A DNA stretch of 64,000 nt from Massilia sp. 9096 (GTDB lineage: Bacteria; Pseudomonadota; Gammaproteobacteria; Burkholderiales; Burkholderiaceae_D): assembly GCF_000745265.1 (NCBI RefSeq), contig NZ_JQNN01000001.1, positions 2,790,001 through 2,854,000 of the forward strand, read 5' to 3'. Shown here in pieces: positions 1 to 64,000 of the stretch. The position numbers were made by a program, and so were the translations under genes. Within the stretch, counting starts at the first letter, position 1, and the number at the start of each line of letters is the position of its first letter. The notes beneath the pieces are model-generated. The model saw nothing but the letters and a program-made list of their open reading frames with translations, made no database searches and was not told where the DNA came from.

Positions 1-381
1 CCGACGCATTCGCTGGCCGGCCGGCTCGATCTCGGCCAGCTGGGCGCCCTGCTGCGCATGGCCACGGTCGCCGTCACGAACAACACCGGGCCGGCCCACA
101 TCGCGGCGGCCGTGGGCACGCCGCTGGTCGACCTGTATGCGCTCACCAATCCACAGCACACGCCCTGGCACGTGCGCAACCGGGTGCTGTTCCAGGACGT
201 GCCGTGCCGCTTCTGCTTCAAGAGCAGCTGCCCGGCCGGGCATCACGCCTGCCTGGTCGGGGTCGCGCCGGAGCGCGTGCTGGAGGCAGTGGCCAGCCTG
301 CTGCAGCCGGCCCGACCGCGCATCGATATCGCCGACGAAGCGTGGCCCGACACCGAGAAACTCGATGTCAGCGCTGGCTGA
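1..381 (+). CDS. Glycosyltransferase family 9 (LPS heptosyltransferase-like), 3' end only
   Basis: The reading frame is open from the first base and stops with TGA at 379-381, so only the C-terminal 126 residues are present. The motif NNTGPAHIAAAVGTPLVDLY, the nucleotide-sugar-binding signature of GT9 enzymes such as WaaF/RfaF and WaaC, lies near residues 27-46. A cysteine-rich segment (PCRFCFKSSCPAGHHACL) follows, as often seen in heptosyltransferase II. The family transfers ADP-heptose to the inner core of lipopolysaccharide at the cytoplasmic face of the inner membrane. WaaF is the best guess, but the N-terminus is outside the window, so no symbol is given. Confidence 0.85.
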   Translation, partial: PTHSLAGRLDLGQLGALLRMATVAVTNNTGPAHIAAAVGTPLVDLYALTNPQHTPWHVRNRVLFQDVPCRFCFKSSCPAGHHACLVGVAPERVLEAVASLLQPARPRIDIADEAWPDTEKLDVSAG

Positions 382-405
382 CCCGGGCTGTATTGCAAGC
401 CTACG

Positions 406-453
406 CGTTGTTGCCTACGTTGTTGCCCACGTTGTTGCCCACGTTGTTGCCCA
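406..453. repeat. Four tandem copies of a 12-bp unit
   Basis: Four consecutive 12-bp units read cgttgttgccca; the first copy has one substitution. On the minus strand one frame reads as a Gly-Asn-Asn-Val tetrapeptide repeat ending in a stop, but no convincing start or upstream protein is visible. The rest of the 382-749 gap holds no gene I can support. It may contain debris of a degraded gene. Confidence 0.7.
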
Positions 454-749
454 GGTTATTACGCGCTTTGTTGGCGGCGCCGGACAAACCGCGGAACAGC
501 TGGTGTGGTGTAGCCGGCCAAGGTCGTGCCCTCGAACGCCGTCAGCGTGCCGCCGTCGATGGCGATGCGCCTGGCCGCTTGCGATAAGCGGACTCGACGG
601 CAGCGACAATCTATCTATGGAGGATGGGCTCAGCAAGTCGCTGCGAGTGCGAACTGTTGAGTTATATCGACGAGTTGCCAGAAACTTCGTTCAGTCTGGA
701 ACAAAATTGAGGAAATGCAATGCACTAACGGACGATTTCAGGCGCCTGT

Positions 750-1307
750 TCAGGCACACATCGCCTTCAGTTCGCGGTAGGCGTCGTCGAGCCGGCGCCC
801 CAGCCCAATGCTATCGTCTTCGAGCCAGGCGACGGTGGCGTGTACGAACGCCGCCATGCCGGTGCGCGCTGCAAGTACCGCCTGCAGCCCGCCCACGCCG
901 CGCGCCACCAGCGCCTCGGCCAGGGCGTCGGTCAAGGCGGCCAGCTTGGCCAGTTCGCGTTCGTACAAGGCAGGCGTGCTGAAAATGATGTCATGCCGCG
1001 GCTTCGCGAACGGCCGGTTTCCCTCCAGCAGCGTCTGCACGCCGTGGAACGCATGAAACAAGGTGTCGAGCGGCCCGGATGCAGGGGGCACCGCGGCGAT
1101 CGCCTCGACCAGCGCCGCCCGCAGGATGGGCTCGCCATCGAACAGGACTTCTCGCTTGTCTGGAAATTGCCGGAAGAAAGTGCGCTCGGTCACCCCAGCG
1201 CGCGCCGCGATCTCCGCTGCCGTCGTTTGTTCGTACCCTTTTTCGCGAAACAGATCCAGCGCAGCCTGCTGCAGCCGGCTGCGCGCGTCGCCTTCGCTCT
1301 TCGCCAC
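750..1307 (-). CDS. TetR/AcrR-family transcriptional repressor
   Basis: A 185-residue protein with an N-terminal TetR helix-turn-helix (about residues 10-57; ARAGVTERTFFRQFPDKREVLF covers the recognition helix and the conserved F-x-x-K segment). The rest is an all-helical ligand-binding domain of normal length for the family. The start is a GTG at 1305-1307 preceded by an AGGAG box. It is divergent from the SDR gene at 1410, and two identical 15-bp palindromes lie between them. By the usual logic of such pairs it represses both itself and the SDR gene. The inducer is unknown. Confidence 0.9.
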   Translation of the reverse strand: MAKSEGDARSRLQQAALDLFREKGYEQTTAAEIAARAGVTERTFFRQFPDKREVLFDGEPILRAALVEAIAAVPPASGPLDTLFHAFHGVQTLLEGNRPFAKPRHDIIFSTPALYERELAKLAALTDALAEALVARGVGGLQAVLAARTGMAAFVHATVAWLEDDSIGLGRRLDDAYRELKAMCA

Positions 1308-1318
1308 TTCAATCTCCT

Positions 1319-1376
1319 GTTGTCAGTCACTGACATCGTGATTATACTCGACCCACCGCAATGTCAGTCACTGACA
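1319..1376. promoter_or_regulatory. Divergent promoters with twin TetR-type operators
   Basis: Two identical copies of TGTCAGTCACTGACA (1321-1335 and 1362-1376), each a perfect 7-bp inverted repeat around a central C, are spaced 41 bp apart, about four helical turns. On the plus strand TTGTCA (1320-1325), a 17-bp spacer and TATACT (1343-1348) form a sigma70-type promoter whose -35 overlaps operator 1. On the minus strand TATAAT (1346-1341) is a -10 for the regulator. Operator 2 lies downstream of the plus-strand start site. The layout fits repression of both directions by the adjacent TetR protein. Confidence 0.85.
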
Positions 1377-1409
1377 TCGCGTTCATCCCACCATCATGAA
1401 GGAGATACC

Positions 1410-2315
1410 ATGCGAGTGTTTTTGACGGGAGCAAACGGCTGGGTCGGCTCAGCCATCACGCGCGAACTGCTCGGCGCCGGTCATTCGGTCGTCGGGCTGG
1501 TGCGTTCGCAACAGAATGCGCAGGCGTTCGCGGCCGCCGGCGGCACGCCCTTGCTCGGGTCGCTGAGCGATCTGGCGGTGCTGCGTAAGGGCGCCGGCGA
1601 TGCCGACGGCATCATCCATACCGCTTTCGGCCTCGACCTCGCGCGCATCGCCGAATTGGCCGAGGAAGACCGCCAGGCCATCGAGATCTTCGGCGAGGTC
1701 TGCGCCGGGTCGACCCGGCCGATCGTCGTCACCAGCGGCGTGCTGCTGACGCCGCCCGGCGTGACGTTCACCGAAGACGCCAGGCCGCCGGTCGACCCCG
1801 CCTTCCCGCGGGCGTCCGAGCAGACCGCATTTGCGCTGGCCGAACGCGGACTGCACGCATCCGTGGTGAGGCTGCCGCGCTCCACGCACGGCAGCGGCGA
1901 ACGCCATGGTTTCATTCCCATGCTGGCGGCCGTCGCACGCGAAAAAGGCGTGTCGGCGTATATCGGCGATGGCCAGAACCTGTGGCCTGCCGGGCACCGG
2001 CTGGACGCTGCGCGCGTATTCCGTCTTGCGCTCGAACACGGCGGGCGCAACGAATCGTTCCACGCCATCGCGGAAGAAGGCGTGCCGTTCAGGCTGATCG
2101 CCGAGGCGCTCGGACGCCAGCTTGGCGTACCGGCCAGGTCGCTATCGGATGACGAGGCGGCGGCGCATTTCGGCGGCCTGGCGATATTTGTTGGCGGGAA
2201 TGGCCCGGCATCGAGCGCACGGACGCGGTCGGTGCTGGGCTGGACCCCGCGCCAACCCGGGCTCATCGCGGATATCGACCAGCCGGCCTATTTTCAGCCG
2301 ACGCCGCACTACTGA
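1410..2315 (+). CDS. SDR-family NAD(P)-dependent oxidoreductase / epimerase-like protein
   Basis: A 301-residue protein starting at ATG 1410 with an AAGGAG box just upstream (1399-1404). The N-terminus carries the Rossmann dinucleotide signature GANGWVGSAIT (about residues 7-17) of extended/atypical short-chain dehydrogenases. It resembles NAD-dependent epimerase/dehydratase-like SDRs often paired with TetR regulators. The substrate cannot be read from the sequence. A longer open frame runs upstream to about 840, but it overlaps the divergent regulator and the operators, so I chose the start with a ribosome-binding site. Confidence 0.85.
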   Translation: MRVFLTGANGWVGSAITRELLGAGHSVVGLVRSQQNAQAFAAAGGTPLLGSLSDLAVLRKGAGDADGIIHTAFGLDLARIAELAEEDRQAIEIFGEVCAGSTRPIVVTSGVLLTPPGVTFTEDARPPVDPAFPRASEQTAFALAERGLHASVVRLPRSTHGSGERHGFIPMLAAVAREKGVSAYIGDGQNLWPAGHRLDAARVFRLALEHGGRNESFHAIAEEGVPFRLIAEALGRQLGVPARSLSDDEAAAHFGGLAIFVGGNGPASSARTRSVLGWTPRQPGLIADIDQPAYFQPTPHY

Positions 2316-2324
2316 CCACGCCCA

Positions 2325-2353
2325 CGGCGGCGCTCACGAACCGTGCGCCGCCG
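2325..2353 (+). terminator. GC-rich hairpin after the SDR gene
   Basis: A perfect 9-bp inverted repeat (CGGCGGCGC at 2325-2333, GCGCCGCCG at 2345-2353, 11-nt loop) begins 10 bp after the stop codon. No U-tract follows, so termination is uncertain. The remaining gap to 2748 becomes AT-rich (about 2450-2740) and holds no gene I can support; it probably carries the promoter of the next gene. Confidence 0.45.
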
Positions 2354-2748
2354 CGCCCTTCCGTCGCGCGGTTCCCGACGGATATCGCCAGCCGATCGCG
2401 CGCCGTCGCACATCCTCGCCGCAGTTGTCAACCCCGTTCACCTTTTGGAACGTGGCGCCGCACCATCTTTTTTTCCAAAAAATAGCGCGGCTGCGGTTGT
2501 TTCTTACACAAATCAGAAATATCATAATCATTACCAAACGCGCCAGAAAGAGCGCCGCCGGATCAGATGTTTTCCATCCGCTACGTCAATACATATTCAT
2601 GAATTAACAGGATATAAACGTCAGAGATAGCCTCGAACGTTTGATGTGTCCGGTCTTTCCTGCGAAATAGATTGCGCTTTCCCCGCTTCTGCTGTGTCGA
2701 TATCCAGCGGATTACCGCTGATGTCAAAAGCTTTACCGTATCTTTTCG

Positions 2749-4953
2749 ATGACCACATTCCGATTTGACGTTCCCGTAAATAACGACCACGTTGCAATTC
2801 TTTCCGACGTCAATCGGTCATTCAAAGCGGACAGTGAGGAATACCGGCTTCTTCTGGTCGACGACGAAGTCAATGCCCTGACCTCGCTGTATGAATTGCT
2901 TCGCGACCGCGGTTTCCAGCTGACGGTGTCCTTGAATGGCGGCGAAGCGATCAGTCATCTGGCAACCCAGTCCTTCGACCTGATGCTGCTCGACCTGGGC
3001 CTCGAGGATATCGATGGGCATGACGTCATGGCCTACATCGGGGAGCGCAATATCGACACCGATGTCATTGTCATCAGCGGAAAGACGGATATCGATTCGG
3101 CCATCGGCGCCCTGCGCGGCGGTGCGCATGACTACGTGCGTAAACCTTACAGCCACGAGGAAGTGCTCAATACCGTGAGCAATGCGCTCAAGCAACGCGC
3201 CTTGGCCAGGGCGAATCGGACGATGGCGGATCAGCTGCAAAACTCGGAAAAGATGTATCGCTATCTGGTCGATTCATCGCCGGACATCATCTATACATTG
3301 AATTCCGAAAGTCATTTCACGTTCGTGAATGACCGCACCTGCCAATTGCTGGGCTATACCAGGGAAGAGCTGATTGGCCAGCATTATTCCAAGGTGGTGG
3401 TCGAGGCGGACCTGGAGCGGGCGCACCGCGTGTTCAACGAGCGGCGCGCGGACGAACGCGCATCGCGCAATGTCGAATTGCGCGTGAAATGCGGCGTCCA
3501 CAGGAACAAGGCGCGCCGCTTCAACACCGACGTGGTGACGATTTCCCTGAACGCGACCGGGATGCATGCCCCCGGCCGCCAGTCGCGCCAGGCTCGCTTC
3601 ATGGGCACGTATGGCGTCGCGCGCGACGTCACCGAGCGCAAGCAGGCCGAGGAACTGATCTACCACCAGGCCTATCACGATCCCTTGACCGACCTGCCGA
3701 ACCGCACGCTTTTCAAGGATCGGCTCGGCTTGGCGATGATTCAGGCAAAGCGCTGCGATAGGGAACTGGCGGTCATGTTCATCGACCTCGACCGATTCAA
3801 GCTCGTCAACGATAATCTCGGCCACGTCATGGGCGACGAATTGCTGCAGCAAGTCGCGGCACGGCTGAAGGAATGCTTGCGCGAGAGCGACACCCTGGCG
3901 CGTCTTGGCGGCGACGAATTCACGGTCGTCCTGCCCGAATTGCGCACCCTGGACGATGCCCATGTGACGGCCGAGAAAGTCCTCGAGCGCCTGCATCGTC
4001 CATTCAACCTCGACGGCCACGAAGTCCATATTTCCGCGTCGATCGGCATTGCGGTGTATCCGCGCGATGGCCAGTCGATCGACGAGTTATTGCGCAACGC
4101 CGATATCGCCATGTACCAGGTCAAGGACCAGGGCAAGAATGGCTCGATGTTCTACGACCCGGCGATGCAGGACTTGTCGCATCAAAAGGTCGCGCTCGAA
4201 CAAAGCCTGCGCAAGGCGCTGGAACGGGAAGAATTCGAAATCCATTATCAGCCGCAGGTGGACACAATGAGCGGCGCCGTGATCGGCGCGGAAGCCCTGC
4301 TGCGCTGGAACCACCCTTCGCGCGGCGTGGTGCCGCCGGCTGAATTCATTCCGTTCGCCGAAGAACACGGTTTGATGCTGCCGATCACCGACTGGATGAT
4401 CGGTGCGCTGTGCCGCGACATGTCGCAATGGAGCGGCATCGGCCCGGCCGGCTTCAAATTGTCCGTGAATTTGTCGCCGCAATACCTGGGACGTGCCGAT
4501 TTTCTCGACAGGCTGCAAAACAATCTGCTGTGTCACGCCGTGCAGCCCGGCCAGATCGAGGTCGACATCACCGAAAACGTATGCCTGCGCGATCCGCAGC
4601 ACGCGATCGAACAGCTCAACAAGCTGGCCGCACTGGGCATTTCGGTTGCGATCGACGATTTCGGCACCGGCTATTCGTCGCTGGCTTACCTGCATCGTTT
4701 TCCGGTTCGCACCATCAAGATCGATCATTCCTTCGTGCGCGAGATCCATGACGCGGCGGGCCATTACCCGGTGGTGCTCGCGATCATCTCGATTGCGCGC
4801 GGCCTGCGTCTGAACCTGATTGCGGAAGGCGTCGAGACCGACATCCAGGCGCGCTATCTGCATGCGAATGGCTGCCTGGTCATGCAGGGACATCTTTTCT
4901 ACCGGCCGATGCCGATCGCACGCTTCATCGAGACGCTGCGCACGCAGGCCTAG
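2749..4953 (+). CDS. Response regulator with PAS, GGDEF and EAL domains (c-di-GMP turnover)
   Basis: A 734-residue cytoplasmic protein. Domains in order: receiver (about 33-145, phospho-acceptor D82 in LLDLG, conserved K132), PAS (about 168-295), GGDEF (about 305-470) and EAL (about 482-730). The diguanylate cyclase motif GGDEF is intact at 387-391, and the inhibitory I-site RxxD is at 378-381. The phosphodiesterase side keeps EAL (515-517), DDFGTGYS, K in IKIDHSF and E in AEGVET. Both activities are therefore plausible, with net output set by phosphorylation and PAS input. No histidine kinase is adjacent. It begins at the first in-frame ATG; no strong ribosome-binding site is visible. Confidence 0.93.
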   Translation: MTTFRFDVPVNNDHVAILSDVNRSFKADSEEYRLLLVDDEVNALTSLYELLRDRGFQLTVSLNGGEAISHLATQSFDLMLLDLGLEDIDGHDVMAYIGERNIDTDVIVISGKTDIDSAIGALRGGAHDYVRKPYSHEEVLNTVSNALKQRALARANRTMADQLQNSEKMYRYLVDSSPDIIYTLNSESHFTFVNDRTCQLLGYTREELIGQHYSKVVVEADLERAHRVFNERRADERASRNVELRVKCGVHRNKARRFNTDVVTISLNATGMHAPGRQSRQARFMGTYGVARDVTERKQAEELIYHQAYHDPLTDLPNRTLFKDRLGLAMIQAKRCDRELAVMFIDLDRFKLVNDNLGHVMGDELLQQVAARLKECLRESDTLARLGGDEFTVVLPELRTLDDAHVTAEKVLERLHRPFNLDGHEVHISASIGIAVYPRDGQSIDELLRNADIAMYQVKDQGKNGSMFYDPAMQDLSHQKVALEQSLRKALEREEFEIHYQPQVDTMSGAVIGAEALLRWNHPSRGVVPPAEFIPFAEEHGLMLPITDWMIGALCRDMSQWSGIGPAGFKLSVNLSPQYLGRADFLDRLQNNLLCHAVQPGQIEVDITENVCLRDPQHAIEQLNKLAALGISVAIDDFGTGYSSLAYLHRFPVRTIKIDHSFVREIHDAAGHYPVVLAIISIARGLRLNLIAEGVETDIQARYLHANGCLVMQGHLFYRPMPIARFIETLRTQA

Positions 4954-4971
4954 CCGCAACCAGCCAGCCGC

Positions 4972-6210
4972 TCAGGCCGGCTCGCCGTCGACCGCGAGTT
5001 CGCAGGCGCCCTGTCGGCGGCAATGCTCGAGGTAGCCGACTTCATGGTTGCCGAGCAGGTCGACCACGCTGCGCCATAGCCAGGACGGCGCGTCCAGGCT
5101 CTTGGTGTAGTTACGCCGCAATTCGGTCGCCCAGCGGCGCTGCGTGGCCGCATCCATCTGGCGCGCATGGGCGCGTCCGAGCACCGAGGCCAGGTACAGC
5201 GCGACAGCCCCCGCCTCGGTCGCGCTCAGCGATTCGATATCGATCTTGAGGTCCTGCGGCAGCAGTTCACGCACGAACGCCGCATGGCCGGCGACGCGGG
5301 TGGCGAACATGCGCTCGCCGAGGTAGGGCGAGAGCGCGCGCGCGCCCGTGACGACCCGTTCGCCGTTATCGCGCGGCATCGTGAATGCCTTGTCGCGCGG
5401 CGCCGCGGCGCGCGACGCCTCCTTGATGTCGATCAGGCAGAAATCGTCGCGGCGCGCGGCATCGCTGTCGATTTCGAGCAGGACGGCGTAGCGCAGCTTG
5501 CCCAGCGAGCTGCAGCCCTTGACCCAGTAGGCGGCGTCCAGCATGTGGATCGTGGCGTCGTCGGGACGATGCTTGAGCGAGGTCACCAGGTGGCGCAGCG
5601 CATCCTGTTCGCACAGCGCACGGATATCGTCCAGCTCGGCCGGCTCGAGCGGCCAGAAGCGGCGTCCCAGCGGCAGGTGTTCGCGCTCCCCTTCGGTTCG
5701 CTCCGCGCGCAGGTGCTTGAAGGAACGCGCCATCGCACTTTTCAGGACGATGCGCACCGGGTCCGGCTTCGGGATGCGCACCGGCGTTTCGGTGTCGCCG
5801 GCGAACGCGCTGGCATAACCGACCACCAGCTGTTCCAGCATCGTCGACGTGGTCTTGCCCGAGAGGTTGGAGCCGCGCGCGGCCGATGCCAGCGACAGTC
5901 CCAGGCGGATCAGGTCGTGCGCCGGATTGCCGATGACGGTCTGGTCGAAGTCGCGCAGCTGGATGTCGACCGCGCCATTGGCGTCGGCGACCGGTCCGAG
6001 GTTGCCGAGGTGGCAATCGCCGCAGATCCAGATCGGCGGCCCGGACGGGATCGCCTCGGCGCCGAATTCCGACAGCCAGTCGTAGAAGCGCGTCGTGGCG
6101 CCCCTGACGTAGGCGTGTGGACTGCGCGCCATCTTGCGATTGCGCAGCAGGGTGAGCAGGTCTAGACGCGCTTCCGGCGCGGCACGGTCGAAAAGCTTTT
6201 TCTTGGCCAT
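4972..6210 (-). CDS. DUF2252 family protein
   Basis: A 412-residue soluble protein of the DUF2252 family, whose fold resembles aminoglycoside phosphotransferase-type kinases. The central CGDCHLGNLGP segment (about residues 63-73) and the later LRDFDQTVIGNPAHDLIRL match the HGDxHxxN-like and DFD catalytic-type motifs of that superfamily. The true substrate is unknown. It ends 18 bp from the converging GGDEF-EAL gene and begins about 70 bp from the stop of the next minus-strand GGDEF gene. The ATG at 6210 is the most upstream one compatible with the conserved MAKKKLFDRAAPEAR start. Confidence 0.85.
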   Translation of the reverse strand: MAKKKLFDRAAPEARLDLLTLLRNRKMARSPHAYVRGATTRFYDWLSEFGAEAIPSGPPIWICGDCHLGNLGPVADANGAVDIQLRDFDQTVIGNPAHDLIRLGLSLASAARGSNLSGKTTSTMLEQLVVGYASAFAGDTETPVRIPKPDPVRIVLKSAMARSFKHLRAERTEGEREHLPLGRRFWPLEPAELDDIRALCEQDALRHLVTSLKHRPDDATIHMLDAAYWVKGCSSLGKLRYAVLLEIDSDAARRDDFCLIDIKEASRAAAPRDKAFTMPRDNGERVVTGARALSPYLGERMFATRVAGHAAFVRELLPQDLKIDIESLSATEAGAVALYLASVLGRAHARQMDAATQRRWATELRRNYTKSLDAPSWLWRSVVDLLGNHEVGYLEHCRRQGACELAVDGEPA

Positions 6211-6282
6211 GGACCGATTATGCAGATTTTCGCGATTTTACCGTGTTAGGCATTGCACAGAATATCGCATTGAACGCCGAAT

Positions 6283-8607
6283 TCAGACCGCCAGCTCAGG
6301 CTCCAGGCTGGGCGCCATCCGAGGCGCCTTGTGCTCGGCCAAGCGGTCGATCAGGGCGTCCAGCGGCATCGGCCGGCCGAACAGGTAACCTTGCATGCAG
6401 GGGGCGCCGTTCGCTTCCAGGAAGCGCGCCTGCGCCGCCGTCTCGACGCCTTCGGCCATGACGCGCAGTCCGAGGTGGCCGGCCATCGCCAGGATCGACT
6501 GCACGATGGCGGTGCCGTTGATATCGTGCGGCGTGTCGCGCAGGAAGCTCCTGTCGATCTTGAGCTCGTACAGCGGCATCTTGCGCAGGTAGGCCAGGTT
6601 CGAATACCCGGTGCCGAAGTCGTCGATCGAGAAGCGCACGCCCAGCTGCGCCAGCTCGCGCATGCGCGCGGCGGTCTCGTCCAGGTCGTCGACCAGCAGG
6701 CCCTCGGTCACTTCGAGGATCAGCTGGTCCGGCGGCACGCCGGTCTCCATCAACGCGGCGCGCACCGTCGCCACGAAGTCCGGCTCGCGGAACTGGCGCG
6801 GGCTGACGTTGATCGAGAGCGGCAAGGGATAGCCGATGCGCTCCAGCTCCAGCCATGCCTTGAGCGACTGGCGCAGCACCCAGGCGCCGATCGGCACGAT
6901 CAGCCCGCTCGCCTCGGCCACGGGGATGAAGACGTCGGGCGGCAGCAGCACGCCGTCGGCGCGGCGCCAGCGCAGCAGCACCTCGGCGCCGATCGGCGCG
7001 CCGTCGCGGCCGACCTGCAGCTGCAGGTGCAGCGCCAGCTGGCCCTTGTCCACCGCATGGGCCAGGTCGCGCTCCAGCGTCAGGGTATTCTCCGCCTCGG
7101 CCAGCATGGTCGTCTCGAACAGGGCCACGCCGTTGCGGCCGGCCGATTTGGCGTGGTACATCGCCGTATCGGCTTCGCGCAGCAGGTCCTGCACGGTATG
7201 GGTCGGACGCACCGGCAGGGCCACGCCGATGCTGCCGGACGACTGGTAGGTCTGGCCGTCAATCTCGACCGGGTGCGTGAGCGCGGCGCCCACCTGCCCG
7301 GCCAGCGCCAGCGCGGCGGCGGTGGCGGCGGCGCTGTCCGTGCCCAAGTCCTGGAGCAGCACGACGAACTCGTCGCCGCCCAGACGCGCCACGGTGTCGC
7401 ACTTGCGCACGGTGGCGCTCAGGCGGGCGGCCACGTGCTTGAGCAGCGCGTCGCCGGTGGCGTGGCCGCGCGCATCGTTGACGCTCTTGAAGTTGTCGAG
7501 GTCGAGGTACAGCAGCGCGCCGAGGCCGTTGCCGGCATGCGCATCCGCGACCATGACGTTCAGGCGGTCCATCAACAGGCGCCGGTTCGGCAGGCCGGTC
7601 AACACGTCGAAGAAGGCCAGCTGGCGGATCGCTTCGGCGGAACGGCGCTGCTCGGTGATGTCGCGGCCGACCACCACCCAGTGCGTGATCGGTCCACCTT
7701 CGCTGGCGAACGGCACCATCTCCACTTCGACCCAGCACGGCGTGCCGGCCTTGGTGTAGTTCATCAGTTGCGTGCGCACCGGTGCGCGGCGCGCCATGGC
7801 GTCCACCAGCAGCTCGACGGCGGCCGGATCGGTGTCGGGGCCATGCAGCACGCGCATGCTGTGGCCGACGATCTCGTCGGCGCGATAACCGCTGTGGCGC
7901 TCGAAGGCGGCGTTGGCAAAGATGATCGGCTGGGTGCTGCCCTCTGCCACCTTGACGATCAGGACCATGTCGTTCAGGCTGGCCAGCGCGGCCGAGGTCA
8001 GGCCCAGTTCGCCGTTGGCCGCGTGCAGCGCCGCTTGCCCTTCTTCGAGCGAGCCGGCAAAGCCGCGTACGTCGTTGAGGGACTTCGACAGACCTTTCAG
8101 CAAGGTTCCGCAGGAAAGCGTGATGAAAACGCCCACGCAGGTGAAATTCAGCGTGAAAATGCCGACCCCTGCCAGCGAGTCCTTGGCGAAATCGGCGACG
8201 GCCAGGTCGCTGTGGCCGCTCAAGCCGAGCACCATCATCGACGCCGCGCTGAGCGCCAGCATGGCGAACGCCTCGCGCATGCCGAGCAGGATCACCGCCA
8301 TGATGGGCAGGCCCATCAGGTAGCACAAGCCGAGCGCCCCGACGCTGATCATCGATCCGCTTGCGACACCGAACAGCATCGCCAGGAAGTTCCACACACG
8401 CACCCGATGCGACCACTGTTCCAGCCGGGAAATCGCAAGGATCCACGCCATGGCGATGACGTCCATCAACGCCACTGCCGGAACGCCATGGTGGATCGCA
8501 AGCGCGGCGCTGGGCACCGCGGCGACGAGTGCAACGGTGCGCACCGTCGACATCAGCGAGGTGAAAATGCGAAATCGCCACTGGCAGATATCGTCGAAGG
8601 TGATCAT
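6283..8607 (-). CDS. Membrane-bound PAS-GGDEF-EVL c-di-GMP enzyme
   Basis: A 774-residue protein. The N-terminal ~170 residues form several hydrophobic helices (about 22-45, 45-60, 74-100, 100-130, 145-170), a MASE-like membrane sensor. A PAS domain follows (about 205-320), then GGDEF (motif 410-414, with RKCD at 401-404 as the I-site) and an EAL-type domain (about 510-765). The EAL signature is EVL at 542-544, but the metal- and substrate-binding residues visible in NVSPRQF, EVTEG, DDFGTGYS, KIDRSF and AEGVET are kept, so phosphodiesterase activity is still likely. I use the ATG at 8607; an upstream in-frame ATG at 8697 would add a 30-residue tail without support. Confidence 0.9.
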   Translation of the reverse strand: MITFDDICQWRFRIFTSLMSTVRTVALVAAVPSAALAIHHGVPAVALMDVIAMAWILAISRLEQWSHRVRVWNFLAMLFGVASGSMISVGALGLCYLMGLPIMAVILLGMREAFAMLALSAASMMVLGLSGHSDLAVADFAKDSLAGVGIFTLNFTCVGVFITLSCGTLLKGLSKSLNDVRGFAGSLEEGQAALHAANGELGLTSAALASLNDMVLIVKVAEGSTQPIIFANAAFERHSGYRADEIVGHSMRVLHGPDTDPAAVELLVDAMARRAPVRTQLMNYTKAGTPCWVEVEMVPFASEGGPITHWVVVGRDITEQRRSAEAIRQLAFFDVLTGLPNRRLLMDRLNVMVADAHAGNGLGALLYLDLDNFKSVNDARGHATGDALLKHVAARLSATVRKCDTVARLGGDEFVVLLQDLGTDSAAATAAALALAGQVGAALTHPVEIDGQTYQSSGSIGVALPVRPTHTVQDLLREADTAMYHAKSAGRNGVALFETTMLAEAENTLTLERDLAHAVDKGQLALHLQLQVGRDGAPIGAEVLLRWRRADGVLLPPDVFIPVAEASGLIVPIGAWVLRQSLKAWLELERIGYPLPLSINVSPRQFREPDFVATVRAALMETGVPPDQLILEVTEGLLVDDLDETAARMRELAQLGVRFSIDDFGTGYSNLAYLRKMPLYELKIDRSFLRDTPHDINGTAIVQSILAMAGHLGLRVMAEGVETAAQARFLEANGAPCMQGYLFGRPMPLDALIDRLAEHKAPRMAPSLEPELAV

Positions 8608-8869
8608 GATGAGTTCAGCGCGTCGAGTTGGCGGCGCCGTAATTATTATTACCAATGGGAAATAATAGCACCGGCGTTCAAAATTGCATGTACGCAATGA
8701 TGTCGTTGCTTTGTAGTCCTAGTCCGACTCGATCGGCAACGAACGCACACCGACACGGTTAATTTGCCATAATGTCAACGGGCTCTTACACTGGGCCGCT
8801 CTGCCGGTCGGCGCTGCGCCGTGCACAGTGCTTAGCGTGACGCCACGCACCCGAATACAAGGAAACGAA

Positions 8870-9106
8870 ATGAGCGAAAGAGGGAATAACACGGTTGCCG
8901 AGCTGCTGTTCGAGCTTGGCAAAGTCACGCGACGCGCAATCGATACCACGCACGGCAAGGCCGACGCGGCCGCGCTGTCGAAAATGGCGAACAGCTTGCT
9001 GGAAGCGGGCGACCAGAAAGTGGCCAACGACCTGCTGCTGGTGTTCGTCGCCGGCTTCGAGGAAGGCGATCCGCCCGAGCGGCGCTTGCATCCGGAAGAC
9101 CGCTGA
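8870..9106 (+). CDS. Small hypothetical protein, 78 aa
   Basis: A short, acidic, helix-prone soluble protein without signal peptide or membrane segment. The ATG at 8870 follows an AAGGAA box (8859-8864). Codon use is GC-rich like its neighbours. The motif [24 protein letters not shown] has no family that I recognise. It stands alone between a minus-strand GGDEF gene and a minus-strand tRNA, so context gives no function. Confidence 0.6.
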
Positions 9107-9128
9107 GCGGCACGGGACGCCGCAAACG

Positions 9129-9153
9129 AAAAAGGCCAGCTCGAAAGCTGGCC
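9129..9153 (-). terminator. Intrinsic terminator of the tRNA-Pro gene
   Basis: On the minus strand GGCCAGCT-TTCG-AGCTGGCC (9153-9134) is a perfect 8-bp stem with a UUCG tetraloop, followed by a run of five T. It lies 16 bp beyond the tRNA CCA end. Confidence 0.9.
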
Positions 9154-9168
9154 TCATTCAGATTCTAT

Positions 9169-9245
<77 letters not shown>

Positions 9246-9320
9246 ACTCGGCCTGCAATTATAACAGAGGCGGCCGGGATGACTAGCCCTTTTGTCATGC
9301 AGCATGCCTGCTTTTGCTGA

Positions 9321-11216
9321 TCACTTCCACTCGCCGCGCAGCGCCAGTACCTGTTCCTGCAAGAACTCCGGCGTCACCTGCTGCGGCGGGACCGGACGCC
9401 CGACCGCCAGCGCCAGGCGCGAGCGCCAGCCGCGCGCGAACGAGCGCTCGAAGACGTTGGACGGGCCGCGCGAAAACACGCTGCCCCACAGGCCGCACAG
9501 CGCCATCGGGATCACCGGCACCTGGCTGCGCTCGACGATCTTGGCGATGCCGCCGCGAAATTCGTTGAGCTCGCCGGTGCGGGTCAGCTTGCCCTCCGGG
9601 AAAATGCAGACCAGTTCGCCGTCGTGCAGCGCGTGCGCGATGTCGACGAAGGCTTTTTCCATCAGCCACGGGTCGTCCTTCGCCGGGGCGATCGGGATCG
9701 CCTTGCCGGTGCGGAAAATGAAACCGAGGACCGGCGTGTTGAAGATGCGGTGGTCCATCACGAAGCGGATCGGGCGCGGGCTGGCGGCCAGGATGACGAT
9801 GGCGTCGACGTAGCTGACGTGGTTGCACACCAGCACCGCCGGGCCCGTTTCCGGGATGCGCTCGACATCGACGGTCGAGACGCGGTGGATGGTGTGGATC
9901 AGCAGCCAGGCCAGGAAGCGCATCAGGAATTCCGGCACCAGCGAGAAGATGTAGATCGCCACCACGGCATTGAGCAAGGCAGTGGTGAGGAAGATTTGCG
10001 GGATCGTAAAGCCCTGCCCGATCAGCACCATGGCCAGTCCGGCGGCTGCGACCATGAACAGGGCGTTCAAGATATTGGTGCCCGCAATCGTACGCGACAT
10101 GTGCTCCGGGTCGCAGCGGGTTTGAATGAGCGCGAACAGCGGCACGATGAACAGGCCGCCAAAGACGCCCAGCAGCAGCAGGTCGGCCAGGATGCGCAGG
10201 CTGCCGGCCTGGTGCAGCACGCTGGCGGCATCGACCGGGGCCGTGTTCACGTAATGCAGGCTGGCGACATACAGATCGATGCCGAACAGCGACAGTCCGA
10301 TCGCGCCGAACGGCACCAGCCCGATCTCGACCTTGTGACCGGACAGTTTCTCGCACAGCAGGGAACCGGCGCCGATGCCGAGCGAAAACGTGGTCAGCAG
10401 CAGCACGATCACGCTGTGGTCGCCGTGCAGGTAATCCTTGGCATACAGCGGGAACTGCGACAGCACCAGCGCACCATAAAACCAGAACCAGGAATTGCCG
10501 AGCATCGACAGGAACACCGTGCGGTTCTGGCGCGAATAGGCCAGGTTGCGCACCGACTCGGCGATGAAGTTGGCGCTGATCTTCAGGCCAGGTGCCGGCG
10601 CCGGCGAAGCCGGGATGCGCCAGCTGGTCGCCAGGCCGAGCAGCGCGACGCCCAAGGCGCCGAAGGCCACCATGTGCACGCCGGCCTCGCCTTGGCCGGC
10701 CAGCAGCGCGCCGATCACTTCCCCGAGCAGGATGCCGACGAAGGTCCCCATTTCGATCACACCGTTGCCGCCGATGAGTTCTTCTGCCTTCAGGTGCTGC
10801 GGCAGATAAGCATATTTGACCGGACCGAACACGGTCGAGTGCACGCCCATGCCGACCACGGCGGCGATCAGGAGCCACAGCGTATGGCTCAGCCAGCCGG
10901 CGGCGGCCACGCCCATGATGGCGATCTCGAACAGCTTGACCCAGCGCGCCAGCCTGCCCTTCTCCACCTTGTCGGCGATCTGGCCGGCGATGGCGGAAAA
11001 CACGACGTAGGGCAGGATGAACAGCCCCGGTATGAGCTGGTTCAGCAGCGCCGGCGAGACATCGGTCCAGCTCCTGGCGTCGAACGTGATCGCCACCAGC
11101 AGCGCATTCTTGAACAGGTTGTCGTTGAAAGCGCCCAGGAACTGAGTCCAGAAGAAGGGGCCGAAACGCCGCTGGGTCAGCAGCGAAAACTGGCTCGGTC
11201 GTTGCGCTTGGCTCAT
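9321..11216 (-). CDS. Fused MFS transporter / 1-acyl-glycerophosphate acyltransferase
   Basis: A 631-residue two-domain membrane protein. The N-terminal ~400 residues are a 12-helix major facilitator domain (FFWTQFLGAFNDNLFKNALLV near the start is typical of LplT-like lysophospholipid transporters). The C-terminal ~200 residues are a PlsC-type acyltransferase with NHVSYVD (the NHxxxxD catalytic motif) and FPEGKLTRTG. By analogy to LplT-Aas it may flip and re-acylate lysophospholipids; the AMP-ligase part of Aas is absent. I start at ATG 11216 (MSQAQRPSQF); a TTG at 11240 is an alternative. Neither has a clear ribosome-binding site. Confidence 0.88.
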   Translation of the reverse strand: MSQAQRPSQFSLLTQRRFGPFFWTQFLGAFNDNLFKNALLVAITFDARSWTDVSPALLNQLIPGLFILPYVVFSAIAGQIADKVEKGRLARWVKLFEIAIMGVAAAGWLSHTLWLLIAAVVGMGVHSTVFGPVKYAYLPQHLKAEELIGGNGVIEMGTFVGILLGEVIGALLAGQGEAGVHMVAFGALGVALLGLATSWRIPASPAPAPGLKISANFIAESVRNLAYSRQNRTVFLSMLGNSWFWFYGALVLSQFPLYAKDYLHGDHSVIVLLLTTFSLGIGAGSLLCEKLSGHKVEIGLVPFGAIGLSLFGIDLYVASLHYVNTAPVDAASVLHQAGSLRILADLLLLGVFGGLFIVPLFALIQTRCDPEHMSRTIAGTNILNALFMVAAAGLAMVLIGQGFTIPQIFLTTALLNAVVAIYIFSLVPEFLMRFLAWLLIHTIHRVSTVDVERIPETGPAVLVCNHVSYVDAIVILAASPRPIRFVMDHRIFNTPVLGFIFRTGKAIPIAPAKDDPWLMEKAFVDIAHALHDGELVCIFPEGKLTRTGELNEFRGGIAKIVERSQVPVIPMALCGLWGSVFSRGPSNVFERSFARGWRSRLALAVGRPVPPQQVTPEFLQEQVLALRGEWK

Positions 11217-11493
11217 GAAGGCGTCGTTTGTTGGTTGCAATGGAGGCGTAATCTACAGCACAACTCGGAGCTTGGAAACCTGTGTTGCCAGACCGCACGC
11301 CAAGCATCGGATTCCGATACTTCAGCGAGCAAGATCAGCCACCGCATTTAAAACGTTGCTCCGAAAGCGACCCTAGCACAACTACGAGACGGGCTGAAGA
11401 AGTAACCGGGACTGTCTTCCAGGGGGCTTGAGCCAACGCAAACTGGCCCACTGCCGGTCCTTTTGTGCACTGCAGCGCAGGTAGAATTTACGG

Positions 11494-11691
11494 ATGAATT
11501 CTTTCAATCCATCCTCCAACCAGCGCAGCTCGCTTGATGCGCTGTTCGACAAGATCGAGCACGATCTGCTCGCCCTCACGACGGCATCGCTGGACGCGCC
11601 GGCGCCGCCGCGCCAGACGGTCGACGAATTCGCCAACGAATTCCTCGGCCACTGGTTGATGCCGCCGCGCCGGCGCCTGACTGGCATATGA
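11494..11691 (+). CDS. Small hypothetical protein, 65 aa
   Basis: A 65-residue ORF (MNSFNPSSNQRSSLDALFDKIEHD...) lying between two minus-strand genes and ending 36 bp before the hom stop. Composition is protein-like, with a helix-forming middle (LDALFDKIEHDLLAL) and VDEFANEFLGHWL near the end. No family is recognised. No signal peptide or membrane segment is seen. The minus strand offers competing frames, so confidence is moderate. Confidence 0.45.
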   Translation: MNSFNPSSNQRSSLDALFDKIEHDLLALTTASLDAPAPPRQTVDEFANEFLGHWLMPPRRRLTGI

Positions 11692-11727
11692 GGACCACAT
11701 CGGCGGCACCCGCGTGCCGCCCATGTC

Positions 11728-13062
11728 TCAGCTCAGTCCCTCGAGACGGATGCGCACCACCTTCCCCATCACGGCCGACAGTTGCTCGATGCGGTCGATC
11801 GCGGCGTTGACGTACTTTTCACGCGTCTGGTGGGTGATGATGATGATGTCGGTAAGCGCTTTCTCGCCCGGCTCCTTCTGCAGCACGGCGTCGATCGAGA
11901 TGCCGGCTTCGGCCAGGATGCGGGTCAGGTCGGCCATCACGCCCAGCTGGTCCTTCACGGTCACGCGCAGGTAATAACTGGTGCGGATCTCGGCCATCGG
12001 CAGGATCGGCAGGTCGGCCAGTTCGCTCGGCTGGAAGGCCAGGTGCGGCACGCGCGAATACGGATCGACCGTGGCCGAACGGGTCACGTCGACCAGGTCG
12101 GCGATCACGGCCGATGCGGTCGGCTCGGCGCCCGCGCCCTTGCCGTAGTACAGCGTGGCGCCGACCGCGTCGGCCTGCACCAGCACCGCGTTCATCGCGC
12201 CTTCCACGTTGGCGATCAGGCGCGCCTGCGGGATCAGGGTCGGGTGCACGCGCAGTTCGATGCCCTCGCTGCCGTCGACCATGGTGCGGCGGGTGATGCC
12301 GAGCAGCTTGATGCGGTAGCCGAGCTGTTCGGCGTAGCGGATGTCGACCGCCTGCAGCTGGCTGATGCCCTCGATGTGCGCGCTGGCGAACTGCATCGGG
12401 ATGCCGAACGCGATCGCGGCCATGATGGTCAGCTTGTGGGCGGCATCCACGCCTTCGATGTCGAAGGTCGGGTCGGCTTCGGCGTAGCCGAGTTCCTGCG
12501 CCTGCTTGAGCACGGTCGGGAAGTCCAGGCCCTTGTCGCGCATCTCGGACAGGATGAAGTTGGTGGTGCCGTTGATGATGCCGGCCACCGATTCGATGCG
12601 GTTGGCGCTCAGGCCTTCGCGCAGCGCCTTGATGATCGGCACGCCGCCGGCCACCGCCGCCTCGAACGCCACCATCACGCCCTTTTCCTGGGCGGCGGCG
12701 AAGATTTCGTTGCCGTGCAGGGCCAGCAGCGCCTTGTTGGCGGTGACCACGTGCTTGCCGTTGGCGATCGCCTTGAGCACCAGCTCGCGCGCCAGTTCGT
12801 AGCCGCCGATCAGCTCGACGACGATGTCGATGTCGGGGTTGTTCACGACCGCGAACGGATCGGCCACGACCTCGACCTCGGCGCCGAGGCCGCTGTCGGC
12901 GATGACCTTGCGCGCGCGCTCGAGGTTGCGCGCCGCGACCATCGTCACCTCGATGCCGCGGCCGGCGCGGCGGCGGATTTCTTCCTGGTTGCGCTGGAGG
13001 ACGTGGAAGGTACCGGCGCCCACGGTGCCGATGCCCAATAAACCTGCTTTGATGGGTTTCAT
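11728..13062 (-). CDS. hom: Homoserine dehydrogenase
   Basis: A 444-residue enzyme reducing aspartate semialdehyde to homoserine with NAD(P)H, the branch step to threonine and methionine. Visible parts are the N-terminal Rossmann motif GIGTVGAGT (about residues 10-18), VTANKALLA, the catalytic-domain signature GTTNFIL and AEADPTFDIEGVDAAHK, and a C-terminal ACT domain from about 360 that normally gives threonine feedback inhibition. It is 23 bp downstream of the aminotransferase gene, in one probable transcript. thrC, the usual next gene in Burkholderiales, is not downstream here. Confidence 0.97.
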   Translation of the reverse strand: MKPIKAGLLGIGTVGAGTFHVLQRNQEEIRRRAGRGIEVTMVAARNLERARKVIADSGLGAEVEVVADPFAVVNNPDIDIVVELIGGYELARELVLKAIANGKHVVTANKALLALHGNEIFAAAQEKGVMVAFEAAVAGGVPIIKALREGLSANRIESVAGIINGTTNFILSEMRDKGLDFPTVLKQAQELGYAEADPTFDIEGVDAAHKLTIMAAIAFGIPMQFASAHIEGISQLQAVDIRYAEQLGYRIKLLGITRRTMVDGSEGIELRVHPTLIPQARLIANVEGAMNAVLVQADAVGATLYYGKGAGAEPTASAVIADLVDVTRSATVDPYSRVPHLAFQPSELADLPILPMAEIRTSYYLRVTVKDQLGVMADLTRILAEAGISIDAVLQKEPGEKALTDIIIITHQTREKYVNAAIDRIEQLSAVMGKVVRIRLEGLS

Positions 13063-13085
13063 ATGTTATTTGCTCAAACCATGAC

Positions 13086-14318
13086 TCAGGCGCGCACCGC
13101 ATGGCGGCGCCGGTAGCCGTCGAGGAAGCGTGCGATACGGCCGCAGGCATCCGTCAGGTCGTCGGAATTCGGAAGGAACACGAGCCGGAAATGGTCCGGG
13201 CTGTGCCAGTTGAAGCCGGTGCCTTGCACCAGCAGGACTTTTTCCTCGGACAACAGCTCACAGATGAATTGCTGGTCATCGGCGATCGGGTAGATCTTCG
13301 GGTCGAGGCGGGGGAACATGTACAGCGCCGCTTTTGGCTTGACGCAGGACACGCCCGGGATATCGGTCAGGAGTTTGTGGGCGAGGTCGCGCTGGCGCGC
13401 CAGGCGGCCGCCGGGCGCCACCAGGTCGGCGATGCTCTGGTAGCCGCCCAATGCGGTCTGGATCGCGAACTGGCCGGGCGCGTTGGCGCACAGGCGCATC
13501 GAAGCCAGCATGTTCAGGCCTTCGATATAACCTTTCGCATGGCGCTTCTCGCCGGATACCACCATCCAGCCGGCGCGGTAGCCGCACGAACGGTAATTCT
13601 TGGACAGGCCGTTGAGGGTCACGAACAGCACGTCGTCGGCCAGCGAGGCGATCGAGAGGTGCTCGGCGCCGTCGTACAGGGTCTTGTCGTAGATCTCGTC
13701 GGCGTAGATGATCAGGCCGTGCTGGCGCGCCAGCTCGACGATCTCGAGCAGCACGTCGCGCGAGTACAGCGCGCCGGTCGGGTTGTTCGGGTTGATGACC
13801 ACGATCGCGCGCGTGTTCGGCGTGATCTTCTTGCGCATGTCGTCGATGTCCGGCATCCAGCCGGCCTGTTCGTCGCATACGTAATGCACCGGGTTGCCGC
13901 CGGCCAGGCTGACGGCCGCGGTCCACAGCGGGTAGTCGGGCGCCGGCACCAGCACCTCGTCGCCGCCGTTGAGCAGCCCCTGCATGCACATCACGATCAG
14001 TTCCGAGGCGCCATTGCCCAGGTAAATGTCGTCGATGCCGACCCCGCCGATCTTCTTTTCCTGGCTGTAGTGCATGACGGCCTTGCGCGGCGCGAACATG
14101 CCCTTCGAATCGGTGTAGCCGGCGGCGCCGTGCATGTTGCGGATCATGTCGCCGACGATCTCGTCGGGCGGGTCGAAACCGAACACGGCGAGGTTGCCGA
14201 TGTTCAGCTTGATCAGCTTATGGCCGTCCTCTTCCATCTGGCGCGCCTGGTCCAGGGCCGGCCCGCGGATCTCGTAGCACACGTCGTCGAGCTTGTTCGA
14301 TTTCAGAATCGGTCGCAT
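13086..14318 (-). CDS. alaC: Pyridoxal-phosphate aminotransferase, AlaC/AlaA type
   Basis: A 410-residue class I/II aminotransferase, probably the glutamate-pyruvate transaminase making alanine. The PLP lysine is in LNGLSKNYRSCGYRAGWM, with NPNNPTGALYS and YADEIYDK as further fold signatures. The start at ATG 14318 (MRPILKSNKL) follows a GGGTGAGA box; a longer open frame upstream reaches into the divergent promoter and was not used. It forms an operon with hom, as in many Burkholderiales. The divergent gene at 14509 begins the arn cluster. Confidence 0.9.
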   Translation of the reverse strand: MRPILKSNKLDDVCYEIRGPALDQARQMEEDGHKLIKLNIGNLAVFGFDPPDEIVGDMIRNMHGAAGYTDSKGMFAPRKAVMHYSQEKKIGGVGIDDIYLGNGASELIVMCMQGLLNGGDEVLVPAPDYPLWTAAVSLAGGNPVHYVCDEQAGWMPDIDDMRKKITPNTRAIVVINPNNPTGALYSRDVLLEIVELARQHGLIIYADEIYDKTLYDGAEHLSIASLADDVLFVTLNGLSKNYRSCGYRAGWMVVSGEKRHAKGYIEGLNMLASMRLCANAPGQFAIQTALGGYQSIADLVAPGGRLARQRDLAHKLLTDIPGVSCVKPKAALYMFPRLDPKIYPIADDQQFICELLSEEKVLLVQGTGFNWHSPDHFRLVFLPNSDDLTDACGRIARFLDGYRRRHAVRA

Positions 14319-14508
14319 TCTCACCCTGGCTGGCTTGTGGTCGCTGCTACAACGTATTTGTTGCGATGCGAAAAATTCCATTCTGCCCAAACGGGCTCGA
14401 TTAAGCAACCCGACGACGCGGCCGCGCCCGGCGCAGCGGACTGCGGCTTGGCCACCATTCGGGGGTACAATACGCGGCTCGTGCCAACCCCGCGTTCGCC
14501 TTCCGACC

Positions 14509-14922
14509 ATGAAGCTCCATACCAGCAGCACCGAAAAATACCAGACCGTCACCGGCTACGACCGCAGCGGCGTCGAGATCAACGCCCAGCGCTTCGACTA
14601 CAGCGTGCTGGTCATGCCTGAAACCGCGCCGCGTCCCTGGCCCGTCACGCGCTTCGAGGACCTGAGCGCAGCGCACTTCGAGCAGATCGCCGTGGACAAG
14701 CCGGACGTGGTCATCCTCGGCACCGGCGAACGCCAGCGCTTCGTGCATCCGCGCCTGATCGCCAGCCTGTCGGGCCAGCGCATCGGCGTCGAGAGCATGG
14801 ACAGCCACGCCGCCTGCCGCACCTACAACATCCTGATGGGCGAAGGCCGCAAGGTCACGCTCGCGCTGATCATCGAAGGCAAAGACGGTACGGACGGTAC
14901 AGAAGGTGCGGGCGCTGCATGA
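14509..14922 (+). CDS. Mth938-domain (MTH938/NDUFAF3-like) protein
   Basis: A 137-residue soluble protein of the Mth938 domain family (GVEINAQRFDYSVLVMP, FEQIAVDKPDVVILGTGERQRFVHP, GVESMDSHAACRTYNILMGEGRKVTLALII). Its biochemical role in bacteria is not established. It overlaps arnT by 4 bp (ATGA), so the two are co-translated. A TACAAT element at 14466-14471, 38 bp upstream of the start, is a candidate -10. The tail has two imperfect GTDGT units and may be disordered. Confidence 0.85.
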   Translation: MKLHTSSTEKYQTVTGYDRSGVEINAQRFDYSVLVMPETAPRPWPVTRFEDLSAAHFEQIAVDKPDVVILGTGERQRFVHPRLIASLSGQRIGVESMDSHAACRTYNILMGEGRKVTLALIIEGKDGTDGTEGAGAA

Positions 14923-16583
14923 ACGAGCTGTACCGCAACAAGAGACTCGCCTGGACCCTGCTGATCGTTTTTATCGTCGCCCTGCTGTTCGCACTGGGCG
15001 CACGCACCCTCGTTCCGCCCGATGAAGGCCGCTACGCCGAGATGGCGCGCGAGATGTTCGCCAGCGGCGACTGGATCACCACGCGCCTGAACGGCATCAA
15101 ATACTTCGAGAAGCCGCCGCTGCAGACCTGGATGAACGCGCTCACCTTCGAGCTGTTCGGCCTGGGCGAGTGGCAGGCGCGCCTGTGGACCGGGCTGTGC
15201 GGCCTGTTCGGCGTGCTGCTGACCGGCTACGCGGGGCGTCGCGTGTTCGGCGAGCGGGTCGGCTTTTACGCCGCGCTGGTGCTGGGCTCGTGCTTCTACT
15301 GGGTCGCCTGCAGCCAGATCGATTCGCTCGACATGGGCGTCTCCGGCATGATGACGCTGGCGCTGTGCGCCCTGCTGATCGCCCAGCGCGACGACGCCCC
15401 CCCCTCCGAACAGCGCAACTGGATGCTGGCCTGCTGGGCCGGCATGGCGCTGTCGATGCTGGCCAAGGGCCTGATCGGCATCGTGCTGCCGGGCGCCGTG
15501 CTGGTGGTCTACACGGTCGCGGCGCGCGACTGGAAGATCTGGACCCGGCTGCACATCGGCAAAGGCCTGCTGCTGTTCTTCGTCATCGGCGCGCCCTGGT
15601 TCGTGCTGGTCGGCCTGAAGAACCCCGAGCAGCCGCATTTCTTCTTCATCCACGAGCACTTCGAGCGCTTCCTGCTCAAGGAACACCACCGCGAGGCGGC
15701 CTGGTGGATCTTCTTCGCCCTGCTCGCCGCCGGCAGCGTGCCCTGGCTGGGCGTGCTGGTGCAGAGCCTGGTGCTGGGCGCGCGCGGCGAAGGCGCCAAG
15801 CAATTCCGCCCGCGCCTCATGGCCCTGGTGTGGGTGGCGGTCATCGTGCTGTTCTTCACCAAGTCGAATTCCAAGCTGCCCGGCTACATCCTGCCGGTGT
15901 TCCCGGGCGTGGCGCTGCTGGTCGCGAACTACCTGGACGCCGGCACCCGCCGCAGCCGCATGCTGACCGCCGGCTTGACGGCGCTGCTGGGCGTGGCCCT
16001 GCTCGTGACGGTGCCGAACATGCTCGAACTGGCCAAGCACCCGGGCGAAACCGCGCTGTACGCGGCCTACCAGCCGTGGGTGCTGGCGGCCGGCCTAGTG
16101 ATGCTGATCGGCGGCGCCCTGGCCCTGTTGACCGCACGCCAGATGCAGCGCGACCTGACCGTGCTGGCGCTGGCGATCGCCGGTTTTGCCGGCACCGAGC
16201 TGATGCTGTCCGGCTTCGAGCCGATCGCCCAGGCGCGCGCCGGCACCACGATGCTGCCGGCCCTGGCGCGCGCGGGCGCGCTGGACCCGAAGACCAAGGT
16301 GTTCTCGGTCGGCATCTACGAACAATCGCTGACCTTTTACCTGAACCGCACCGTGACCCTGGTCGACTACTGGGACGAGTTCACCTTCGGCCTGCAGCAG
16401 CAGCCCGAGCTCTCGATCCCGACCATTCCGGCCTGGATCGAGGTGTGGCGCCGCGACGCCGCCCAAGGGGTGCATGACGTCGCCATCATCCGCCCCGAGC
16501 TCGTGGCCGGCCTGCAGGCCGCCGGCGTGCCGCTGCGCGTGGTCGCGGGCGATTCGCGCCGCACCGTCATCGTCAACCATTAA
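14919..16583 (+). CDS. arnT: Lipid A aminoarabinosyltransferase, ArnT-like GT39
   Basis: A 554-residue polytopic inner-membrane glycosyltransferase of the PMT/GT39 family. The first periplasmic loop holds PPDEGRYAEMAREM, with the conserved acidic pair, and NGIKYFEKPPLQTW. About 11-12 hydrophobic segments follow. ArnT moves 4-amino-4-deoxy-L-arabinose from undecaprenyl phosphate to lipid A phosphates, lowering the negative charge and giving resistance to polymyxin and cationic peptides. The assignment rests on family plus the complete arn set downstream. It overlaps the preceding gene by 4 bp. Confidence 0.9.
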   Translation: MNELYRNKRLAWTLLIVFIVALLFALGARTLVPPDEGRYAEMAREMFASGDWITTRLNGIKYFEKPPLQTWMNALTFELFGLGEWQARLWTGLCGLFGVLLTGYAGRRVFGERVGFYAALVLGSCFYWVACSQIDSLDMGVSGMMTLALCALLIAQRDDAPPSEQRNWMLACWAGMALSMLAKGLIGIVLPGAVLVVYTVAARDWKIWTRLHIGKGLLLFFVIGAPWFVLVGLKNPEQPHFFFIHEHFERFLLKEHHREAAWWIFFALLAAGSVPWLGVLVQSLVLGARGEGAKQFRPRLMALVWVAVIVLFFTKSNSKLPGYILPVFPGVALLVANYLDAGTRRSRMLTAGLTALLGVALLVTVPNMLELAKHPGETALYAAYQPWVLAAGLVMLIGGALALLTARQMQRDLTVLALAIAGFAGTELMLSGFEPIAQARAGTTMLPALARAGALDPKTKVFSVGIYEQSLTFYLNRTVTLVDYWDEFTFGLQQQPELSIPTIPAWIEVWRRDAAQGVHDVAIIRPELVAGLQAAGVPLRVVAGDSRRTVIVNH

Positions 16584-16596
16584 CAGAACCACCAAC

Positions 16597-16971
16597 ATGA
16601 ACCTCGCTACATTCGGCTTCATCCTGTGCGGCGTGCTGCTCAACGCCTGCGCCCAGCTGCTGCTCAAGGCCGGCACCAACGCCATGGGCGGCGCCATCCA
16701 CCTGAGCGCCAGCAACCTGCTGCCGACGCTGATCAAGGTCGGCACCCAGCTGCCGATCCTGGGCGGCCTGGCCTGCTACGTCATCTCGGTATTCGTCTGG
16801 ATCGTCGGCCTGTCGCGCGCCGACGTGACGGTCGCCTACCCGATGCTGTCGATGGGCTACGTGGTCTCGGCGGTCGGCGCCTGGCTGTTCCTGGGCGAGG
16901 TGATCACGGTCCAGCGCCTGGTGGCGATCGGCGTGATCCTGGTCGGCGTGACCCTGCTGGCACGCTCTTGA
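16597..16971 (+). CDS. arnE: Small multidrug-resistance-fold membrane protein (ArnE/ArnF-like flippase subunit)
   Basis: A 124-residue protein with four hydrophobic helices in an EmrE/EamA-like fold (CGVLLNACAQLLLKAGTNAM at the start; VAIGVILVGVTLLARS at the end). In the arn pathway ArnE and ArnF form a dimer that flips undecaprenyl-phosphate-aminoarabinose to the periplasm. Only one such gene is present here, so it may act as a homodimer; whether to call it ArnE or ArnF is arbitrary. It starts 13 bp after arnT. Confidence 0.75.
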   Translation: MNLATFGFILCGVLLNACAQLLLKAGTNAMGGAIHLSASNLLPTLIKVGTQLPILGGLACYVISVFVWIVGLSRADVTVAYPMLSMGYVVSAVGAWLFLGEVITVQRLVAIGVILVGVTLLARS

Positions 16972-17031
16972 ACCCGGCTGGACGAAAGATGACATCGGCG
17001 CAAGGCTGGCCGCGCCGCCCTCGCGCGCTGC

Positions 17032-17037
17032 TACAAT
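17032..17037 (+). promoter_or_regulatory. Possible internal -10 element upstream of arnB
   Basis: The 139-bp gap between the SMR gene and arnB contains GCTACAAT, a good -10 hexamer (TACAAT), 73 bp before the arnB start. No clear -35 is seen 17 bp upstream. It could let arnB-D and bcp be transcribed separately from arnT. Confidence 0.3.
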
Positions 17038-17110
17038 GCGCGCTTGCCGCCGCAGCCGACCGCGCTGAGACAACCAAGAATACAACGCCAAAGAATACGA
17101 CGAGCGTCCC

Positions 17111-18265
17111 ATGACTACCGCTTCTGCCTTCCTGCCCTTCACCCGGCCCACCATCGACGAAGAGACCATCGCCGCCGTCGGCGAGGTGCTGCGCTCCGGC
17201 TGGATCACGACCGGCCCGAAAAACGCGGCCTTCGAAGCCCTGCTGTCCGAGTACTTCGGCGGCCGCCCGGTGCGCACCTTCAACTCGGGCACCTGCACGA
17301 TGGAGATCGGCCTGCGCATCGCCGGCGTCAAGCCGGGCGACGAGGTCATCACCACCCCGATTTCCTGGCCGGCCACCGCCAACGTGATCATCGAAGTCGG
17401 CGCGACCCCGGTGTTCGCCGACATCGACCCGGTCACCCGCAACATCGACCTGGACAAGCTGGAAGCCGCGATCACCCCGCGCACGCGCGCGATCATCCCG
17501 GTGTTCCTGTCCGGCCTGCCGGTCGACATGGACCGCCTGTATGCCATCGCCGACAAACACAAGCTGCGCGTGATCGAGGACGCGGCCCAGGCGCTGGGTT
17601 CGACGTGGAAGGGAAAACGCATCGGTTCGTTCGGCGACCTGGTCTCGTTCAGCTTCCAGGTCAACAAGAACATCACCACCGGCGAAGGCGGCTGCCTGGT
17701 GCTGAACAACCTGGAAGAAGCACGCCTGGCGGAAAAATACCGCCTGCAGGGCGTGACGCGCAGCGGCGTGGACGGCATCGACGTCGACGTCCTGGGCGGC
17801 AAGTACAACATGAGCGACATCCTGGCCGTGATCGGCCTGGGCCAGATGAAGCACGTGGAGGCGGTCACCGCCAAGCGCGCCGAGCTGGCGCGCCACTACT
17901 TCGATTGCTTCGGCCCCGATTTCGAGGCGCGCACCGGCGCCCAGCTGCCGCTGCAGGCTTTCGACACCAGCAATTTCCACCTGTTCCAGATCATCCTGCC
18001 GGACCGCGGCCCGGGCACGCGCGCCGATTTCATGACGCGCATGCAGAAGGAACACAACATCGGCACCGGCTACCACTACGCGCCGATCCACTTGTTCACG
18101 CTGTACCGCGAGCGCGGCTTCAAGGAAGGCATGTTCCCGATCTCCGAAAAGATCGGCCGCCTGACCGTGACCCTGCCGATGTTCAATTCGATGACGAAGG
18201 ACGAGGTCGAGCGCGTCGTGGCGGCGGTCAATGCGATCCTTACGGCGGAGGCGCCGGCGCAATGA
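17111..18265 (+). CDS. arnB: UDP-4-amino-4-deoxy-L-arabinose aminotransferase
   Basis: A 384-residue DegT/DnrJ/EryC1-family PLP enzyme. The Schiff-base lysine is K186 in SFQVNKNITTGEGG; VIEDAAQALGSTWKGK is the preceding PLP signature. ArnB transfers an amino group from glutamate to UDP-4-keto-arabinose in the cytoplasm. Its stop overlaps the arnC start (ATGA), which ties it to the next gene. A generic sugar aminotransferase role is excluded mainly by context. Confidence 0.93.
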   Translation: MTTASAFLPFTRPTIDEETIAAVGEVLRSGWITTGPKNAAFEALLSEYFGGRPVRTFNSGTCTMEIGLRIAGVKPGDEVITTPISWPATANVIIEVGATPVFADIDPVTRNIDLDKLEAAITPRTRAIIPVFLSGLPVDMDRLYAIADKHKLRVIEDAAQALGSTWKGKRIGSFGDLVSFSFQVNKNITTGEGGCLVLNNLEEARLAEKYRLQGVTRSGVDGIDVDVLGGKYNMSDILAVIGLGQMKHVEAVTAKRAELARHYFDCFGPDFEARTGAQLPLQAFDTSNFHLFQIILPDRGPGTRADFMTRMQKEHNIGTGYHYAPIHLFTLYRERGFKEGMFPISEKIGRLTVTLPMFNSMTKDEVERVVAAVNAILTAEAPAQ

Positions 18266-19263
18266 CGCTCATGGAAATCAAGCCGGAAGTGTCTGTCGTC
18301 ATTCCGGTCTATAACGAACAAGCCGGCCTGGCCAACCTGTTCGCGCGCCTGTATCCGGCGATGGACAAGCTGGGCCTGCCCTACGAAATCATTTTCGTCA
18401 ACGACGGCAGCCGCGACAACTCGGTGGCGATCCTGGCCGAGCAGTACCGCAAGCGCCCCGACGTCACGCGCGTGGTGCTGTTCAACGGCAACTACGGCCA
18501 GCACATGGCGATCCTGGCCGGTTTCGAGCAGACCCGCGGCGACATCACGATCACGCTCGACGCCGACCTGCAGAACCCGCCGGAAGAAATCGGCAAGCTG
18601 ATCGAGAAGATGCGCGAAGGCTACGACTACGTCGGCTCGATCCGCCGCAAGCGCCAGGATTCGGCCTGGCGGACCTACGCGTCCAAGGCCATGAACCGGC
18701 TGCGCGAGAAGATCACCAACATCCACATCACCGACCAGGGCAACATGCTGCGCGCCTACGGGCGCAACGTGATCGACCTGGTCAACCAGTGCGGCGAGGT
18801 CAACACATTCGTGCCGGCGCTGGCCTATAAATTTTCGCGCCGCCCGACCGAGATCGTCGTCGAGCACGAGGAGCGCGCGGCCGGCGAATCGAAATACTCG
18901 CTGTACAGCCTGATCCGGCTGAACTTCGACCTGATGACCGGCTTCTCGCTGGTGCCGCTGCAGCTGTTCTCGCTGATGGGCATGGTGCTGTCGCTGGCGT
19001 CGGCGGCGCTGGTGGTGCTGCTGGTGCTGCGCAGACTGTTCGTCGGCGCCGAGGCCGACGGCGTGTTCACGCTGTTCGCGATCGCCTTCTTCTTCATGGG
19101 CGTGATCCTGTTCGGCATCGGCCTGGTCGGCGAATACGTCGGCCGCATCTACCAGCAAGTGCGCGCGCGCCCGCGCTACGTCATCCAGACCGTGCTGCAG
19201 GGCGTGCCCGGGCAGGAAGCCGACGAGATCAGCGCGCTGGAAAAGCGCAGAGTAACGAGATGA
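18262..19263 (+). CDS. arnC: Undecaprenyl-phosphate 4-deoxy-4-formamido-L-arabinose transferase
   Basis: A 333-residue family 2 glycosyltransferase. The N-terminal GT2 domain has VVIPVYNEQ, FVNDGSRDNS and LDADLQNPPEE (the metal-binding DxD-type site). Two C-terminal transmembrane helices (about 235-260 and 275-300) anchor it in the inner membrane. ArnC loads formamido-arabinose onto undecaprenyl phosphate. Both ends overlap neighbours by 4 bp (ATGA), so translation is coupled with arnB and the formyltransferase gene. Confidence 0.93.
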   Translation: MTLMEIKPEVSVVIPVYNEQAGLANLFARLYPAMDKLGLPYEIIFVNDGSRDNSVAILAEQYRKRPDVTRVVLFNGNYGQHMAILAGFEQTRGDITITLDADLQNPPEEIGKLIEKMREGYDYVGSIRRKRQDSAWRTYASKAMNRLREKITNIHITDQGNMLRAYGRNVIDLVNQCGEVNTFVPALAYKFSRRPTEIVVEHEERAAGESKYSLYSLIRLNFDLMTGFSLVPLQLFSLMGMVLSLASAALVVLLVLRRLFVGAEADGVFTLFAIAFFFMGVILFGIGLVGEYVGRIYQQVRARPRYVIQTVLQGVPGQEADEISALEKRRVTR

Positions 19264-20192
19264 TGATTGAAACCATGAACCAACCCCGCAAACGCGCCGT
19301 CGTCTTTGCCTACCACAACGTCGGCGTGCGCTGCCTGAAAGTGCTGCTGGCCGGGGGCGTCGACGTCGCCCTGGTCGTCACGCACCAGGACAGCGCCACC
19401 GAGAACATCTGGTTCGAGTCCGTGATCCAGGTCTGCGAGACCGAGGGCATCCCCTATGTCACGCCGGAGGACGGCAAGTCGCCCGACCTGCTGCAAGCGG
19501 TGCAGGCCGCCCGGCCCGACCTGATGTTCAGCTTCTATTTCCGCCACATGCTGCCGCAGGCGATCCTGGACGTGGCGCCGGCCTACAACATGCACGGTTC
19601 GCTGTTGCCGGCCTACCGCGGCCGCGCGCCGACCAACTGGGCGGTGCTGCATGGCGAACACGAGACCGGCGCCACGCTGCACGAGATGACCGTCAAGCCG
19701 GATGCCGGCGCCATCGTGGCCCAGCAGGCGGTGCCGATCCTGCCCGACGACACCGCCTTCGAAGTGTTCGGCAAGGTCACGGTGGCGGCCGAGCTGGCGC
19801 TGTACCGCGTACTGCCGGACCTGCTGGCCGGTACCGCGCCGCGCACCCCGAACGACCTGACCCAGGGCGGCTACTTCGGCGGGCGCAAGCCGGAAGACGG
19901 CCGTATCGACTGGACCCAGCCGGCGCGAGCCGTCTACAACCTGCACCGCGCGGTCGCCCCGCCCTACCCGGGCGCCTTTACCGACGTCGGGCCGCATCGC
20001 TACGTGATCGAGCGTGCGCGTTTGCATCACGGCAGCTTGCCAGGTTTGCCAGCAGGCTTGGCGGTGGTGGATAATGCGATATTCGGCGTCTGCGGCGACG
20101 GCCGCGCGCTGCGCATCCACAGCCTCCTGGCCAATGGCATGCGACTCTCCCCGGCCGAACTGCAGGCGCAACTCGCACAAACGCAAGCATAA
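19260..20192 (+). CDS. arnA: UDP-4-amino-4-deoxy-L-arabinose formyltransferase (ArnA N-terminal half as separate protein)
   Basis: A 310-residue 10-formyl-tetrahydrofolate-dependent formyltransferase. The catalytic Asn and His lie in YNMHGSLLPAYRGRAPTNW, and the catalytic Asp in TVKPDAGAIVAQQ. In E. coli this activity is the N-terminal domain of bifunctional ArnA; here it is a stand-alone protein and the dehydrogenase half is the next gene. The start overlaps arnC by 4 bp; a second ATG at 19275 (MNQPRKR) is possible. Confidence 0.9.
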   Translation: MMIETMNQPRKRAVVFAYHNVGVRCLKVLLAGGVDVALVVTHQDSATENIWFESVIQVCETEGIPYVTPEDGKSPDLLQAVQAARPDLMFSFYFRHMLPQAILDVAPAYNMHGSLLPAYRGRAPTNWAVLHGEHETGATLHEMTVKPDAGAIVAQQAVPILPDDTAFEVFGKVTVAAELALYRVLPDLLAGTAPRTPNDLTQGGYFGGRKPEDGRIDWTQPARAVYNLHRAVAPPYPGAFTDVGPHRYVIERARLHHGSLPGLPAGLAVVDNAIFGVCGDGRALRIHSLLANGMRLSPAELQAQLAQTQA

Positions 20193-20267
20193 GCATAAGT
20201 ATAAGCAACCATAAGCAAGCCGGCACGGCAGGCGCTTACCCTATTCCCCAGCATTCACCAGTTCATC

Positions 20268-21308
20268 ATGAAAAAAGTCCTCATCCTCGGCGTCAACGGT
20301 TTTATCGGCCATCACCTGTCCAAGCGCATCCTCGAGACGACCGATTGGCACGTCTACGGCATGGACATGAGCACCGACCGCATCTCGGACCTGCTGGGCC
20401 ATCCGCGCATGCACTTCTTCGAGGGCGACATCACGATCAACAAGGAATGGGTCGAGTACCACGTCAAGAAGTGCGACGTGATCCTGCCGCTGGTGGCGAT
20501 CGCGACGCCGTCGACCTACGTCAAGCAGCCGTTGAAAGTGTTCGAGCTGGATTTCGAGGCCAACCTGCCGATCGTGCGTTCGGCCGCCAAGTACGGCAAG
20601 CACCTGGTGTTCCCGTCGACCTCGGAAGTGTATGGCATGAGCCATGACGCCGAATTCGACCCGGAAAACTCCGAGCTGGTGTACGGCCCCATCAACAAGC
20701 CGCGCTGGATCTACGCCTGCTCGAAGCAGCTGATGGACCGCGTGATCTGGGGCTACGGCATGGAAGGCTTGAACTTCACGCTGTTCCGACCATTTAACTG
20801 GGTCGGCGCCGGCCTGGACTCGATCCACACCCCGAAAGAAGGTTCGTCGCGCGTGCTGACGCAGTTCTTCGGCCACATCGTGCGCGGCGAGACGATTTCT
20901 CTGGTCGACGGCGGCCACCAGAAGCGTGCCTTTACCTACATCGACGACGGCATCGACGCGCTGATGAAGATCATCGAGAACAAGGACGGCAAGGCCACCG
21001 GCCAGATCTACAACATCGGCAACCCGGGCAACAATTATTCGATCCGCGAACTGGCCGACATGATGCTGAAACTGGCCGCCGAGTACCCGGAATACGCCGA
21101 AGGCGCCAGGAAGGTGCAGATCGTGGAGACCAGCTCGGGCGCGTACTACGGCGCCGGCTACCAGGACGTGCAGAACCGCGTGCCGAAGATCGACAACACG
21201 AAAAACGATCTGGTGTGGGCCCCGACCACCTCGATGGCGGACGCATTGCGCGGCATTTTCGACGCCTACCGTGGCCAGGTCGCCGCGGCCCAGGCGCTGA
21301 TGGACTAA
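20268..21308 (+). CDS. arnA: UDP-glucuronic acid decarboxylase (ArnA C-terminal half as separate protein)
   Basis: A 346-residue extended SDR that oxidises and decarboxylates UDP-glucuronate to UDP-4-keto-arabinose, the first step of the pathway. It shows the NAD motif GVNGFIGHH (about 8-16), FPSTSEVYG with the Ser-Glu pair characteristic of the ArnA dehydrogenase, and the YACSKQL (YxxxK) catalytic motif. FRPFNWVGAGLDS is also typical of ArnA. It follows the formyltransferase after 75 bp, so the two ArnA activities are encoded separately. Confidence 0.93.
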   Translation: MKKVLILGVNGFIGHHLSKRILETTDWHVYGMDMSTDRISDLLGHPRMHFFEGDITINKEWVEYHVKKCDVILPLVAIATPSTYVKQPLKVFELDFEANLPIVRSAAKYGKHLVFPSTSEVYGMSHDAEFDPENSELVYGPINKPRWIYACSKQLMDRVIWGYGMEGLNFTLFRPFNWVGAGLDSIHTPKEGSSRVLTQFFGHIVRGETISLVDGGHQKRAFTYIDDGIDALMKIIENKDGKATGQIYNIGNPGNNYSIRELADMMLKLAAEYPEYAEGARKVQIVETSSGAYYGAGYQDVQNRVPKIDNTKNDLVWAPTTSMADALRGIFDAYRGQVAAAQALMD

Positions 21309-21318
21309 GGGCCGGATC

Positions 21319-22260
21319 TTGGCGCCGCTGCTGGTTCTCAAGATCGACGTCGACACCTACCGCGGCACCCGCGAAGGCGTCCCCAACCTGGCGCGCATGC
21401 TCAAGTCGCACGGCGCCGGCGCGACCTTCCTGTTTTCGCTCGGACCGGACCACACCGGCTGGGCGATGCGGCGCGCGCTGCGGCCGGGCTTTTTCAAGAA
21501 GGTGTCGCGCACTTCGGTGGTCGAGCACTACGGCGTGAAGACGCTGATGTACGGCGTGCTGCTGCCCGGGCCGGACATCGGCGCGAAGACTGCAGATGAA
21601 ATGCGCGGCGTCAAAGATGCCGGCTTCGAAGTCGGCATCCACACCTGGGACCACGTCTACTGGCAGGACAACGTCGCCAAACGCGATCCCGCCTGGACCG
21701 ACGCCATCATGGCGAAATCGGAAGCGCGCCACGCCCAGGTGTTCGGCCAGGCGCCGCATACCCACGGCGCCGCCGGCTGGCAGATGAACGCGCATGCGTT
21801 CGCCCGCCACGACCGCATGGGCTACCGCTATGCCTCCGACGGCCGCGCGCTGCTCAACGACGACGGCTCGCTGCTTGACCCGGATGCCGGCCCCTATCGC
21901 CTGCAAGGCTTGCAGCACATCCAGATGCCGACCACGCTGCCGACGCTCGACGAGCTGCTCGGGCGCGAGATCGACGGCGTCACGATCGACGAATCGAATA
22001 TCGCCGATCACCTGCTGAAGCTGACGGCGGCCAATCCGCGCGATCACGTCTACACGCTGCATGCTGAGCTTGAAGGACAAAAACTCGCCCCCATATTCGA
22101 GCGGCTATTGTCAGGTTGGAAAGCACAAGGCTATCAACTCGCCTCGATGGCCGACTATTATGAGAAGATAAAGCATGCTTCGTTGCCGGCGTATCCGCTG
22201 CAATGGGGCGAAGTACCCGGCCGGTCAGGCGAACTGGTCGTGCTCGATACGACAACATGA
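21319..22260 (+). CDS. arnD: 4-deoxy-4-formamido-L-arabinose-phosphoundecaprenol deformylase
   Basis: A 313-residue polysaccharide-deacetylase-fold (CE4/NodB-like) enzyme. KIDVDTYRGTREGVPNL at the start and GIHTWDHVYWQD carry the metal-binding Asp and His residues. ArnD removes the formyl group from the lipid-linked sugar, which makes transfer irreversible. Translation starts at TTG 21319, 10 bp after the previous stop; no ATG precedes the conserved KIDVDT segment. It is the last arn gene. Confidence 0.92.
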   Translation: MAPLLVLKIDVDTYRGTREGVPNLARMLKSHGAGATFLFSLGPDHTGWAMRRALRPGFFKKVSRTSVVEHYGVKTLMYGVLLPGPDIGAKTADEMRGVKDAGFEVGIHTWDHVYWQDNVAKRDPAWTDAIMAKSEARHAQVFGQAPHTHGAAGWQMNAHAFARHDRMGYRYASDGRALLNDDGSLLDPDAGPYRLQGLQHIQMPTTLPTLDELLGREIDGVTIDESNIADHLLKLTAANPRDHVYTLHAELEGQKLAPIFERLLSGWKAQGYQLASMADYYEKIKHASLPAYPLQWGEVPGRSGELVVLDTTT

Positions 22261-22278
22261 AGGCGGCTTCGGCCGCCT
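22261..22278 (+). promoter_or_regulatory. UUCG-capped hairpin between arnD and bcp
   Basis: AGGCGGC-TTCG-GCCGCCT is a perfect 7-bp stem with the ultra-stable UUCG loop, starting right after the arnD stop and ending about 10 bp before the bcp ribosome-binding site. No U-tract follows, so it is more likely an mRNA-stability or read-through-limiting element than a full terminator. Confidence 0.5.
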
Positions 22279-22298
22279 GTCTAGAACAGGAGAATTCC

Positions 22299-22796
22299 GT
22301 GGCCGAAAGCCTATCCGCAGCAGCTGCCGCCGTACAAGCCGCCGACGCGCACGTACCAAACTTTACCGCCGCCATGACCGGCGACCAGACGTTCGAGCTG
22401 GACGGCCGCCCGGCGAAGTACACGGTGCTGTATTTCTACCCCAAGGACAATACGCCCGGCTGCACCACGGAAGCCATGGCCTTTCGCGACCACCACGACG
22501 AATTCACCGCGCTCGGCGTGCAGGTGGTCGGTGTCAGCCGTGATTCGCTGCGCTCCCACGAGAACTTCAAGTCCAAGCTCGGCCTGCCGTTCGATCTCAT
22601 CTCCGACCCCGAGGAACAGGTGTGCAACCAGTTCGACGTCATGAAGATGAAGAACATGTACGGCAAAAAAGTAAGGGGGGTCGAGCGCAGTACGTTTGTC
22701 ATTGACGCTAACGGCAAAGTGGTGAAAGAATGGCGTGGCGTGAAAGTCAACGATCACGTCACGGAAATCCTCGATTTCCTGAAAAACCACTCTTGA
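22299..22796 (+). CDS. bcp: Thioredoxin-dependent peroxiredoxin (Bcp/PrxQ)
   Basis: A 165-residue peroxiredoxin reducing hydrogen and alkyl peroxides with thioredoxin as electron donor. The peroxidatic Cys is in YPKDNTPGCTTEA. Another Cys in PEEQVCNQFDVMK is further along; it may or may not serve as resolving Cys. The GTG start at 22299 is preceded by AGGAG (22288-22292); an ATG at 22257 overlapping the arnD stop is an alternative. It is downstream of arnD on the same strand and probably partly co-transcribed. Confidence 0.92.
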   Translation: MAESLSAAAAAVQAADAHVPNFTAAMTGDQTFELDGRPAKYTVLYFYPKDNTPGCTTEAMAFRDHHDEFTALGVQVVGVSRDSLRSHENFKSKLGLPFDLISDPEEQVCNQFDVMKMKNMYGKKVRGVERSTFVIDANGKVVKEWRGVKVNDHVTEILDFLKNHS

Positions 22797-22964
22797 GTCG
22801 TATGACGAGACGGCTCGGTTTTCAAACTGTTGCCGAGACTATTCCCACTATTTTGAGTCACAGTTTTACCTATCAGCATCACTCCAATCTGGCGCCGGCC
22901 GCGTCCCCGCACGGGACCGGTTCGCGCCGCGCAGCTCACCTCAAAGTTGCATCTGTCCAGCCCG

Positions 22965-22982
22965 GCGGAGCGTGTGCTCCGC
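22965..22982 (+). other. Perfect hairpin in the phoH leader
   Basis: GCGGAGC-GTGT-GCTCCGC forms a perfect 7-bp stem 41 bp before the phoH start. No U-tract follows. It may be a leader structure; nothing else is recognised in the 22797-23023 gap. Confidence 0.4.
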
Positions 22983-23023
22983 AAGCGGCGTCCTTCCCGA
23001 CTTTCTTTTAGATTGAGACCCTG

Positions 23024-24835
23024 ATGCCACTGCCAAAAATACCGACCAAGCCGGCAACCATTCTGCTGGCAAAAGATTACCCCCAAGCCGAACCCGGCAA
23101 AACGCCTGTCCGCGCAGCCGCGAAGGCGCAAAACGACGAGGTCGAAGACCTGATCAGCGGCCCGGCCGTTGCAAGCAAGAGCACGCGCGCGCGCAAGTCC
23201 AAGGCGGCCCTGCTGGCCGAAGCGCCGGCGCGTGAAGAGACGCCGGTCGCCGCACCGGCAACGCTGCCTGCCCCGCCACGCACCGACATAACCAACAGGA
23301 AAGACGGCAAAGAAGAGAAACTGCGCGCCAAGCTGCGCGAAACCGACATGAACGAGCCGCATCCGGCCAAGCACAAGCCGGTCGAGGTCAACGTCAAGTC
23401 CCCGGCCAGCCGCAAGGCCGACAGTGCCGGCGGCGCCAAGATGTTCGTGCTCGACACCAACGTCCTGATGCATGACCCGACCTCGCTGTTCCGCTTCGAG
23501 GAACACGACGTCTACCTGCCGATGATGACGCTGGAAGAGCTCGACAACCACAAGAAGGGCATGTCCGAAGTCGCCCGCAACGCGCGCCAGGTGTCGCGCA
23601 CGCTGGACGCCCTGATCGCCAACGTCGACGACGACGCGATCGAGGTCGGCATCCCGCTGGCCAAGCTGGGCAACAAGGACGCCAAGGGGCGCCTGTTCTT
23701 CCAGACGCGCCTGAACGGCGCGGCGCTGCCGGAAGGCCTGCCCTCGGGCAAGGCCGACAACCAGATCCTGGGCGTGGTGCGCGCACTCGAAGCCGACCAG
23801 TCCGGCCGCGCGATCGTACTGGTGTCGAAAGACATCAACATGCGCATCAAGGCGCGCGCGCTCGGCCTGGCTGCCGAGGATTACTTCAACGACCACGTGC
23901 TGGAAGACACCGACCTGCTGTACTCGGGCATCGTCCAGCTGCCGGACGACTTCTGGGCCAGGCACGGCAAGGGCATGGAATCGTGGCAGGAAATCCGCGG
24001 CGGCTATTCCTCGACCTATTACCGCGTCACCGGTCCGCTGGTCCCGACCCTGATGGTCAACCAGTTCGTGTTCATGGAGCCGAAAAACGGCGAGGCGCCG
24101 CTGTACGCGCAGGTGCGTGAGATCAACGGCAAGACCGCCGTGCTGCAGACGCTGCGCGACTACTCCAGCAACAAGAACAACGTCTGGGGCATCACTGCGC
24201 GCAACCGCGAGCAGAACTTCGCCTTGAACCTCCTGATGAACCCGGAGATCGATTTCGTCTCGCTGCTGGGCCAGGCCGGTACCGGCAAGACCCTGCTGGC
24301 GCTCGCCGCCGGCCTGGCGCAGGTGCTGGAAACCAAGGTCTACAACGAGATCATCGTCACCCGCGTGACGGTCCCGGTCGGCGAGGACATCGGCTTCCTG
24401 CCCGGCACCGAAGAGGAAAAGATGTCGCCGTGGATGGGCGCTTTCGACGACAACCTCGAAGTGCTGATGAAGTCGGACAACGACGGCGGCGACTGGGGCC
24501 GCGCCGCGACCCAGGACCTGATCCGTTCGCGCATCAAGATCAAGTCGCTCAACTTCATGCGCGGCCGTACCTTCGTGAACAAGTTCCTGATCATCGACGA
24601 GGCGCAGAATCTCACGCCCAAGCAGATGAAGACGCTGGTCACGCGCGCCGGTCCGGGCACCAAGATCCTGTGCCTGGGCAACATCGCGCAGATCGACACG
24701 CCCTACCTGACCGAAGGCTCGAGCGGCCTGACCTACGTGGTCGACCGTTTCAAGAGCTGGAGCCATGGCGGCCACGTGACCCTGGCGCGCGGCGAGCGTT
24801 CGCGCCTGGCCGACTTCGCGAGCGACGTGCTGTAA
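23024..24835 (+). CDS. PIN domain plus PhoH-type ATPase
   Basis: A 603-residue fusion. Residues 1-140 are low-complexity and charged. A PIN nuclease domain follows (about 142-275; MFVLDTNVLMHDP with the first catalytic Asp and TLEELDNHKKG). The C-terminal third is a PhoH P-loop ATPase (Walker A GQAGTGKT, Walker B FLIIDEAQNLTPKQ). Such PIN-PhoH (PhoH2/YlaK-like) proteins have RNase and RNA-helicase activity in the family. It is monocistronic, with a strong terminator right after the stop. Confidence 0.93.
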   Translation: MPLPKIPTKPATILLAKDYPQAEPGKTPVRAAAKAQNDEVEDLISGPAVASKSTRARKSKAALLAEAPAREETPVAAPATLPAPPRTDITNRKDGKEEKLRAKLRETDMNEPHPAKHKPVEVNVKSPASRKADSAGGAKMFVLDTNVLMHDPTSLFRFEEHDVYLPMMTLEELDNHKKGMSEVARNARQVSRTLDALIANVDDDAIEVGIPLAKLGNKDAKGRLFFQTRLNGAALPEGLPSGKADNQILGVVRALEADQSGRAIVLVSKDINMRIKARALGLAAEDYFNDHVLEDTDLLYSGIVQLPDDFWARHGKGMESWQEIRGGYSSTYYRVTGPLVPTLMVNQFVFMEPKNGEAPLYAQVREINGKTAVLQTLRDYSSNKNNVWGITARNREQNFALNLLMNPEIDFVSLLGQAGTGKTLLALAAGLAQVLETKVYNEIIVTRVTVPVGEDIGFLPGTEEEKMSPWMGAFDDNLEVLMKSDNDGGDWGRAATQDLIRSRIKIKSLNFMRGRTFVNKFLIIDEAQNLTPKQMKTLVTRAGPGTKILCLGNIAQIDTPYLTEGSSGLTYVVDRFKSWSHGGHVTLARGERSRLADFASDVL

Positions 24836-24852
24836 GCTTCGCTCCATCTCTC

Positions 24853-24887
24853 AAAGCCCGCGCGCCGCAAGGCCCGCGGGCTTTTTT
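24853..24887 (+). terminator. Intrinsic terminator of the PhoH gene
   Basis: AAAGCCCGCG (24853-24862) pairs with CGCGGGCTTT (24875-24884), followed by a T run to 24887. It lies 17 bp after the stop codon. Confidence 0.92.
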
Positions 24888-25038
24888 CATGCAACGCGCA
24901 TCGGCTGGGGATGAGACTGATGAAAAAATGCAAATGGAGAAAATTGGATACATTTGGGGTGCACGATCTGCTCTATATTGCTGGGTTGGGATAACGCAGT
25001 TCCCCAGCGTTTACCTCTACCTAACAGGAGTGAAGACC

Positions 25039-25287
25039 ATGATGAAGTTCTTGTCGATCTGCGCCGCTGCGACTTGCCTGCTCGCAGCTTGCGCCCAGAC
25101 CCCGAATGCCGACGGCCAGCAGCAGCGACTCGCGCGCGCGGATCGCGAAACGACGACCGGCAGCATGCTGCCACGCCGCAAAGGCGATCCGGGGGCCACG
25201 ATGAGCGGTGGCCAGATCGATCCGAGCCAGATTCTGAACCCGGGCGCCAACCAGGCGCCCGCGCTGTCGGGCGGGCTCGGTCACTGA
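25039..25287 (+). CDS. Small lipoprotein with TTTGSMLPRRK motif
   Basis: An 82-residue secreted lipoprotein. Signal peptide and lipobox LLAAC put the acylated Cys at 18, with Ala at +2, compatible with outer-membrane sorting. The mature part is short and charged, with TTGSMLPRRK at 39-48, and ends in a Gly/Pro/Ala-rich tail. The ATG at 25039 follows CAGGAG. The next gene (25331) encodes a similarly built lipoprotein with TTLGSYIPRKK, so the two look like diverged duplicates. Function unknown. Confidence 0.8.
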   Translation: MMKFLSICAAATCLLAACAQTPNADGQQQRLARADRETTTGSMLPRRKGDPGATMSGGQIDPSQILNPGANQAPALSGGLGH

Positions 25288-25330
25288 CCTGCACACACTC
25301 CAACCCCGTGTCGTACAAGAAAGGAATTCG

Positions 25331-25585
25331 ATGATTCGTCCAAGTTTGCTGTTCCCGCTCGCCTCGGCCGTGCTCGCCTGCGCCGCCCTGACAACCGGCT
25401 GCGCCGCCGATCCGACCAGACAGGGCGACACCGTCGCCGACGCGAGCTCCACCACGCTCGGCAGCTACATCCCGCGCAAGAAGTCGGCGGGCGCCGGGAC
25501 AGGGAACGTCGGCACCGCCAACATGCAGTCGCTGGAAAACGACCGCATCAACGGCAACGGCGTCATCAACTTGCCGCAGAAGTAA
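25331..25585 (+). CDS. Small lipoprotein with TTLGSYIPRKK motif
   Basis: An 84-residue lipoprotein with signal peptide and lipobox TTGC (acylated Cys at 24). The motif TTLGSYIPRKK (41-51) parallels that of the preceding lipoprotein. The C-terminal part (NMQSLENDRINGNGVINLPQK) is not shared. A GAAAGGAAT box precedes the ATG. It lies 43 bp after its neighbour and ends at a strong hairpin terminator. Function unknown; the shared basic motif may contact an anionic partner such as LPS, peptidoglycan or nucleic acid. Confidence 0.8.
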   Translation: MIRPSLLFPLASAVLACAALTTGCAADPTRQGDTVADASSTTLGSYIPRKKSAGAGTGNVGTANMQSLENDRINGNGVINLPQK

Positions 25586-25607
25586 GACCGGCAGACTTTC
25601 CACGGCG

Positions 25608-25640
25608 AAAAAAAGGCCGGGGCAGCGCTCCCGGCCTTTT
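25608..25640. terminator. Bidirectional intrinsic terminator
   Basis: AAAAGGCCGGG (25611-25621) pairs with CCCGGCCTTTT (25630-25640). A and T runs on both sides allow termination of the plus-strand lipoprotein gene and the minus-strand pullulanase gene that converge here. Confidence 0.92.
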
Positions 25641-25688
25641 GTCGTGCGCGTCAGAGGAGCTGGCCGCAGCCTCACCCCCCTGTCCGCA

Positions 25689-28600
25689 TCAGTCGCCGGC
25701 GTTTTGCACGAACACGGCCGTGGTGCGCGCCGGGATCGTGAAGCTGCCGCTGGCCTTGTCGAAGGTCGACGACTTGACCACCTCGTCGGCGCCGTTGCGC
25801 TGGACGCGGTGCAGCTGCAGCTGGCGGCCTTTCAGTTCGGGCACGGCGACAGTCTTGGCGACCTTGTCGACGTTGAACATCACCACCACCGCCTTGTACT
25901 GCGCGCCGGCATACCTGCCCGGGTTGCTGCCGTCGATGCCCATCGCGATCACGCCCGGCACCTGGTTCGGGCCGACGTTATAGAACTTCAGGCGGTCGAT
26001 CACGTCCTGGGCGGTGCGCAGGCGGAACAGCGAGCTGTCCTGGCGGATCTGCAGCATCTCCTCGAACCCGGCCTTGGCCTGCAGGATCGCGCGCGTGTCG
26101 GGCTTGATCAGCGGATTGGTCAGGATCGGCGTCATCATCGCCCAGTTGGCCTGGTTCGAGCCGGCTGGCGGAAGGCCGACCGCGAAGTTGTTGGACTGGT
26201 AACTGTAGTCCAGGCGATTGAACCAGTCGCCCGAGTTGTAGCCATTCGCGTCCATCGAACGCGAACGCAGCAGTTCCTGGCCGGCCTCGAAGAACGGGAT
26301 GCCCTGCGCCAGCATGTTGATCGCATTGCCCAGGTTCTGCACGCGCACGCGGTCCGCCAGGCTGGTCGACTGCGGCAGGCGATAGGCGTTGATGTCGAAC
26401 AGGGTCTGGTTGTCGTGCGCCTGGATGTAGTTGATCGATTCGGACGGCTGGCCGGTATAGCCCGCCGGCTGGCCGAAATAGTCGATCTGGGCATTCGTGC
26501 GCAGCGCGCCGTTGCGGTCCGTAAAGCTGTAGTTGCGCAGCGAGCCGGACAGCGTCACGCGCACCAGGTCGGCCAGGCGCAGCGCATCGTCGCGGGTCTG
26601 GGTCGACTGGCCGTTCGGGTCGAAATACGCCCCGCTGACGAAGCCCTGCTGGGCGATCAGGTCGTTGCCGGAGTCGCAGCAGCCGCCGCCGCGGATGGTG
26701 TCGCGCATGCGGTCGTTGAACGAGCCGATGCCGGTGCCGAACAGGTTGGCCTGGCGCGCCTGCACGAAGCGGGCGTCGTTCTGCACGGCGCCGAAGTTCC
26801 AGCCTTCGCCGTACAGGTAGACGTCGTGGCCGGCAGCCTTGTTGGCCGCCACCTGGATGCGCTTCATCAGCTCGAGCGGGGTAAAGCCCATGATGTCGAA
26901 GCGGAAGCTGTCGACCTTGTACGCGCTGGCCCACAGCGAGATCGAATCGACGATCAGCTTGCCCATCATCGTGTTTTCCTGGGCGGTGTCGGCGCAGCAG
27001 CTGTCGTTCAGGATGTGGCCGTCGCTGCCCAGGCGGTAGTAATAGGCCGGGACGATGCGGTCGAGCGTCGACAGCGAGCCCTGCTGCGACTGGCTGGTGT
27101 GGTTGTAGACCACGTCCATCGTCACGTGCAGGCCGGCGCCGTGCAGCGCCTGCACCATCGAGCGGAACTCGCGCACGCGCGCGATGCCGTCGTTGGCGTT
27201 GCTGGCGTAGCTGCCTTCCGGCGTGTTGTAGTGGACCGGGTCATAACCCCAGTTGAAGCAGTCGCTGTCGGCCACCGCCGCCACCGCCGCCTGCTGGTCG
27301 CTCGAGGCCGGGCCCGAGTTCGGAATGGTCGGCGTCACGCAGCCGGTTTCCGGCACGCTGGCGTAGTCGAAGCTGGGCAGCAGGTGCACGTGGGTCAAGC
27401 CCGCGTCGGCCAGCTCGCGCAGGTGGCGCATGCCGTTCGCATTGACGTCGGTGAAGGCCAGGTACTTGCCGCGGTGGGCGGTCGGCACGCTGGTGTCGGA
27501 TGCCGAGAAATCGCGCACGTGCAGCTCGTACAGCGCAATGTCGGTGGGCGCATCGACGGTCTTGACGCGCTGCTGGTCCCAGCCCGCCGGCTTGAGCGCC
27601 AGGGTGTCCAGGTTGGCCACGAAGCTGCGCGTGCTGCCGGCGTTGACGCTGACCGAGTACGGGTCGGTGACGGTATTGGTCACGACCGTGTTGTTGGCCC
27701 AGCGCGACAGCACCTGTACCGTGTAGGTGTAGTAGGCCTTGTTCATCCAGCTCGAATCGGGCGCGGTGTAGCTCCACACGCCGCTGGCGGCGTCGCGCGT
27801 CATCGGCACGTGGGCCGTGGCGGCGGCGTTCGGGCCGGCATACACGTCCAGCTGGACGGCCTTGGCGGTCGGCGCCCAGACGCGGAAGGTCGGCGCGTTG
27901 CGCAGGTTGAAGGACAGGCCGAGGGTCGCGTTGGCCGCCTTGGCGCCGAACACGTCGTCGAGCATGCCGGCCGTCTGCAGCGAGGTGACCTGCAGCAGCT
28001 TGCCGCCGGCGTCATAGCGCGCGATCGCGAACTGGCTGCTGGCCAGCTGGGCGGCCTTGGCCGCATCCGCGTCCGACAGGCGCAGACCGGTGACGGCGCC
28101 GAGCCAGGCGAACTTTTGCTGGACGTCGCCCGGCAACGCGGCCACGCTCAGGTCGAAGCTGCCATCGAAGCCGGTGACGCCGCTGTCGTCCGAGGACAGG
28201 CCGCCGTTGGCTGCGTAGAACAGTTTGTAGCTGCCGTCCGTTGAAGCCAGCGGCCAGGCCAGGCTGTTGGCGGACAGCCAGTAGGCGTTGGCCTTGGACA
28301 GGTCGCCGTAGGTCAGCGCCGGCTGGTTGGCGTAGACGTTGCAGTCGCCTTCGAGCATCCAGACTTCCTGGCCCTTGTCGTAGACGTCGGCGTTCAGCTT
28401 GGCGCTCTGGTCGTTCGGACAGTTCTTGGTGCCGTTGCCGTCGGTGACCAGGAACGAGATCGCGCTCTTGCTGGCCGCCAGCGGGATGTCGACGTAGCCG
28501 CCGAAGGCATCGCTGCTGGCGAACAGGAAGCGGTCGGTGATCCAGGCCGCGCTCGGGTTCTTCGGGCCATCCCAGGAATACACGCCCCATTGCGCGACGT

Positions 28601-28826
28601 CGTTTTCGACGCGGTGGAAGTGCATGCGGATACTGCCGGCCGCGACCGGCGCCACAGCCGCGACGCTGCCGGTGGCTGCCAGCTGGTGCGCGCTGCGCGC
28701 CGCGACCGGGCTGCTGCCGTCGTCGCCGGCGCCGCAGCCGGCGAGCATGACCACGCTGGCGCACGCCAGCGTCAGGGCGTGCAACCCCGGCCGCAGTCGT
28801 GAAGTCAAACTACGTCTGATGAACAT
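25689..28826 (-). CDS. pulA: Pullulanase-type alpha-1,6-glucosidase, lipoprotein
   Basis: A 1045-residue surface-type glycoside hydrolase family 13 enzyme that cleaves alpha-1,6 branches of pullulan, glycogen or starch dextrins. The N-terminus has a signal peptide with lipobox MLAGC (Cys31). A CBM41-like region (about 65-165) and a CBM48-like domain (about 305-420) precede the GH13 barrel. Catalytic residues are visible in DSFRFDIMGF (nucleophile Asp), YLYGEGWNFG (acid Glu) and QAHDNQTLFD (third Asp); MDVVYNHTSQ is conserved region I. No other starch genes are adjacent. Confidence 0.95.
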   Translation of the reverse strand: MFIRRSLTSRLRPGLHALTLACASVVMLAGCGAGDDGSSPVAARSAHQLAATGSVAAVAPVAAGSIRMHFHRVENDVAQWGVYSWDGPKNPSAAWITDRFLFASSDAFGGYVDIPLAASKSAISFLVTDGNGTKNCPNDQSAKLNADVYDKGQEVWMLEGDCNVYANQPALTYGDLSKANAYWLSANSLAWPLASTDGSYKLFYAANGGLSSDDSGVTGFDGSFDLSVAALPGDVQQKFAWLGAVTGLRLSDADAAKAAQLASSQFAIARYDAGGKLLQVTSLQTAGMLDDVFGAKAANATLGLSFNLRNAPTFRVWAPTAKAVQLDVYAGPNAAATAHVPMTRDAASGVWSYTAPDSSWMNKAYYTYTVQVLSRWANNTVVTNTVTDPYSVSVNAGSTRSFVANLDTLALKPAGWDQQRVKTVDAPTDIALYELHVRDFSASDTSVPTAHRGKYLAFTDVNANGMRHLRELADAGLTHVHLLPSFDYASVPETGCVTPTIPNSGPASSDQQAAVAAVADSDCFNWGYDPVHYNTPEGSYASNANDGIARVREFRSMVQALHGAGLHVTMDVVYNHTSQSQQGSLSTLDRIVPAYYYRLGSDGHILNDSCCADTAQENTMMGKLIVDSISLWASAYKVDSFRFDIMGFTPLELMKRIQVAANKAAGHDVYLYGEGWNFGAVQNDARFVQARQANLFGTGIGSFNDRMRDTIRGGGCCDSGNDLIAQQGFVSGAYFDPNGQSTQTRDDALRLADLVRVTLSGSLRNYSFTDRNGALRTNAQIDYFGQPAGYTGQPSESINYIQAHDNQTLFDINAYRLPQSTSLADRVRVQNLGNAINMLAQGIPFFEAGQELLRSRSMDANGYNSGDWFNRLDYSYQSNNFAVGLPPAGSNQANWAMMTPILTNPLIKPDTRAILQAKAGFEEMLQIRQDSSLFRLRTAQDVIDRLKFYNVGPNQVPGVIAMGIDGSNPGRYAGAQYKAVVVMFNVDKVAKTVAVPELKGRQLQLHRVQRNGADEVVKSSTFDKASGSFTIPARTTAVFVQNAGD

Positions 28827-28965
28827 CGATGTCCCCTCTTCGTTCTTATTCGGACCGGCGGGCAGTGCCCGAGCGGCTTCTGCGGCCGGCGGTCGGCTGT
28901 AATATTACTACTAGCGGTAGCGAAAAGGTAAAAAGGAAACAGTTGTGCGCTGGGTTGTTGCGGAA

Positions 28966-28993
28966 ATAAAAAAAGCGGGGCGAACCCCGCTTT
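28966..28993 (-). terminator. Intrinsic terminator of the Pit operon
   Basis: On the minus strand AAAGCGGGG-TTCG-CCCCGCTTT is followed by a T run reaching 28966. It lies 21 bp after the phosphate transporter stop. Confidence 0.92.
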
Positions 28994-29014
28994 CTTCAGT
29001 GCAAGCAACCTGGC

Positions 29015-30025
29015 TTACAGGATATGCGTGCCGATCCACCACGCAATCGCCGCCATGAAGGCGGACGCCGGGATGGTGAAGATCCAGGCCCAGACGATGT
29101 TGCCGGCCACGCCCCAGCGCACCGCCGACGCCTTTTGCGCCGAACCGACGCCGACGATCGCGCCGGTGATGGTGTGGGTGGTCGAGACCGGCACGCCGAT
29201 CGCGCTGGCGATGAACAGCGTGATCGCCCCGCCCGATTCGGCGCAGAAACCGCCCACCGGCTTGAGCTTGGTGATCTTCTGGCCCATGGTGCGCACGATG
29301 CGCCAGCCGCCGAACAGCGTGCCCATGCTCATTGCGGTATAGCAGCCGATCACGACCCACAGCGGCGGCGCCGTGGCCTCGTGGCTGACGTTGCCGGCGG
29401 CCACGAGCAGCATCCAGATGATGCCGATGGTTTTTTGCGCGTCGTTGCCGCCGTGGCCCAGGCTGTACGAGGCCGCCGACAGCAGCTGCAGGCGGCGGAA
29501 CCAGGTATCGACCTTGCGCGGCGGCGTCCGCACGAAGATCCACGACACCGCCAGCATCACGATCGAGCCGAGGATGAAGCCCAGCAGCGGCGACAGGATG
29601 ATCCACTCGACGGTCTTGATCAGGCCGTCGCCCTTGAGCGCGTGGGTCCCGCCCTTGGCGACCGCGGCGCCGACCAGGCCGCCGATCAGGGCATGAGAGG
29701 ACGAGGACGGGATGCCGTAGTACCAGGTGATGACGTTCCAGATGATGGCGCCGACCAGCGCGCCGAACACGATGTGCTGGTCCACCAGGGCAGGATCGAT
29801 GGTGCCCTTGCCCACCGTACCCGCCACGTGCAGGCCGACGGTAAAGATGGCGACGAAGTTGAACAGCGCGGACATCGCGACTGCGGTCTGGGGCTTGAGC
29901 ACCCCGGTCGACACCACGGTCGCGATGGCGTTTGCCGCGTCGTGGAAGCCGTTCATGAAGTCGAAGACCAGCGCTAAAAGGACGAGCAGGCCCAGCACAT
30001 AAATGCTGATGTGAATTGTGTCCAT
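29015..30025 (-). CDS. pit: Low-affinity inorganic phosphate transporter (PiT family)
   Basis: A 336-residue polytopic inner-membrane protein. The N-terminal signature DFMNGFHDAANAIATVVSTGVLKP and the later SLGHGGNDAQKTIGI are the duplicated PiT motifs. It imports phosphate, usually as a metal-phosphate complex, with protons or sodium. It lies 24 bp downstream of a PhoU-like DUF47 gene in the same transcript, the usual pairing for PiT transporters, and ends at a strong terminator. Confidence 0.95.
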   Translation of the reverse strand: MDTIHISIYVLGLLVLLALVFDFMNGFHDAANAIATVVSTGVLKPQTAVAMSALFNFVAIFTVGLHVAGTVGKGTIDPALVDQHIVFGALVGAIIWNVITWYYGIPSSSSHALIGGLVGAAVAKGGTHALKGDGLIKTVEWIILSPLLGFILGSIVMLAVSWIFVRTPPRKVDTWFRRLQLLSAASYSLGHGGNDAQKTIGIIWMLLVAAGNVSHEATAPPLWVVIGCYTAMSMGTLFGGWRIVRTMGQKITKLKPVGGFCAESGGAITLFIASAIGVPVSTTHTITGAIVGVGSAQKASAVRWGVAGNIVWAWIFTIPASAFMAAIAWWIGTHIL

Positions 30026-30049
30026 CTGTTTGTTCTTATTGTTATGGCG

Positions 30050-30676
30050 TTACGCGTTTTCGACGATGATGCCTTCGATGATGTTGGCGACGTCTTCGCA
30101 GCGGTCGGTCACGGTCTCGAGGATTTCGTAGATGGCCTTCATCTTGATCAGGTTGCGCACGTCCGGCTCGTCGCGGAACAGCTTGGACATGGCGGCGCGC
30201 ATCACGTGGTCGGCGTCCGATTCCAGGCGGTCGATCTCTTCGCAGATCGCCACCATCTTCTGGGCGTTGTCCATGTCGTGCAGCATGCTGACCGCCTGCT
30301 GGACCTTCAGGCAGCAGGCCAGGCACAGCTCGGCCAGGCGCTTGGCTTCCGGCGTCACCGCGTGCAGGTCGTACAGCGAGATGGTCTGGGCGGCGTCCTC
30401 CATCATGTCGAGGATGTCGTCCATGCGCGTGATCAGCTTGTGGATGTCGTCACGGTCGAGCGGCGTGATGAAGGTCTTGTGCAGCAGGTCGATGGTGGCG
30501 TACGTGACCTTGTCCGCCTGTTTTTCGATGCTTTCCACGGCATGGGCGCGGTTTTCCAGGTCGTCGAAATTGGTCATCAGGCCGACCATTTCCTGCGCAC
30601 CCTTCACGCACAGGGCGGCGTGCTGGTTGAACAGGTCGAAAAATTTGCCCTCGGTGGGCATCAGGCGTCCAAACAT
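30050..30676 (-). CDS. DUF47 / PhoU-like phosphate transport regulator
   Basis: A 208-residue all-helical cytoplasmic protein of the DUF47 (TIGR00153) family, related to PhoU. It starts at ATG 30676 (MFGRLMPTEGKFFDLF) with an ACGGAG box; a longer upstream frame is not supported. Acidic clusters such as EEIDRLESDADH match the metal-binding E/DxxxD motifs of PhoU folds. It is first in a two-gene operon with pit and probably modulates the transporter. Confidence 0.92.
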   Translation of the reverse strand: MFGRLMPTEGKFFDLFNQHAALCVKGAQEMVGLMTNFDDLENRAHAVESIEKQADKVTYATIDLLHKTFITPLDRDDIHKLITRMDDILDMMEDAAQTISLYDLHAVTPEAKRLAELCLACCLKVQQAVSMLHDMDNAQKMVAICEEIDRLESDADHVMRAAMSKLFRDEPDVRNLIKMKAIYEILETVTDRCEDVANIIEGIIVENA

Positions 30677-30801
30677 GTAAATCTCCGTTCGTATTTCTCT
30701 TGGGACTTCTAAAAGCCATGGCGACATAGCACCACGGCAATATTTTTATTTAGTACTCAGTTTCTGATTTTTTTGCAGCTTGAACAACTACAAACGTATC
30801 G

Positions 30802-30932
30802 GGGGCCTTGGAAACCGTAGCGAGCGAAGCAGTTTCGTTCGAGAAGCAAAGCCGTACATCCGGCACGGCCGGTCCGCCGCGGCGGAGCATCACCGGACGA
30901 AAATGCGACCCGCAGCAGGTTGACGAGGCCCC
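30802..30932. repeat. Structured intergenic repeat, copy A
   Basis: A 131-bp imperfect palindrome of the family shared with 32426-32544, 39607-39725, 53136-53254 and 57023-57059. Outer arms are GGGGCC and GGCCCC. The middle stem is TTTCGT (30833-30838) with ACGAAA (30897-30902). The apical stem is GCCGTAC with GCACGGC. The conserved core AAACCGTAGCGAGCG is present. The element ends 2 bp from the dnaB stop codon (30935). TATC flanks it on both sides (30797-30800, 30933-30936), a possible target duplication not seen at other copies. Confidence 0.85.
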
Positions 30933-30934
30933 TA

Positions 30935-32320
30935 TCAATCCCCTTGGTAGATCGAGAGGGAACCGCTGTAGTTGCCAAACTTCGTGTACATACCCATCCA
31001 CGTCAGTCGTATCGCCCCGATCGGGCCGTTACGCTGCTTGCCGATGATGATCTCGGCGGTGCCCTTGTCGGGCGAGTCCGGGTTATAAACCTCGTCACGA
31101 TACAGGAAGATGATGACGTCGGCATCCTGCTCGATAGCGCCCGATTCGCGCAGGTCGGACATGACCGGGCGCTTGTTCGGACGCTGTTCCAGCGATCGGT
31201 TCAGCTGGGACAGCGCGATCACCGGGCAGCCCAGCTCCTTGGCCAGGCCTTTCAGGCTACGCGAAATCTCGGAAATCTCGGAGGCGCGGTTGTCGCCCGG
31301 CTTGGAACCCTGCATCAGCTGCAGGTAGTCGACGATGATCAGGCCGAGCTTGCCGCACTGGCGCGCCAGGCGGCGCGCACGCGCGCGCATCTCGATCGGG
31401 TTCAGCGCCGGGGTCTCGTCGATGAAGATCTGGGCGTCGTTCATCTTCTGGATCGCATGCGTCAGGCGCGGCCAGTCTTCGTCGTGCAGCTTGCCGGTAC
31501 GCAGGCGGTGCTGGTCGAGCTGGCCGATCGAGCCGAGCATACGCATCGCCAGCTGGGTGCCGCCCATCTCCATCGAGAAGATCGCGACCGGCAGGCCGGC
31601 CTCGACCGCGACGGCCTCGCCGATGTTGACCGAGAACGCGGTCTTGCCCATCGACGGACGGCCGGCCACGATGACCAGGTCGCCCGGCTGCAGGCCGGAG
31701 GTCATCTTGTCGAGGTCGATGAAGCCGGTCGGCACGCCGGTGATCTCGCCCTGGTTTTCACGGCTGTAGAGTTCGTCGATGCGCTCGACCACCTGCGTCA
31801 GCAGCGGCTGCACCGGCAGCCAGCCCTGGGCGCCGCGCGCGCCCTGCTCGGCGATCGCGAAGATGCGCGACTCGGCCTCGTCCAGGATCTGCTTGACCTC
31901 GGCGCCTTGCGGATTGAAAGCCTTGCCGGAGACTTCGTCGGCGACGGTGATGAGCTGGCGCAGCACGCCGCGGTCGCGCACGATCTCGGCATAACGACGG
32001 ATGTTGGCCGCGGACGGCGTATTCTGCGCCATCGCGTTGAGGTAAGGCAGGCCGCCCATTTCCTCGGCCTTGCCGAGCTGGACCAGGGCCTCGTACACGG
32101 TGATCACGTCGGCGGGCTTGCCCGAGTTGATCAGGCGCACCATCTGTTCGAAGATGATCCGGTGGTCGTAGCGGTAGAAATCCTCCGCATGCATGAAGTC
32201 GGCGATCCGGTCCCACGCCGCGTTATCGCGCAACAGGCCGCCGATGACGGACTGTTCTGCTTCGATGGAATGCGGTGGGATGCGGAGCGACTCGATCTGC
32301 GGGTCTGCTGGGGTATTCAT
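30935..32320 (-). CDS. dnaB: Replicative DNA helicase DnaB
   Basis: A 461-residue hexameric helicase that unwinds the fork and recruits primase. The N-terminal domain (IPPHSIEAEQSVIGGLL) is followed by the RecA-like ATPase with Walker A GRPSMGKTAF and Walker B LIIVDYLQLM. The start is ATG 32320 (MNTPADPQ); an ATG at 32329 with AAAGG upstream would add three residues. A TATAAT overlaps this region on the minus strand. It lies downstream of rplI behind a terminator, the common order in proteobacteria. Confidence 0.97.
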   Translation of the reverse strand: MNTPADPQIESLRIPPHSIEAEQSVIGGLLRDNAAWDRIADFMHAEDFYRYDHRIIFEQMVRLINSGKPADVITVYEALVQLGKAEEMGGLPYLNAMAQNTPSAANIRRYAEIVRDRGVLRQLITVADEVSGKAFNPQGAEVKQILDEAESRIFAIAEQGARGAQGWLPVQPLLTQVVERIDELYSRENQGEITGVPTGFIDLDKMTSGLQPGDLVIVAGRPSMGKTAFSVNIGEAVAVEAGLPVAIFSMEMGGTQLAMRMLGSIGQLDQHRLRTGKLHDEDWPRLTHAIQKMNDAQIFIDETPALNPIEMRARARRLARQCGKLGLIIVDYLQLMQGSKPGDNRASEISEISRSLKGLAKELGCPVIALSQLNRSLEQRPNKRPVMSDLRESGAIEQDADVIIFLYRDEVYNPDSPDKGTAEIIIGKQRNGPIGAIRLTWMGMYTKFGNYSGSLSIYQGD

Positions 32321-32376
32321 GACCGTCATTATACCTTTTACGGGCAGTCGACTGAAATGATTGGTGAGTTTCCGAA

Positions 32377-32407
32377 AATAAAAAAGCCGGGTCGAACCCG
32401 GCTTTTT
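32377..32407. terminator. Bidirectional terminator downstream of the rpsF operon
   Basis: AAAAAGCCGGG (32381-32391) pairs with CCCGGCTTTTT (32397-32407) around TCGAA. On the minus strand the T run follows the hairpin, so it ends the rpsF-rplI transcript. Repeat copy B sits between the rplI stop and this terminator. Confidence 0.92.
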
Positions 32408-32425
32408 CATTCCAACAACAGCAGA

Positions 32426-32544
32426 GGAAACTCGAGAAACCGTAGCGAGCGGAAGCAGTGGTGGCCGAGAAGCGCAGCCGTACTTACGGTACGGCGAGCA
32501 TCGCAGGCCGCCAATGCGACGCGCAGTAGGTTTATCGAGGTTCC
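32426..32544. repeat. Structured intergenic repeat, copy B
   Basis: A 119-bp copy. Outer arms are GGAAACTCGAGAAACC and GGTTTATCGAGGTTCC. The middle stem is TGGTGGCC (32459-32466) with GGCCGCCA (32506-32513). The apical stem is GCCGTAC (32477-32483) with GTACGGC (32489-32495). It abuts the rplI stop codon directly (TAA at 32547-32545) and lies in the 3' UTR upstream of the terminator. Confidence 0.9.
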
Positions 32545-32997
32545 TTAAGCGGCTTCGCCGACGACTGCGACGGTGACATCAACCACGACGTCGGTGTGCA
32601 GAGCGACCGAAACCGGGTGCTCGCCGGTGGTCTTCAGCGGACCGGTCGGCAGACGCACTTGCGCCTTTTCGACGGCGAAACCTTGCTTGGTCAGGGCTTC
32701 GGCGATGTCGAAGTTGGTCACCGAACCGAACAGGCGGCCGTCCACGCCGGCTTTCTGGGCGATGGTGACGGTCATGCCGCTCAGCTTCTCGCCTTGTGCC
32801 TGGGCAGCGCCCAGCTTCTCGGCGGCGGCTTTTTCCAGTTCGGCGCGCTTGACTTCGAACTCGGCCACGGCAGCCTGGGTGGCGCGGCGGGCCATTTTTT
32901 GCGGGATCAGGAAGTTACGTGCGTAACCGTCCTTGACCTTGACGACGTCGCCCAGGTTGCCGACGTTGACGACTTTTTCCAGAAGGATAACTTGCAT
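32545..32997 (-). CDS. rplI: 50S ribosomal protein L9
   Basis: A 150-residue ribosomal protein with the L9 N-terminal signature [32 protein letters not shown], a long connecting helix and the C-terminal RNA-binding domain. It is last in the rpsF-priB-rpsR-rplI operon, 49 bp after rpsR. A CTGGAG box precedes the start. Confidence 0.98.
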
Positions 32998-33046
32998 TTA
33001 TTTTCTCCAGTAATCTGACGATGCTTGTGTACGCGGACGACGCCGA

Positions 33047-33337
33047 TTAAGCGTTGTGCAGGTCGGTGTACGGCAGCAGGGCCAGGTAACGTGCGCGCTT
33101 GATCGCGGTGTCCACTTGGCGCTGGTAGTGCGCCTTGGTGCCGGTCAGGCGAGCCGGCATGATCTTGCCGTTTTCCTGGATGAAGTCCTTCAGGGTGTCG
33201 ACGTCTTTGTAGTCAACCTGTTCCACGCCTGCAGCGGTGAAGCGGCAGAACTTCTTGCGCTTGAACAGCGGGTTCTGCTGTTTGCGCTTGAGTTTTTCTT
33301 TGGCTTTGTTTTTGTCGAACTTTTTACCGAATGCCAT
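33047..33337 (-). CDS. rpsR: 30S ribosomal protein S18
   Basis: A 96-residue basic protein with the S18 signature [24 protein letters not shown] and [10 protein letters not shown]. It binds S6 in the platform of the small subunit. It is 36 bp downstream of priB. The lysine-rich first 28 residues are longer than in E. coli S18 (75 aa) but usual for this clade. Confidence 0.98.
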
Positions 33338-33373
33338 TTGAGGCTCCTGTATCTAAAAACGTGCGCGCTTTAT

Positions 33374-33667
33374 TTAAGCGACGCCACTGAAATCAATGAT
33401 GTGAAACACAAGGGCTTTGCTGTTGCGGTTCTTGCGCGCCAAAAACCCCTTGAAGCGGTGCACCGCGCCGAGTTCGGCGCTGGCGAACCGGCCGGAGATT
33501 TCTCCGGCGGCGACCGCCGCGATCTCGAACTCGACCGACCGTTCCAATCCCGCTTCCATCTGCTGCGACCCGTGCTGCAGGGTGCCGCTGACGATGGGGA
33601 TGCCGGCCGGGGTGTAGCGCAGGGTATCGCGTTCGGCGATGCTTGCGACCAGCAACAGCTCGTTCAC
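33374..33667 (-). CDS. priB: Primosomal replication protein N
   Basis: A 97-residue OB-fold single-stranded DNA-binding protein that helps PriA restart stalled forks. The sequence MNELLLVASIAERDTLRYTPAGIPIVSGTLQH and its position between rpsF and rpsR identify it. It is normal length for the family. Confidence 0.95.
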   Translation of the reverse strand: MNELLLVASIAERDTLRYTPAGIPIVSGTLQHGSQQMEAGLERSVEFEIAAVAAGEISGRFASAELGAVHRFKGFLARKNRNSKALVFHIIDFSGVA

Positions 33668-33703
33668 TGCCCTTTCGCGCTCGCTAATCGAAATGAGCGA
33701 GAA

Positions 33704-34087
33704 TTAAGCGTTGGCGGCCGGAGCAGCTGCCTGCTCGGCGCGGTGGCTCTTGGCGGCGTCTTCGCGCTGGACCGACTTCATCATCGGCGACGGGGCGGTT
33801 TCGGCCTTCTTCGTCTTGACGGTCAGGTGACGCAGCACGGCATCATTGAATTTGAATGCGGTTTCCAGCTCGACCAGGGTCTCGTTGTCGCACTCGATGT
33901 TCATGCAGATGTAATGTGCCTTCGGCAGATTGTCGATCTGGTAAGCCATCTGGCGGCGGCCCCAGTCTTCGACGCGGTGGATGTTGCCGCCGCGCGAGGT
34001 GACCGTGGTCTTGTAGCGCTCGATCATCGCCGGAACTTGCTCGCTTTGGTCCGGGTGGACGATAAACACGATTTCATAATGACGCAT
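33704..34087 (-). CDS. rpsF: 30S ribosomal protein S6
   Basis: A 127-residue protein with the S6 start [22 protein letters not shown] and INDLPKAHY-type core ([17 protein letters not shown]). The ATG at 34087 has an AAGGAG box. The C-terminal tail is Ala/Pro-rich, probably disordered. First gene of the rpsF-priB-rpsR-rplI operon. Confidence 0.98.
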
Positions 34088-34167
34088 ATAACACTCCTTG
34101 AGGACGTTTAAACAGATGCCCACCTCGGCGTCAGGACGAGTGTGGGAAGGGAAAGCCCGACATTATA
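34088..34167 (-). promoter_or_regulatory. rpsF operon promoter and leader, possible S6:S18 autoregulatory motif
   Basis: On the minus strand TATAAT (34167-34162) is a clear -10 about 75 bp upstream of rpsF. The leader then contains GACGCCGAGGTGGGCATC, with a CCG triplet followed by GGTGGG and flanking GACG/CGTC arms. Rpsf leaders in many bacteria carry a CCG-containing hairpin bound by S6:S18; the match here is by eye and unfolded. Confidence 0.4.
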
Positions 34168-34285
34168 ACGCAAAAAACGTCAAGGCCCAAATGCTTTGTG
34201 GATATGCCATCCCGATTACGCCCTTTTGTCTTTAGGTCAAAAAAAACCACGAAAACCCGTGCTGCCCCTTGCGCGCCGCGCCATA

Positions 34286-34301
34286 CTGTACAAAAATACA
34301 G
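34286..34301 (+). promoter_or_regulatory. LexA (SOS) box upstream of lexA
   Basis: CTGTACAAAAATACAG matches the CTGT-N8-ACAG LexA consensus exactly and lies 30 bp before the lexA start, as expected for autorepression. Confidence 0.93.
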
Positions 34302-34331
34302 CTTGTCCAGATCCAACGAAAGCAAACCCCC

Positions 34332-34979
34332 ATGCTGAAGCTCACTGCACGGCAAGAACAGATTCTCAACCTGATCAAGGAAGCCATCGACAACACCGGC
34401 TTCCCGCCGACCCGCGCCGAAATCGCGCAGGAACTTGGCTTCCGCTCGGCCAACGCCGCCGAGGAGCACCTGCAAGCCCTGGCGCGCAAAGGCGCCATCG
34501 AGATTTCGCCGGGCACCTCGCGCGGTATCCGCCTGGTCGGCCCGGCCGCCGAAGCCGCCCCGGCGCCGCTGCCCATGATGCCGCCGCCGCACCTGATGTC
34601 CCTGCCCCTGGTCGGCCGCGTGGCCGCAGGTTCGCCGATCCTGGCCCAGGAACACGTCGAGGCCAATTATTCGGTCGACCCGGCCATGTTCTCGAGCAAG
34701 CCCGACTTCCTGCTGAAGGTCAAGGGCTGGTCGATGCGCGACGCCGGCATCTGCGATGGCGATTTCCTCGCCGTCAAGAAGGTCGATTCGGCCAAGAACG
34801 GCCAGATCGTCGTCGCGCGCATCGGCGAAGAAGTCACCGTCAAGCGCTACCGCAAGACCGGTGCGACCATCGAGCTGCTGCCGGAAAATCCGGAGTTCTC
34901 CATCATCACCGTCAATCCGCAAACCGACGAGTTTGCGCTCGAGGGCCTGGCGGTCGGCCTGCTGCGCTCCTGGCACTGA
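34332..34979 (+). CDS. lexA: SOS-response repressor LexA
   Basis: A 215-residue repressor. The N-terminal winged helix (1-70) contains [30 protein letters not shown]. The C-terminal S24 protease domain has the self-cleavage Ala99-Gly100 in GRVAAGSPI, catalytic Ser134 ([14 protein letters not shown]) and Lys171 (EVTVKRY). RecA filaments trigger cleavage and SOS induction. The residue before the catalytic Ser is Trp rather than the common Met. A perfect LexA box lies upstream. Confidence 0.97.
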
Positions 34980-35048
34980 GCGGTATTCAGGCCGCAGCCG
35001 CGCCGGCCCCATGCCGGCGTATGACGCATAGTTATAACGCGTACAACG

Positions 35049-35077
35049 ACAACGGCCCGCTAACCGCGGGCCGTTGT
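35049..35077. terminator. Strong hairpin between convergent genes
   Basis: ACAACGGCCCGC (35049-35060) pairs perfectly with GCGGGCCGTTGT (35066-35077). It separates lexA from the converging gene. Only short T stretches follow, so strength as a terminator is uncertain. Confidence 0.65.
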
Positions 35078-35103
35078 GGTTTGCAGGGCACAGCGCAGCG
35101 CGA

Positions 35104-35829
35104 TCAACGCTTGGCGTCGACGTCGGGCGGCGGTGCGCTGTTGACGATGTCGTTGTGTTCCTTGACCCAGCTCTCGGTCGCAATGCGCCAGGCATTGTAA
35201 TCGGCCAGCACCATGTTGCCGGCGACCTTGATGTCCTCGGCAGCGCGCTCGCCGACGTCCTTCAGGTGCGCCTCGGCGCGCTCGGTTTCTTCCTTGGTCA
35301 GCAGCGGCGCGATATCCTTGGGAATCAGTTTGGTCAGCGGCAGGGATTCGTTGAGGTGGACGACCGCGCGGTTGTGGCAGGCTTCCCAATCCTTCATCTT
35401 GGCGCTGTAGCGCTCGATGTCTTCGTTCACCTTCGACACCGAGGGAAAGCGCGGCGCCGGGCAGCGGTAAGCGCCGCCGCTCAGGTCGGCGCCGTCGTAT
35501 TGCGTGAGCCAGTAGTCGATGTCGGCGCGATGCTCGCCGCGCTTTTTCATCATGTCGAGCGAGGCGATCGCCACCTTGTTGCCCTTCGCCGCCGCCTTGC
35601 CCCACCACAGCGCCGCCTTGTCGGCGTCGACCGCGCCGGCTTCGCCGTAAAAATACATCTCGCCCAAGTGCTGCTGGGCCATCACGTTGCCGGCGTTGGC
35701 CAGTTTGGTGTACTTCTGCAACGCTTCGGGATAAGCCTTCTTGGCGAACAGGGCGTCGGCGTCGGACAACTCGTCGGCCGAGGCAGTGCCGCACAGCAGG
35801 AGCGCGGCGCACAACAGGACTGTCTTCAT
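35104..35829 (-). CDS. Exported protein with Sel1-like (TPR) repeats
   Basis: A 241-residue periplasmic protein. A signal peptide (MKTVLLCAALLLCGTASA) is followed by one or two Sel1/TPR-like repeats (about 20-85; YPEALQKYTKLANAGNVMAQQHLGEMYFYGEAG). The C-terminal half is unassigned and contains paired cysteines near YRCPAP and WEACHN. I use ATG 35829; an ATG at 35850 adds MLKRKTA before the signal peptide. Sel1 repeats usually mediate protein contacts. It is monocistronic. Confidence 0.75.
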   Translation of the reverse strand: MKTVLLCAALLLCGTASADELSDADALFAKKAYPEALQKYTKLANAGNVMAQQHLGEMYFYGEAGAVDADKAALWWGKAAAKGNKVAIASLDMMKKRGEHRADIDYWLTQYDGADLSGGAYRCPAPRFPSVSKVNEDIERYSAKMKDWEACHNRAVVHLNESLPLTKLIPKDIAPLLTKEETERAEAHLKDVGERAAEDIKVAGNMVLADYNAWRIATESWVKEHNDIVNSAPPPDVDAKR

Positions 35830-36002
35830 GGCGGTTTTGCGTTTGAGCATAATTCAAGGAAATGCGAGTGTGCGGCTATCTTACGCGCCAGCAATGGTGC
35901 CGTCAGTATTTATCGGACGTCAACTTATGCATCCGGAAACAATACGGTACACACGCCTTCGCTTTGCGACTCTATACTTGCTTGATCGTTATTGATGAGG
36001 CA

Positions 36003-36752
36003 ATGATGAACCCTTCCCGCTTTGTGAGCGCCGTCCTTATCGCCTGTGCGGTAAGCGCCGTGGCGCATGCCCAGACCGCCGAGCGCCCCGCCATCAAGGA
36101 AGGCGACAAGTGGCGCTTCCTGTCCAAGGTCGAAGAGCTCAAGAACGGCACGCTGACCTCGTCGAGCCGCGAAGTCGATGCCTGGGTGACCCGCGTCGGC
36201 TCTCATTCCTTCATCCAGGCCACCAAACCGGTCGACAGCAACTTGCCGCCGCGTGAAGCCGACATCAACCTGGACTGGAGCAGGTCGCAGATACGCGACG
36301 GCGCGGAAAAGATCGTCGGCCGCCCTTACCTGTATCCGCTCAAGCCGGGTTTGAGCTGGGACACGGACGCAACCGACCCGCATCCAGCACCGGGCGTCAA
36401 GACGCTGCGCAACAAGTTGCATTTCACGGTGCTGGGTTGGGAAGAGGTGAAGGTACCCGCAGGGTCCTTCAAGGCGCTGAAGATCGAAACGGAAGGCAAC
36501 TGGTTCAGGGAATTCGAACCGGTCGGACCCCACACCAGCAGCACGACCACCGTCAGCCCGGCGGGCCAGTCGACGCTGGTCAACGCCCAGGGCGGGCGCA
36601 CGCCCGACCCGGTCGGCGGACGCATGTACCGGCTGACCTGGTATGTTCCCGAGGTCAAGCGCGAGGTCAAGGTCATCGCCGAGGAATACACGCCGACGGG
36701 CGTCGTGCAGCATCGCACGACGCAGGAACTCGAATCCTACAGCGTCGACTGA
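36003..36752 (+). CDS. Hypothetical exported protein, 249 aa
   Basis: A 249-residue protein with a clear signal peptide (about 1-24, cleavage after AHA). The mature part is beta-rich and begins IKEGDKWRFLSKVEELKNG. Segments such as WEEVKVPAGSFKALKIETEG and RLTWYVPEVKREVKVIAEEY resemble proteins that measure or stabilise extracytoplasmic lipids, but I recognise no named family. A GAGGCA sequence precedes ATG 36003. It converges on metZ with a 13-bp gap. Confidence 0.7.
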   Translation: MMNPSRFVSAVLIACAVSAVAHAQTAERPAIKEGDKWRFLSKVEELKNGTLTSSSREVDAWVTRVGSHSFIQATKPVDSNLPPREADINLDWSRSQIRDGAEKIVGRPYLYPLKPGLSWDTDATDPHPAPGVKTLRNKLHFTVLGWEEVKVPAGSFKALKIETEGNWFREFEPVGPHTSSTTTVSPAGQSTLVNAQGGRTPDPVGGRMYRLTWYVPEVKREVKVIAEEYTPTGVVQHRTTQELESYSVD

Positions 36753-36765
36753 CCGCGCCGCTGGC

Positions 36766-38007
36766 TCAGCCCGCCAGCGCGCCGCCGAAGTCGGCCAGCA
36801 GGTCGGCCGGGTCTTCGATGCCGACCGACACCCTGATCAGGGATTCGGCGATGCCCATGCTGGCGCGGCGCTCCGGCCCCATCTCGAAGAAGATCGTGTG
36901 CGCGACCGGAATCACCAGCGTGCGCGTGTCGCCGAGGTTACTGGCCGGGATCGCCACCTTCAGGCGGTTCAGGTAGTCGAAGCAATCGATCCCCTCCTTG
37001 AGCTCGAACGAGAACAGCGAGCCGTAGGCGCGGAACTGGCTGCTGGCCAGTGCGTGCTGCGGGTGCGATTCCAGGCCAGGGTAGTAGACCGCGGCGACGC
37101 GTTCGTCGGCCTCGAGCATGCGCGCGAGCGCGAGCGCGTTGGCGCAGGTGCGCTCCATGCGCAGCGCCAGCGTCTCCGCGCCGACCGCGATATGGTGCGC
37201 GGCTTCCGGCGCCAGACTGGCGCCGAAATCGCGCAGCGACTTGGCGCGCAACTGGGCCATGCCCTGGGCATTCGGCGCCAGCTTGCGGAAGTTCGGCGCG
37301 ATGTTCGGGTAGGCGCTCCAGTCGAACACGCCGGTGTCGGTCAGCGCGCCGCCCAGCGCCATGCCGTGCCCGCCGATCGACTTGGTCAGCGAATTGACGA
37401 CGAGGCCGGCGCCGACCGCCTTCGGACGGAACAGATAGGGGGTGGTCATGGTGTTGTCGACCACGTACAGGATGCCCTTCTGGCGGCACAACGCGCCGAT
37501 ACGCTCCAGATCGGCAATTTGAGTGCGCGGGTTGGCGATGGTCTCGACAAAGACCAGGCGCGTGTTCGGCTGCAGCGCGGCTTCGACGTTGGCGACATCG
37601 GTCGCATCGACGAACGACACCTCGGTGCCCTGCGCCGCCACGGTGTTCCACAGGCTGTTGGTGTTACCGAACAAAAAGGACGACGACACCACGTGGTCGC
37701 CATCCTTGAGCAGCGCCTGGGCCAGCGCGCCGATCGCCGCCATGCCGGTGCCGAAGCACAGCGTGGCGACGCCGTCTTCCATCTTCGTCACTTTCTCTTC
37801 GAGTGCGGAGACGGTCGGGTTGCCCTGGCGCCCGTAGCGAAAGCCCGGCTCCTTGCCCTGGAATACCGAAGCCAGCTGGCGCGCGTCGGTGTAGCCGAAC
37901 GCGACCGAAGTGTGGATCGGCTTGTGCAGCGAGTTATGCTCGATCGGCTTGCGGCGATCGTTGTGCAGGATGGTGGTGGTGAAACCGTATTCAGTCTTGT
38001 CGTTCAT
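36766..38007 (-). CDS. metZ: O-succinylhomoserine sulfhydrylase / cystathionine gamma-synthase family
   Basis: A 413-residue Cys/Met-metabolism PLP enzyme. The PLP lysine lies in VVNSLTKSIGGHG; FRYGRQGNPTVSALEEKV and FGTGMAAIGA are family signatures. MetZ makes homocysteine directly from activated homoserine and sulfide. The position after cvpA-purF is typical of MetZ in beta- and gammaproteobacteria, but O-acetylhomoserine as substrate cannot be excluded. A terminator after purF separates the transcripts. Confidence 0.85.
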   Translation of the reverse strand: MNDKTEYGFTTTILHNDRRKPIEHNSLHKPIHTSVAFGYTDARQLASVFQGKEPGFRYGRQGNPTVSALEEKVTKMEDGVATLCFGTGMAAIGALAQALLKDGDHVVSSSFLFGNTNSLWNTVAAQGTEVSFVDATDVANVEAALQPNTRLVFVETIANPRTQIADLERIGALCRQKGILYVVDNTMTTPYLFRPKAVGAGLVVNSLTKSIGGHGMALGGALTDTGVFDWSAYPNIAPNFRKLAPNAQGMAQLRAKSLRDFGASLAPEAAHHIAVGAETLALRMERTCANALALARMLEADERVAAVYYPGLESHPQHALASSQFRAYGSLFSFELKEGIDCFDYLNRLKVAIPASNLGDTRTLVIPVAHTIFFEMGPERRASMGIAESLIRVSVGIEDPADLLADFGGALAG

Positions 38008-38020
38008 GGTCTAGACATCG

Positions 38021-38046
38021 AAAAAACGGGCGCACGCGGCGCCCGT
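38021..38046 (-). terminator. Intrinsic terminator after purF
   Basis: On the minus strand ACGGGCGC-CGCGT-GCGCCCGT (38046-38026) is followed by TTTTTT (38026-38021). It lies between the purF stop and the metZ start. Confidence 0.9.
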
Positions 38047-38050
38047 CGGA

Positions 38051-39574
38051 TCACTCTGCCGGCACCGCCGGGTTGAGGTTCAGCTGAGTACGCACGATGT
38101 CGTCGGACGACTTGCCGCTGCTCTTGTGGCGGTGGCTCTCCAGCGCATCCAGGTATTCCGCCGTCACGTCGCCGGTCACGTAGACGCCGTCGAAGCACGA
38201 CGCTTCCACGTTGGTGATTTCCGGATTGACGTCCATGATCGACTTGCGCAGCGCATCCAGGTCCTGGTAGACCAGGCGGTCGGCGGTGATTTCCTTGCAC
38301 ACTTCCTCGACCGTGCGGCCGTGGGCGATCAGCTCGTCGCGCGTCGGCATGTCGATGCCGTACACGTTCGGGTACAGCACCGGCGGCGCAGCCGAGGCGA
38401 AGAACACCTTGCGGGCGCCGGCTTCGCGCGCCATCTGCACGATCTCGCGGCTGGTGGTGCCACGCACGATCGAGTCGTCGACCAGCAGCACGTTCTTGTC
38501 CTTGAACTCGGCGGCGATCGCGTTGAGCTTCTGGCGCACCGACTTCTTGCGCATCGCCTGGCCCGGCATGATGAAGGTGCGGCCGACGTAGCGGTTCTTG
38601 ATGAAGCCTTCGCGGTACTCGACGCCCAGTTTCAGCGCCAGCTGGATCGCGGCCGGGCGCGAGGAATCCGGGATCGGCATCACGACGTCGATTTCCTCGA
38701 CCGGGATCTCCTTGCGGATCTTGTCGGCCAGGTATTCGCCCATGCGCAGGCGGGTCGCGTACACCGAGGCGCCGTCGATCACGGAATCGGGGCGCGCCAG
38801 GTACACGTATTCGAAGGCGCACGGGTTCAGCGACGATTTCTCGGCGCACTGCTGGCTGTGCATGCGACCGTCGTCGGCGATCCATACGGCTTCGCCCGGC
38901 GCGATGTCGCGCATGTAGCGGAAACCCAGGCCTTCCAGCGCCACCGATTCGCTCGCCACCAGGTATTCCGGACCGTGCTCGGTTTCGTTCACGCCGATGC
39001 ACAGCGGACGGATGCCGTACGGGTCGCGGAAGGCCAGCAGGCCGTGGCCGGCGATCTGGGCGATCACGGCGTAGGCGCCGCGGATACGGCGGTGCACCAC
39101 CGACATGGCCTTGAACACGGCTTCCGGCGACAGCGAGTAGCCGTCGGCGGCCTGCTGGATCTCGTGGGCCAGCACGTTGAGCAGCACTTCCGAGTCGGAA
39201 CCGGTGTTGACGTGGCGGCGGTCGATGCGGAACAGCTCTTCTTTCAGCTGGGCCTGGTTGGTCAGGTTGCCGTTGTGCGCCAGCGTGATCCCGAACGGCG
39301 CGTTGACGTAGAACGGCTGCGCTTCCTCTTCGCTGGACGAGCCGGCGGTCGGATAGCGGCAGTGACCGATGCCGGAATTGCCCATCAGCGAGCGCATGTT
39401 ACGTGTGCGGAACACGTCGCGCACCAGGCCATTGGCCTTGTACATCGAGAACATGCTGCTGTGGTTGGTTGCGATACCGGCCGCGTCCTGGCCGCGGTGC
39501 TGCAGCAGCAGCAATGCGTCATACAGCAACTGGTTGACGGGGGCTTGCGAGACGACGCCGACGATGCCACACAT
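38051..39574 (-). CDS. purF: Amidophosphoribosyltransferase
   Basis: A 507-residue enzyme for the first committed step of purine synthesis, making phosphoribosylamine from PRPP and glutamine. Cys2 (MCGIVGVVS) is the N-terminal nucleophile of the Ntn glutaminase domain. The C-terminal phosphoribosyltransferase domain has the PRPP loop VLLVDDSIVRGTTSREIV. No propeptide. It follows cvpA, with repeat copy C between them. Confidence 0.98.
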   Translation of the reverse strand: MCGIVGVVSQAPVNQLLYDALLLLQHRGQDAAGIATNHSSMFSMYKANGLVRDVFRTRNMRSLMGNSGIGHCRYPTAGSSSEEEAQPFYVNAPFGITLAHNGNLTNQAQLKEELFRIDRRHVNTGSDSEVLLNVLAHEIQQAADGYSLSPEAVFKAMSVVHRRIRGAYAVIAQIAGHGLLAFRDPYGIRPLCIGVNETEHGPEYLVASESVALEGLGFRYMRDIAPGEAVWIADDGRMHSQQCAEKSSLNPCAFEYVYLARPDSVIDGASVYATRLRMGEYLADKIRKEIPVEEIDVVMPIPDSSRPAAIQLALKLGVEYREGFIKNRYVGRTFIMPGQAMRKKSVRQKLNAIAAEFKDKNVLLVDDSIVRGTTSREIVQMAREAGARKVFFASAAPPVLYPNVYGIDMPTRDELIAHGRTVEEVCKEITADRLVYQDLDALRKSIMDVNPEITNVEASCFDGVYVTGDVTAEYLDALESHRHKSSGKSSDDIVRTQLNLNPAVPAE

Positions 39575-39606
39575 AGTGCGCTCCTAAGAACTTACAACTA
39601 AATTTC

Positions 39607-39725
39607 GGGGACCTCGAAAACCGTAGCGAGCGGCCGCAGTTTCGTTCGAGAAGCACGGCTGTACATTCGGTACAGCGAGCATCGCATAACGAAAATGCAA
39701 AGCGCAGCAGGTTTGCGAGGTTCCC
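39607..39725. repeat. Structured intergenic repeat, copy C
   Basis: A 119-bp copy. Outer arms are GGGGACCTCGAAAACC and GGTTTGCGAGGTTCCC. The middle stem is TTTCGTT with AACGAAA. The apical stem is GCTGTAC with GTACAGC, a compensatory change relative to copies A, B and D. It ends 1 bp from the cvpA stop codon (39727-39729) and lies between cvpA and purF. Confidence 0.9.
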
Positions 39726-39726
39726 A

Positions 39727-40215
39727 TCAGAACTGAACGTGCTGCGCTAAGGCAGCTGGTAGGAAAGGTTTTACGGTGCGCGCGCCGGTTTCCGCAATCG
39801 GCGACAGCAGCGCATTTTTCCAGAAATCCTGCTGGGGGATGGAGGTCATCCCGCACAATATGACGCCGGCCAGCACGATTACAATGCCCCGGCCGAGTCC
39901 GAACAAGCCACCCAGGCCACGGTCCGCCAGGCTCAGGCCGGACGCCTCGATCAGCGCGCCGATCGCCAGGGCCAACAGGCCCATCAGCACACGCGTGCCG
40001 AGGAATAGCGCAACGAAGGCAAGCATCAGCCGCACCGCTTCACCGGGAACGACGGATGGTAGCATGGGCGCCAGTTTCGCGCCGAAGGCGTTCGCGACCA
40101 CGAAGGCCACCACCCAGCCGGCCAGCGACAGGATTTCCTTGACCAGTCCACGCAGGGTACTGATGATGACCGACGAGATCAGGATGAACAGGACGACGTA
40201 GTCGAAGATCGTCAC
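39727..40215 (-). CDS. cvpA: CvpA family membrane protein
   Basis: A 162-residue inner-membrane protein with four hydrophobic segments (FDYVVLFILISSVIISTLRG, LSLAGWVVAFVVANAF, RLMLAFVALFLGTRVLMGLLALAIGAL, GRGIVIVLAGVILC). CvpA is linked to colicin V production and envelope stress, with a poorly defined molecular role. The start is GTG 40215. Between the SPOR gene and purF, the standard location. Confidence 0.93.
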   Translation of the reverse strand: MTIFDYVVLFILISSVIISTLRGLVKEILSLAGWVVAFVVANAFGAKLAPMLPSVVPGEAVRLMLAFVALFLGTRVLMGLLALAIGALIEASGLSLADRGLGGLFGLGRGIVIVLAGVILCGMTSIPQQDFWKNALLSPIAETGARTVKPFLPAALAQHVQF

Positions 40216-40245
40216 AGTGGATGGCGGCGCGCGTTACGGTTGGAG

Positions 40246-41220
40246 TCAGAGGCCGAGCCTGGCGACCTTGGCGCGCGCCTTCTCGGCCTCGTCCCTGGTG
40301 TACGGACCGATCTTCACGCGCACCAGGCCGTTGGCCGACTTTTCCGTGGTCGAGCTGATGCCGGCCGCGCGCAGCTTGGCCTGCACCTCGGCGGCCTTTT
40401 CCTCGCTCGACATCGCGGCGACCTGCACCATCGCTTTCGGCGCCGCGGCCGCGCCTTCCGCGTCGGCCTTGGCGGCGCCCTTGCCTTCCAGGATCGCGAG
40501 CGCGCGCGCATCCTCGTGCGCCTTGGCCGGCTTGTCCTCGAGTCTGGGCTTGACCGGTTCCGGCTTGGGCTCCGGCTTGTGTTCCGGCTTGTCGGCCTTG
40601 GCTTCCTTGTGTTCGGGCTTGGGCGCCTTGTGCTCCGGCTTCGGTTCGGGTTTCGGCTCGGATTTCGGTTCCGGCTTGCGCGCCTCGGGCTTGGGCGCCT
40701 TCGGCAGCGGCGGCGGCGCGTCGATCACTTCCTCGCCCTGGTCGACGCTGTCGGCGGCGGCCACGGTCTTGGGGCGGGTGCTGGCGGACGTAGCCGGCGC
40801 AGGCGCGGCCGGCTTGGCCGCGGTGTCGGACGCGGCCGGGGCCTTGGCGGCTGCGGCATCGTCATCCGCCGGCGCGGCCGGCACCGGCAGCGGCGCCGCC
40901 TTGTCCTTGGCCGGGATCTGGATCGCGATGTCGCCGGCCAGCTGCTTGGGCTGGGAGTCGAGCAGCATCGGCAGGCCGATCGCCGCCGCCAGCGCCAGCG
41001 CGATCGCGCCGACCAGGCGGCGCCGCGCACGCTTCTTCTCGGGCAGCATAGGGTCGTTGCCCGGACGGCGGGTGGCGCCGCCGCCCGCGGTTGCGCCGGC
41101 GCTCGAGGCGCGCTTGGCGCGTGCGCGTTCGCCGATCGCGGCGTCGTCGTCCTTGCTGTAGAAACGGCCGCTGTCTTGGGCGGCGCGGTCTCGCTTGTTT
41201 TTATTGGAGAACAAGCCCAT
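40246..41220 (-). CDS. SPOR-domain membrane protein (DedD-like)
   Basis: A 324-residue protein with a cytoplasmic basic N-terminus, one transmembrane helix (about 65-85; RRLVGAIALALAAAIGLPMLL), a long Pro/Lys/Glu-rich periplasmic linker (about 140-240, many PKPE/PEHK units) and a C-terminal SPOR domain (about 245-324; VQVAAMSSEEKAAEVQAKLRAAG) that binds denuded peptidoglycan at the septum. By position it is the DedD counterpart. It is 15 bp after folC. Confidence 0.9.
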   Translation of the reverse strand: MGLFSNKNKRDRAAQDSGRFYSKDDDAAIGERARAKRASSAGATAGGGATRRPGNDPMLPEKKRARRRLVGAIALALAAAIGLPMLLDSQPKQLAGDIAIQIPAKDKAAPLPVPAAPADDDAAAAKAPAASDTAAKPAAPAPATSASTRPKTVAAADSVDQGEEVIDAPPPLPKAPKPEARKPEPKSEPKPEPKPEHKAPKPEHKEAKADKPEHKPEPKPEPVKPRLEDKPAKAHEDARALAILEGKGAAKADAEGAAAAPKAMVQVAAMSSEEKAAEVQAKLRAAGISSTTEKSANGLVRVKIGPYTRDEAEKARAKVARLGL

Positions 41221-41235
41221 GCGATTTCAGGTCAA

Positions 41236-42534
41236 TCAGTGTAAGGAGGATTTGCGGGCTGCCATGACGCCGGCAACGGTATAGAAAGAGCCAAAGACGA
41301 CTATTCTATCATCCTGCCCAGCACGGCTCATGGCATCCGCGAACGCCGCCGCAGGATCAAGGAAGGTTTTCACCGAGAATTCGTCATCCTTGGCGCCGGG
41401 CGGACGCTTCGCTTCCAGCCTGGCGGCCAGCACGGCGGGGTCGGCCGAGCGCGGCGAATCGAGCCGGCACACGCACCAGTGGTCGATGTTGGGCGCGATG
41501 TGCTCGATGACGGCGTCGATGTCCTTGTCCTGCATGATGCCGAACACCGCGTAGGTGTAGCGGTGGTAGCCCATGTTCGACAGGTTCTGGGCCAGCGTCG
41601 CGGCCGCGTGCGGGTTGTGGGCGACGTCCAGCACCGTGGTCGGACGGCCGGCCAGCACCTGGAAGCGGCCCGGCAGCTCGACCAGCGCCAGGCCCGCACG
41701 CGTTTCCTGTGCGCCGACCGGCAATTGCATGCGCAGCGCTTCCAGCGCGGCCAGCGCGGCCGAGGCGTTGAGCAGCTGGTTGGCGCCGCGCAGCGCCGGG
41801 TAAGCCAGCGAATTGCGGCGGATCTCGCGGCCGCCGTACGCCCACTGCTGCTGGTCGCCCTGGTAGTTGAAGTCGCGCCCGATCAGCCACAGGTCGGCGC
41901 CGATGTCCTGCGCATGCTGGATCAGCGATTGCGGCGGCTGCGGGTCGCTGCAGATCGCCGGCTTGCCCGGACGGAAGATGCCGGCCTTTTCGAAACCGAT
42001 TTCCTCGCGCGTGTCGCCCAGGTAGTCCTTGTGGTCGATGTCGATGCTGGTCACGACCGAGACGTCCGGCTCGATCACGTTGACCGCGTCCAGGCGCCCG
42101 CCCAGGCCGACTTCCAGGATCGCCACGTCGATCGTCGAGATCGAGAGCAGGTGCGCGATCGCCAGCGTGGTGAATTCGAAATAGGTCAGGTCGATCTCGC
42201 CGCGCGCGCCTTCGACCACGTTGAAGCTGGCGACCAGGGCGGCATCGCTGGCCATCTCGCCGTTGATGCGGGCGCGCTCGTTGAAGTCGAGGAAGTGCGG
42301 CTTGATGTACAGGCCGACGCGGTAGCCGCCGTGCAGCAGGATCGATTCGAGCATCGCGCAGGTCGAGCCCTTGCCGTTGGTGCCCGCCACCGTGATGACG
42401 GGGCACCTGAAGTTCAGCTGCATGCGCTCCTTGACGGCGCGCACGCGGTCCAGGCCCATGTCGATGTGGGTTTCGGCATGGCGCGACTCGAGCAGAGCCA
42501 GCCAGTCGGGCAAGGTGGTGGGGAGGTTTTGCAT
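41236..42534 (-). CDS. folC: Dihydrofolate synthase / folylpolyglutamate synthase
   Basis: A 432-residue Mur-ligase-like enzyme adding glutamate to dihydropteroate and folates. The P-loop is VAGTNGKGSTCAML; LEVGLGGRLDAVNV and the C-terminal DVAHNPHAA match the family. It lies 85 bp after accD behind a terminator and leads the folC-SPOR-cvpA-purF unit. Confidence 0.96.
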   Translation of the reverse strand: MQNLPTTLPDWLALLESRHAETHIDMGLDRVRAVKERMQLNFRCPVITVAGTNGKGSTCAMLESILLHGGYRVGLYIKPHFLDFNERARINGEMASDAALVASFNVVEGARGEIDLTYFEFTTLAIAHLLSISTIDVAILEVGLGGRLDAVNVIEPDVSVVTSIDIDHKDYLGDTREEIGFEKAGIFRPGKPAICSDPQPPQSLIQHAQDIGADLWLIGRDFNYQGDQQQWAYGGREIRRNSLAYPALRGANQLLNASAALAALEALRMQLPVGAQETRAGLALVELPGRFQVLAGRPTTVLDVAHNPHAAATLAQNLSNMGYHRYTYAVFGIMQDKDIDAVIEHIAPNIDHWCVCRLDSPRSADPAVLAARLEAKRPPGAKDDEFSVKTFLDPAAAFADAMSRAGQDDRIVVFGSFYTVAGVMAARKSSLH

Positions 42535-42551
42535 GGTGTCGTCCGTGACGC

Positions 42552-42600
42552 TAAAAGCAAAACTGCTGCAGGATGCGCCCGTGGGCGACGCCTGCAGCAG
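42552..42600 (-). terminator. Intrinsic terminator between accD and folC
   Basis: On the minus strand CTGCTGCAGG (42600-42591) pairs with CCTGCAGCAG (42572-42563), with an inner CGCCC/GGGCG stem, followed by TTTTGCTTTT. It splits accD from folC. Confidence 0.85.
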
Positions 42601-42619
42601 CCGTCTTTCAACTCAACAT

Positions 42620-43492
42620 TTACGCGATGACGTCGGCCGGCTGGCTTTGCAGCAGGGCCAGCAGGCGCGCGATCTCTTCGCGCATCTTGCGGCGGTCGAC
42701 GATCATGTCGATCGCGCCCTTGGTCAGCAGGAACTCGGCGCGCTGGAAGCCTTCCGGCAGCTTTTCGCGCACGGTGTTCTCGATCACGCGCGGGCCGGCG
42801 AAGCCGATCAGGGCCTTCGGCTCGGCGATCACGACGTCGCCCATGAAAGCGAACGAGGCCGAAACGCCGCCCATGGTCGGGTCGGTCAGCACGCTGATGA
42901 ACGGCAGCTTTTTCTCGGACAGCTTGGTCAGCATCGAGGTGGTCTTGGCCATCTGCATCAGCGACAGCAAGCCTTCCTGCATGCGTGCGCCGCCGGTGGC
43001 TGTGACGCAGATGAACGGCACCTTCTGCTCGAGCGCGACCTGGGCGCCGCGCGCGAAGCGCTCGCCGACCACGGAGCCCATCGAGCCGCCCATGAATTCG
43101 AATTCGAAGCAGGCCACGACCACCGGCAGGCTCATGATCGAGCCGCCCTGCACGATCAGCGCGTCGGTCTCGCCGGTGGCGTCCATCGCGTCCTTCAGGC
43201 GGTCCGGGTACTTCTTGCTGTCCTTGAACTTCAGGGTGTCGACCGGCAGCGCGTCCTGGCCGATTTCATAGCGGCCGCCTTCGTCGAGCAGCGCGTCGAG
43301 GCGCGCGCGGGCGCGGATGCGCATGTGGTGGCTGCACTTCGGGCAGACATGGAGGTTCGCGTCCAGGTCGGCGCGGTACAGCACCGCCTCGCACGACGGG
43401 CACTTGACCCACAGGCCCTCGGGCATGGTCTGGCGTTTGGCGGCATCGGAGCGCTGGATCCGGGGGGGCAGCAGCTTTTCCAACCAACTCAT
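42620..43492 (-). CDS. accD: Acetyl-CoA carboxylase carboxyltransferase beta subunit
   Basis: A 290-residue subunit that with AccA transfers carboxyl from biotin to acetyl-CoA to form malonyl-CoA. The N-terminal four-Cys zinc ribbon is [20 protein letters not shown] plus PKCSHH. The crotonase-like core has [18 protein letters not shown]. It normally follows trpA directly; here an unrelated gene intervenes. Confidence 0.97.
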
Positions 43493-43598
43493 GTCTTCTC
43501 CTTTGCGGCAATACTGGAATTGGGCGTAGTGTAGCCGTTCGAGTTCGGCTTGTCGAATTCTTGCGGGTAAGCTCTTACCTTCTCGACAAGCTTGAAAA

Positions 43599-44807
43599 TC
43601 AGTCTACATGCGGGTTTCGGCGCGCAAGCAGCCCGGCGATCGCCAGGCCCAGCGCCACGCCGACCGACAGCGCGCCGATTTTCGCCATGCTCCCACAGCC
43701 GCAGTCCGTAGCGGCCCGGGCCTCGATTGGCGGCGGCGTGAAATGCATGAAGCGGGCGACGCCGCCCGGCAAACCCGTCAGCGCGTCGAGCTGGCCCGCA
43801 GCCGCCGTGAAAGTATTCTGGTCGACCTGGTAGGTCAGTCGCAGGATGTCGAGCAGAATGGCGGCGACGTCGCGCTGCTCTTCCGGGACATATTGCCAGA
43901 GCGCATCGTCAAAGCGGATCCCGGGATCGATGGGAGCGGGCCGGGTCTGCACGCGCTGGTAAGCGACGTCGCGCAGGCGTATCAGGCAGCGCAGCATGTC
44001 CTGGACCTTGGCGGGATCGAAGTCGCAGGTCTCGCCCTTGAAGTTCCAGGACGTGTACTGCGTGCCGAACGGATTGCCGCCATCGACATCGATGCCTCGC
44101 ATTTCGATCGGGAACGCATAATTGCCGTCGTCGGGATCATTGAACAGGTAGACGGTGCTCTTGTGCGCTTCGGTGATCACCTCGTACCTGACATGCACGA
44201 CGCGATTCTGCTGATGCCCACCCGGAATCGGAAAGGGATAGCTGCAAAAGCTGCCGAAGCTGATGATGCCGGCCGGCGCCGTCAACGGCATGCCGCCCAC
44301 GACCCATTCGATGACGGCAAACCGGGTATCGACCGACAACCTGATTTTCTGGTGGCGCCGCGTCCGGCGCCAATCCCAGGCGCCCTGGCGGCACAGTCCG
44401 CTGTTTTCCTCCGTGAACTCGAACGTCCCCCGCTCGACCACGGTGGCGTCGAGCGGCACGGTTTCGATATCGAAGTTCCTCGCGAAAGGCGCGCTCTTGG
44501 ACAGGGCGCCGGCTTGCATGCCGATATTGCTGGAGTCGCAGCGCCCCGCGTCGGCCAGCTTGTCTTCCATGCATTCTTCGACATTGGCTCTGTAGAACGA
44601 GCCCACGCCGCCGAAGGGTTCGTTCCAGGTGTACAGGCGGCCGCGCTCGCATCCTTCGTAATGCGTAAGCAAGACATAGCCGGTCGTTTGCAGCCAGTCG
44701 AATTGGTAGCACCAGCGATGCCGCCTGCGCACGCAGGTGTCGAACCATTGCCACGGCCACGGGCCGGGACACCATATCCGTACATCGACTTCTTTCAGGG
44801 TTGGCAT
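43599..44807 (-). CDS. Unrecognised protein with C-terminal membrane anchor, 402 aa
   Basis: A 402-residue protein starting at ATG 44807 with a GGAAGGTG box. I do not recognise a family. The N-terminus is rich in Trp, Cys and Arg ([20 protein letters not shown]). The middle (about 100-280) looks like a beta-rich domain, and YRANVEECM and GRCDSSNIG add cysteines. Near the C-terminus [31 protein letters not shown] gives one hydrophobic helix with a basic end, suggesting a tail anchor. No N-terminal signal peptide. It sits between trpA and accD with its own 173-bp upstream gap, so it looks inserted into a conserved cluster. Confidence 0.7.
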
Positions 44808-44927
44808 TGCACACCTTCCGCCTGAGGTGACTGGACAGGTGTAAGACCGTGCATGGCGCTTATAGTTGCGTATCCCGGGCCCGCCGCGCACGACACATGC
44901 CGCGCCAAGCCGGACCGCCGGAAACGA

Positions 44928-44962
44928 CAACGGCACCGGGGCCGTAAGCACCGATGCCGTTG
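44928..44962 (-). terminator. Hairpin downstream of trpA
   Basis: CAACGGC (44928-44934) pairs with GCCGTTG (44956-44962), with an inner CCGG-type helix. No clear U-tract follows, so it may terminate trp transcription only partly. It separates trpA from the unrecognised gene. Confidence 0.4.
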
Positions 44963-44980
44963 TTCCGGGCCGCGTCAGGC

Positions 44981-45781
44981 TCAGCGCGCGTCCAGCGCCT
45001 CGCGGATGCCCGCCACGAAGGCGCGCACCGCCTGCGGCCCCTCTTCCTTGGGCGTGTTCTCCAGCTCCTGGATGATGCGGCTGCCGATCACGACCGCGTC
45101 CGCCACGGCCGCCACCTGCTTCGCGGTCTGGGCGTCGCGGATGCCGAAACCGACGCCGATCGGCAGCTTGACATGCTCGCGGATCGCGGCGACACGGCGC
45201 GCGACGTCGTCGGTGTCGATGCTGCCGGCGCCGGTCACGCCTTTCAGCGATACGTAATAGCTGAAACCGCTGCCGTAGCGCGCGACCTGCTGGATGCGCT
45301 GCGGCGTCGAGGTCGGCGCGATCAGGAAGATCAGGTCGAGGCCGTTGGCCTGCATCTCGCCGGCAAACGCTTCGCATTCCTCGGGCGGATAATCGACCAC
45401 GATGGCGCCGTCCGCCCCCGCTTCTTTCGCTCGGCGGATGAACTCACTTGGACCCATGCGTTCGATCGGATTGGCATAGCCCATCAGCACGATCGGCGTG
45501 TGCTGGTTGGTCTTGCGGAACTCAAGAACGTAATTGAAGCAGTCGCGCATGCTGATGCCGTGCGCGAGCGCGCGCTCGCAGGCGCGCTGGATCACCGGGC
45601 CTTCGGCCATCGGGTCCGAGAACGGCACGCCGAGCTCGATGACGTCGGCGCCGCCCTCGACCAGCGCGTGCAGCAGCGGGACGGTGACGTCGGGACCGGG
45701 GTCGCCGGCGGTGATGAAGGTGACCAGGCCGGTCTTGCCCTGCTGTTTCAGGGTGGCGAAAGTCTGTTCGATTCTGGACAT
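44981..45781 (-). CDS. trpA: Tryptophan synthase alpha subunit
   Basis: A 266-residue TIM-barrel enzyme cleaving indole-3-glycerol phosphate to indole. The catalytic Glu is in [20 protein letters not shown] and the catalytic Asp in [10 protein letters not shown]. It is 14 bp after trpB, last of the truA-trpF-trpB-trpA run. Confidence 0.97.
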
Positions 45782-45795
45782 GTGGTTCTCCCCGA

Positions 45796-47019
<1,224 letters not shown>

Positions 47020-47031
47020 GATGAGTCCGGG

Positions 47032-47694
47032 TCAGGGTGTGGCATCGCCGGCGCGCACCGCGTCGACGAACGCAGTGATCTTGCCGGCATCCTTGATCCC
47101 CTTGCTCGCTTCGACACCGCTACTGATGTCGACCGCGAAGGGGCGTACTTGCGCCACCGCGCCAGTCACGTTGTGTACGCTCAAGCCACCACTCAAAACG
47201 ACCCGAGGCGCGAGCTCTTTTGGAATAACAGACCAATCGAAGACCTTTCCTGCGCCGCCGTAGGCGTCGACCCAGGTGTCGAGCAGGAGGCCCGAGAACC
47301 AGGGGCTGGCGGCGCGGTATTGAGCTTCCGATTCTATCAAATCCTCGGCCGTGGTGTCGGGTTTGACGCGATACGCCCGCACGAACGGACGCTTGACCGC
47401 CGCGGCGATCGCCGCGCACTCGGCCGGCGTCTCGTCGCCGTGGAACTGCAGCAGCGCGATCGGCGCGGCGTCGACCGCCTGGTGCACCTGGGCCACGGTC
47501 GGGTTGACGAACAGCGCCACGCCGCTGACGAAAGGCGGCAAGGCGTGCGAAATCGAGCGCAGCCGCTCCGGCGCGATGAAGCGCGGGCTGTTCGGGTAGA
47601 ACACGAAGCCGACGGCGTCGGCGCCGGCATCGACCGCCGCGCGCAGGTCCTGCTCGCGGGTGATGCCGCAGATCTTGATACGGGTACGTTGCAT
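47032..47694 (-). CDS. trpF: Phosphoribosylanthranilate isomerase
   Basis: A 220-residue TIM-barrel enzyme of tryptophan synthesis. The general base Cys is in KICGITREQDL and the acid Asp in FAVDISSGVEASKGIKD. It is separate from TrpC, as usual in betaproteobacteria. It is 15 bp after truA. Confidence 0.96.
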   Translation of the reverse strand: MQRTRIKICGITREQDLRAAVDAGADAVGFVFYPNSPRFIAPERLRSISHALPPFVSGVALFVNPTVAQVHQAVDAAPIALLQFHGDETPAECAAIAAAVKRPFVRAYRVKPDTTAEDLIESEAQYRAASPWFSGLLLDTWVDAYGGAGKVFDWSVIPKELAPRVVLSGGLSVHNVTGAVAQVRPFAVDISSGVEASKGIKDAGKITAFVDAVRAGDATP

Positions 47695-47709
47695 GATTCT
47701 CTACGAAGT

Positions 47710-48510
47710 CTACAGCCAGGGAAGCGGATGGGCCGGCTCTTGCGGCAGTCCCCACTTGGGATCGTAGTCGATTTTAGCAAGGTATAAACCGTCGGGCATG
47801 AAGGTCGGCGCGGCGGCGTCGCGCGAGCGCGCGTCCAGCACCTCGGCCATCCATTCCGGGCGGTTGCGTCCGGTGCCGACGTAGATCAGCGAGCCCATGA
47901 TGTTGCGCACCATGTGGTGCAGGAAGGCCGAGGCGCGCACCGTGAACACGATCACGTCGCCGTGGCGCTCGATGCGGATCTCCTGCATGTCCTTGACCGG
48001 TGAATTGGCCTGGCAGCCGGAAGCACGGAAGCTGGTGAAATCGTGGGTGCCGATCAGGTGCGCGGCCGCTTCGCGCATGCGCTCGACGTCGAGCGGGCGG
48101 AACACCCAGCCGGCGCGCCCGGCCAACAGGGCCGACGGGTTGGGGTGGTTGTACAGCACGTAGTGATAAGTGCGCGAACGCGCCGAGAAGCGCGCGTGAA
48201 ACTCCTGCATCTCGGGCGCCGGCGCCAGCGCGTGCGCCCAGCGCACCACGATCGACTCGGGCAGGAAGGCGTTGGTGCCGCGCACCCAGGATTGGGCCGG
48301 GCGCTGCAGTTCGGTGTCGAAGTGGACCACCTGCTCGATCGCGTGCACGCCGGCGTCGGTGCGGCCGGCGCAGGTCGTGTGCAACGGCGTGCAGGCGAAC
48401 TTTTCGAGCGCGATTTCCAGCTTATCCTGGACCGTGTCGCGCGACGGTTGTTTCTGATACCCGTTCCAGGCGGTGCCGATGTACTGGACACCCAGTGCGA
48501 TACGTGTCAC
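47710..48510 (-). CDS. truA: tRNA pseudouridine synthase A
   Basis: A 266-residue enzyme converting uridines 38-40 of tRNA anticodon arms to pseudouridine. The catalytic Asp is in [11 protein letters not shown]. The start is GTG 48510 ([12 protein letters not shown]). It lies 27 bp after fimV and leads into the trp genes, a conserved Burkholderiales arrangement. Confidence 0.96.
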
Positions 48511-48537
48511 GCAGTCAACCTCATCTCCATCGCATCT

Positions 48538-51500
48538 TCAAGCCAGCGCCGCGCGCATGGCGTTGGCGCGCGCCGTCTGTTCCGGGTTGCCGCCACGGAT
48601 GACTTCCTCGAGCAGCTCGCGCGCGCCTTCCTTGTCGCCGATTTCCTGGTAGGCGATCGCGAGGTCCAGCTTGGTTTCCATTTCCATCTGCTGGGCGGTC
48701 ATCTCGACCGGTGCGGCGGTCGGGGCAGCGACGGCGGCGCCGCCCTCTTCATGCACTTCCGGCAGCGGCAGCGCGCCCTCGCCCGGCAGGTCGAGGTCGA
48801 AACCCGGCAGGTCGAAGTGGGTGTCGAGCTTGCTCGGCTCGATCAGTTCGTGCTCGGCGTACGGCGCATCGGCCAGCGGCGCCGGGGTGGCGACCGGCAG
48901 CTCGGGCAGCGCGAACGGATCGTCGTCCAGCGACAGGTGCGGAATCGACGGCAGCGCGGCTTCGAGCGGCGCCGTAGTCGATGCCGGCGGCGTCGCCTCG
49001 TCGCCCAGGCCGAAGTCCATCGTATCCAGGTCGAACAGCGGATCCTTCAGCTCGGTGGCCGGGCTGACCTGCTCGGGCGCGGCCGGGATGCCTTCGTGCG
49101 GCTCGGTCGGCAAGTCGGGCAGGTCGAACTCGCGCGCCAGGCTGGCCATGTCGATGTCGGTGTTCGGCGCGGCTGCGGCGTGGTGTTCCTCGCCGGCCGG
49201 CGTCTCGAACTGCAGGTCGTGGTCGAAGGCCAGGTCGTCCAGCGCAGGCGCCGGGGTCCCGGCAAGCGGCGCTGCGGGCTGCGGCACCGGATTGGCGGCC
49301 GGGGCGCCGAAGTCCATGTCGAACGCGAAGTCGAGCGGCTCGTCCTCCGGCTTGGCAGCCGGGGTCGGATCGACCGTCGGCGCGACGGCGGCGGCCGGGG
49401 TGGCGGTCGGCGTCAGGTCGAAGGCGCCCATGTCGAACTCGAGGTCGGGCACGTCGTTGGCGGCGGCGATCTCGCGCGCATCGCGGGATTCGAGCGGGGA
49501 TTCGAGCGGAGACTCGATCGGCGCCTGGGCCGGCGCAGCCGTCACCGGCTCGAACGACAGGCCGCCCAGGTCGAAGTCGAGCGTGTGGTCGTCGTGCGCC
49601 TGGGCCGGTTCGGCGGCCGGATGAGTGGTCGGCTGAGCCGTACCCATGGCGTCGGCGAAGTGCTGGTCGAAGCTCATCGGCGCGCGCGCGGCGTCTTCGC
49701 TGGCGGCCGCGGCGAAGGCGTCGTCGAGGTCGTGCGCCAGCGGGTCGTGCGCGGCGCCCGATTCCATCGTCGACGGCGCGAACGCCTGCGCCGCCTGGAC
49801 TGCCGGCGCGGCGTCGACGGCATGCACGCTGTTGTTCGCGTACAGCGGGTTGGCCGGATCGATCGAATGGCCGAGCGCGGCGGCCTGCGCCCACTCCTCG
49901 CCCTGGCCACGGGTCAGGCTGTACAGCTCGCCGGCCTGGGTTTCGAACGCGCGCGTGTCCTTGCGCGCGGCGTAGATCTCGAGCAGCTTCAGGCGCACCG
50001 GATGGCGCTCCGGATGGGTGCGCAGCGCTTCCTTCAGGATCTCCTCGGCCTGGGCGTCGCGGCCATAGGCGATGTAGACGTCGGCTTCGGCGACCGGATC
50101 GACTTCATTGGTGTCGAGCTGGCTGGCCGAGGGGGCGAAGCTGGAGTTGAACACGCTGTTGTTGGTGTCGACGCTCTGGCCGCCGGTCTCGGCGAACAGC
50201 GAGTGCGCCGGTTCGGTCGGCACGTTCAGGATCGACGGTTCGGCGACCGCCTTGACGTCTTTCTTCTTGCGACGCTGCGCGACCAGCAAGGCCGCCAGCA
50301 GCGCGGCGATGGCGGCGCCGCCGAGCACGGTCAGGTTGTCCATGATGAAGCCCATGATGCCCGGTTCCGGCGCCGCGGCCGGGGTCGCGGCAGGCGCCGG
50401 CTTAATGGACGGCAGCTTCTTCGGTGCGGGCTTGGCCGGCTTGGCGGCCTCGGGCTGAGCCGGGGCGGCAGACGCGGCGGCCTTCCCCTGCGCCTCGGCG
50501 CCGTCCTTGCTCTTGACCGTGGCGATCTTTTCGAGGTCGCTGATATTGCGCTCGAGTTCCTTGGTGCGCGCCTGGGCGTCTTCCAGCTCCTTCTGCTTGG
50601 CGATGCGGTCCTCGGTGCTGGCGGTCGCGCCCTTGCCGGCCGGGGTGTTCGGCGCGGCCTTGGACAGGCGCAGCTGGTCCTGCGATTCGTTGGCGGCGGT
50701 CGGGCGCTCCTCGACCTTGGCGGTGATCTTGCCGCCGGCGCTCTGGCCCGCCGGCGCGGCCTTGACCGGCTCGGACGCGCCGACCTGGCCGGCCAGCTTG
50801 TTGCGGTAGGCGTTGAAGTCGGCCGCGTGCGCGACCACCGTGCCGCGCGCATCGTCTTCGCCGACGGCGTGCACGGCGTCGGCGTCCGGCACCGACAGGA
50901 TGCGGCCCGACTTCAGACGGTTCATGTTGTTGCCGGCGAAGGCATCCGGATTGGCGCGGTACAGCGCCACCAGCATCATGTCGAGCGAGACGTCGACCGG
51001 CTTGAGCTGTCCGGCGATGCGGCTCAGGCTGTCGCCCGGCTTGACGCGGTAGCGCGACGGTCCGGCATCGCGGGCGGTCGGGGTGCGCACGGCCTCGCCG
51101 CTGTCGGCTGCGGCACGGCCGCGGCGCGGCCGCTCGGCCGGCTCCGGCGCAGTCTCGCCCGGCTGCGCGCCCGCCTGCGCGGGCGCGGCGGCGTCCGCGC
51201 GCGTACGCGCAGCCGGCGCGCGGTTCTCGGGCGGCGCGACCTGGGCCGACTGCGTGCCGCGCAGCTCGGCCGGGTCGAGCAGGAAGGTGTACTCGCGTAC
51301 CAGGCGGCCGTTGTTCCACGACAGCTCGAGCAGCATGTCGACGAACGGCTCGTTCAGCGGCTGGCTCGAGCTGACGCGGATGAACTGGCGGCCGCCGCGC
51401 TGCTCGACGTTGAAGCGCAGCGACAGCAACGCCGGGTTGAACTCGATGTTGGCGGTCCGGAACGCGTCCGGCGACGCCAGCTTGGCGGCTAGGCCGGCCG

Positions 51501-51687
51501 CTTCCTCCGGCGACACCGACGTCAGCTCGATCTCGGCGCGCAAGGGCTGGCCGAGCGCCGACAGCACGGTCAGCTTGCCCAGGCCGGCCGCGTGGACCGA
51601 GGACATCAGGACCATTGCACTGGCAACCGCCGCGGTGAGCTGCTTCAACGCGGACGACTTCATCGGAAGGCGGTGGGTGGTGTGCAT
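48538..51687 (-). CDS. fimV: FimV/HubP polar landmark protein
   Basis: A 1049-residue inner-membrane protein. Parts in order: signal peptide (about 9-33; a start at ATG 51663 would remove MHTTHRLP), FimV N-terminal domain (AGLGKLTVLSALGQPLRAEIEL), LysM peptidoglycan-binding motif (about 213-260; YRVKPGDSLSRIA), a coiled-coil-like segment (about 355-390), one transmembrane helix (about 452-474), a very acidic cytoplasmic region with repeated FDL/FDM patches, and a C-terminal TPR-like FimV domain (about 1000-1045). It organises pole-localised machinery such as type IV pili and chemotaxis. First gene before truA. Confidence 0.92.
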   Translation of the reverse strand: MHTTHRLPMKSSALKQLTAAVASAMVLMSSVHAAGLGKLTVLSALGQPLRAEIELTSVSPEEAAGLAAKLASPDAFRTANIEFNPALLSLRFNVEQRGGRQFIRVSSSQPLNEPFVDMLLELSWNNGRLVREYTFLLDPAELRGTQSAQVAPPENRAPAARTRADAAAPAQAGAQPGETAPEPAERPRRGRAAADSGEAVRTPTARDAGPSRYRVKPGDSLSRIAGQLKPVDVSLDMMLVALYRANPDAFAGNNMNRLKSGRILSVPDADAVHAVGEDDARGTVVAHAADFNAYRNKLAGQVGASEPVKAAPAGQSAGGKITAKVEERPTAANESQDQLRLSKAAPNTPAGKGATASTEDRIAKQKELEDAQARTKELERNISDLEKIATVKSKDGAEAQGKAAASAAPAQPEAAKPAKPAPKKLPSIKPAPAATPAAAPEPGIMGFIMDNLTVLGGAAIAALLAALLVAQRRKKKDVKAVAEPSILNVPTEPAHSLFAETGGQSVDTNNSVFNSSFAPSASQLDTNEVDPVAEADVYIAYGRDAQAEEILKEALRTHPERHPVRLKLLEIYAARKDTRAFETQAGELYSLTRGQGEEWAQAAALGHSIDPANPLYANNSVHAVDAAPAVQAAQAFAPSTMESGAAHDPLAHDLDDAFAAAASEDAARAPMSFDQHFADAMGTAQPTTHPAAEPAQAHDDHTLDFDLGGLSFEPVTAAPAQAPIESPLESPLESRDAREIAAANDVPDLEFDMGAFDLTPTATPAAAVAPTVDPTPAAKPEDEPLDFAFDMDFGAPAANPVPQPAAPLAGTPAPALDDLAFDHDLQFETPAGEEHHAAAAPNTDIDMASLAREFDLPDLPTEPHEGIPAAPEQVSPATELKDPLFDLDTMDFGLGDEATPPASTTAPLEAALPSIPHLSLDDDPFALPELPVATPAPLADAPYAEHELIEPSKLDTHFDLPGFDLDLPGEGALPLPEVHEEGGAAVAAPTAAPVEMTAQQMEMETKLDLAIAYQEIGDKEGARELLEEVIRGGNPEQTARANAMRAALA

Positions 51688-51932
51688 ATTCGGAATCGAG
51701 TGAGTTGACGGAGAAAATCGCTGGGCGCGGCGGTGCCCGGAGGTCTCAGCAAAATATCATCATGCTTTATTGCATGCAAGCACTACAGGAAGAAACATTC
51801 AGCTTCCCTGAGATATGTAGACGGAGTATTCAGAGAAATGATGTTTTTTTGGGTGTATGAGTGTTAATTCGACAGCATGCGAGAAAACAAAGAAAAGCGC
51901 GCCCGCTGCATGAGCGGCGCCCCGCGTGCTCC

Positions 51933-51977
51933 AAAAAACGTCGCCCCGGCGCAGGCGGAACCCGGGCCGGGGCGACG
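51933..51977 (-). terminator. Intrinsic terminator of asd
   Basis: On the minus strand CGTCGCCCCGGC (51977-51966) pairs with GCCGGGGCGACG (51950-51939), then TTTTTT. The rest of the 51688-51932 gap presumably holds the fimV promoter; I see no gene in it. Confidence 0.92.
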
Positions 51978-51992
51978 ATGAAGCCTTGCGGA

Positions 51993-53120
51993 TCAGCGCT
52001 CCAGCACGATGCGCAGCATGCGGCGCAGCGGTTCGGCCGCGCCCCACAGCAGCTGGTCGCCGACGGTGAACGCCGACAGGTACTCCGGACCCATCGACAT
52101 CTTGCGCACGCGGCCGACCGGGATCGTCAGGCTGCCGGTGACGGCGGCCGGGGTCAGGTCGCGCATCGAATCTTCGCGCGTGTTCGGTACGAACTTCACC
52201 CACTGGTTATCGTTCGCGATGATGTCGTTGACCTCGTCCAGCGGCACGTCCTTCTTGAGCTTGATGGTCAACGCCTGCGAATGGCAGCGCATCGCGCCGA
52301 TGCGCACGCACAGGCCGTCGACCGGGATCGGTTGCGCGGAAAAACCTTCGCCGCGGCCGAGGATCTTGTTGGTCTCGGCGCCAGCCTTCCACTCTTCCTT
52401 CGACTGGCCGTTGCCCAGGTCCTTGTCGATCCAGGGGATCAGGTTGCCGGCCAGCGGCACGCCGAACTGCTTCGTTTCGTCGGCGTCCATGCCATGCTGG
52501 GTCGCCAGCACGGTGCGGTCGATTTCGAGGATGGCCGAGGCCGGGTCGTCGAGCAGGTGCTTGACCGAGCCGTTGATGGTGCCGAACTGGGTCAGCAGCT
52601 CGCGCATGTGCTGGGCGCCGCCGCCCGATGCGGCCTGGTAGGTCATCGAAGTCATCCAGTCGACCAGGTCGTTCTTGAACAGGCCGCCCAGGCCCATCAG
52701 CATGCACGACACGGTGCAGTTACCGCCGATGTAGTTCCTGACACCGCGGCCGAGCGCGTCCTGGATCACGTTCAGGTTGACCGGGTCCAGCACGATGATC
52801 GCATCGTCCTTCATGCGCAGCGTCGAGGCCGCGTCGATCCAGTAGCCGTTCCAGCCGGCCGCGCGCAGTTGCGGGTACACCTCGGTGGTGTAGTCGCCGC
52901 CCTGGCACGAGATGATGATCTCGCACTTGGACAGTTCGGTGATGTCGGTCGCGCTTTTCAGCTTGGTTTCGTTCTTCGCCATTTTAGGGGCGTCGCCGCC
53001 CGGGTTCGACGTGGTGAAGAACACCGGCTCGATGTGGTCGAAATCGCCTTCTTCCTGCATGCGCTTCATCAGGACCGAGCCGACCATGCCGCGCCAACCA
53101 ACCAACCCTACTAGTTTCAT
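51993..53120 (-). CDS. asd: Aspartate-semialdehyde dehydrogenase
   Basis: A 375-residue enzyme reducing aspartyl phosphate to the semialdehyde, feeding lysine, diaminopimelate, threonine and methionine synthesis. The NADP motif is [10 protein letters not shown] (about 7-16) and the catalytic Cys is in [12 protein letters not shown]. An AAAGGATAGAG box precedes ATG 53120. Repeat copy D begins 16 bp upstream. Confidence 0.97.
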
Positions 53121-53135
53121 CTCTATCCTTTCAGG

Positions 53136-53254
53136 GGGAGCTCGCCAAACCTACTGCGCGTCGCATTGGCGGCCTGCGATGCTCGCCGTACCGGATGTAC
53201 GGCTGCGCTTCTCGGCCACCACTGCTTCCGCTCGCTACGGTTTGGCGAGCTCCC
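53136..53254. repeat. Structured intergenic repeat, copy D (inverted)
   Basis: A 119-bp copy in the opposite orientation to A-C. Outer arms are perfectly complementary: GGGAGCTCGCCAAACC (53136-53151) and GGTTTGGCGAGCTCCC (53239-53254). The core matches copy B almost base for base, including a TGGCGGCC/GGCCACCA middle stem and GCCGTAC/GTACGGC apical stem. It lies between leuB and asd, 16 bp upstream of the asd start, so in the 5' region rather than beside a stop codon. Confidence 0.9.
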
Positions 53255-53368
53255 GTTAATCTATCGATATGCCGCCTTCAAAACGGGGCATTTACACTAT
53301 CACTCTTTTGCTGCGCTTGCACGAGGGTTGGGCTTTTTAGCCCGCCTTGCGCGTTCATTAACGTTCGT

Positions 53369-54439
53369 TCAACGCAGTGCGTTGACCACCGCCTCGCCCA
53401 TCTGCTCGGTGCCGACCTTCGTCGTGCCCGGCTCGAAGATGTCCGGCGTGCGCAGGCCCTGCGCCAGCACCGCCTTGACCGCCTTCTCGATGCGCTCGGC
53501 CTGCTCCGCCTTGCCGAGCGAGTAGCGCAGCATCATCGCGGCCGACAGGATGGTCGCCAGCGGATTGGCCACGCCCTGCCCCGCGATGTCCGGCGCCGAG
53601 CCGTGCGAGGGCTCGTACAAGCCCTTGTTGTTGGCGTCCAGCGACGCCGAGGGCAGCATGCCGATCGAGCCGGTCAGCATCGCGGCGGCGTCGGACAGGA
53701 TGTCGCCGAACATGTTGCCGGTGACGATCACGTCGAACTTCTTGGGCGCGCGCACCAGCTGCATCGCGGCGTTGTCGACGTACATGTGCTCGAGCTCGAC
53801 GTCCTGGTATTCCTTGTGCACCTCGGTGACGATGTCGCGCCAGAACTGGAAGGTCTCGAGCACGTTGGCCTTGTCGACGCTGGTCACGCGGTTGTTGCGC
53901 TTGCGCGCGGTCCGGAAGGCGACGTGAGCGATGCGGCGGATCTCGCCTTCGGCATAGCGCATGGTGTCGAAGCCTTCGCGCTGGCCCGCGAACGGACCGT
54001 CCGGGCATTCGCGCACGCCGCGCGGCTTGCCGAAGTAGATGTCGCCGGTCAGCTCGCGGATGATCAGGATGTCCAGGCCGGACACGACTTCGGGCTTGAG
54101 TGTCGAGGCGCCGGCCAGTTCCGGGTACAGGATCGCCGGGCGCAGGTTGGCGAACAGGCCGAGCTCCTTGCGCAATCCGAGGATGGCCTGCTCGGGACGC
54201 AGCGCGCGCTCGAGCTTGTCGTACTTGTAGTCGCCGACGGCGCCGAACAGCACCGCGTCGGCCGCCTTGGCCAGCGCCAGCGTGCCAGGGGGCAGCGGAT
54301 GGCCCTGGGACGCGTAGCCGGCGCCGCCAACGTCCGCGCTCTCCATCTCGAACGATTCGCCCAGCGCGTTCAAGACCTTGACGGCTTGCGCGGTGATTTC
54401 GGGGCCGATGCCGTCGCCCGGCAGGATTGCGATCTTCAT
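53369..54439 (-). CDS. leuB: 3-isopropylmalate dehydrogenase
   Basis: A 356-residue NAD-dependent decarboxylating dehydrogenase, third step of leucine synthesis. Signatures are [16 protein letters not shown] at the start and [27 protein letters not shown] near the C-terminal third. It is 15 bp after leuD in the leuC-entericidin-leuD-leuB operon. Confidence 0.98.
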
Positions 54440-54454
54440 GTTCTCGTTCTCGAC

Positions 54455-55102
54455 TCAGATGGTGTTGGCGAGCCAGGGCTGGCTGCGCAGATGGCGCTCT
54501 TCGAAGGCGCGGATGTCGTCGGCGTGGCGCAGCGTCAGGCCGATGTCGTCCAGGCCGTTCAGCAGGCAGTACTTGCGGAATTCGTCGATCGCGAACTCGA
54601 ACGCCAGGTGGCCGTCGGGCGTGCCGATGACCTGCTTTTCCAGGTCGACGACCAGCTTGTAGCCGGGGAAGGCCTTGACTTCGTTGAACAGCTGGTCGAC
54701 CTGGGCTTCGCTCAGCACGATCGGCAGCAGGCCGCTCTTGTAACTGTTGTTGAAGAAGATGTCGGCGAAGCTCGGCGCGACGATGGCGCGAAAGCCGTAC
54801 TGCTGCAGCGCCCAGGGCGCGTGCTCGCGCGAGGAGCCGCAGCCGAAGTTCTTGCGCGCCAGCAGGATCGACGCCCCCTGGTAGCGCGACTGGTTCAGCA
54901 CGAAGTCCGGGTTCAGCGGACGCCGCGTGTTGTCCATGCCGGGCTCGCCGTGATCGAGATAGCGCCACTCGTCGAACAGGTTCGGGCCGAAGCCGGTGCG
55001 GCGGATCGACTTGAGGAACTGCTTGGGGATGATGGCGTCGGTGTCGACGTTGGCGCGGTCCAGCGGCGCCACGATGCCTTCGTGTACGGTGAATTTGTCC
55101 AT
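54455..55102 (-). CDS. leuD: 3-isopropylmalate dehydratase small subunit
   Basis: A 215-residue swivel-domain subunit that pairs with LeuC. The motifs [20 protein letters not shown] and [19 protein letters not shown] are diagnostic. It follows the entericidin-like gene by 51 bp. Confidence 0.98.
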
Positions 55103-55153
55103 GCTCTTTCCTATGTGCGGCTCATTGCCGCTCGGCTGCGGCTCAGCTGCGGT

Positions 55154-55276
55154 TTAGCGGCCGCCCGCGCCCTGGATCGCCCGGCCGGCGCCCTGGATGT
55201 CCTTGCCCATGCCGGAGATGGTGTTGCAGCCTGCGGCGGCGATGGCGATCAGTGCGAGAGCGAATAGTTTTTTCAT
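55154..55276 (-). CDS. Entericidin A/B-like small lipoprotein, 40 aa
   Basis: A 40-residue lipoprotein with signal peptide MKKLFALALIAIAAAGC (acylated Cys17), then NTISGMGKDIQGAGRAIQGAGGR, the amphipathic repeat typical of entericidins. A CCAGGAAC box precedes ATG 55276. It sits between leuC and leuD, where Burkholderiales commonly carry such a gene. Entericidins were described as a toxin/antidote lipoprotein pair; only one member is seen here. Confidence 0.88.
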   Translation of the reverse strand: MKKLFALALIAIAAAGCNTISGMGKDIQGAGRAIQGAGGR

Positions 55277-55380
55277 GCTGTTCCTGGATTTTCTGGTCAA
55301 ATCGGGCCGGCGTGATCGACGCGGCCCGGCGATTGCAAACACGCGCGGCCCCTGGATGAGGCGACCGCGCACGACATACT

Positions 55381-56781
55381 TTACAGCGCGCGCACGTCGA
55401 CGAAGTGGCCAGCGATGCCCGCGGCCGCAGCCATGGCCGGCGACACCAGGTGGGTGCGCCCGCCCTGGCCCTGGCGGCCTTCGAAGTTGCGGTTCGAGGT
55501 CGAGGCGCAGCGCTCGCCCGGATCGAGGCGGTCGGCGTTCATCGCCAGGCACATCGAGCAGCCCGGCTCGCGCCACTCGAAGCCGGCCGCCTTGAAGATC
55601 TGGTCGAGGCCTTCGCGCTCGGCCTGCTCCTTGACCAGGCCCGAGCCCGGCACCACCATCGCCAGCTTGACGTTGGAGGCTTTCTGGCGCCCGCGCACGA
55701 CGGCCGCGGCGGCGCGCAGGTCCTCGATGCGCGAGTTGGTGCACGAGCCGATGAAGACCTTGTCGATGCGGATGTCCTGCAGCGCCGTGTTGGGCGTGAG
55801 GCCCATGTAGACCAGCGCCTTTTCCATGGCGTCGCGCTTGACCGGATCCTTTTCCTTGTCCGGATCGGGCACGCGGCCGTCGACCGTCGCGACCATCTCG
55901 GGCGAGGTGCCCCAGGTGACCTGCGGCTTGATCTCGGCGGCGTCGAGCGTGACCACCATGTCGAACCTGGCGCCCTGGTCCGAGTGCAGCGTGCGCCAGT
56001 AGGCGACCGCCCCCTGCCATTGCGGACCGGCCGGCGCATACGGGCGGCCTTTCACGTACTCGATCGTGGTGTCGTCGACCGCCACCATGCCCGCGCGCGC
56101 GCCCGCCTCGATCGCCATGTTACAGACCGTCATGCGGCCTTCCATCGACAACGAGCGGATGGTCGAGCCGGCGAATTCGATCGCGTAGCCGGTGCCGCCG
56201 GCGGTGCCGATCTTGCCGATCACGGCCAGCACGATGTCCTTGGCGGTCACGCCGTGCGGGAGGGCGCCGTCGACCTGGACCAGCATCGTTTTCGACTTCT
56301 TGGCCAGCAGCGTCTGCGTGGCCATCACGTGCTCGACCTCGGAGGTGCCGATGCCGTGCGCCAGCGCGCCGAACGCGCCGTGGGTCGAGGTGTGCGAGTC
56401 GCCGCACACGACCGTCATGCCTGGCAAGGTCGCGCCCTGCTCCGGCCCGATCACGTGCACGATGCCCTGGCGCTTGTCGTTCATGTTGAAGTAGGTGACG
56501 CCGAAGGCCTTGGTGTTGGCGTCCAGCGTCTCGACCTGCAGGCGCGAGGTCGGGTCGAGAATGCCCTCGCGGCGGTCGGTGGTCGGCACGTTGTGGTCGG
56601 CGACGGCAAGGTTGGCCGAGGCGCGCCACAGCGGCCGCTCGGCCACGCGCAGGCCTTCGAACGCCTGCGGGCTGGTGACTTCATGGATTAGGTGACGGTC
56701 GATATAAAGCACGGTGGTGCCATCGGCATCGGCACGCACGACATGCGAATCCCAGAGTTTGTCGTAGAGCGTTTTCAGCAT
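55381..56781 (-). CDS. leuC: 3-isopropylmalate dehydratase large subunit
   Basis: A 466-residue aconitase-family protein binding a 4Fe-4S cluster; cluster ligands are visible in [17 protein letters not shown] and [10 protein letters not shown]. It isomerises 2- to 3-isopropylmalate with LeuD. It heads the leu operon; an upstream -35/-10 pair and leader are seen. Confidence 0.98.
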
Positions 56782-56871
56782 GATAAGTTCCGTCGAGACG
56801 ACCGCTACATGCGGGCATGGTCTTAGATTATGCCATATTTGTGCGTTGCGAAAAGGCAGGCCTTTTGCACG

Positions 56872-56900
56872 ATTATGCCACCTCAGCGATTTACAGCCAA
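56872..56900 (-). promoter_or_regulatory. Candidate leuC promoter
   Basis: On the minus strand TTGGCT (56900-56895), a 17-bp spacer and CATAAT (56877-56872) form a reasonable sigma70-type promoter about 90 bp upstream of leuC. A second CATAAT lies at 56832-56827 without a good -35. Confidence 0.4.
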
Positions 56901-56933
56901 ATTAAGTTCAGACTTCGAATCCGATTTAGAAAG

Positions 56934-56967
56934 AAAAAAGCCCGGACGACGAATCGTACGGGCTTTT
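56934..56967 (-). terminator. Intrinsic terminator of cheA
   Basis: AAAAAAGCCCG (56934-56944) and CGGGCTTTT (56959-56967) enclose an inner ACGA-CGAA-TCGT stem. The T run follows on the minus strand. It ends the cheZ-cheA transcript; the collapsed repeat copy E lies between it and the cheA stop. Confidence 0.9.
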
Positions 56968-57022
56968 CGTGGCTTTGTTCAGCGCCCCAACATTGAGCAT
57001 CATCGCGCTACGACAGAGCATT

Positions 57023-57059
57023 GGGGGTCTCGAAAACCGCAGCAGGTTTGCGAGCCCCC
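57023..57059. repeat. Structured intergenic repeat, copy E (collapsed)
   Basis: A 37-bp remnant with only the outer arms of the repeat: GGGGGTCTCGAAAACC, then GCAGCAGGTTTGCGAGCCCCC (in two joined parts). The whole middle and apical stem region is missing. It ends 1 bp from the cheA stop codon (57061-57063) and precedes the terminator. Confidence 0.8.
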
Positions 57060-57060
57060 T

Positions 57061-58980
57061 TTAAGCAGCCAGGCGCACTGCGGAGCGGCATCCATCCATC
57101 AGGAAGGACAAGCCCACCACCAGCACCAGCGAACCCTCGGCGGAGCGCGCCGTGCCGGTGATGCCGTCGACGTTCAGCGCCGTCATCGGCTTGATCACCA
57201 GGTCGGCGGTGCCGTCCACCGCTTCCACCGCCAGGATGTAGGGCTGGGGCGCGTTGATGACGATGCCGACGCGCTCCGAGCATTCCTCGTAGCCCAGCGA
57301 CAGCGCCAGCGAACGCACCGGCAGCGGACGGCCCTGGTCCTTCAGCACCGGCGCGCCGCCGACCTGCATGAAGTTCTCCGGCAGCTCGACCACGCGCTCG
57401 ACCACCGCCATCGGCAGCGCCAGCTGGGCGTTCGAGGTCGACACCAGCATGGTCGGCACGATCGACAGCTCGATCGGCAGGCGGATCGAGAACTTGGTGC
57501 CGGTGCCCAGGTTCGAGTCGATGCGGATCGCGCCGCGGTTCTTCTCGACCGCGGTCTTGACCACGTCCATGCCGACGCCGCGGCCGGACACCGACGACGC
57601 CACTTCCTTGGTCGAAAAGCCCGGCAGGAACACCAGCTGGTAGGCTTCGTCGTCGGAAGCGGCCTGGTGCTCGGAGATCAGGCCCTTTTCCATCGCCTTC
57701 TTGCGCAGGCTGGCCGGATTCATGCCGCGGCCGTCGTCCTGCAGCACGATCATGACGCTGTTGGCTTCCTGCCAGGCTTTGAGCAGGATGAAGGCCTTGG
57801 CCGGCTTGCCGGCGGCGATGCGGTCTTCCGGCCCTTCGACGCCGTGGTCGAGCGCATTGCGCAGCATGTGCACCAGCGGGTCGTACAGGCTGTCGACGAC
57901 GACGCGGTCGACTTCGGTCTCGGCGCCTTCGATGGTCAGCTCGACTTCCTTGCCGAGGTCCTTGGCCAGCTCGCGCACCAGGCGCGGGAACTTCTGGAAC
58001 AGGCGGCCCACCGGCTGCATGCGCGTCGCCAGCGTGGCGCGCTGCAGTTCGGCCGAGTAGCGCGAGGCGCGTTCCAGCGTTTCGGTCAGGGTCGCCATCA
58101 GCGTGGCGGCCTGGCCTTCGAACTTGAACTGCGACAGGCGCTCGAGCAGCACGGCGGCCTGGTTGGCGGCCTGCACCGATTCGCCGGCCACTTCCAGCAG
58201 CGCGTCCAGCTTGACCGCGTCGATACGGATGCTCTCGTCCTTGGCCGGGGCGCTCGCGGCCGGCTTGGCGTCGGCGCGGCGCTCGCTGCCATCCCAGCCC
58301 GGCTTGGCCGGGGCGGCGTCGGCGTGCGCGGCGGCCGGCGCGGACGCTGCCGGCGCCGGCGCTGCTGCTGCCGGGGTATCGGCGGCCGCCGCGGCCGGGG
58401 CTGCGACAGGCGCCGCCGGCGCCGCCGGCGTATAAGTGCCGGCCGGGACCACGGACATGAACATCCCTTCCCAGTCCAGGCCATCGGGGCCGGTCACGGC
58501 CGCCTGGGCCGGTGCCGGTGCCGGCGCTGCCTGCGCGGGCGCGCTTGCGGGTGCAGGCGCGGGCGCGGCGGCTTTCGGCGCGGCCTTGGGCACGTCCTTG
58601 CCGGCGATCGCATCCTTGAGCATGCGCTCGAGCTCGTCGGGCATCGACGCCAGCGCTTCCGCCGGCGTGCCGTTGTTCAGGTCGTTGAGCTGGTCGGCGA
58701 CGAAACCGGACGCCACCAGCGACGCCTCGATCGCCGACGGCGTGACCGGCGCGGCGCCGGTGCGCAGCGCGTCGAACAGGTTCTCGGTCAGGTGGCAGGC
58801 CGCCACCAGCGCCGGCAGGCCCATGAAGCCCGCGCCGCCCTTGATCGTGTGGAACGAGCGGAACACCGCGTTCAGCGTTTCCTTGTTATCCGGATCGCGT
58901 TCGAGGCGCAGCAGATGCTCTTCCACATTGGTTGCCAGATCCATCGCCTCGACGACGAAATCCTTGAGCATGTCATCCAT
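57061..58980 (-). CDS. cheA: Chemotaxis histidine kinase CheA-like
   Basis: A 639-residue kinase. P1 HPt domain (about 1-125) with phospho-acceptor His44 in SFHTIKGGAGF; a long Ala/Pro linker (about 130-240) where P2 would normally be; P3 dimerisation (about 250-310; IRIDAVKLDALLEVAGESVQAAN); P4 ATPase with N-box HMLRNALDHGVE, DDGRGMN and GRGVGMDVVK; and P5 CheW-like domain (about 500-639). No separate CheY/CheB-binding P2 is recognisable. Its start overlaps the cheZ stop (TAATG). No receptor, cheW or cheY is adjacent. Confidence 0.9.
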   Translation of the reverse strand: MDDMLKDFVVEAMDLATNVEEHLLRLERDPDNKETLNAVFRSFHTIKGGAGFMGLPALVAACHLTENLFDALRTGAAPVTPSAIEASLVASGFVADQLNDLNNGTPAEALASMPDELERMLKDAIAGKDVPKAAPKAAAPAPAPASAPAQAAPAPAPAQAAVTGPDGLDWEGMFMSVVPAGTYTPAAPAAPVAAPAAAAADTPAAAAPAPAASAPAAAHADAAPAKPGWDGSERRADAKPAASAPAKDESIRIDAVKLDALLEVAGESVQAANQAAVLLERLSQFKFEGQAATLMATLTETLERASRYSAELQRATLATRMQPVGRLFQKFPRLVRELAKDLGKEVELTIEGAETEVDRVVVDSLYDPLVHMLRNALDHGVEGPEDRIAAGKPAKAFILLKAWQEANSVMIVLQDDGRGMNPASLRKKAMEKGLISEHQAASDDEAYQLVFLPGFSTKEVASSVSGRGVGMDVVKTAVEKNRGAIRIDSNLGTGTKFSIRLPIELSIVPTMLVSTSNAQLALPMAVVERVVELPENFMQVGGAPVLKDQGRPLPVRSLALSLGYEECSERVGIVINAPQPYILAVEAVDGTADLVIKPMTALNVDGITGTARSAEGSLVLVVGLSFLMDGCRSAVRLAA

Positions 58981-59834
58981 TAGAACCCCAGATCGGCGAG
59001 AAGGTCATCGACACTGTCCTGGTCGAGTGCCACGGTCGGCACCGACGGACCCGACATCAGCTCGGCCGGCTGCTCCTGCGCGGCCTGCTTCTGCGCCAGC
59101 TTTTCCTTGACCTCGGCCGGCGCGCTGTCGCGCAGCAGCTGGGCCAGCTCGTTCTCGACCGCCTTGGTGATGATCACCACCTTCTTGATCAGCTGGCCGG
59201 TGATGTCCTGGAAGTCCTGGGCCATCATGATCTCGAGCAGGCGCGCCTTTTCCGCTTCGGTCGCTTCGGACACGAGCTGGGCGAACTGGCGCGAGTCCCC
59301 GGCCAGCGCCTTGAATTCGTCGATCGACAGCTTGCCGGCGAACAGGTCCGTCCAGCGGTTTTCCATGTCCTTGGCCTGCTTGGACAGCACGTCCTGGGCC
59401 GGCATGCCCTCGTCCAGGGTATTGAGCACCTTGTTGGCGGCCTGCTCGGTCAGACTGGCGACGTATTCCAGACGGTCCTGCGCATCGACGATCTGCGACG
59501 ACGCCTCGGTCAGCGCCTTGTCGTAGCCCAGCTCGCGCAGCGAGTCGTGCATGACGCGCACGATGCCGCCCAGGCGTTCGTACATGTTCTTTCCGGCGTC
59601 GTCCACCGGCTCGTCGGCCGCTACGTTGCCGACCACGGGCGCCGGCGCCGCGCTCACGGCCGGGGCCGGGGCGGAAGTGGCGGAAACCTGGTCGAACAGT
59701 GCCTCCAGGTCGTCGGTGTCGTCAGCGACAGGCTCGGGTGCCGGGGCCGGGGCGGCCGCGGGGGCTGCCGCGACGGATCGCTGCGCAGCCACTTCCTCGA
59801 ATAATGCGTCGAAATCGTCAGCGGCGTCGGTCAT
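58980..59834 (-). CDS. cheZ: Chemotaxis phosphatase CheZ-like
   Basis: A 284-residue protein starting at ATG 59834 (MTDAADDFDALFEEV). After a disordered Ala/Pro N-terminal region comes the long CheZ helical hairpin (about 95-245) with MMAQDFQDITGQLIKK, whose Gln in QDFQD-type motif is catalytic for CheY-P dephosphorylation. The C-terminal DQDSVDDLLADLGF matches the CheZ CheY-binding tail. Its stop overlaps the cheA start, so translation is coupled. The N-terminal DALFEEV and DLEALFDQV segments are two short acidic repeats. Confidence 0.92.
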   Translation of the reverse strand: MTDAADDFDALFEEVAAQRSVAAAPAAAPAPAPEPVADDTDDLEALFDQVSATSAPAPAVSAAPAPVVGNVAADEPVDDAGKNMYERLGGIVRVMHDSLRELGYDKALTEASSQIVDAQDRLEYVASLTEQAANKVLNTLDEGMPAQDVLSKQAKDMENRWTDLFAGKLSIDEFKALAGDSRQFAQLVSEATEAEKARLLEIMMAQDFQDITGQLIKKVVIITKAVENELAQLLRDSAPAEVKEKLAQKQAAQEQPAELMSGPSVPTVALDQDSVDDLLADLGF

Positions 59835-60178
59835 AGTCCCTGCTTCTCCATAATGTAATGTCGCAATGATCAGTAAGGCAATCCACGCCCGCGCGCCGCA
59901 TGGCGGGCGCGTCCGGGTCATTTAAATTGCCGTGTGGTATCTAAAAAAGTGCTGATTTTGCCGGCTTGCGGCGCTTTAGGTTTTGCACGAGTGTAGCAGT
60001 GTGGTTGCCGTAGGTAAATCTTTGTAGCCTGGAGCGTTGTTGATTCACGGCGTAAACGTCGTTCTGCGACCGCATTTCGTCTTATTCGTGAACATATTTA
60101 CACGGCCACTGTTGTATTTTGTTATCGACTATTGCCCGGCTCGGCGCAAGCCGTCACTGGGACTAAGCGAACACATGT

Positions 60179-60192
60179 TTGAGTGAGATCAA
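60179..60192 (+). promoter_or_regulatory. FNR-type binding site upstream of the universal stress gene
   Basis: TTGAGTGAGATCAA differs in one base from the FNR consensus TTGAT-N4-ATCAA. A TACAAT (60227-60232) could be the -10, which would place the box near -53; a class II position would need another -10. The 59835-60264 gap otherwise holds no gene I can support; it also includes the cheZ promoter region. Confidence 0.55.
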
Positions 60193-60264
60193 CTATTTAT
60201 GATCGGTGAGGTCGGAAAACACGAACTACAATAAGAAGGTGTCGTGATGGGAGGAGGACTCACC

Positions 60265-60729
60265 ATGTACCAAAAGATTCTGATCACTACCGACGGCTCG
60301 GCGGTGTCGCAGCACACCGCCTGTGCCGGCGTCAAGTTCGCGCAACAGATGGGCGCCGAAGTGCTGGCGCTGTTCGTCGCGCCGGAATACCAATATCCGG
60401 TGTATGTCGAAATCATCCCGCCTTCCTACCCCAGCGAAGAAGAATACCTGGCCCAGATGCGCCGCATGGGCGAGGACTACATGGGATCGATCATGCGCGC
60501 CGCCGAGGGCTGTGGCTTGAAGCACAGCTGCATGACCGCATTTTCGGACGCCGCCGCGCTCAAGATCGTCGAAGTTGCCAATGAGAAGCATTGCGACCTG
60601 ATCTTCATGGGCTCGCACGGCCGCAGCGGCTGGGGCCAGCTGCTGCTCGGCAGCGTCACCAACAAGGTGTTGTCCCAGACCAGTAAACCTGTGCTGGTGC
60701 ACCGCCTGATCCGCGAACCGGGCACGTGA
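60265..60729 (+). CDS. Universal stress protein (UspA family)
   Basis: A 154-residue cytoplasmic Usp-fold protein. MYQKILITTDGSAVSQHT is the N-terminal signature, and GSHGRSGWGQLLLGSVTNKVLSQTSKPVLV is the ATP-binding G-2x-G-9x-G(S/T) motif. The ATG at 60265 has a strong GGAGGAGG box. It is preceded by an FNR-type site and followed by two regulators, suggesting oxygen- or redox-linked expression. Confidence 0.93.
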   Translation: MYQKILITTDGSAVSQHTACAGVKFAQQMGAEVLALFVAPEYQYPVYVEIIPPSYPSEEEYLAQMRRMGEDYMGSIMRAAEGCGLKHSCMTAFSDAAALKIVEVANEKHCDLIFMGSHGRSGWGQLLLGSVTNKVLSQTSKPVLVHRLIREPGT

Positions 60730-60853
60730 GCGCCGTCATGACGGGCGCGCATGCGCGTGCCCGCGTGATGCAATTTACGCAAAAACAGCAGCGAGCGTAT
60801 ATACAACTGTGGTAGCGTCTGACTTATGCTCCACACGGTACCCGGGGACTCTT

Positions 60854-61498
60854 ATGATTCGTATTGTGATTGCCGACGACCACACGATCATGCGCGAAGG
60901 CTTGAAGCGCATCCTCGACGGCGCCCTTGACATCGAGATCGTCGGCGAAGCCACCAATGGCTTCGAAGTCCTGGCGCTGGTGCGCCAGGGCGGCTTCGAC
61001 CTGCTGCTGCTCGACCTGTCGATGCCGGGCCGCAGCGGTGTCGACCTCATCCGCCAGGTGCGTAGCGAAGCGCCCAAGCTGGCGATCCTGATCCTGACCA
61101 TGCACGAGGAAGAACAGTATGCGGTGCGCGCGATCCGCGCCGGCGCCCAGGGCTACCTGACCAAGGAAAGCGCGGGCACCCAGCTGGTCGGTGCGATCCG
61201 CAAGGTCGCGTCCGGCCGTCCCTATATCAGTACCGAGGTGGCAGAGCAATTGGCGCTGAACATCATGGCGCCCAACGAACAGTTGTTGCACAAGCAGCTG
61301 TCCGACCGTGAGTTCGAGGTCTTTTCGCTGCTCGTCGGCGGCAAGTCGATCACGGAAATCGCCAACAACCTGCATTTGTCGGTCAAGACCGTCAGTACCC
61401 ACAAGACCCGCATCATGCAAAAGATGGGCATGACCTCGCTGTCGGAAATGGTCCAATACGCCGTCGCGCACCGTCTGCTGGCGCCGATGAGAGCCTGA
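60854..61498 (+). CDS. NarL/FixJ-family response regulator
   Basis: A 214-residue regulator. The receiver domain (1-120) has the acidic pair DD at 8-9 and phospho-acceptor D54 in LLLLDLSMPG, with conserved Lys in LTKES. The LuxR-type helix-turn-helix (about 148-205) contains LSDREFEVFSLLVGGKSITEIANNLHLSVKTVSTHKTRIMQKMG. No histidine kinase is next to it, so it is an orphan in this window. It begins 124 bp after the stress protein gene on the same strand. Confidence 0.94.
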   Translation: MIRIVIADDHTIMREGLKRILDGALDIEIVGEATNGFEVLALVRQGGFDLLLLDLSMPGRSGVDLIRQVRSEAPKLAILILTMHEEEQYAVRAIRAGAQGYLTKESAGTQLVGAIRKVASGRPYISTEVAEQLALNIMAPNEQLLHKQLSDREFEVFSLLVGGKSITEIANNLHLSVKTVSTHKTRIMQKMGMTSLSEMVQYAVAHRLLAPMRA

Positions 61499-61696
61499 CA
61501 CCCCGGCTACAGAAGCCACAGAATAGTCTTGACCTCCGTACTGCACGCTGTGTGCCTTCCAAGCGACTGATTTTCCGGATCGGCCACCCGGCATCCTCTA
61601 CCGCCGGAGCGCGAGCAGCGCCACCGGCTCTCCTCTCAAGCGAAGACGCTCCATAGGAAGTTTCCTACAAGGCGCCGTCCTGTCCTACCCCTACAA

Positions 61697-61801
61697 TCAG
61701 CCGTTGCTGATATGAATGCCGAACTCGTGTTGGCATACTGACTCCAGCGTTTCGACTTGCTTGCGGTCCATATCCGCGTCCAGCCAGTTGGCCCGGTGCA
61801 T
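61697..61801 (-). CDS. Possible 34-aa small protein
   Basis: A short ORF in the 61499-61872 gap, divergent from the FNR-family gene. The product MHRANWLDADMDRKQVETLE... has GC-rich third positions like real genes here, and AGG lies 8-10 bases upstream of its ATG at 61801. No family is recognised. It may be a chance ORF. Nothing else in this gap is recognised. Confidence 0.25.
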   Translation of the reverse strand: MHRANWLDADMDRKQVETLESVCQHEFGIHISNG

Positions 61802-61872
61802 TTCGCACCTGCCACGCTCGTGCTGCCCGGACCACGCCGCCTGAAACCTTGATCCTTCACCTGGAGATGAGT

Positions 61873-62727
61873 ATGCAGTCCCAGCTAACGTCAGAACAAC
61901 GCAATGCCGCCCAGTCGACCCTGCACTCGTCACAGATGGAAGCCGGCCGCCAGCGCCAGGGCCGCCTGTGGTCAAACCTGAAAGAGGTCTGCGACCTCCT
62001 CCACATTCCGGCTGCCGTGTCGATGAATACCGAAGAACTGCTGTTCCAGCACGTGCAGTTCAAGACGGGCCAGCGCGTGCACACCATCGGCCAGGCGTTC
62101 GACACCCTGTACATCGTCAATTCCGGTTTTCTGAAAACCGTGCTCATCGACGAGTTCGGCAACGAACAGGTGCTGAGCTTCCCCATGAAGGGCGACATGC
62201 TCGGCGTCGACGGCATCCACACCCGGCACTATGCCTCGGAAGCAGTCGCCCTGTCCGATTGCGACCTGATCCTGGTGCCGTTCAAGAAGCTGACCGCCCT
62301 CGGCCGCGTACACGCCGAGCTCGAGAACCTCATGTACGGGGTGATGAGCCGGGAACTGGTGCGCGAACAAGCGATGATCGGCATGCTGGGCGCGCTGTCG
62401 GCCGAAGCCCGCGTGGCGCGCTTCCTGATCTCGCTGGCCGACCGCTTCGCCGCGATGGGCTACTCGAGCAAACTGTTCAACCTGCGCATGACGCGCCACG
62501 AGATCGGCAGCTATCTGGGCCTGACGCTCGAAACCGTCAGCCGCACGCTGTCGGCTTTCAACGAGATCGGCCTGATCACGGTCGACCAGCGTACGATCGG
62601 CATCAAGGATCCGGAAGCGCTCAAAACTCTGCGCCGCCTGCCGCCCTCGCGCTCGCGCGCGAAGCAGAACGCCAAGCACAAGGCCGATGCCGATTCCGGC
62701 GACGGCCAGGTGCTGGCTACGGCCTGA
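61873..62727 (+). CDS. CRP/FNR-family transcriptional regulator
   Basis: A 284-residue regulator with an N-terminal cyclic-nucleotide-binding-like domain (about 50-165) and a C-terminal HTH (about 180-255). The recognition helix LTLETVSRTLS keeps the FNR specificity residues Glu220, Ser223 and Arg224, which read TTGAT half-sites. Of the four iron-sulfur ligands of FNR only the equivalents of C29 (Cys40) and C122 (Cys130) remain; the CxxC pair is replaced by Arg31 and Ser34. ATG 61873 has GGAG 6 bases upstream. The tail is basic and disordered. Confidence 0.9.
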   Translation: MQSQLTSEQRNAAQSTLHSSQMEAGRQRQGRLWSNLKEVCDLLHIPAAVSMNTEELLFQHVQFKTGQRVHTIGQAFDTLYIVNSGFLKTVLIDEFGNEQVLSFPMKGDMLGVDGIHTRHYASEAVALSDCDLILVPFKKLTALGRVHAELENLMYGVMSRELVREQAMIGMLGALSAEARVARFLISLADRFAAMGYSSKLFNLRMTRHEIGSYLGLTLETVSRTLSAFNEIGLITVDQRTIGIKDPEALKTLRRLPPSRSRAKQNAKHKADADSGDGQVLATA

Positions 62728-62752
62728 GCCTTTGCTCCAGCTGCGCAAGCGT

Positions 62753-62782
62753 AAAAAAGCCGGCTTCGCGAGAAACCGGCTT
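62753..62782 (-). terminator. Intrinsic terminator of the glycine-zipper gene
   Basis: AAGCCGG (62757-62763) pairs with CCGGCTT (62776-62782). On the minus strand a run of six T follows (62758-62753). It lies in the convergent gap after the FNR-family gene. Confidence 0.8.
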
Positions 62783-62841
62783 CGTCGATGCCGCCTCACT
62801 TCCACGACGGCGGCATTTGTCTGGCACGGTTTGCCAGATGA

Positions 62842-63969
62842 TCAATCGCGGGCAAGCACGCCGTCGTTGACCTTCACCTGTTCGCCTACGCGGAAGCCTG
62901 GATCGTTATCGTAGCGCATGGTCTGGGTCGAGCCGTCGCTGAAGCGCACCACGACGTCGTAGCGCTGGCCGCCATTGCGGTTGCGTTCGATCTCGCGCCC
63001 GGCGATAGCGCCGCCGAGCGCGCCCGCCACCGTCGCCGCCGTCCGACCATTGCCACTGCCGACCTGGTTGCCCAGCAAGCCGCCGACCACCGCGCCGGCG
63101 CCGGTCGCCAGCGCGCCGCCGTTACCGCTGGACTCGATCGCGTTGACCGCTTCCACGGTCGCGCAATTGGTGCAGTAGCGCGCCACTTGCTGGTCGCCGC
63201 GCCGACGGTCGCTACCGGGACCGTCGTCGCGCGGACGATCCATGCGCGGACCGCCGGCCAACAGCGGACGGCCCAGCAGCGCGGTCGACAGGCGGCCATT
63301 GGCGCGGATCGTCGCCGTCACCGGCGCGTCCGGGGCGATGCGGTCGTCGCGGCGGATCGTGTACAAGCCGCTGTATTGGCCCGGCTGCACTTCCGGCAGG
63401 AAGAACACGCCCTGGGTGCCGGCGATCTTCACGTCGACCTTCGCGCCCGGCGTGCCCATCACCGTGAAGTTGAGCTGGTTGCCCGGGCCCAGATCGTCGC
63501 TGCCGCGTACATCGAAGCGGTCGACGTGCGGCACCGTCGCAACGTTGCCGACGCGGCTGTCGTAGTTCGGCGCGCCGCGCACGATCGACTCGGCCAGCAG
63601 CTTGGTGTCGGTCATGTTATTCAGGCGCAGGTTGGCGGTCACACGGCTGCCAGGATCGAGGCGATCGTGCGGGCCGACCGTGTAGGTGCCCTGGTAGGTG
63701 CCGGGCGAGGTCTCGGTCAGGTTCAGGTTGCGCGTGGCGCCGTCGATGCGCAGCGAGGCATAGCCGCCGGGCGTGCCGTACAGCTCGAAATTCAGTTCGG
63801 TGCCTGGTCCCAGCGCGCGCACTTCATCGACGTTGAAACCGGTGATGTGCGGCTCGAGCCGGGCTGCGCGCGGGTGGTCCTGGGCCTGCACGGTCGCGGG
63901 CACCGTCACCGAGAGAAGGGGCAGTGCGGCAACCATGGCTGCGGCCAGCGTGTGTCGGGATTTAGCCAT
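62842..63969 (-). CDS. Envelope protein with duplicated beta domain and glycine-zipper 2TM
   Basis: A 375-residue exported protein (signal peptide about 1-30, cleavage after VQAQ). Two tandem copies of a ~90-residue domain follow (about 39-128 and 146-236), each running PHi..F.V...LGPG..LNF...GTPG...YTV...DR..P...VTA. A charged linker leads to a short CTNC motif and a glycine-zipper 2TM domain (about 285-325; GALATGAGAVVGGLLGNQVGSGNGRTAATVAGALGGAIAG), as in SlyB/17-kDa-antigen proteins. The C-terminus (YDVVVRFSDGSTQTMRYDNDPGFRVGEQV) is usual for that family. A GGAGGA box precedes the ATG. Role unknown; probably outer-membrane or periplasmic. Confidence 0.85.
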   Translation of the reverse strand: MAKSRHTLAAAMVAALPLLSVTVPATVQAQDHPRAARLEPHITGFNVDEVRALGPGTELNFELYGTPGGYASLRIDGATRNLNLTETSPGTYQGTYTVGPHDRLDPGSRVTANLRLNNMTDTKLLAESIVRGAPNYDSRVGNVATVPHVDRFDVRGSDDLGPGNQLNFTVMGTPGAKVDVKIAGTQGVFFLPEVQPGQYSGLYTIRRDDRIAPDAPVTATIRANGRLSTALLGRPLLAGGPRMDRPRDDGPGSDRRRGDQQVARYCTNCATVEAVNAIESSGNGGALATGAGAVVGGLLGNQVGSGNGRTAATVAGALGGAIAGREIERNRNGGQRYDVVVRFSDGSTQTMRYDNDPGFRVGEQVKVNDGVLARD

Positions 63970-64000
63970 GTCGTCCTCCGAAGCAATGATGTCAATGTAG

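Follow-up and report, generated by a model that had tools for sequence, protein, structure and literature searches.

The soil bacterium Massilia sp. 9096 carries a hairpin of ~120 bases at ~66 places in its genome, and the two sides of its stems change together from copy to copy. Of these places, 62 were recovered at E <1e-5 with a covariance model of the hairpin (R1); the count is a lower bound because only 150 of 4942 first-look candidates were scored. In each full copy a variable outer stem encloses a core of ~95 nt, and the fold belongs to one defined strand. We give about an even chance to the view that the family is a dispersed, mobile element of the REP/MITE type that is kept after landing as a folded single strand.

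The window, the 64,000-nt stretch of this genome that was analyzed, holds five copies. An earlier note had placed them at 30802-30932, 32426-32544, 39607-39725, 53136-53254 (inverted) and 57023-57059 (collapsed), and all five were located there. Using R1, the copies and their neighbors were delimited as follows:

30798..30936, + strand: copy A, full, with an extra small tip hairpin; R1 84.3 bits, contig 2820798-2820936; 3′ end adjoining the dnaB stop
30935..32410, - strand: dnaB (replicative helicase), its stop adjoining copy A; NF005424, 918 bits
32423..32547, + strand: copy B, full; R1 137.3 bits; in the interval between the rplI stop and the dnaB start
32545..32997, - strand: rplI (ribosomal protein L9), adjoining copy B; TIGR00158, 150 bits
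39604..39728, + strand: copy C, full; R1 127 bits; upstream of purF (NCBIfam), 3′ end adjoining the stop of a 162-aa ORF
39727..40215, - strand: the 162-aa ORF, its stop adjoining copy C; no NCBIfam match at E 1e-20
53133..53257, - strand: copy D, full; R1 139.5 bits; between leuB and asd (NCBIfam) and co-directional with both
57020..57063, + strand: copy E, core deleted and outer stem kept; R1 26.6 bits, E 0.007; 3′ end adjoining the stop of a CheA-like gene
57061..58980, - strand: the CheA-like gene, its stop adjoining copy E; NF041336, 325 bits, below the cut-off of 950

Copy B, as delimited by the model, runs into the rplI TAA. The 3′ end of copy D lies 12 nt ahead of the asd ATG at 53120, or 45 nt ahead if the gene caller's later asd start is used. 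All five copies fold much more stably than dinucleotide shuffles (200 for each copy), the z values being -5.4 for A, -7.7 for B, -6.5 for C, -9.0 for D and -4.8 for E.

A full copy forms a single long, imperfect hairpin; R1 has 125 positions, and most full copies in the genome are 123-140 nt long. Besides copy A, 15 own copies measure 138-140 nt, and among the five of these that were inspected, L012 and L028 share the tip hairpin of copy A while L025, L112 and L113 carry their extra bases elsewhere. The paired changes that the earlier note had described in the middle and apical stems of the window copies were confirmed in the sequences, and the outer arms do vary widely among copies and remain paired. 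Its proposal that structure is kept beyond sequence was supported by the covariance model, by searches of genus and order, and by a tree-aware covariation test of our own (similar to R-scape). In 115 copies, restricted to lengths of 122-128 out of a set of 150, a structure-blind alignment examined against a tree-aware null gave 19 significant column pairs, all 19 of which are partners in the hairpin. A MAFFT alignment of 28 copies, made up of copy C of the window and 27 own-genome loci (out of 30, after the removal of three that have extra bases), showed changes on both sides in 22 of 42 pairs, with 96.7% of cells able to pair; neither value was attained in any of 500 shuffles. Since the structure used with the 28 copies was derived from that same alignment, the structure-blind test on 115 copies is the stronger of the two. 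Certain strands had been reported as constant loops. They are constant; their loop state was not upheld, as they are mostly paired in two helices, AAACC/GGTTT and GCG/CGC, that are separated by small internal loops. These internal loops are conserved and unpaired, and the mismatch beside the AAACC helix is G.A in 40 copies and A.G in 28.

The fold belongs to one strand. The element strand folds more stably than its complement in 100 of 115 copies, and it contains more G.T than A.C pairs, except at 8 of 32 column pairs where A.C is the more frequent. The bias has the same sign across all four gene contexts. It had been suggested that the structure exists either in RNA or as a DNA cruciform; because the fold is a property of one strand, as the G.T excess, the 100 copies and the G.A/A.G swap all indicate, a strand-neutral cruciform is disfavored. 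From position -45 to the element, no promoter-like conserved position was visible upstream of the element strand.

The hairpin also has a preferred orientation relative to genes, the boundaries of which were taken from a codon-usage gene caller made for this analysis. Context was analyzed for 65 own copies (a reverse-strand double and the degenerate 3161783-3161962 were left out); all 65 are intergenic, none lying within a predicted gene. In 42 copies an antisense gene terminates on the 3′ side of the element, and in 39 of these the stop codon of that gene overlaps the element or lies within 6 nt of it (10 expected); the remaining 23 of the 65 have no antisense stop on that side. On the 5′ side, the element shows no such closeness to sense stops (5 of 30; 9.7 expected). 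Docking was also seen in other genomes, where the distance was -13 to +3 nt in 51 of 59 cases; this set used 85 of 91 matches, six reverse-strand doubles being left out. In three genera the element is docked at the 3′ end of tRNA-Sec. No shared neighbor gene emerged: across 80 named loci, each protein cluster was limited to 11 loci at most, and those listed resemble ordinary genes.

A wider search, of the kind that the earlier note had proposed, found the family in 30 of 37 genomes of the same genus and, across the order, in 52 of 300. With 57 candidates scored per genome in the genus search and 11 in the order search, copy counts are again lower bounds, and within the genus they range from 0 to at least 57. 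An exact-pattern search placed the family in named Betaproteobacteria and in Solimonas. Single genomes of Variovorax, Janthinobacterium, Pseudogulbenkiania and Ralstonia contain 44, 39, 30 and 20 copies, respectively, and the Variovorax genome belongs to the Comamonadaceae. Own-genome copies are mostly single rather than tandem; in the relative G233 there is a tandem array of 3.6 units with a 125-bp period, and at the same site G270 has two units.

Comparison of individual sites across species showed that several were hit independently by the element. Surveys listed 61 genomes in one case and searched 62 in another, with 30 loci read in each. The site after dnaB is occupied in 4 of 30 genomes, and in the element tree the copies of G000 and G033 are unrelated to the others. 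After rplI, where 20 of 30 loci were unreadable, 2 of the 10 readable genomes are occupied by copies that are not neighbors in the tree. At pstB, 9 of 30 loci are occupied; seven copies group together, and those of G012 and G085 fall outside the group. Here, a single copy appears to have been inherited by seven species, with its core conserved and its outer stem compensated. Between G073 and G036 the core differs at 0 of 95 positions; in the neighboring spacer the figure is 24 of 59, and at fourfold sites it is 28 of 197. Both-sided changes occur in 8 of 15 outer-stem pairs among the seven copies. In the widest pairs the core differs at 15 of 96 positions, hardly below the fourfold sites (32 of 185). 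Local recombination at pstB could mimic conservation in place, which is known from this one site. In two of the seven copies the stem lies several nt away from the stop codon, and docking is therefore partly secondary. All three cross-species sites (rplI-dnaB, after dnaB, and pstB-phoU) lie between co-directional genes.

Unrelated copies at the same sites, and a copy number that runs from none to dozens within one genus, are what would be expected of a purely selfish MITE, in which the fold is needed only during movement and landed copies are inert. Remnants that have lost internal sequence, copy E among them, fit as well, and a strand bias of the same sign in four gene contexts would follow if the bias arose prior to landing. 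However, the pstB copies of seven species retain their core and pairing while the spacer diverges, and nearly all pairs are intact across the 28 diverged copies, so that we regard inert copies as possible but doubtful. The opposite view, that of an immobile cis-regulatory RNA kept from an ancestor, is compatible with the conserved structure and the wholly intergenic placement of the analyzed copies; it is very unlikely given that the surveyed sites are mostly empty and that copies at the same site are often unrelated.

Docking at stop codons, together with the co-directional setting of the three cross-species sites, brings to mind a REP-like element of mRNA 3′ ends, that is, a hairpin behind the stop of the upstream gene that stalls ribosomes or blocks 3′ exonucleases. 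REPs ≤15 nt from a stop are reported to stall ribosomes (PMC12306157), and the REPs of two examined families are reported near the 3′ ends of upstream ORFs (PMC3733652). In our family, though, the mRNA would be the worse-folding strand, with A.C where the other strand has G.T, and docking is one-sided, since fewer copies than expected lie close to a sense stop on their 5′ side. We consider this explanation rather unlikely. Finally, the arms might be matched by DNA repair between the arms of a palindrome and not by selection, as the widely differing outer stems that still pair would allow. The alternation of G.A and A.G beside the AAACC helix is not what such repair would produce, and the excess of G.T over A.C and the conserved, unpaired internal loops likewise speak against repair, which we think extremely improbable.

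The reading that we favor is that of a mobile hairpin whose landed copies are retained. New copies would arise via a folded single strand handled by a putative enzyme, and a landed copy would be kept because its element strand, once folded, serves the host, with RNA as the likeliest form. Transcripts entering the element from its 5′ side, by convergent read-through or as antisense, might fold before they reach the abutting gene end, and the folded transcript might then be a barrier or a protein-binding site that shields the abutting gene; such a use of the element-strand transcript is a tentative suggestion. Equally speculative is the broader idea of a class of portable gene-end modules in Betaproteobacteria, in which a mobile hairpin, folded as RNA or ssDNA and read at its GA/GCA internal loops by a dedicated protein, docks at stops and at tRNA ends, later being domesticated to regulate or shield the gene there. 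It has long been asked whether the palindromes dispersed in bacterial genomes are only parasites or can turn into parts of the host. This family makes the question directly testable through its strong covariation, its inferred functional strand, its extreme, one-sided preference for gene ends and the occupied and empty versions of its sites within one genus; at one site, pstB-phoU, the copies appear to have been retained in position with compensating changes.

MITEs and ERIC/IRU-type repeats are short, non-coding, dispersed palindromes of similar length. The hairpin may differ from MITE-type repeats in its strong structural covariation; no target duplication was recognized here, and no parent transposon came to notice. 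The window and 18 further loci gave no match in Rfam release 15 at the gathering threshold, and when copy D was compared at E up to 10, none of five matches came near its threshold. Within open-licence papers, no described element was recognizable as this hairpin, unless BRE is the same. The statement of the earlier note that this is no named family thus holds for Rfam; BRE (PMC3110155), known here by its description alone, may overlap. That description, as excerpted, is of a multi-copy, mostly intergenic repeat of ~90 bp (75-91 bp), described in Bordetella and found in Betaproteobacteria, with suspected mobility and with variable-number tandem arrays whose units are separated by no or few nt; its table covers only Alcaligenaceae, Comamonadaceae, where BRE is frequent, and one Rhodocyclaceae (PMC3110155). 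It is conceivable, if on balance unlikely, that our family is this published repeat (Hot et al., 2011), whose earlier description would then have missed the variable outer arms and the structure. On description, the two are alike as multi-copy, intergenic Betaproteobacterial repeats with suspected mobility; tandem copies are known for BRE, and here the core is ~95 nt, one relative has the 3.6-copy array, and the Variovorax genome is rich in copies. In contrast, the period is 125 bp here, the excerpted BRE description contains no structure to set beside a covarying hairpin of ~120 nt (PMC3110155), and Janthinobacterium, Pseudogulbenkiania and Ralstonia fall outside the BRE table as excerpted. 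GTAG-REPs are likewise dispersed intergenic palindromes by gene 3′ ends, with variable stems, G.T pairs and GTAG/GTCG beside a helix (PMC3733652; PMC2817692). Their units are 20-40 bp, however, their GTAG tag is terminal and unpaired, and they are linked to RAYTs, whereas here GTAG/GTCG is internal, on the 5′ side of the outer stem, with a second GTAG/GCAG on the 3′ side, the genome has no Y1 transposase, and the long, multi-helix covarying hairpin docks on one side. MRSC-65-2, a mobile/repeat sequence candidate, is also a covarying, structured repeat, which may take RNA or DNA form and is present in diverse phyla with many copies per genome; it forms one long stem carrying a UYCCGG repeat (PMC11109978), unlike the several helices and conserved internal loops of the present hairpin.

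The family hints at a mobilizing enzyme so far unseen. Mobilization by a RAYT was rejected, since no Y1_Tnp was found in the own genome at E 0.001. At rplI in G013 no target duplication was evident, the comparison being made without a near-identical empty site. Reverse transcriptases occurred in all 11 genomes with the element and in 1 of 7 without it, in a sample of 18 of the 37 picked for many or zero copies. As a mobilizer this enzyme was also rejected, because among the 22 RT ORFs compared no type was common to the element-bearing genomes; a close group of five ORFs (identity of ~50% or above) is confined to G000, G017, G022 and G034, and the ORFs of the other genomes are different. Mobile-element load in general would be the likelier cause of the pattern. 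Across the genus, Y1_Tnp is present in 36 of 37 genomes, including seven without the hairpin, so its presence does not track the element. Four of four Y1 loci of relatives (1.5 kb on each side; two genomes with the element and two without) gave no element match, and in the two Y1 loci inspected for repeats, inverted repeats of the GGGGTCAG type are present in its place.

The element, an imperfect hairpin repeat of ~120 bases, is a real and strongly structured family that is REP/MITE-like in behavior. Re-examination of the window recovered it at all five places listed in an earlier note. Copies A, B, C and D are full-length, copy E has lost its core and retains the outer stem, and in each of the five the fold was far more stable than those of shuffled sequences (z -4.8 to -9.0). 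Their settings were as follows.

Gene context of the five copies in the window
Copy A: after the stop of dnaB
Copy B: after the stop of rplI
Copy C: after the stop of the ORF upstream of purF
Copy D (minus strand): between leuB and asd, in sense orientation
Copy E: after the stop of a CheA-like gene

The window sits at 2790001-2854000 on the 5.55-Mb contig of a 5.71-Mb genome. A blastn search with copy D as query returned at least 40 copies plus D's own reverse match (40 of 92 candidates scored). A covariance model built from 28 copies (R1; 125 positions, 42 pairs) found 67 places at E ≤0.1, one of them duplicating another on the reverse strand; of the remaining 66, 62 had E <1e-5 and the weakest 0.04, values that are rough, as the search tool itself states. 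One 630-base stretch (G000:C1:3161337-3161962, locus L117) held three degenerate copies, and nearly 1 Mb of the same contig (~0.87-1.83 Mb) was free of copies among the R1 matches listed.

Read 5′ to 3′ on the element strand, the hairpin begins with an outer stem that varies between copies and has about nine pairs; next come a position usually occupied by a purine-purine mismatch, the AAACC/GGTTT helix, a motif reading GTAG or GTCG and a short GCG/CGC helix. Inside this helix lies a middle stem of some eleven pairs, again variable, then a conserved GAGAAGC/GAGCATC segment and a conserved GCCGTAC/GTACGGC tip. On our reading of the sequence, GA faces GCA in three internal loops, the pattern of putative tandem G.A pairs. 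Some copies, including copy A (window positions 30798-30936) and the one at the pstB site of G013 (locus L307), carry an additional small hairpin module at the tip. Nine short forms of 66-87 nt had lost the middle parts while their outer arms were still complementary (only partly so in L118).

The compensatory change between stem arms that had been described from the window was upheld in larger sets of copies. Both-sided changes occurred in 22 of the 42 pairs of the 28 copies, a number reached in 0 of 500 shuffles, and a shift of the partner by 1-3 columns lowered pairing from 96.7% to 30-37%, the structure tested here having come from that same alignment. An independent test drew on 115 copies restricted to lengths of 122-128 (37 from the own genome, 78 from others), aligned with MAFFT without structure, and on a FastTree tree; for the null, 60 alignments were generated by reassigning the substitutions of every branch at random among columns sharing the parent base. 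At an expected number of <0.05, 19 pairs were significant, every one of them joining hairpin partners. Among them was the position beside AAACC, with 40 copies showing G.A, 28 A.G and 22 A.T; repair of one palindrome arm from the other, considered as a source of the pairing, would not yield such alternation.

On the element strand, G.T/T.G outnumbered A.C/C.A by 53 to 10 in the initial set of 28 and by 228 to 98 over 32 column pairs of the 115, counts that represent sequences and not independent events. G.T was in excess at 16 column pairs, A.C at 8, and the two were equal at 8. The largest A.C excesses fell at pairs 35/92 (0 vs. 33) and 39/88 (10 vs. 17), which may reflect a difference in register between sub-families. 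Ratios of G.T to A.C by gene context were 102:44, 51:26, 42:13 and 18:6, with 15:9 from six copies whose neighbor is unknown; since the bias has the same direction in all contexts, it is independent of the direction of neighboring genes. The element strand also gave the more stable fold in 31 of 37 own copies and 69 of 78 others. Given the G.T excess and the better folding, the selected fold is most likely that of a single strand, RNA or ssDNA, in element orientation.

None of the 65 own copies analyzed lay inside a predicted gene. An antisense gene on the 3′ side, its stop codon facing the element, accompanied 42 of them (23 were without one), and in 39 of these 42 the stop lay within 6 nt of the end of the R1 model or overlapped it by up to 16 nt, against 10 expected under random placement in the gap (0 of 100,000 simulations reached the observed number). 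Of the 30 copies that have a gene ending in sense orientation on their 5′ side, only 5 had its stop equally near (9.7 expected). In other genomes, 59 of 85 copies had the antisense stop on the 3′ side, 51 of them at -13 to +3 nt. Where no stop codon was present, the element's 3′ end could adjoin a tRNA: at its 3′ end for tRNA-Sec of Variovorax, Pseudacidovorax and Pelomonas, at its 5′ end for tRNA-Trp of L204, and at a distance of 3 nt for tRNA-Asn of the own genome. Nearness to gene ends has already been reported for REPs (PMC3733652); no report of such one-sided docking was found in those parts of the repeat literature that were examined.

The site after dnaB was occupied in 4 of 30 genomes; in the element tree the copies of G000 (own genome) and G033 were neighbors neither of each other nor of the other two, and those of G073 and G022 were mutually close, yet also close to several own-genome copies. 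After rplI, 2 of 10 readable genomes had a copy directly past the TAA, from different tree branches. The rplI downstream gap of G034 and G012 (L155, L158) held a different palindromic repeat, GTCGTCCCCGCG...CGCGGGGACGAC. The pstB site was occupied at 9 of 30 loci, with seven copies forming a nearest-neighbor group (G073, G036, G079, G034, G013, G070 and G078; G079 represented in the tree by the identical L197). The copies of G085 and Herbaspirillum L207 were independent of this group, and the placement of G012 was unclear.

Among these seven, cores differed at 0-15 of 95-97 positions (gaps aside), spacers to phoU at 18-29 of 52-82, and fourfold sites by 0.11-0.30. Core divergence was below fourfold-site divergence in 21 of 21 pairs, barely so in the widest, G079/G078 (15/96 vs. 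32/185). G073 and G036 had identical cores, with 24/59 spacer and 28/197 fourfold differences (Fisher 3e-12 and 1e-5), and their outer stems differed by paired changes. Over the seven, both-sided changes affected 8 of 15 outer-stem pairs, and 4 of 105 cells were unpaired. By these comparisons, the seven copies look constrained in place, with local recombination as the chief alternative. Several nt separate the stop from the stem in G036 and G070, and the two are directly adjacent in the other five, implying that docking is in part acquired after landing. The tip module in G013, a member of the group, indicates that this module can arise in place or through exchange.

The search across the genus found the element in 30 of 37 genomes (own included), copy numbers per genome running from 0 to at least 57. 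Outside the family but within the order, 3 of 24 genomes held weaker relatives, and 11 of these copies, when examined, looked similar in architecture. Across the order as a whole, R1 matched at 1e-5 in 52 of 300 genomes, representing 29 of 134 genera. An exact-pattern scan of named genomes gave at least 120 stretches at no fewer than 80 loci, the matches listed including Massilia, Telluria, Janthinobacterium, Herbaspirillum, Ralstonia, Variovorax, Zoogloea, Chromobacterium, Undibacterium, Solimonas (a gammaproteobacterium) and others. R1 found 1 to 44 copies in each of 22 pattern-matched genomes (Variovorax 44, Janthinobacterium 39, Pseudogulbenkiania 30, a Ralstonia 20, Herbaspirillum GW103 1). 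At one site in two genomes that share a genus (L351 4725-5174, L352 4909-5160) the element formed a tandem array with a 125-bp period, of 3.6 copies in one and 2 in the other.

Of the 37 genus genomes, 36 had a Y1 transposase, the REP-linked type, the one exception being the own genome, which ranks among the richest in copies; the element was not found near the Y1 genes at 4 of 4 loci in relatives. Two such genes (L295 1112-2034, L296 1187-2026) were flanked by GGGGTCAGAGC-type inverted repeats, which fit the GGGGWSAS motif of TIRYT elements; the own genome is without a Y1 gene. Reverse transcriptases were found in 11 of 11 element-bearing vs. 1 of 7 element-free genomes tested, but were of mixed types, and no gene neighbor common to the element loci was seen. 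REPs resemble the element in placement and differ in size, tag and enzyme. Some features of the family are suggestive of domestication.

No Rfam family matched the element, in keeping with the earlier note, which had recognized no named family. The nearest named repeat found for these bacteria is the Betaproteobacterial repeat element BRE (PMC3110155), set beside the element by description only; with a relative's tandem array of 125-bp period in view, the two may be one family. Even in that case, the hairpin structure, its strand, the docking and the apparent constraint in place would still be additions to the part of the BRE account examined. Elsewhere in the window, positions 10428-10549 (minus strand) matched RF02835 (Bcj11, Burkholderia RNA 11) at 50.5 against a threshold of 49; this lies inside a predicted gene (9321-11216) and is possibly a coding-sequence match.
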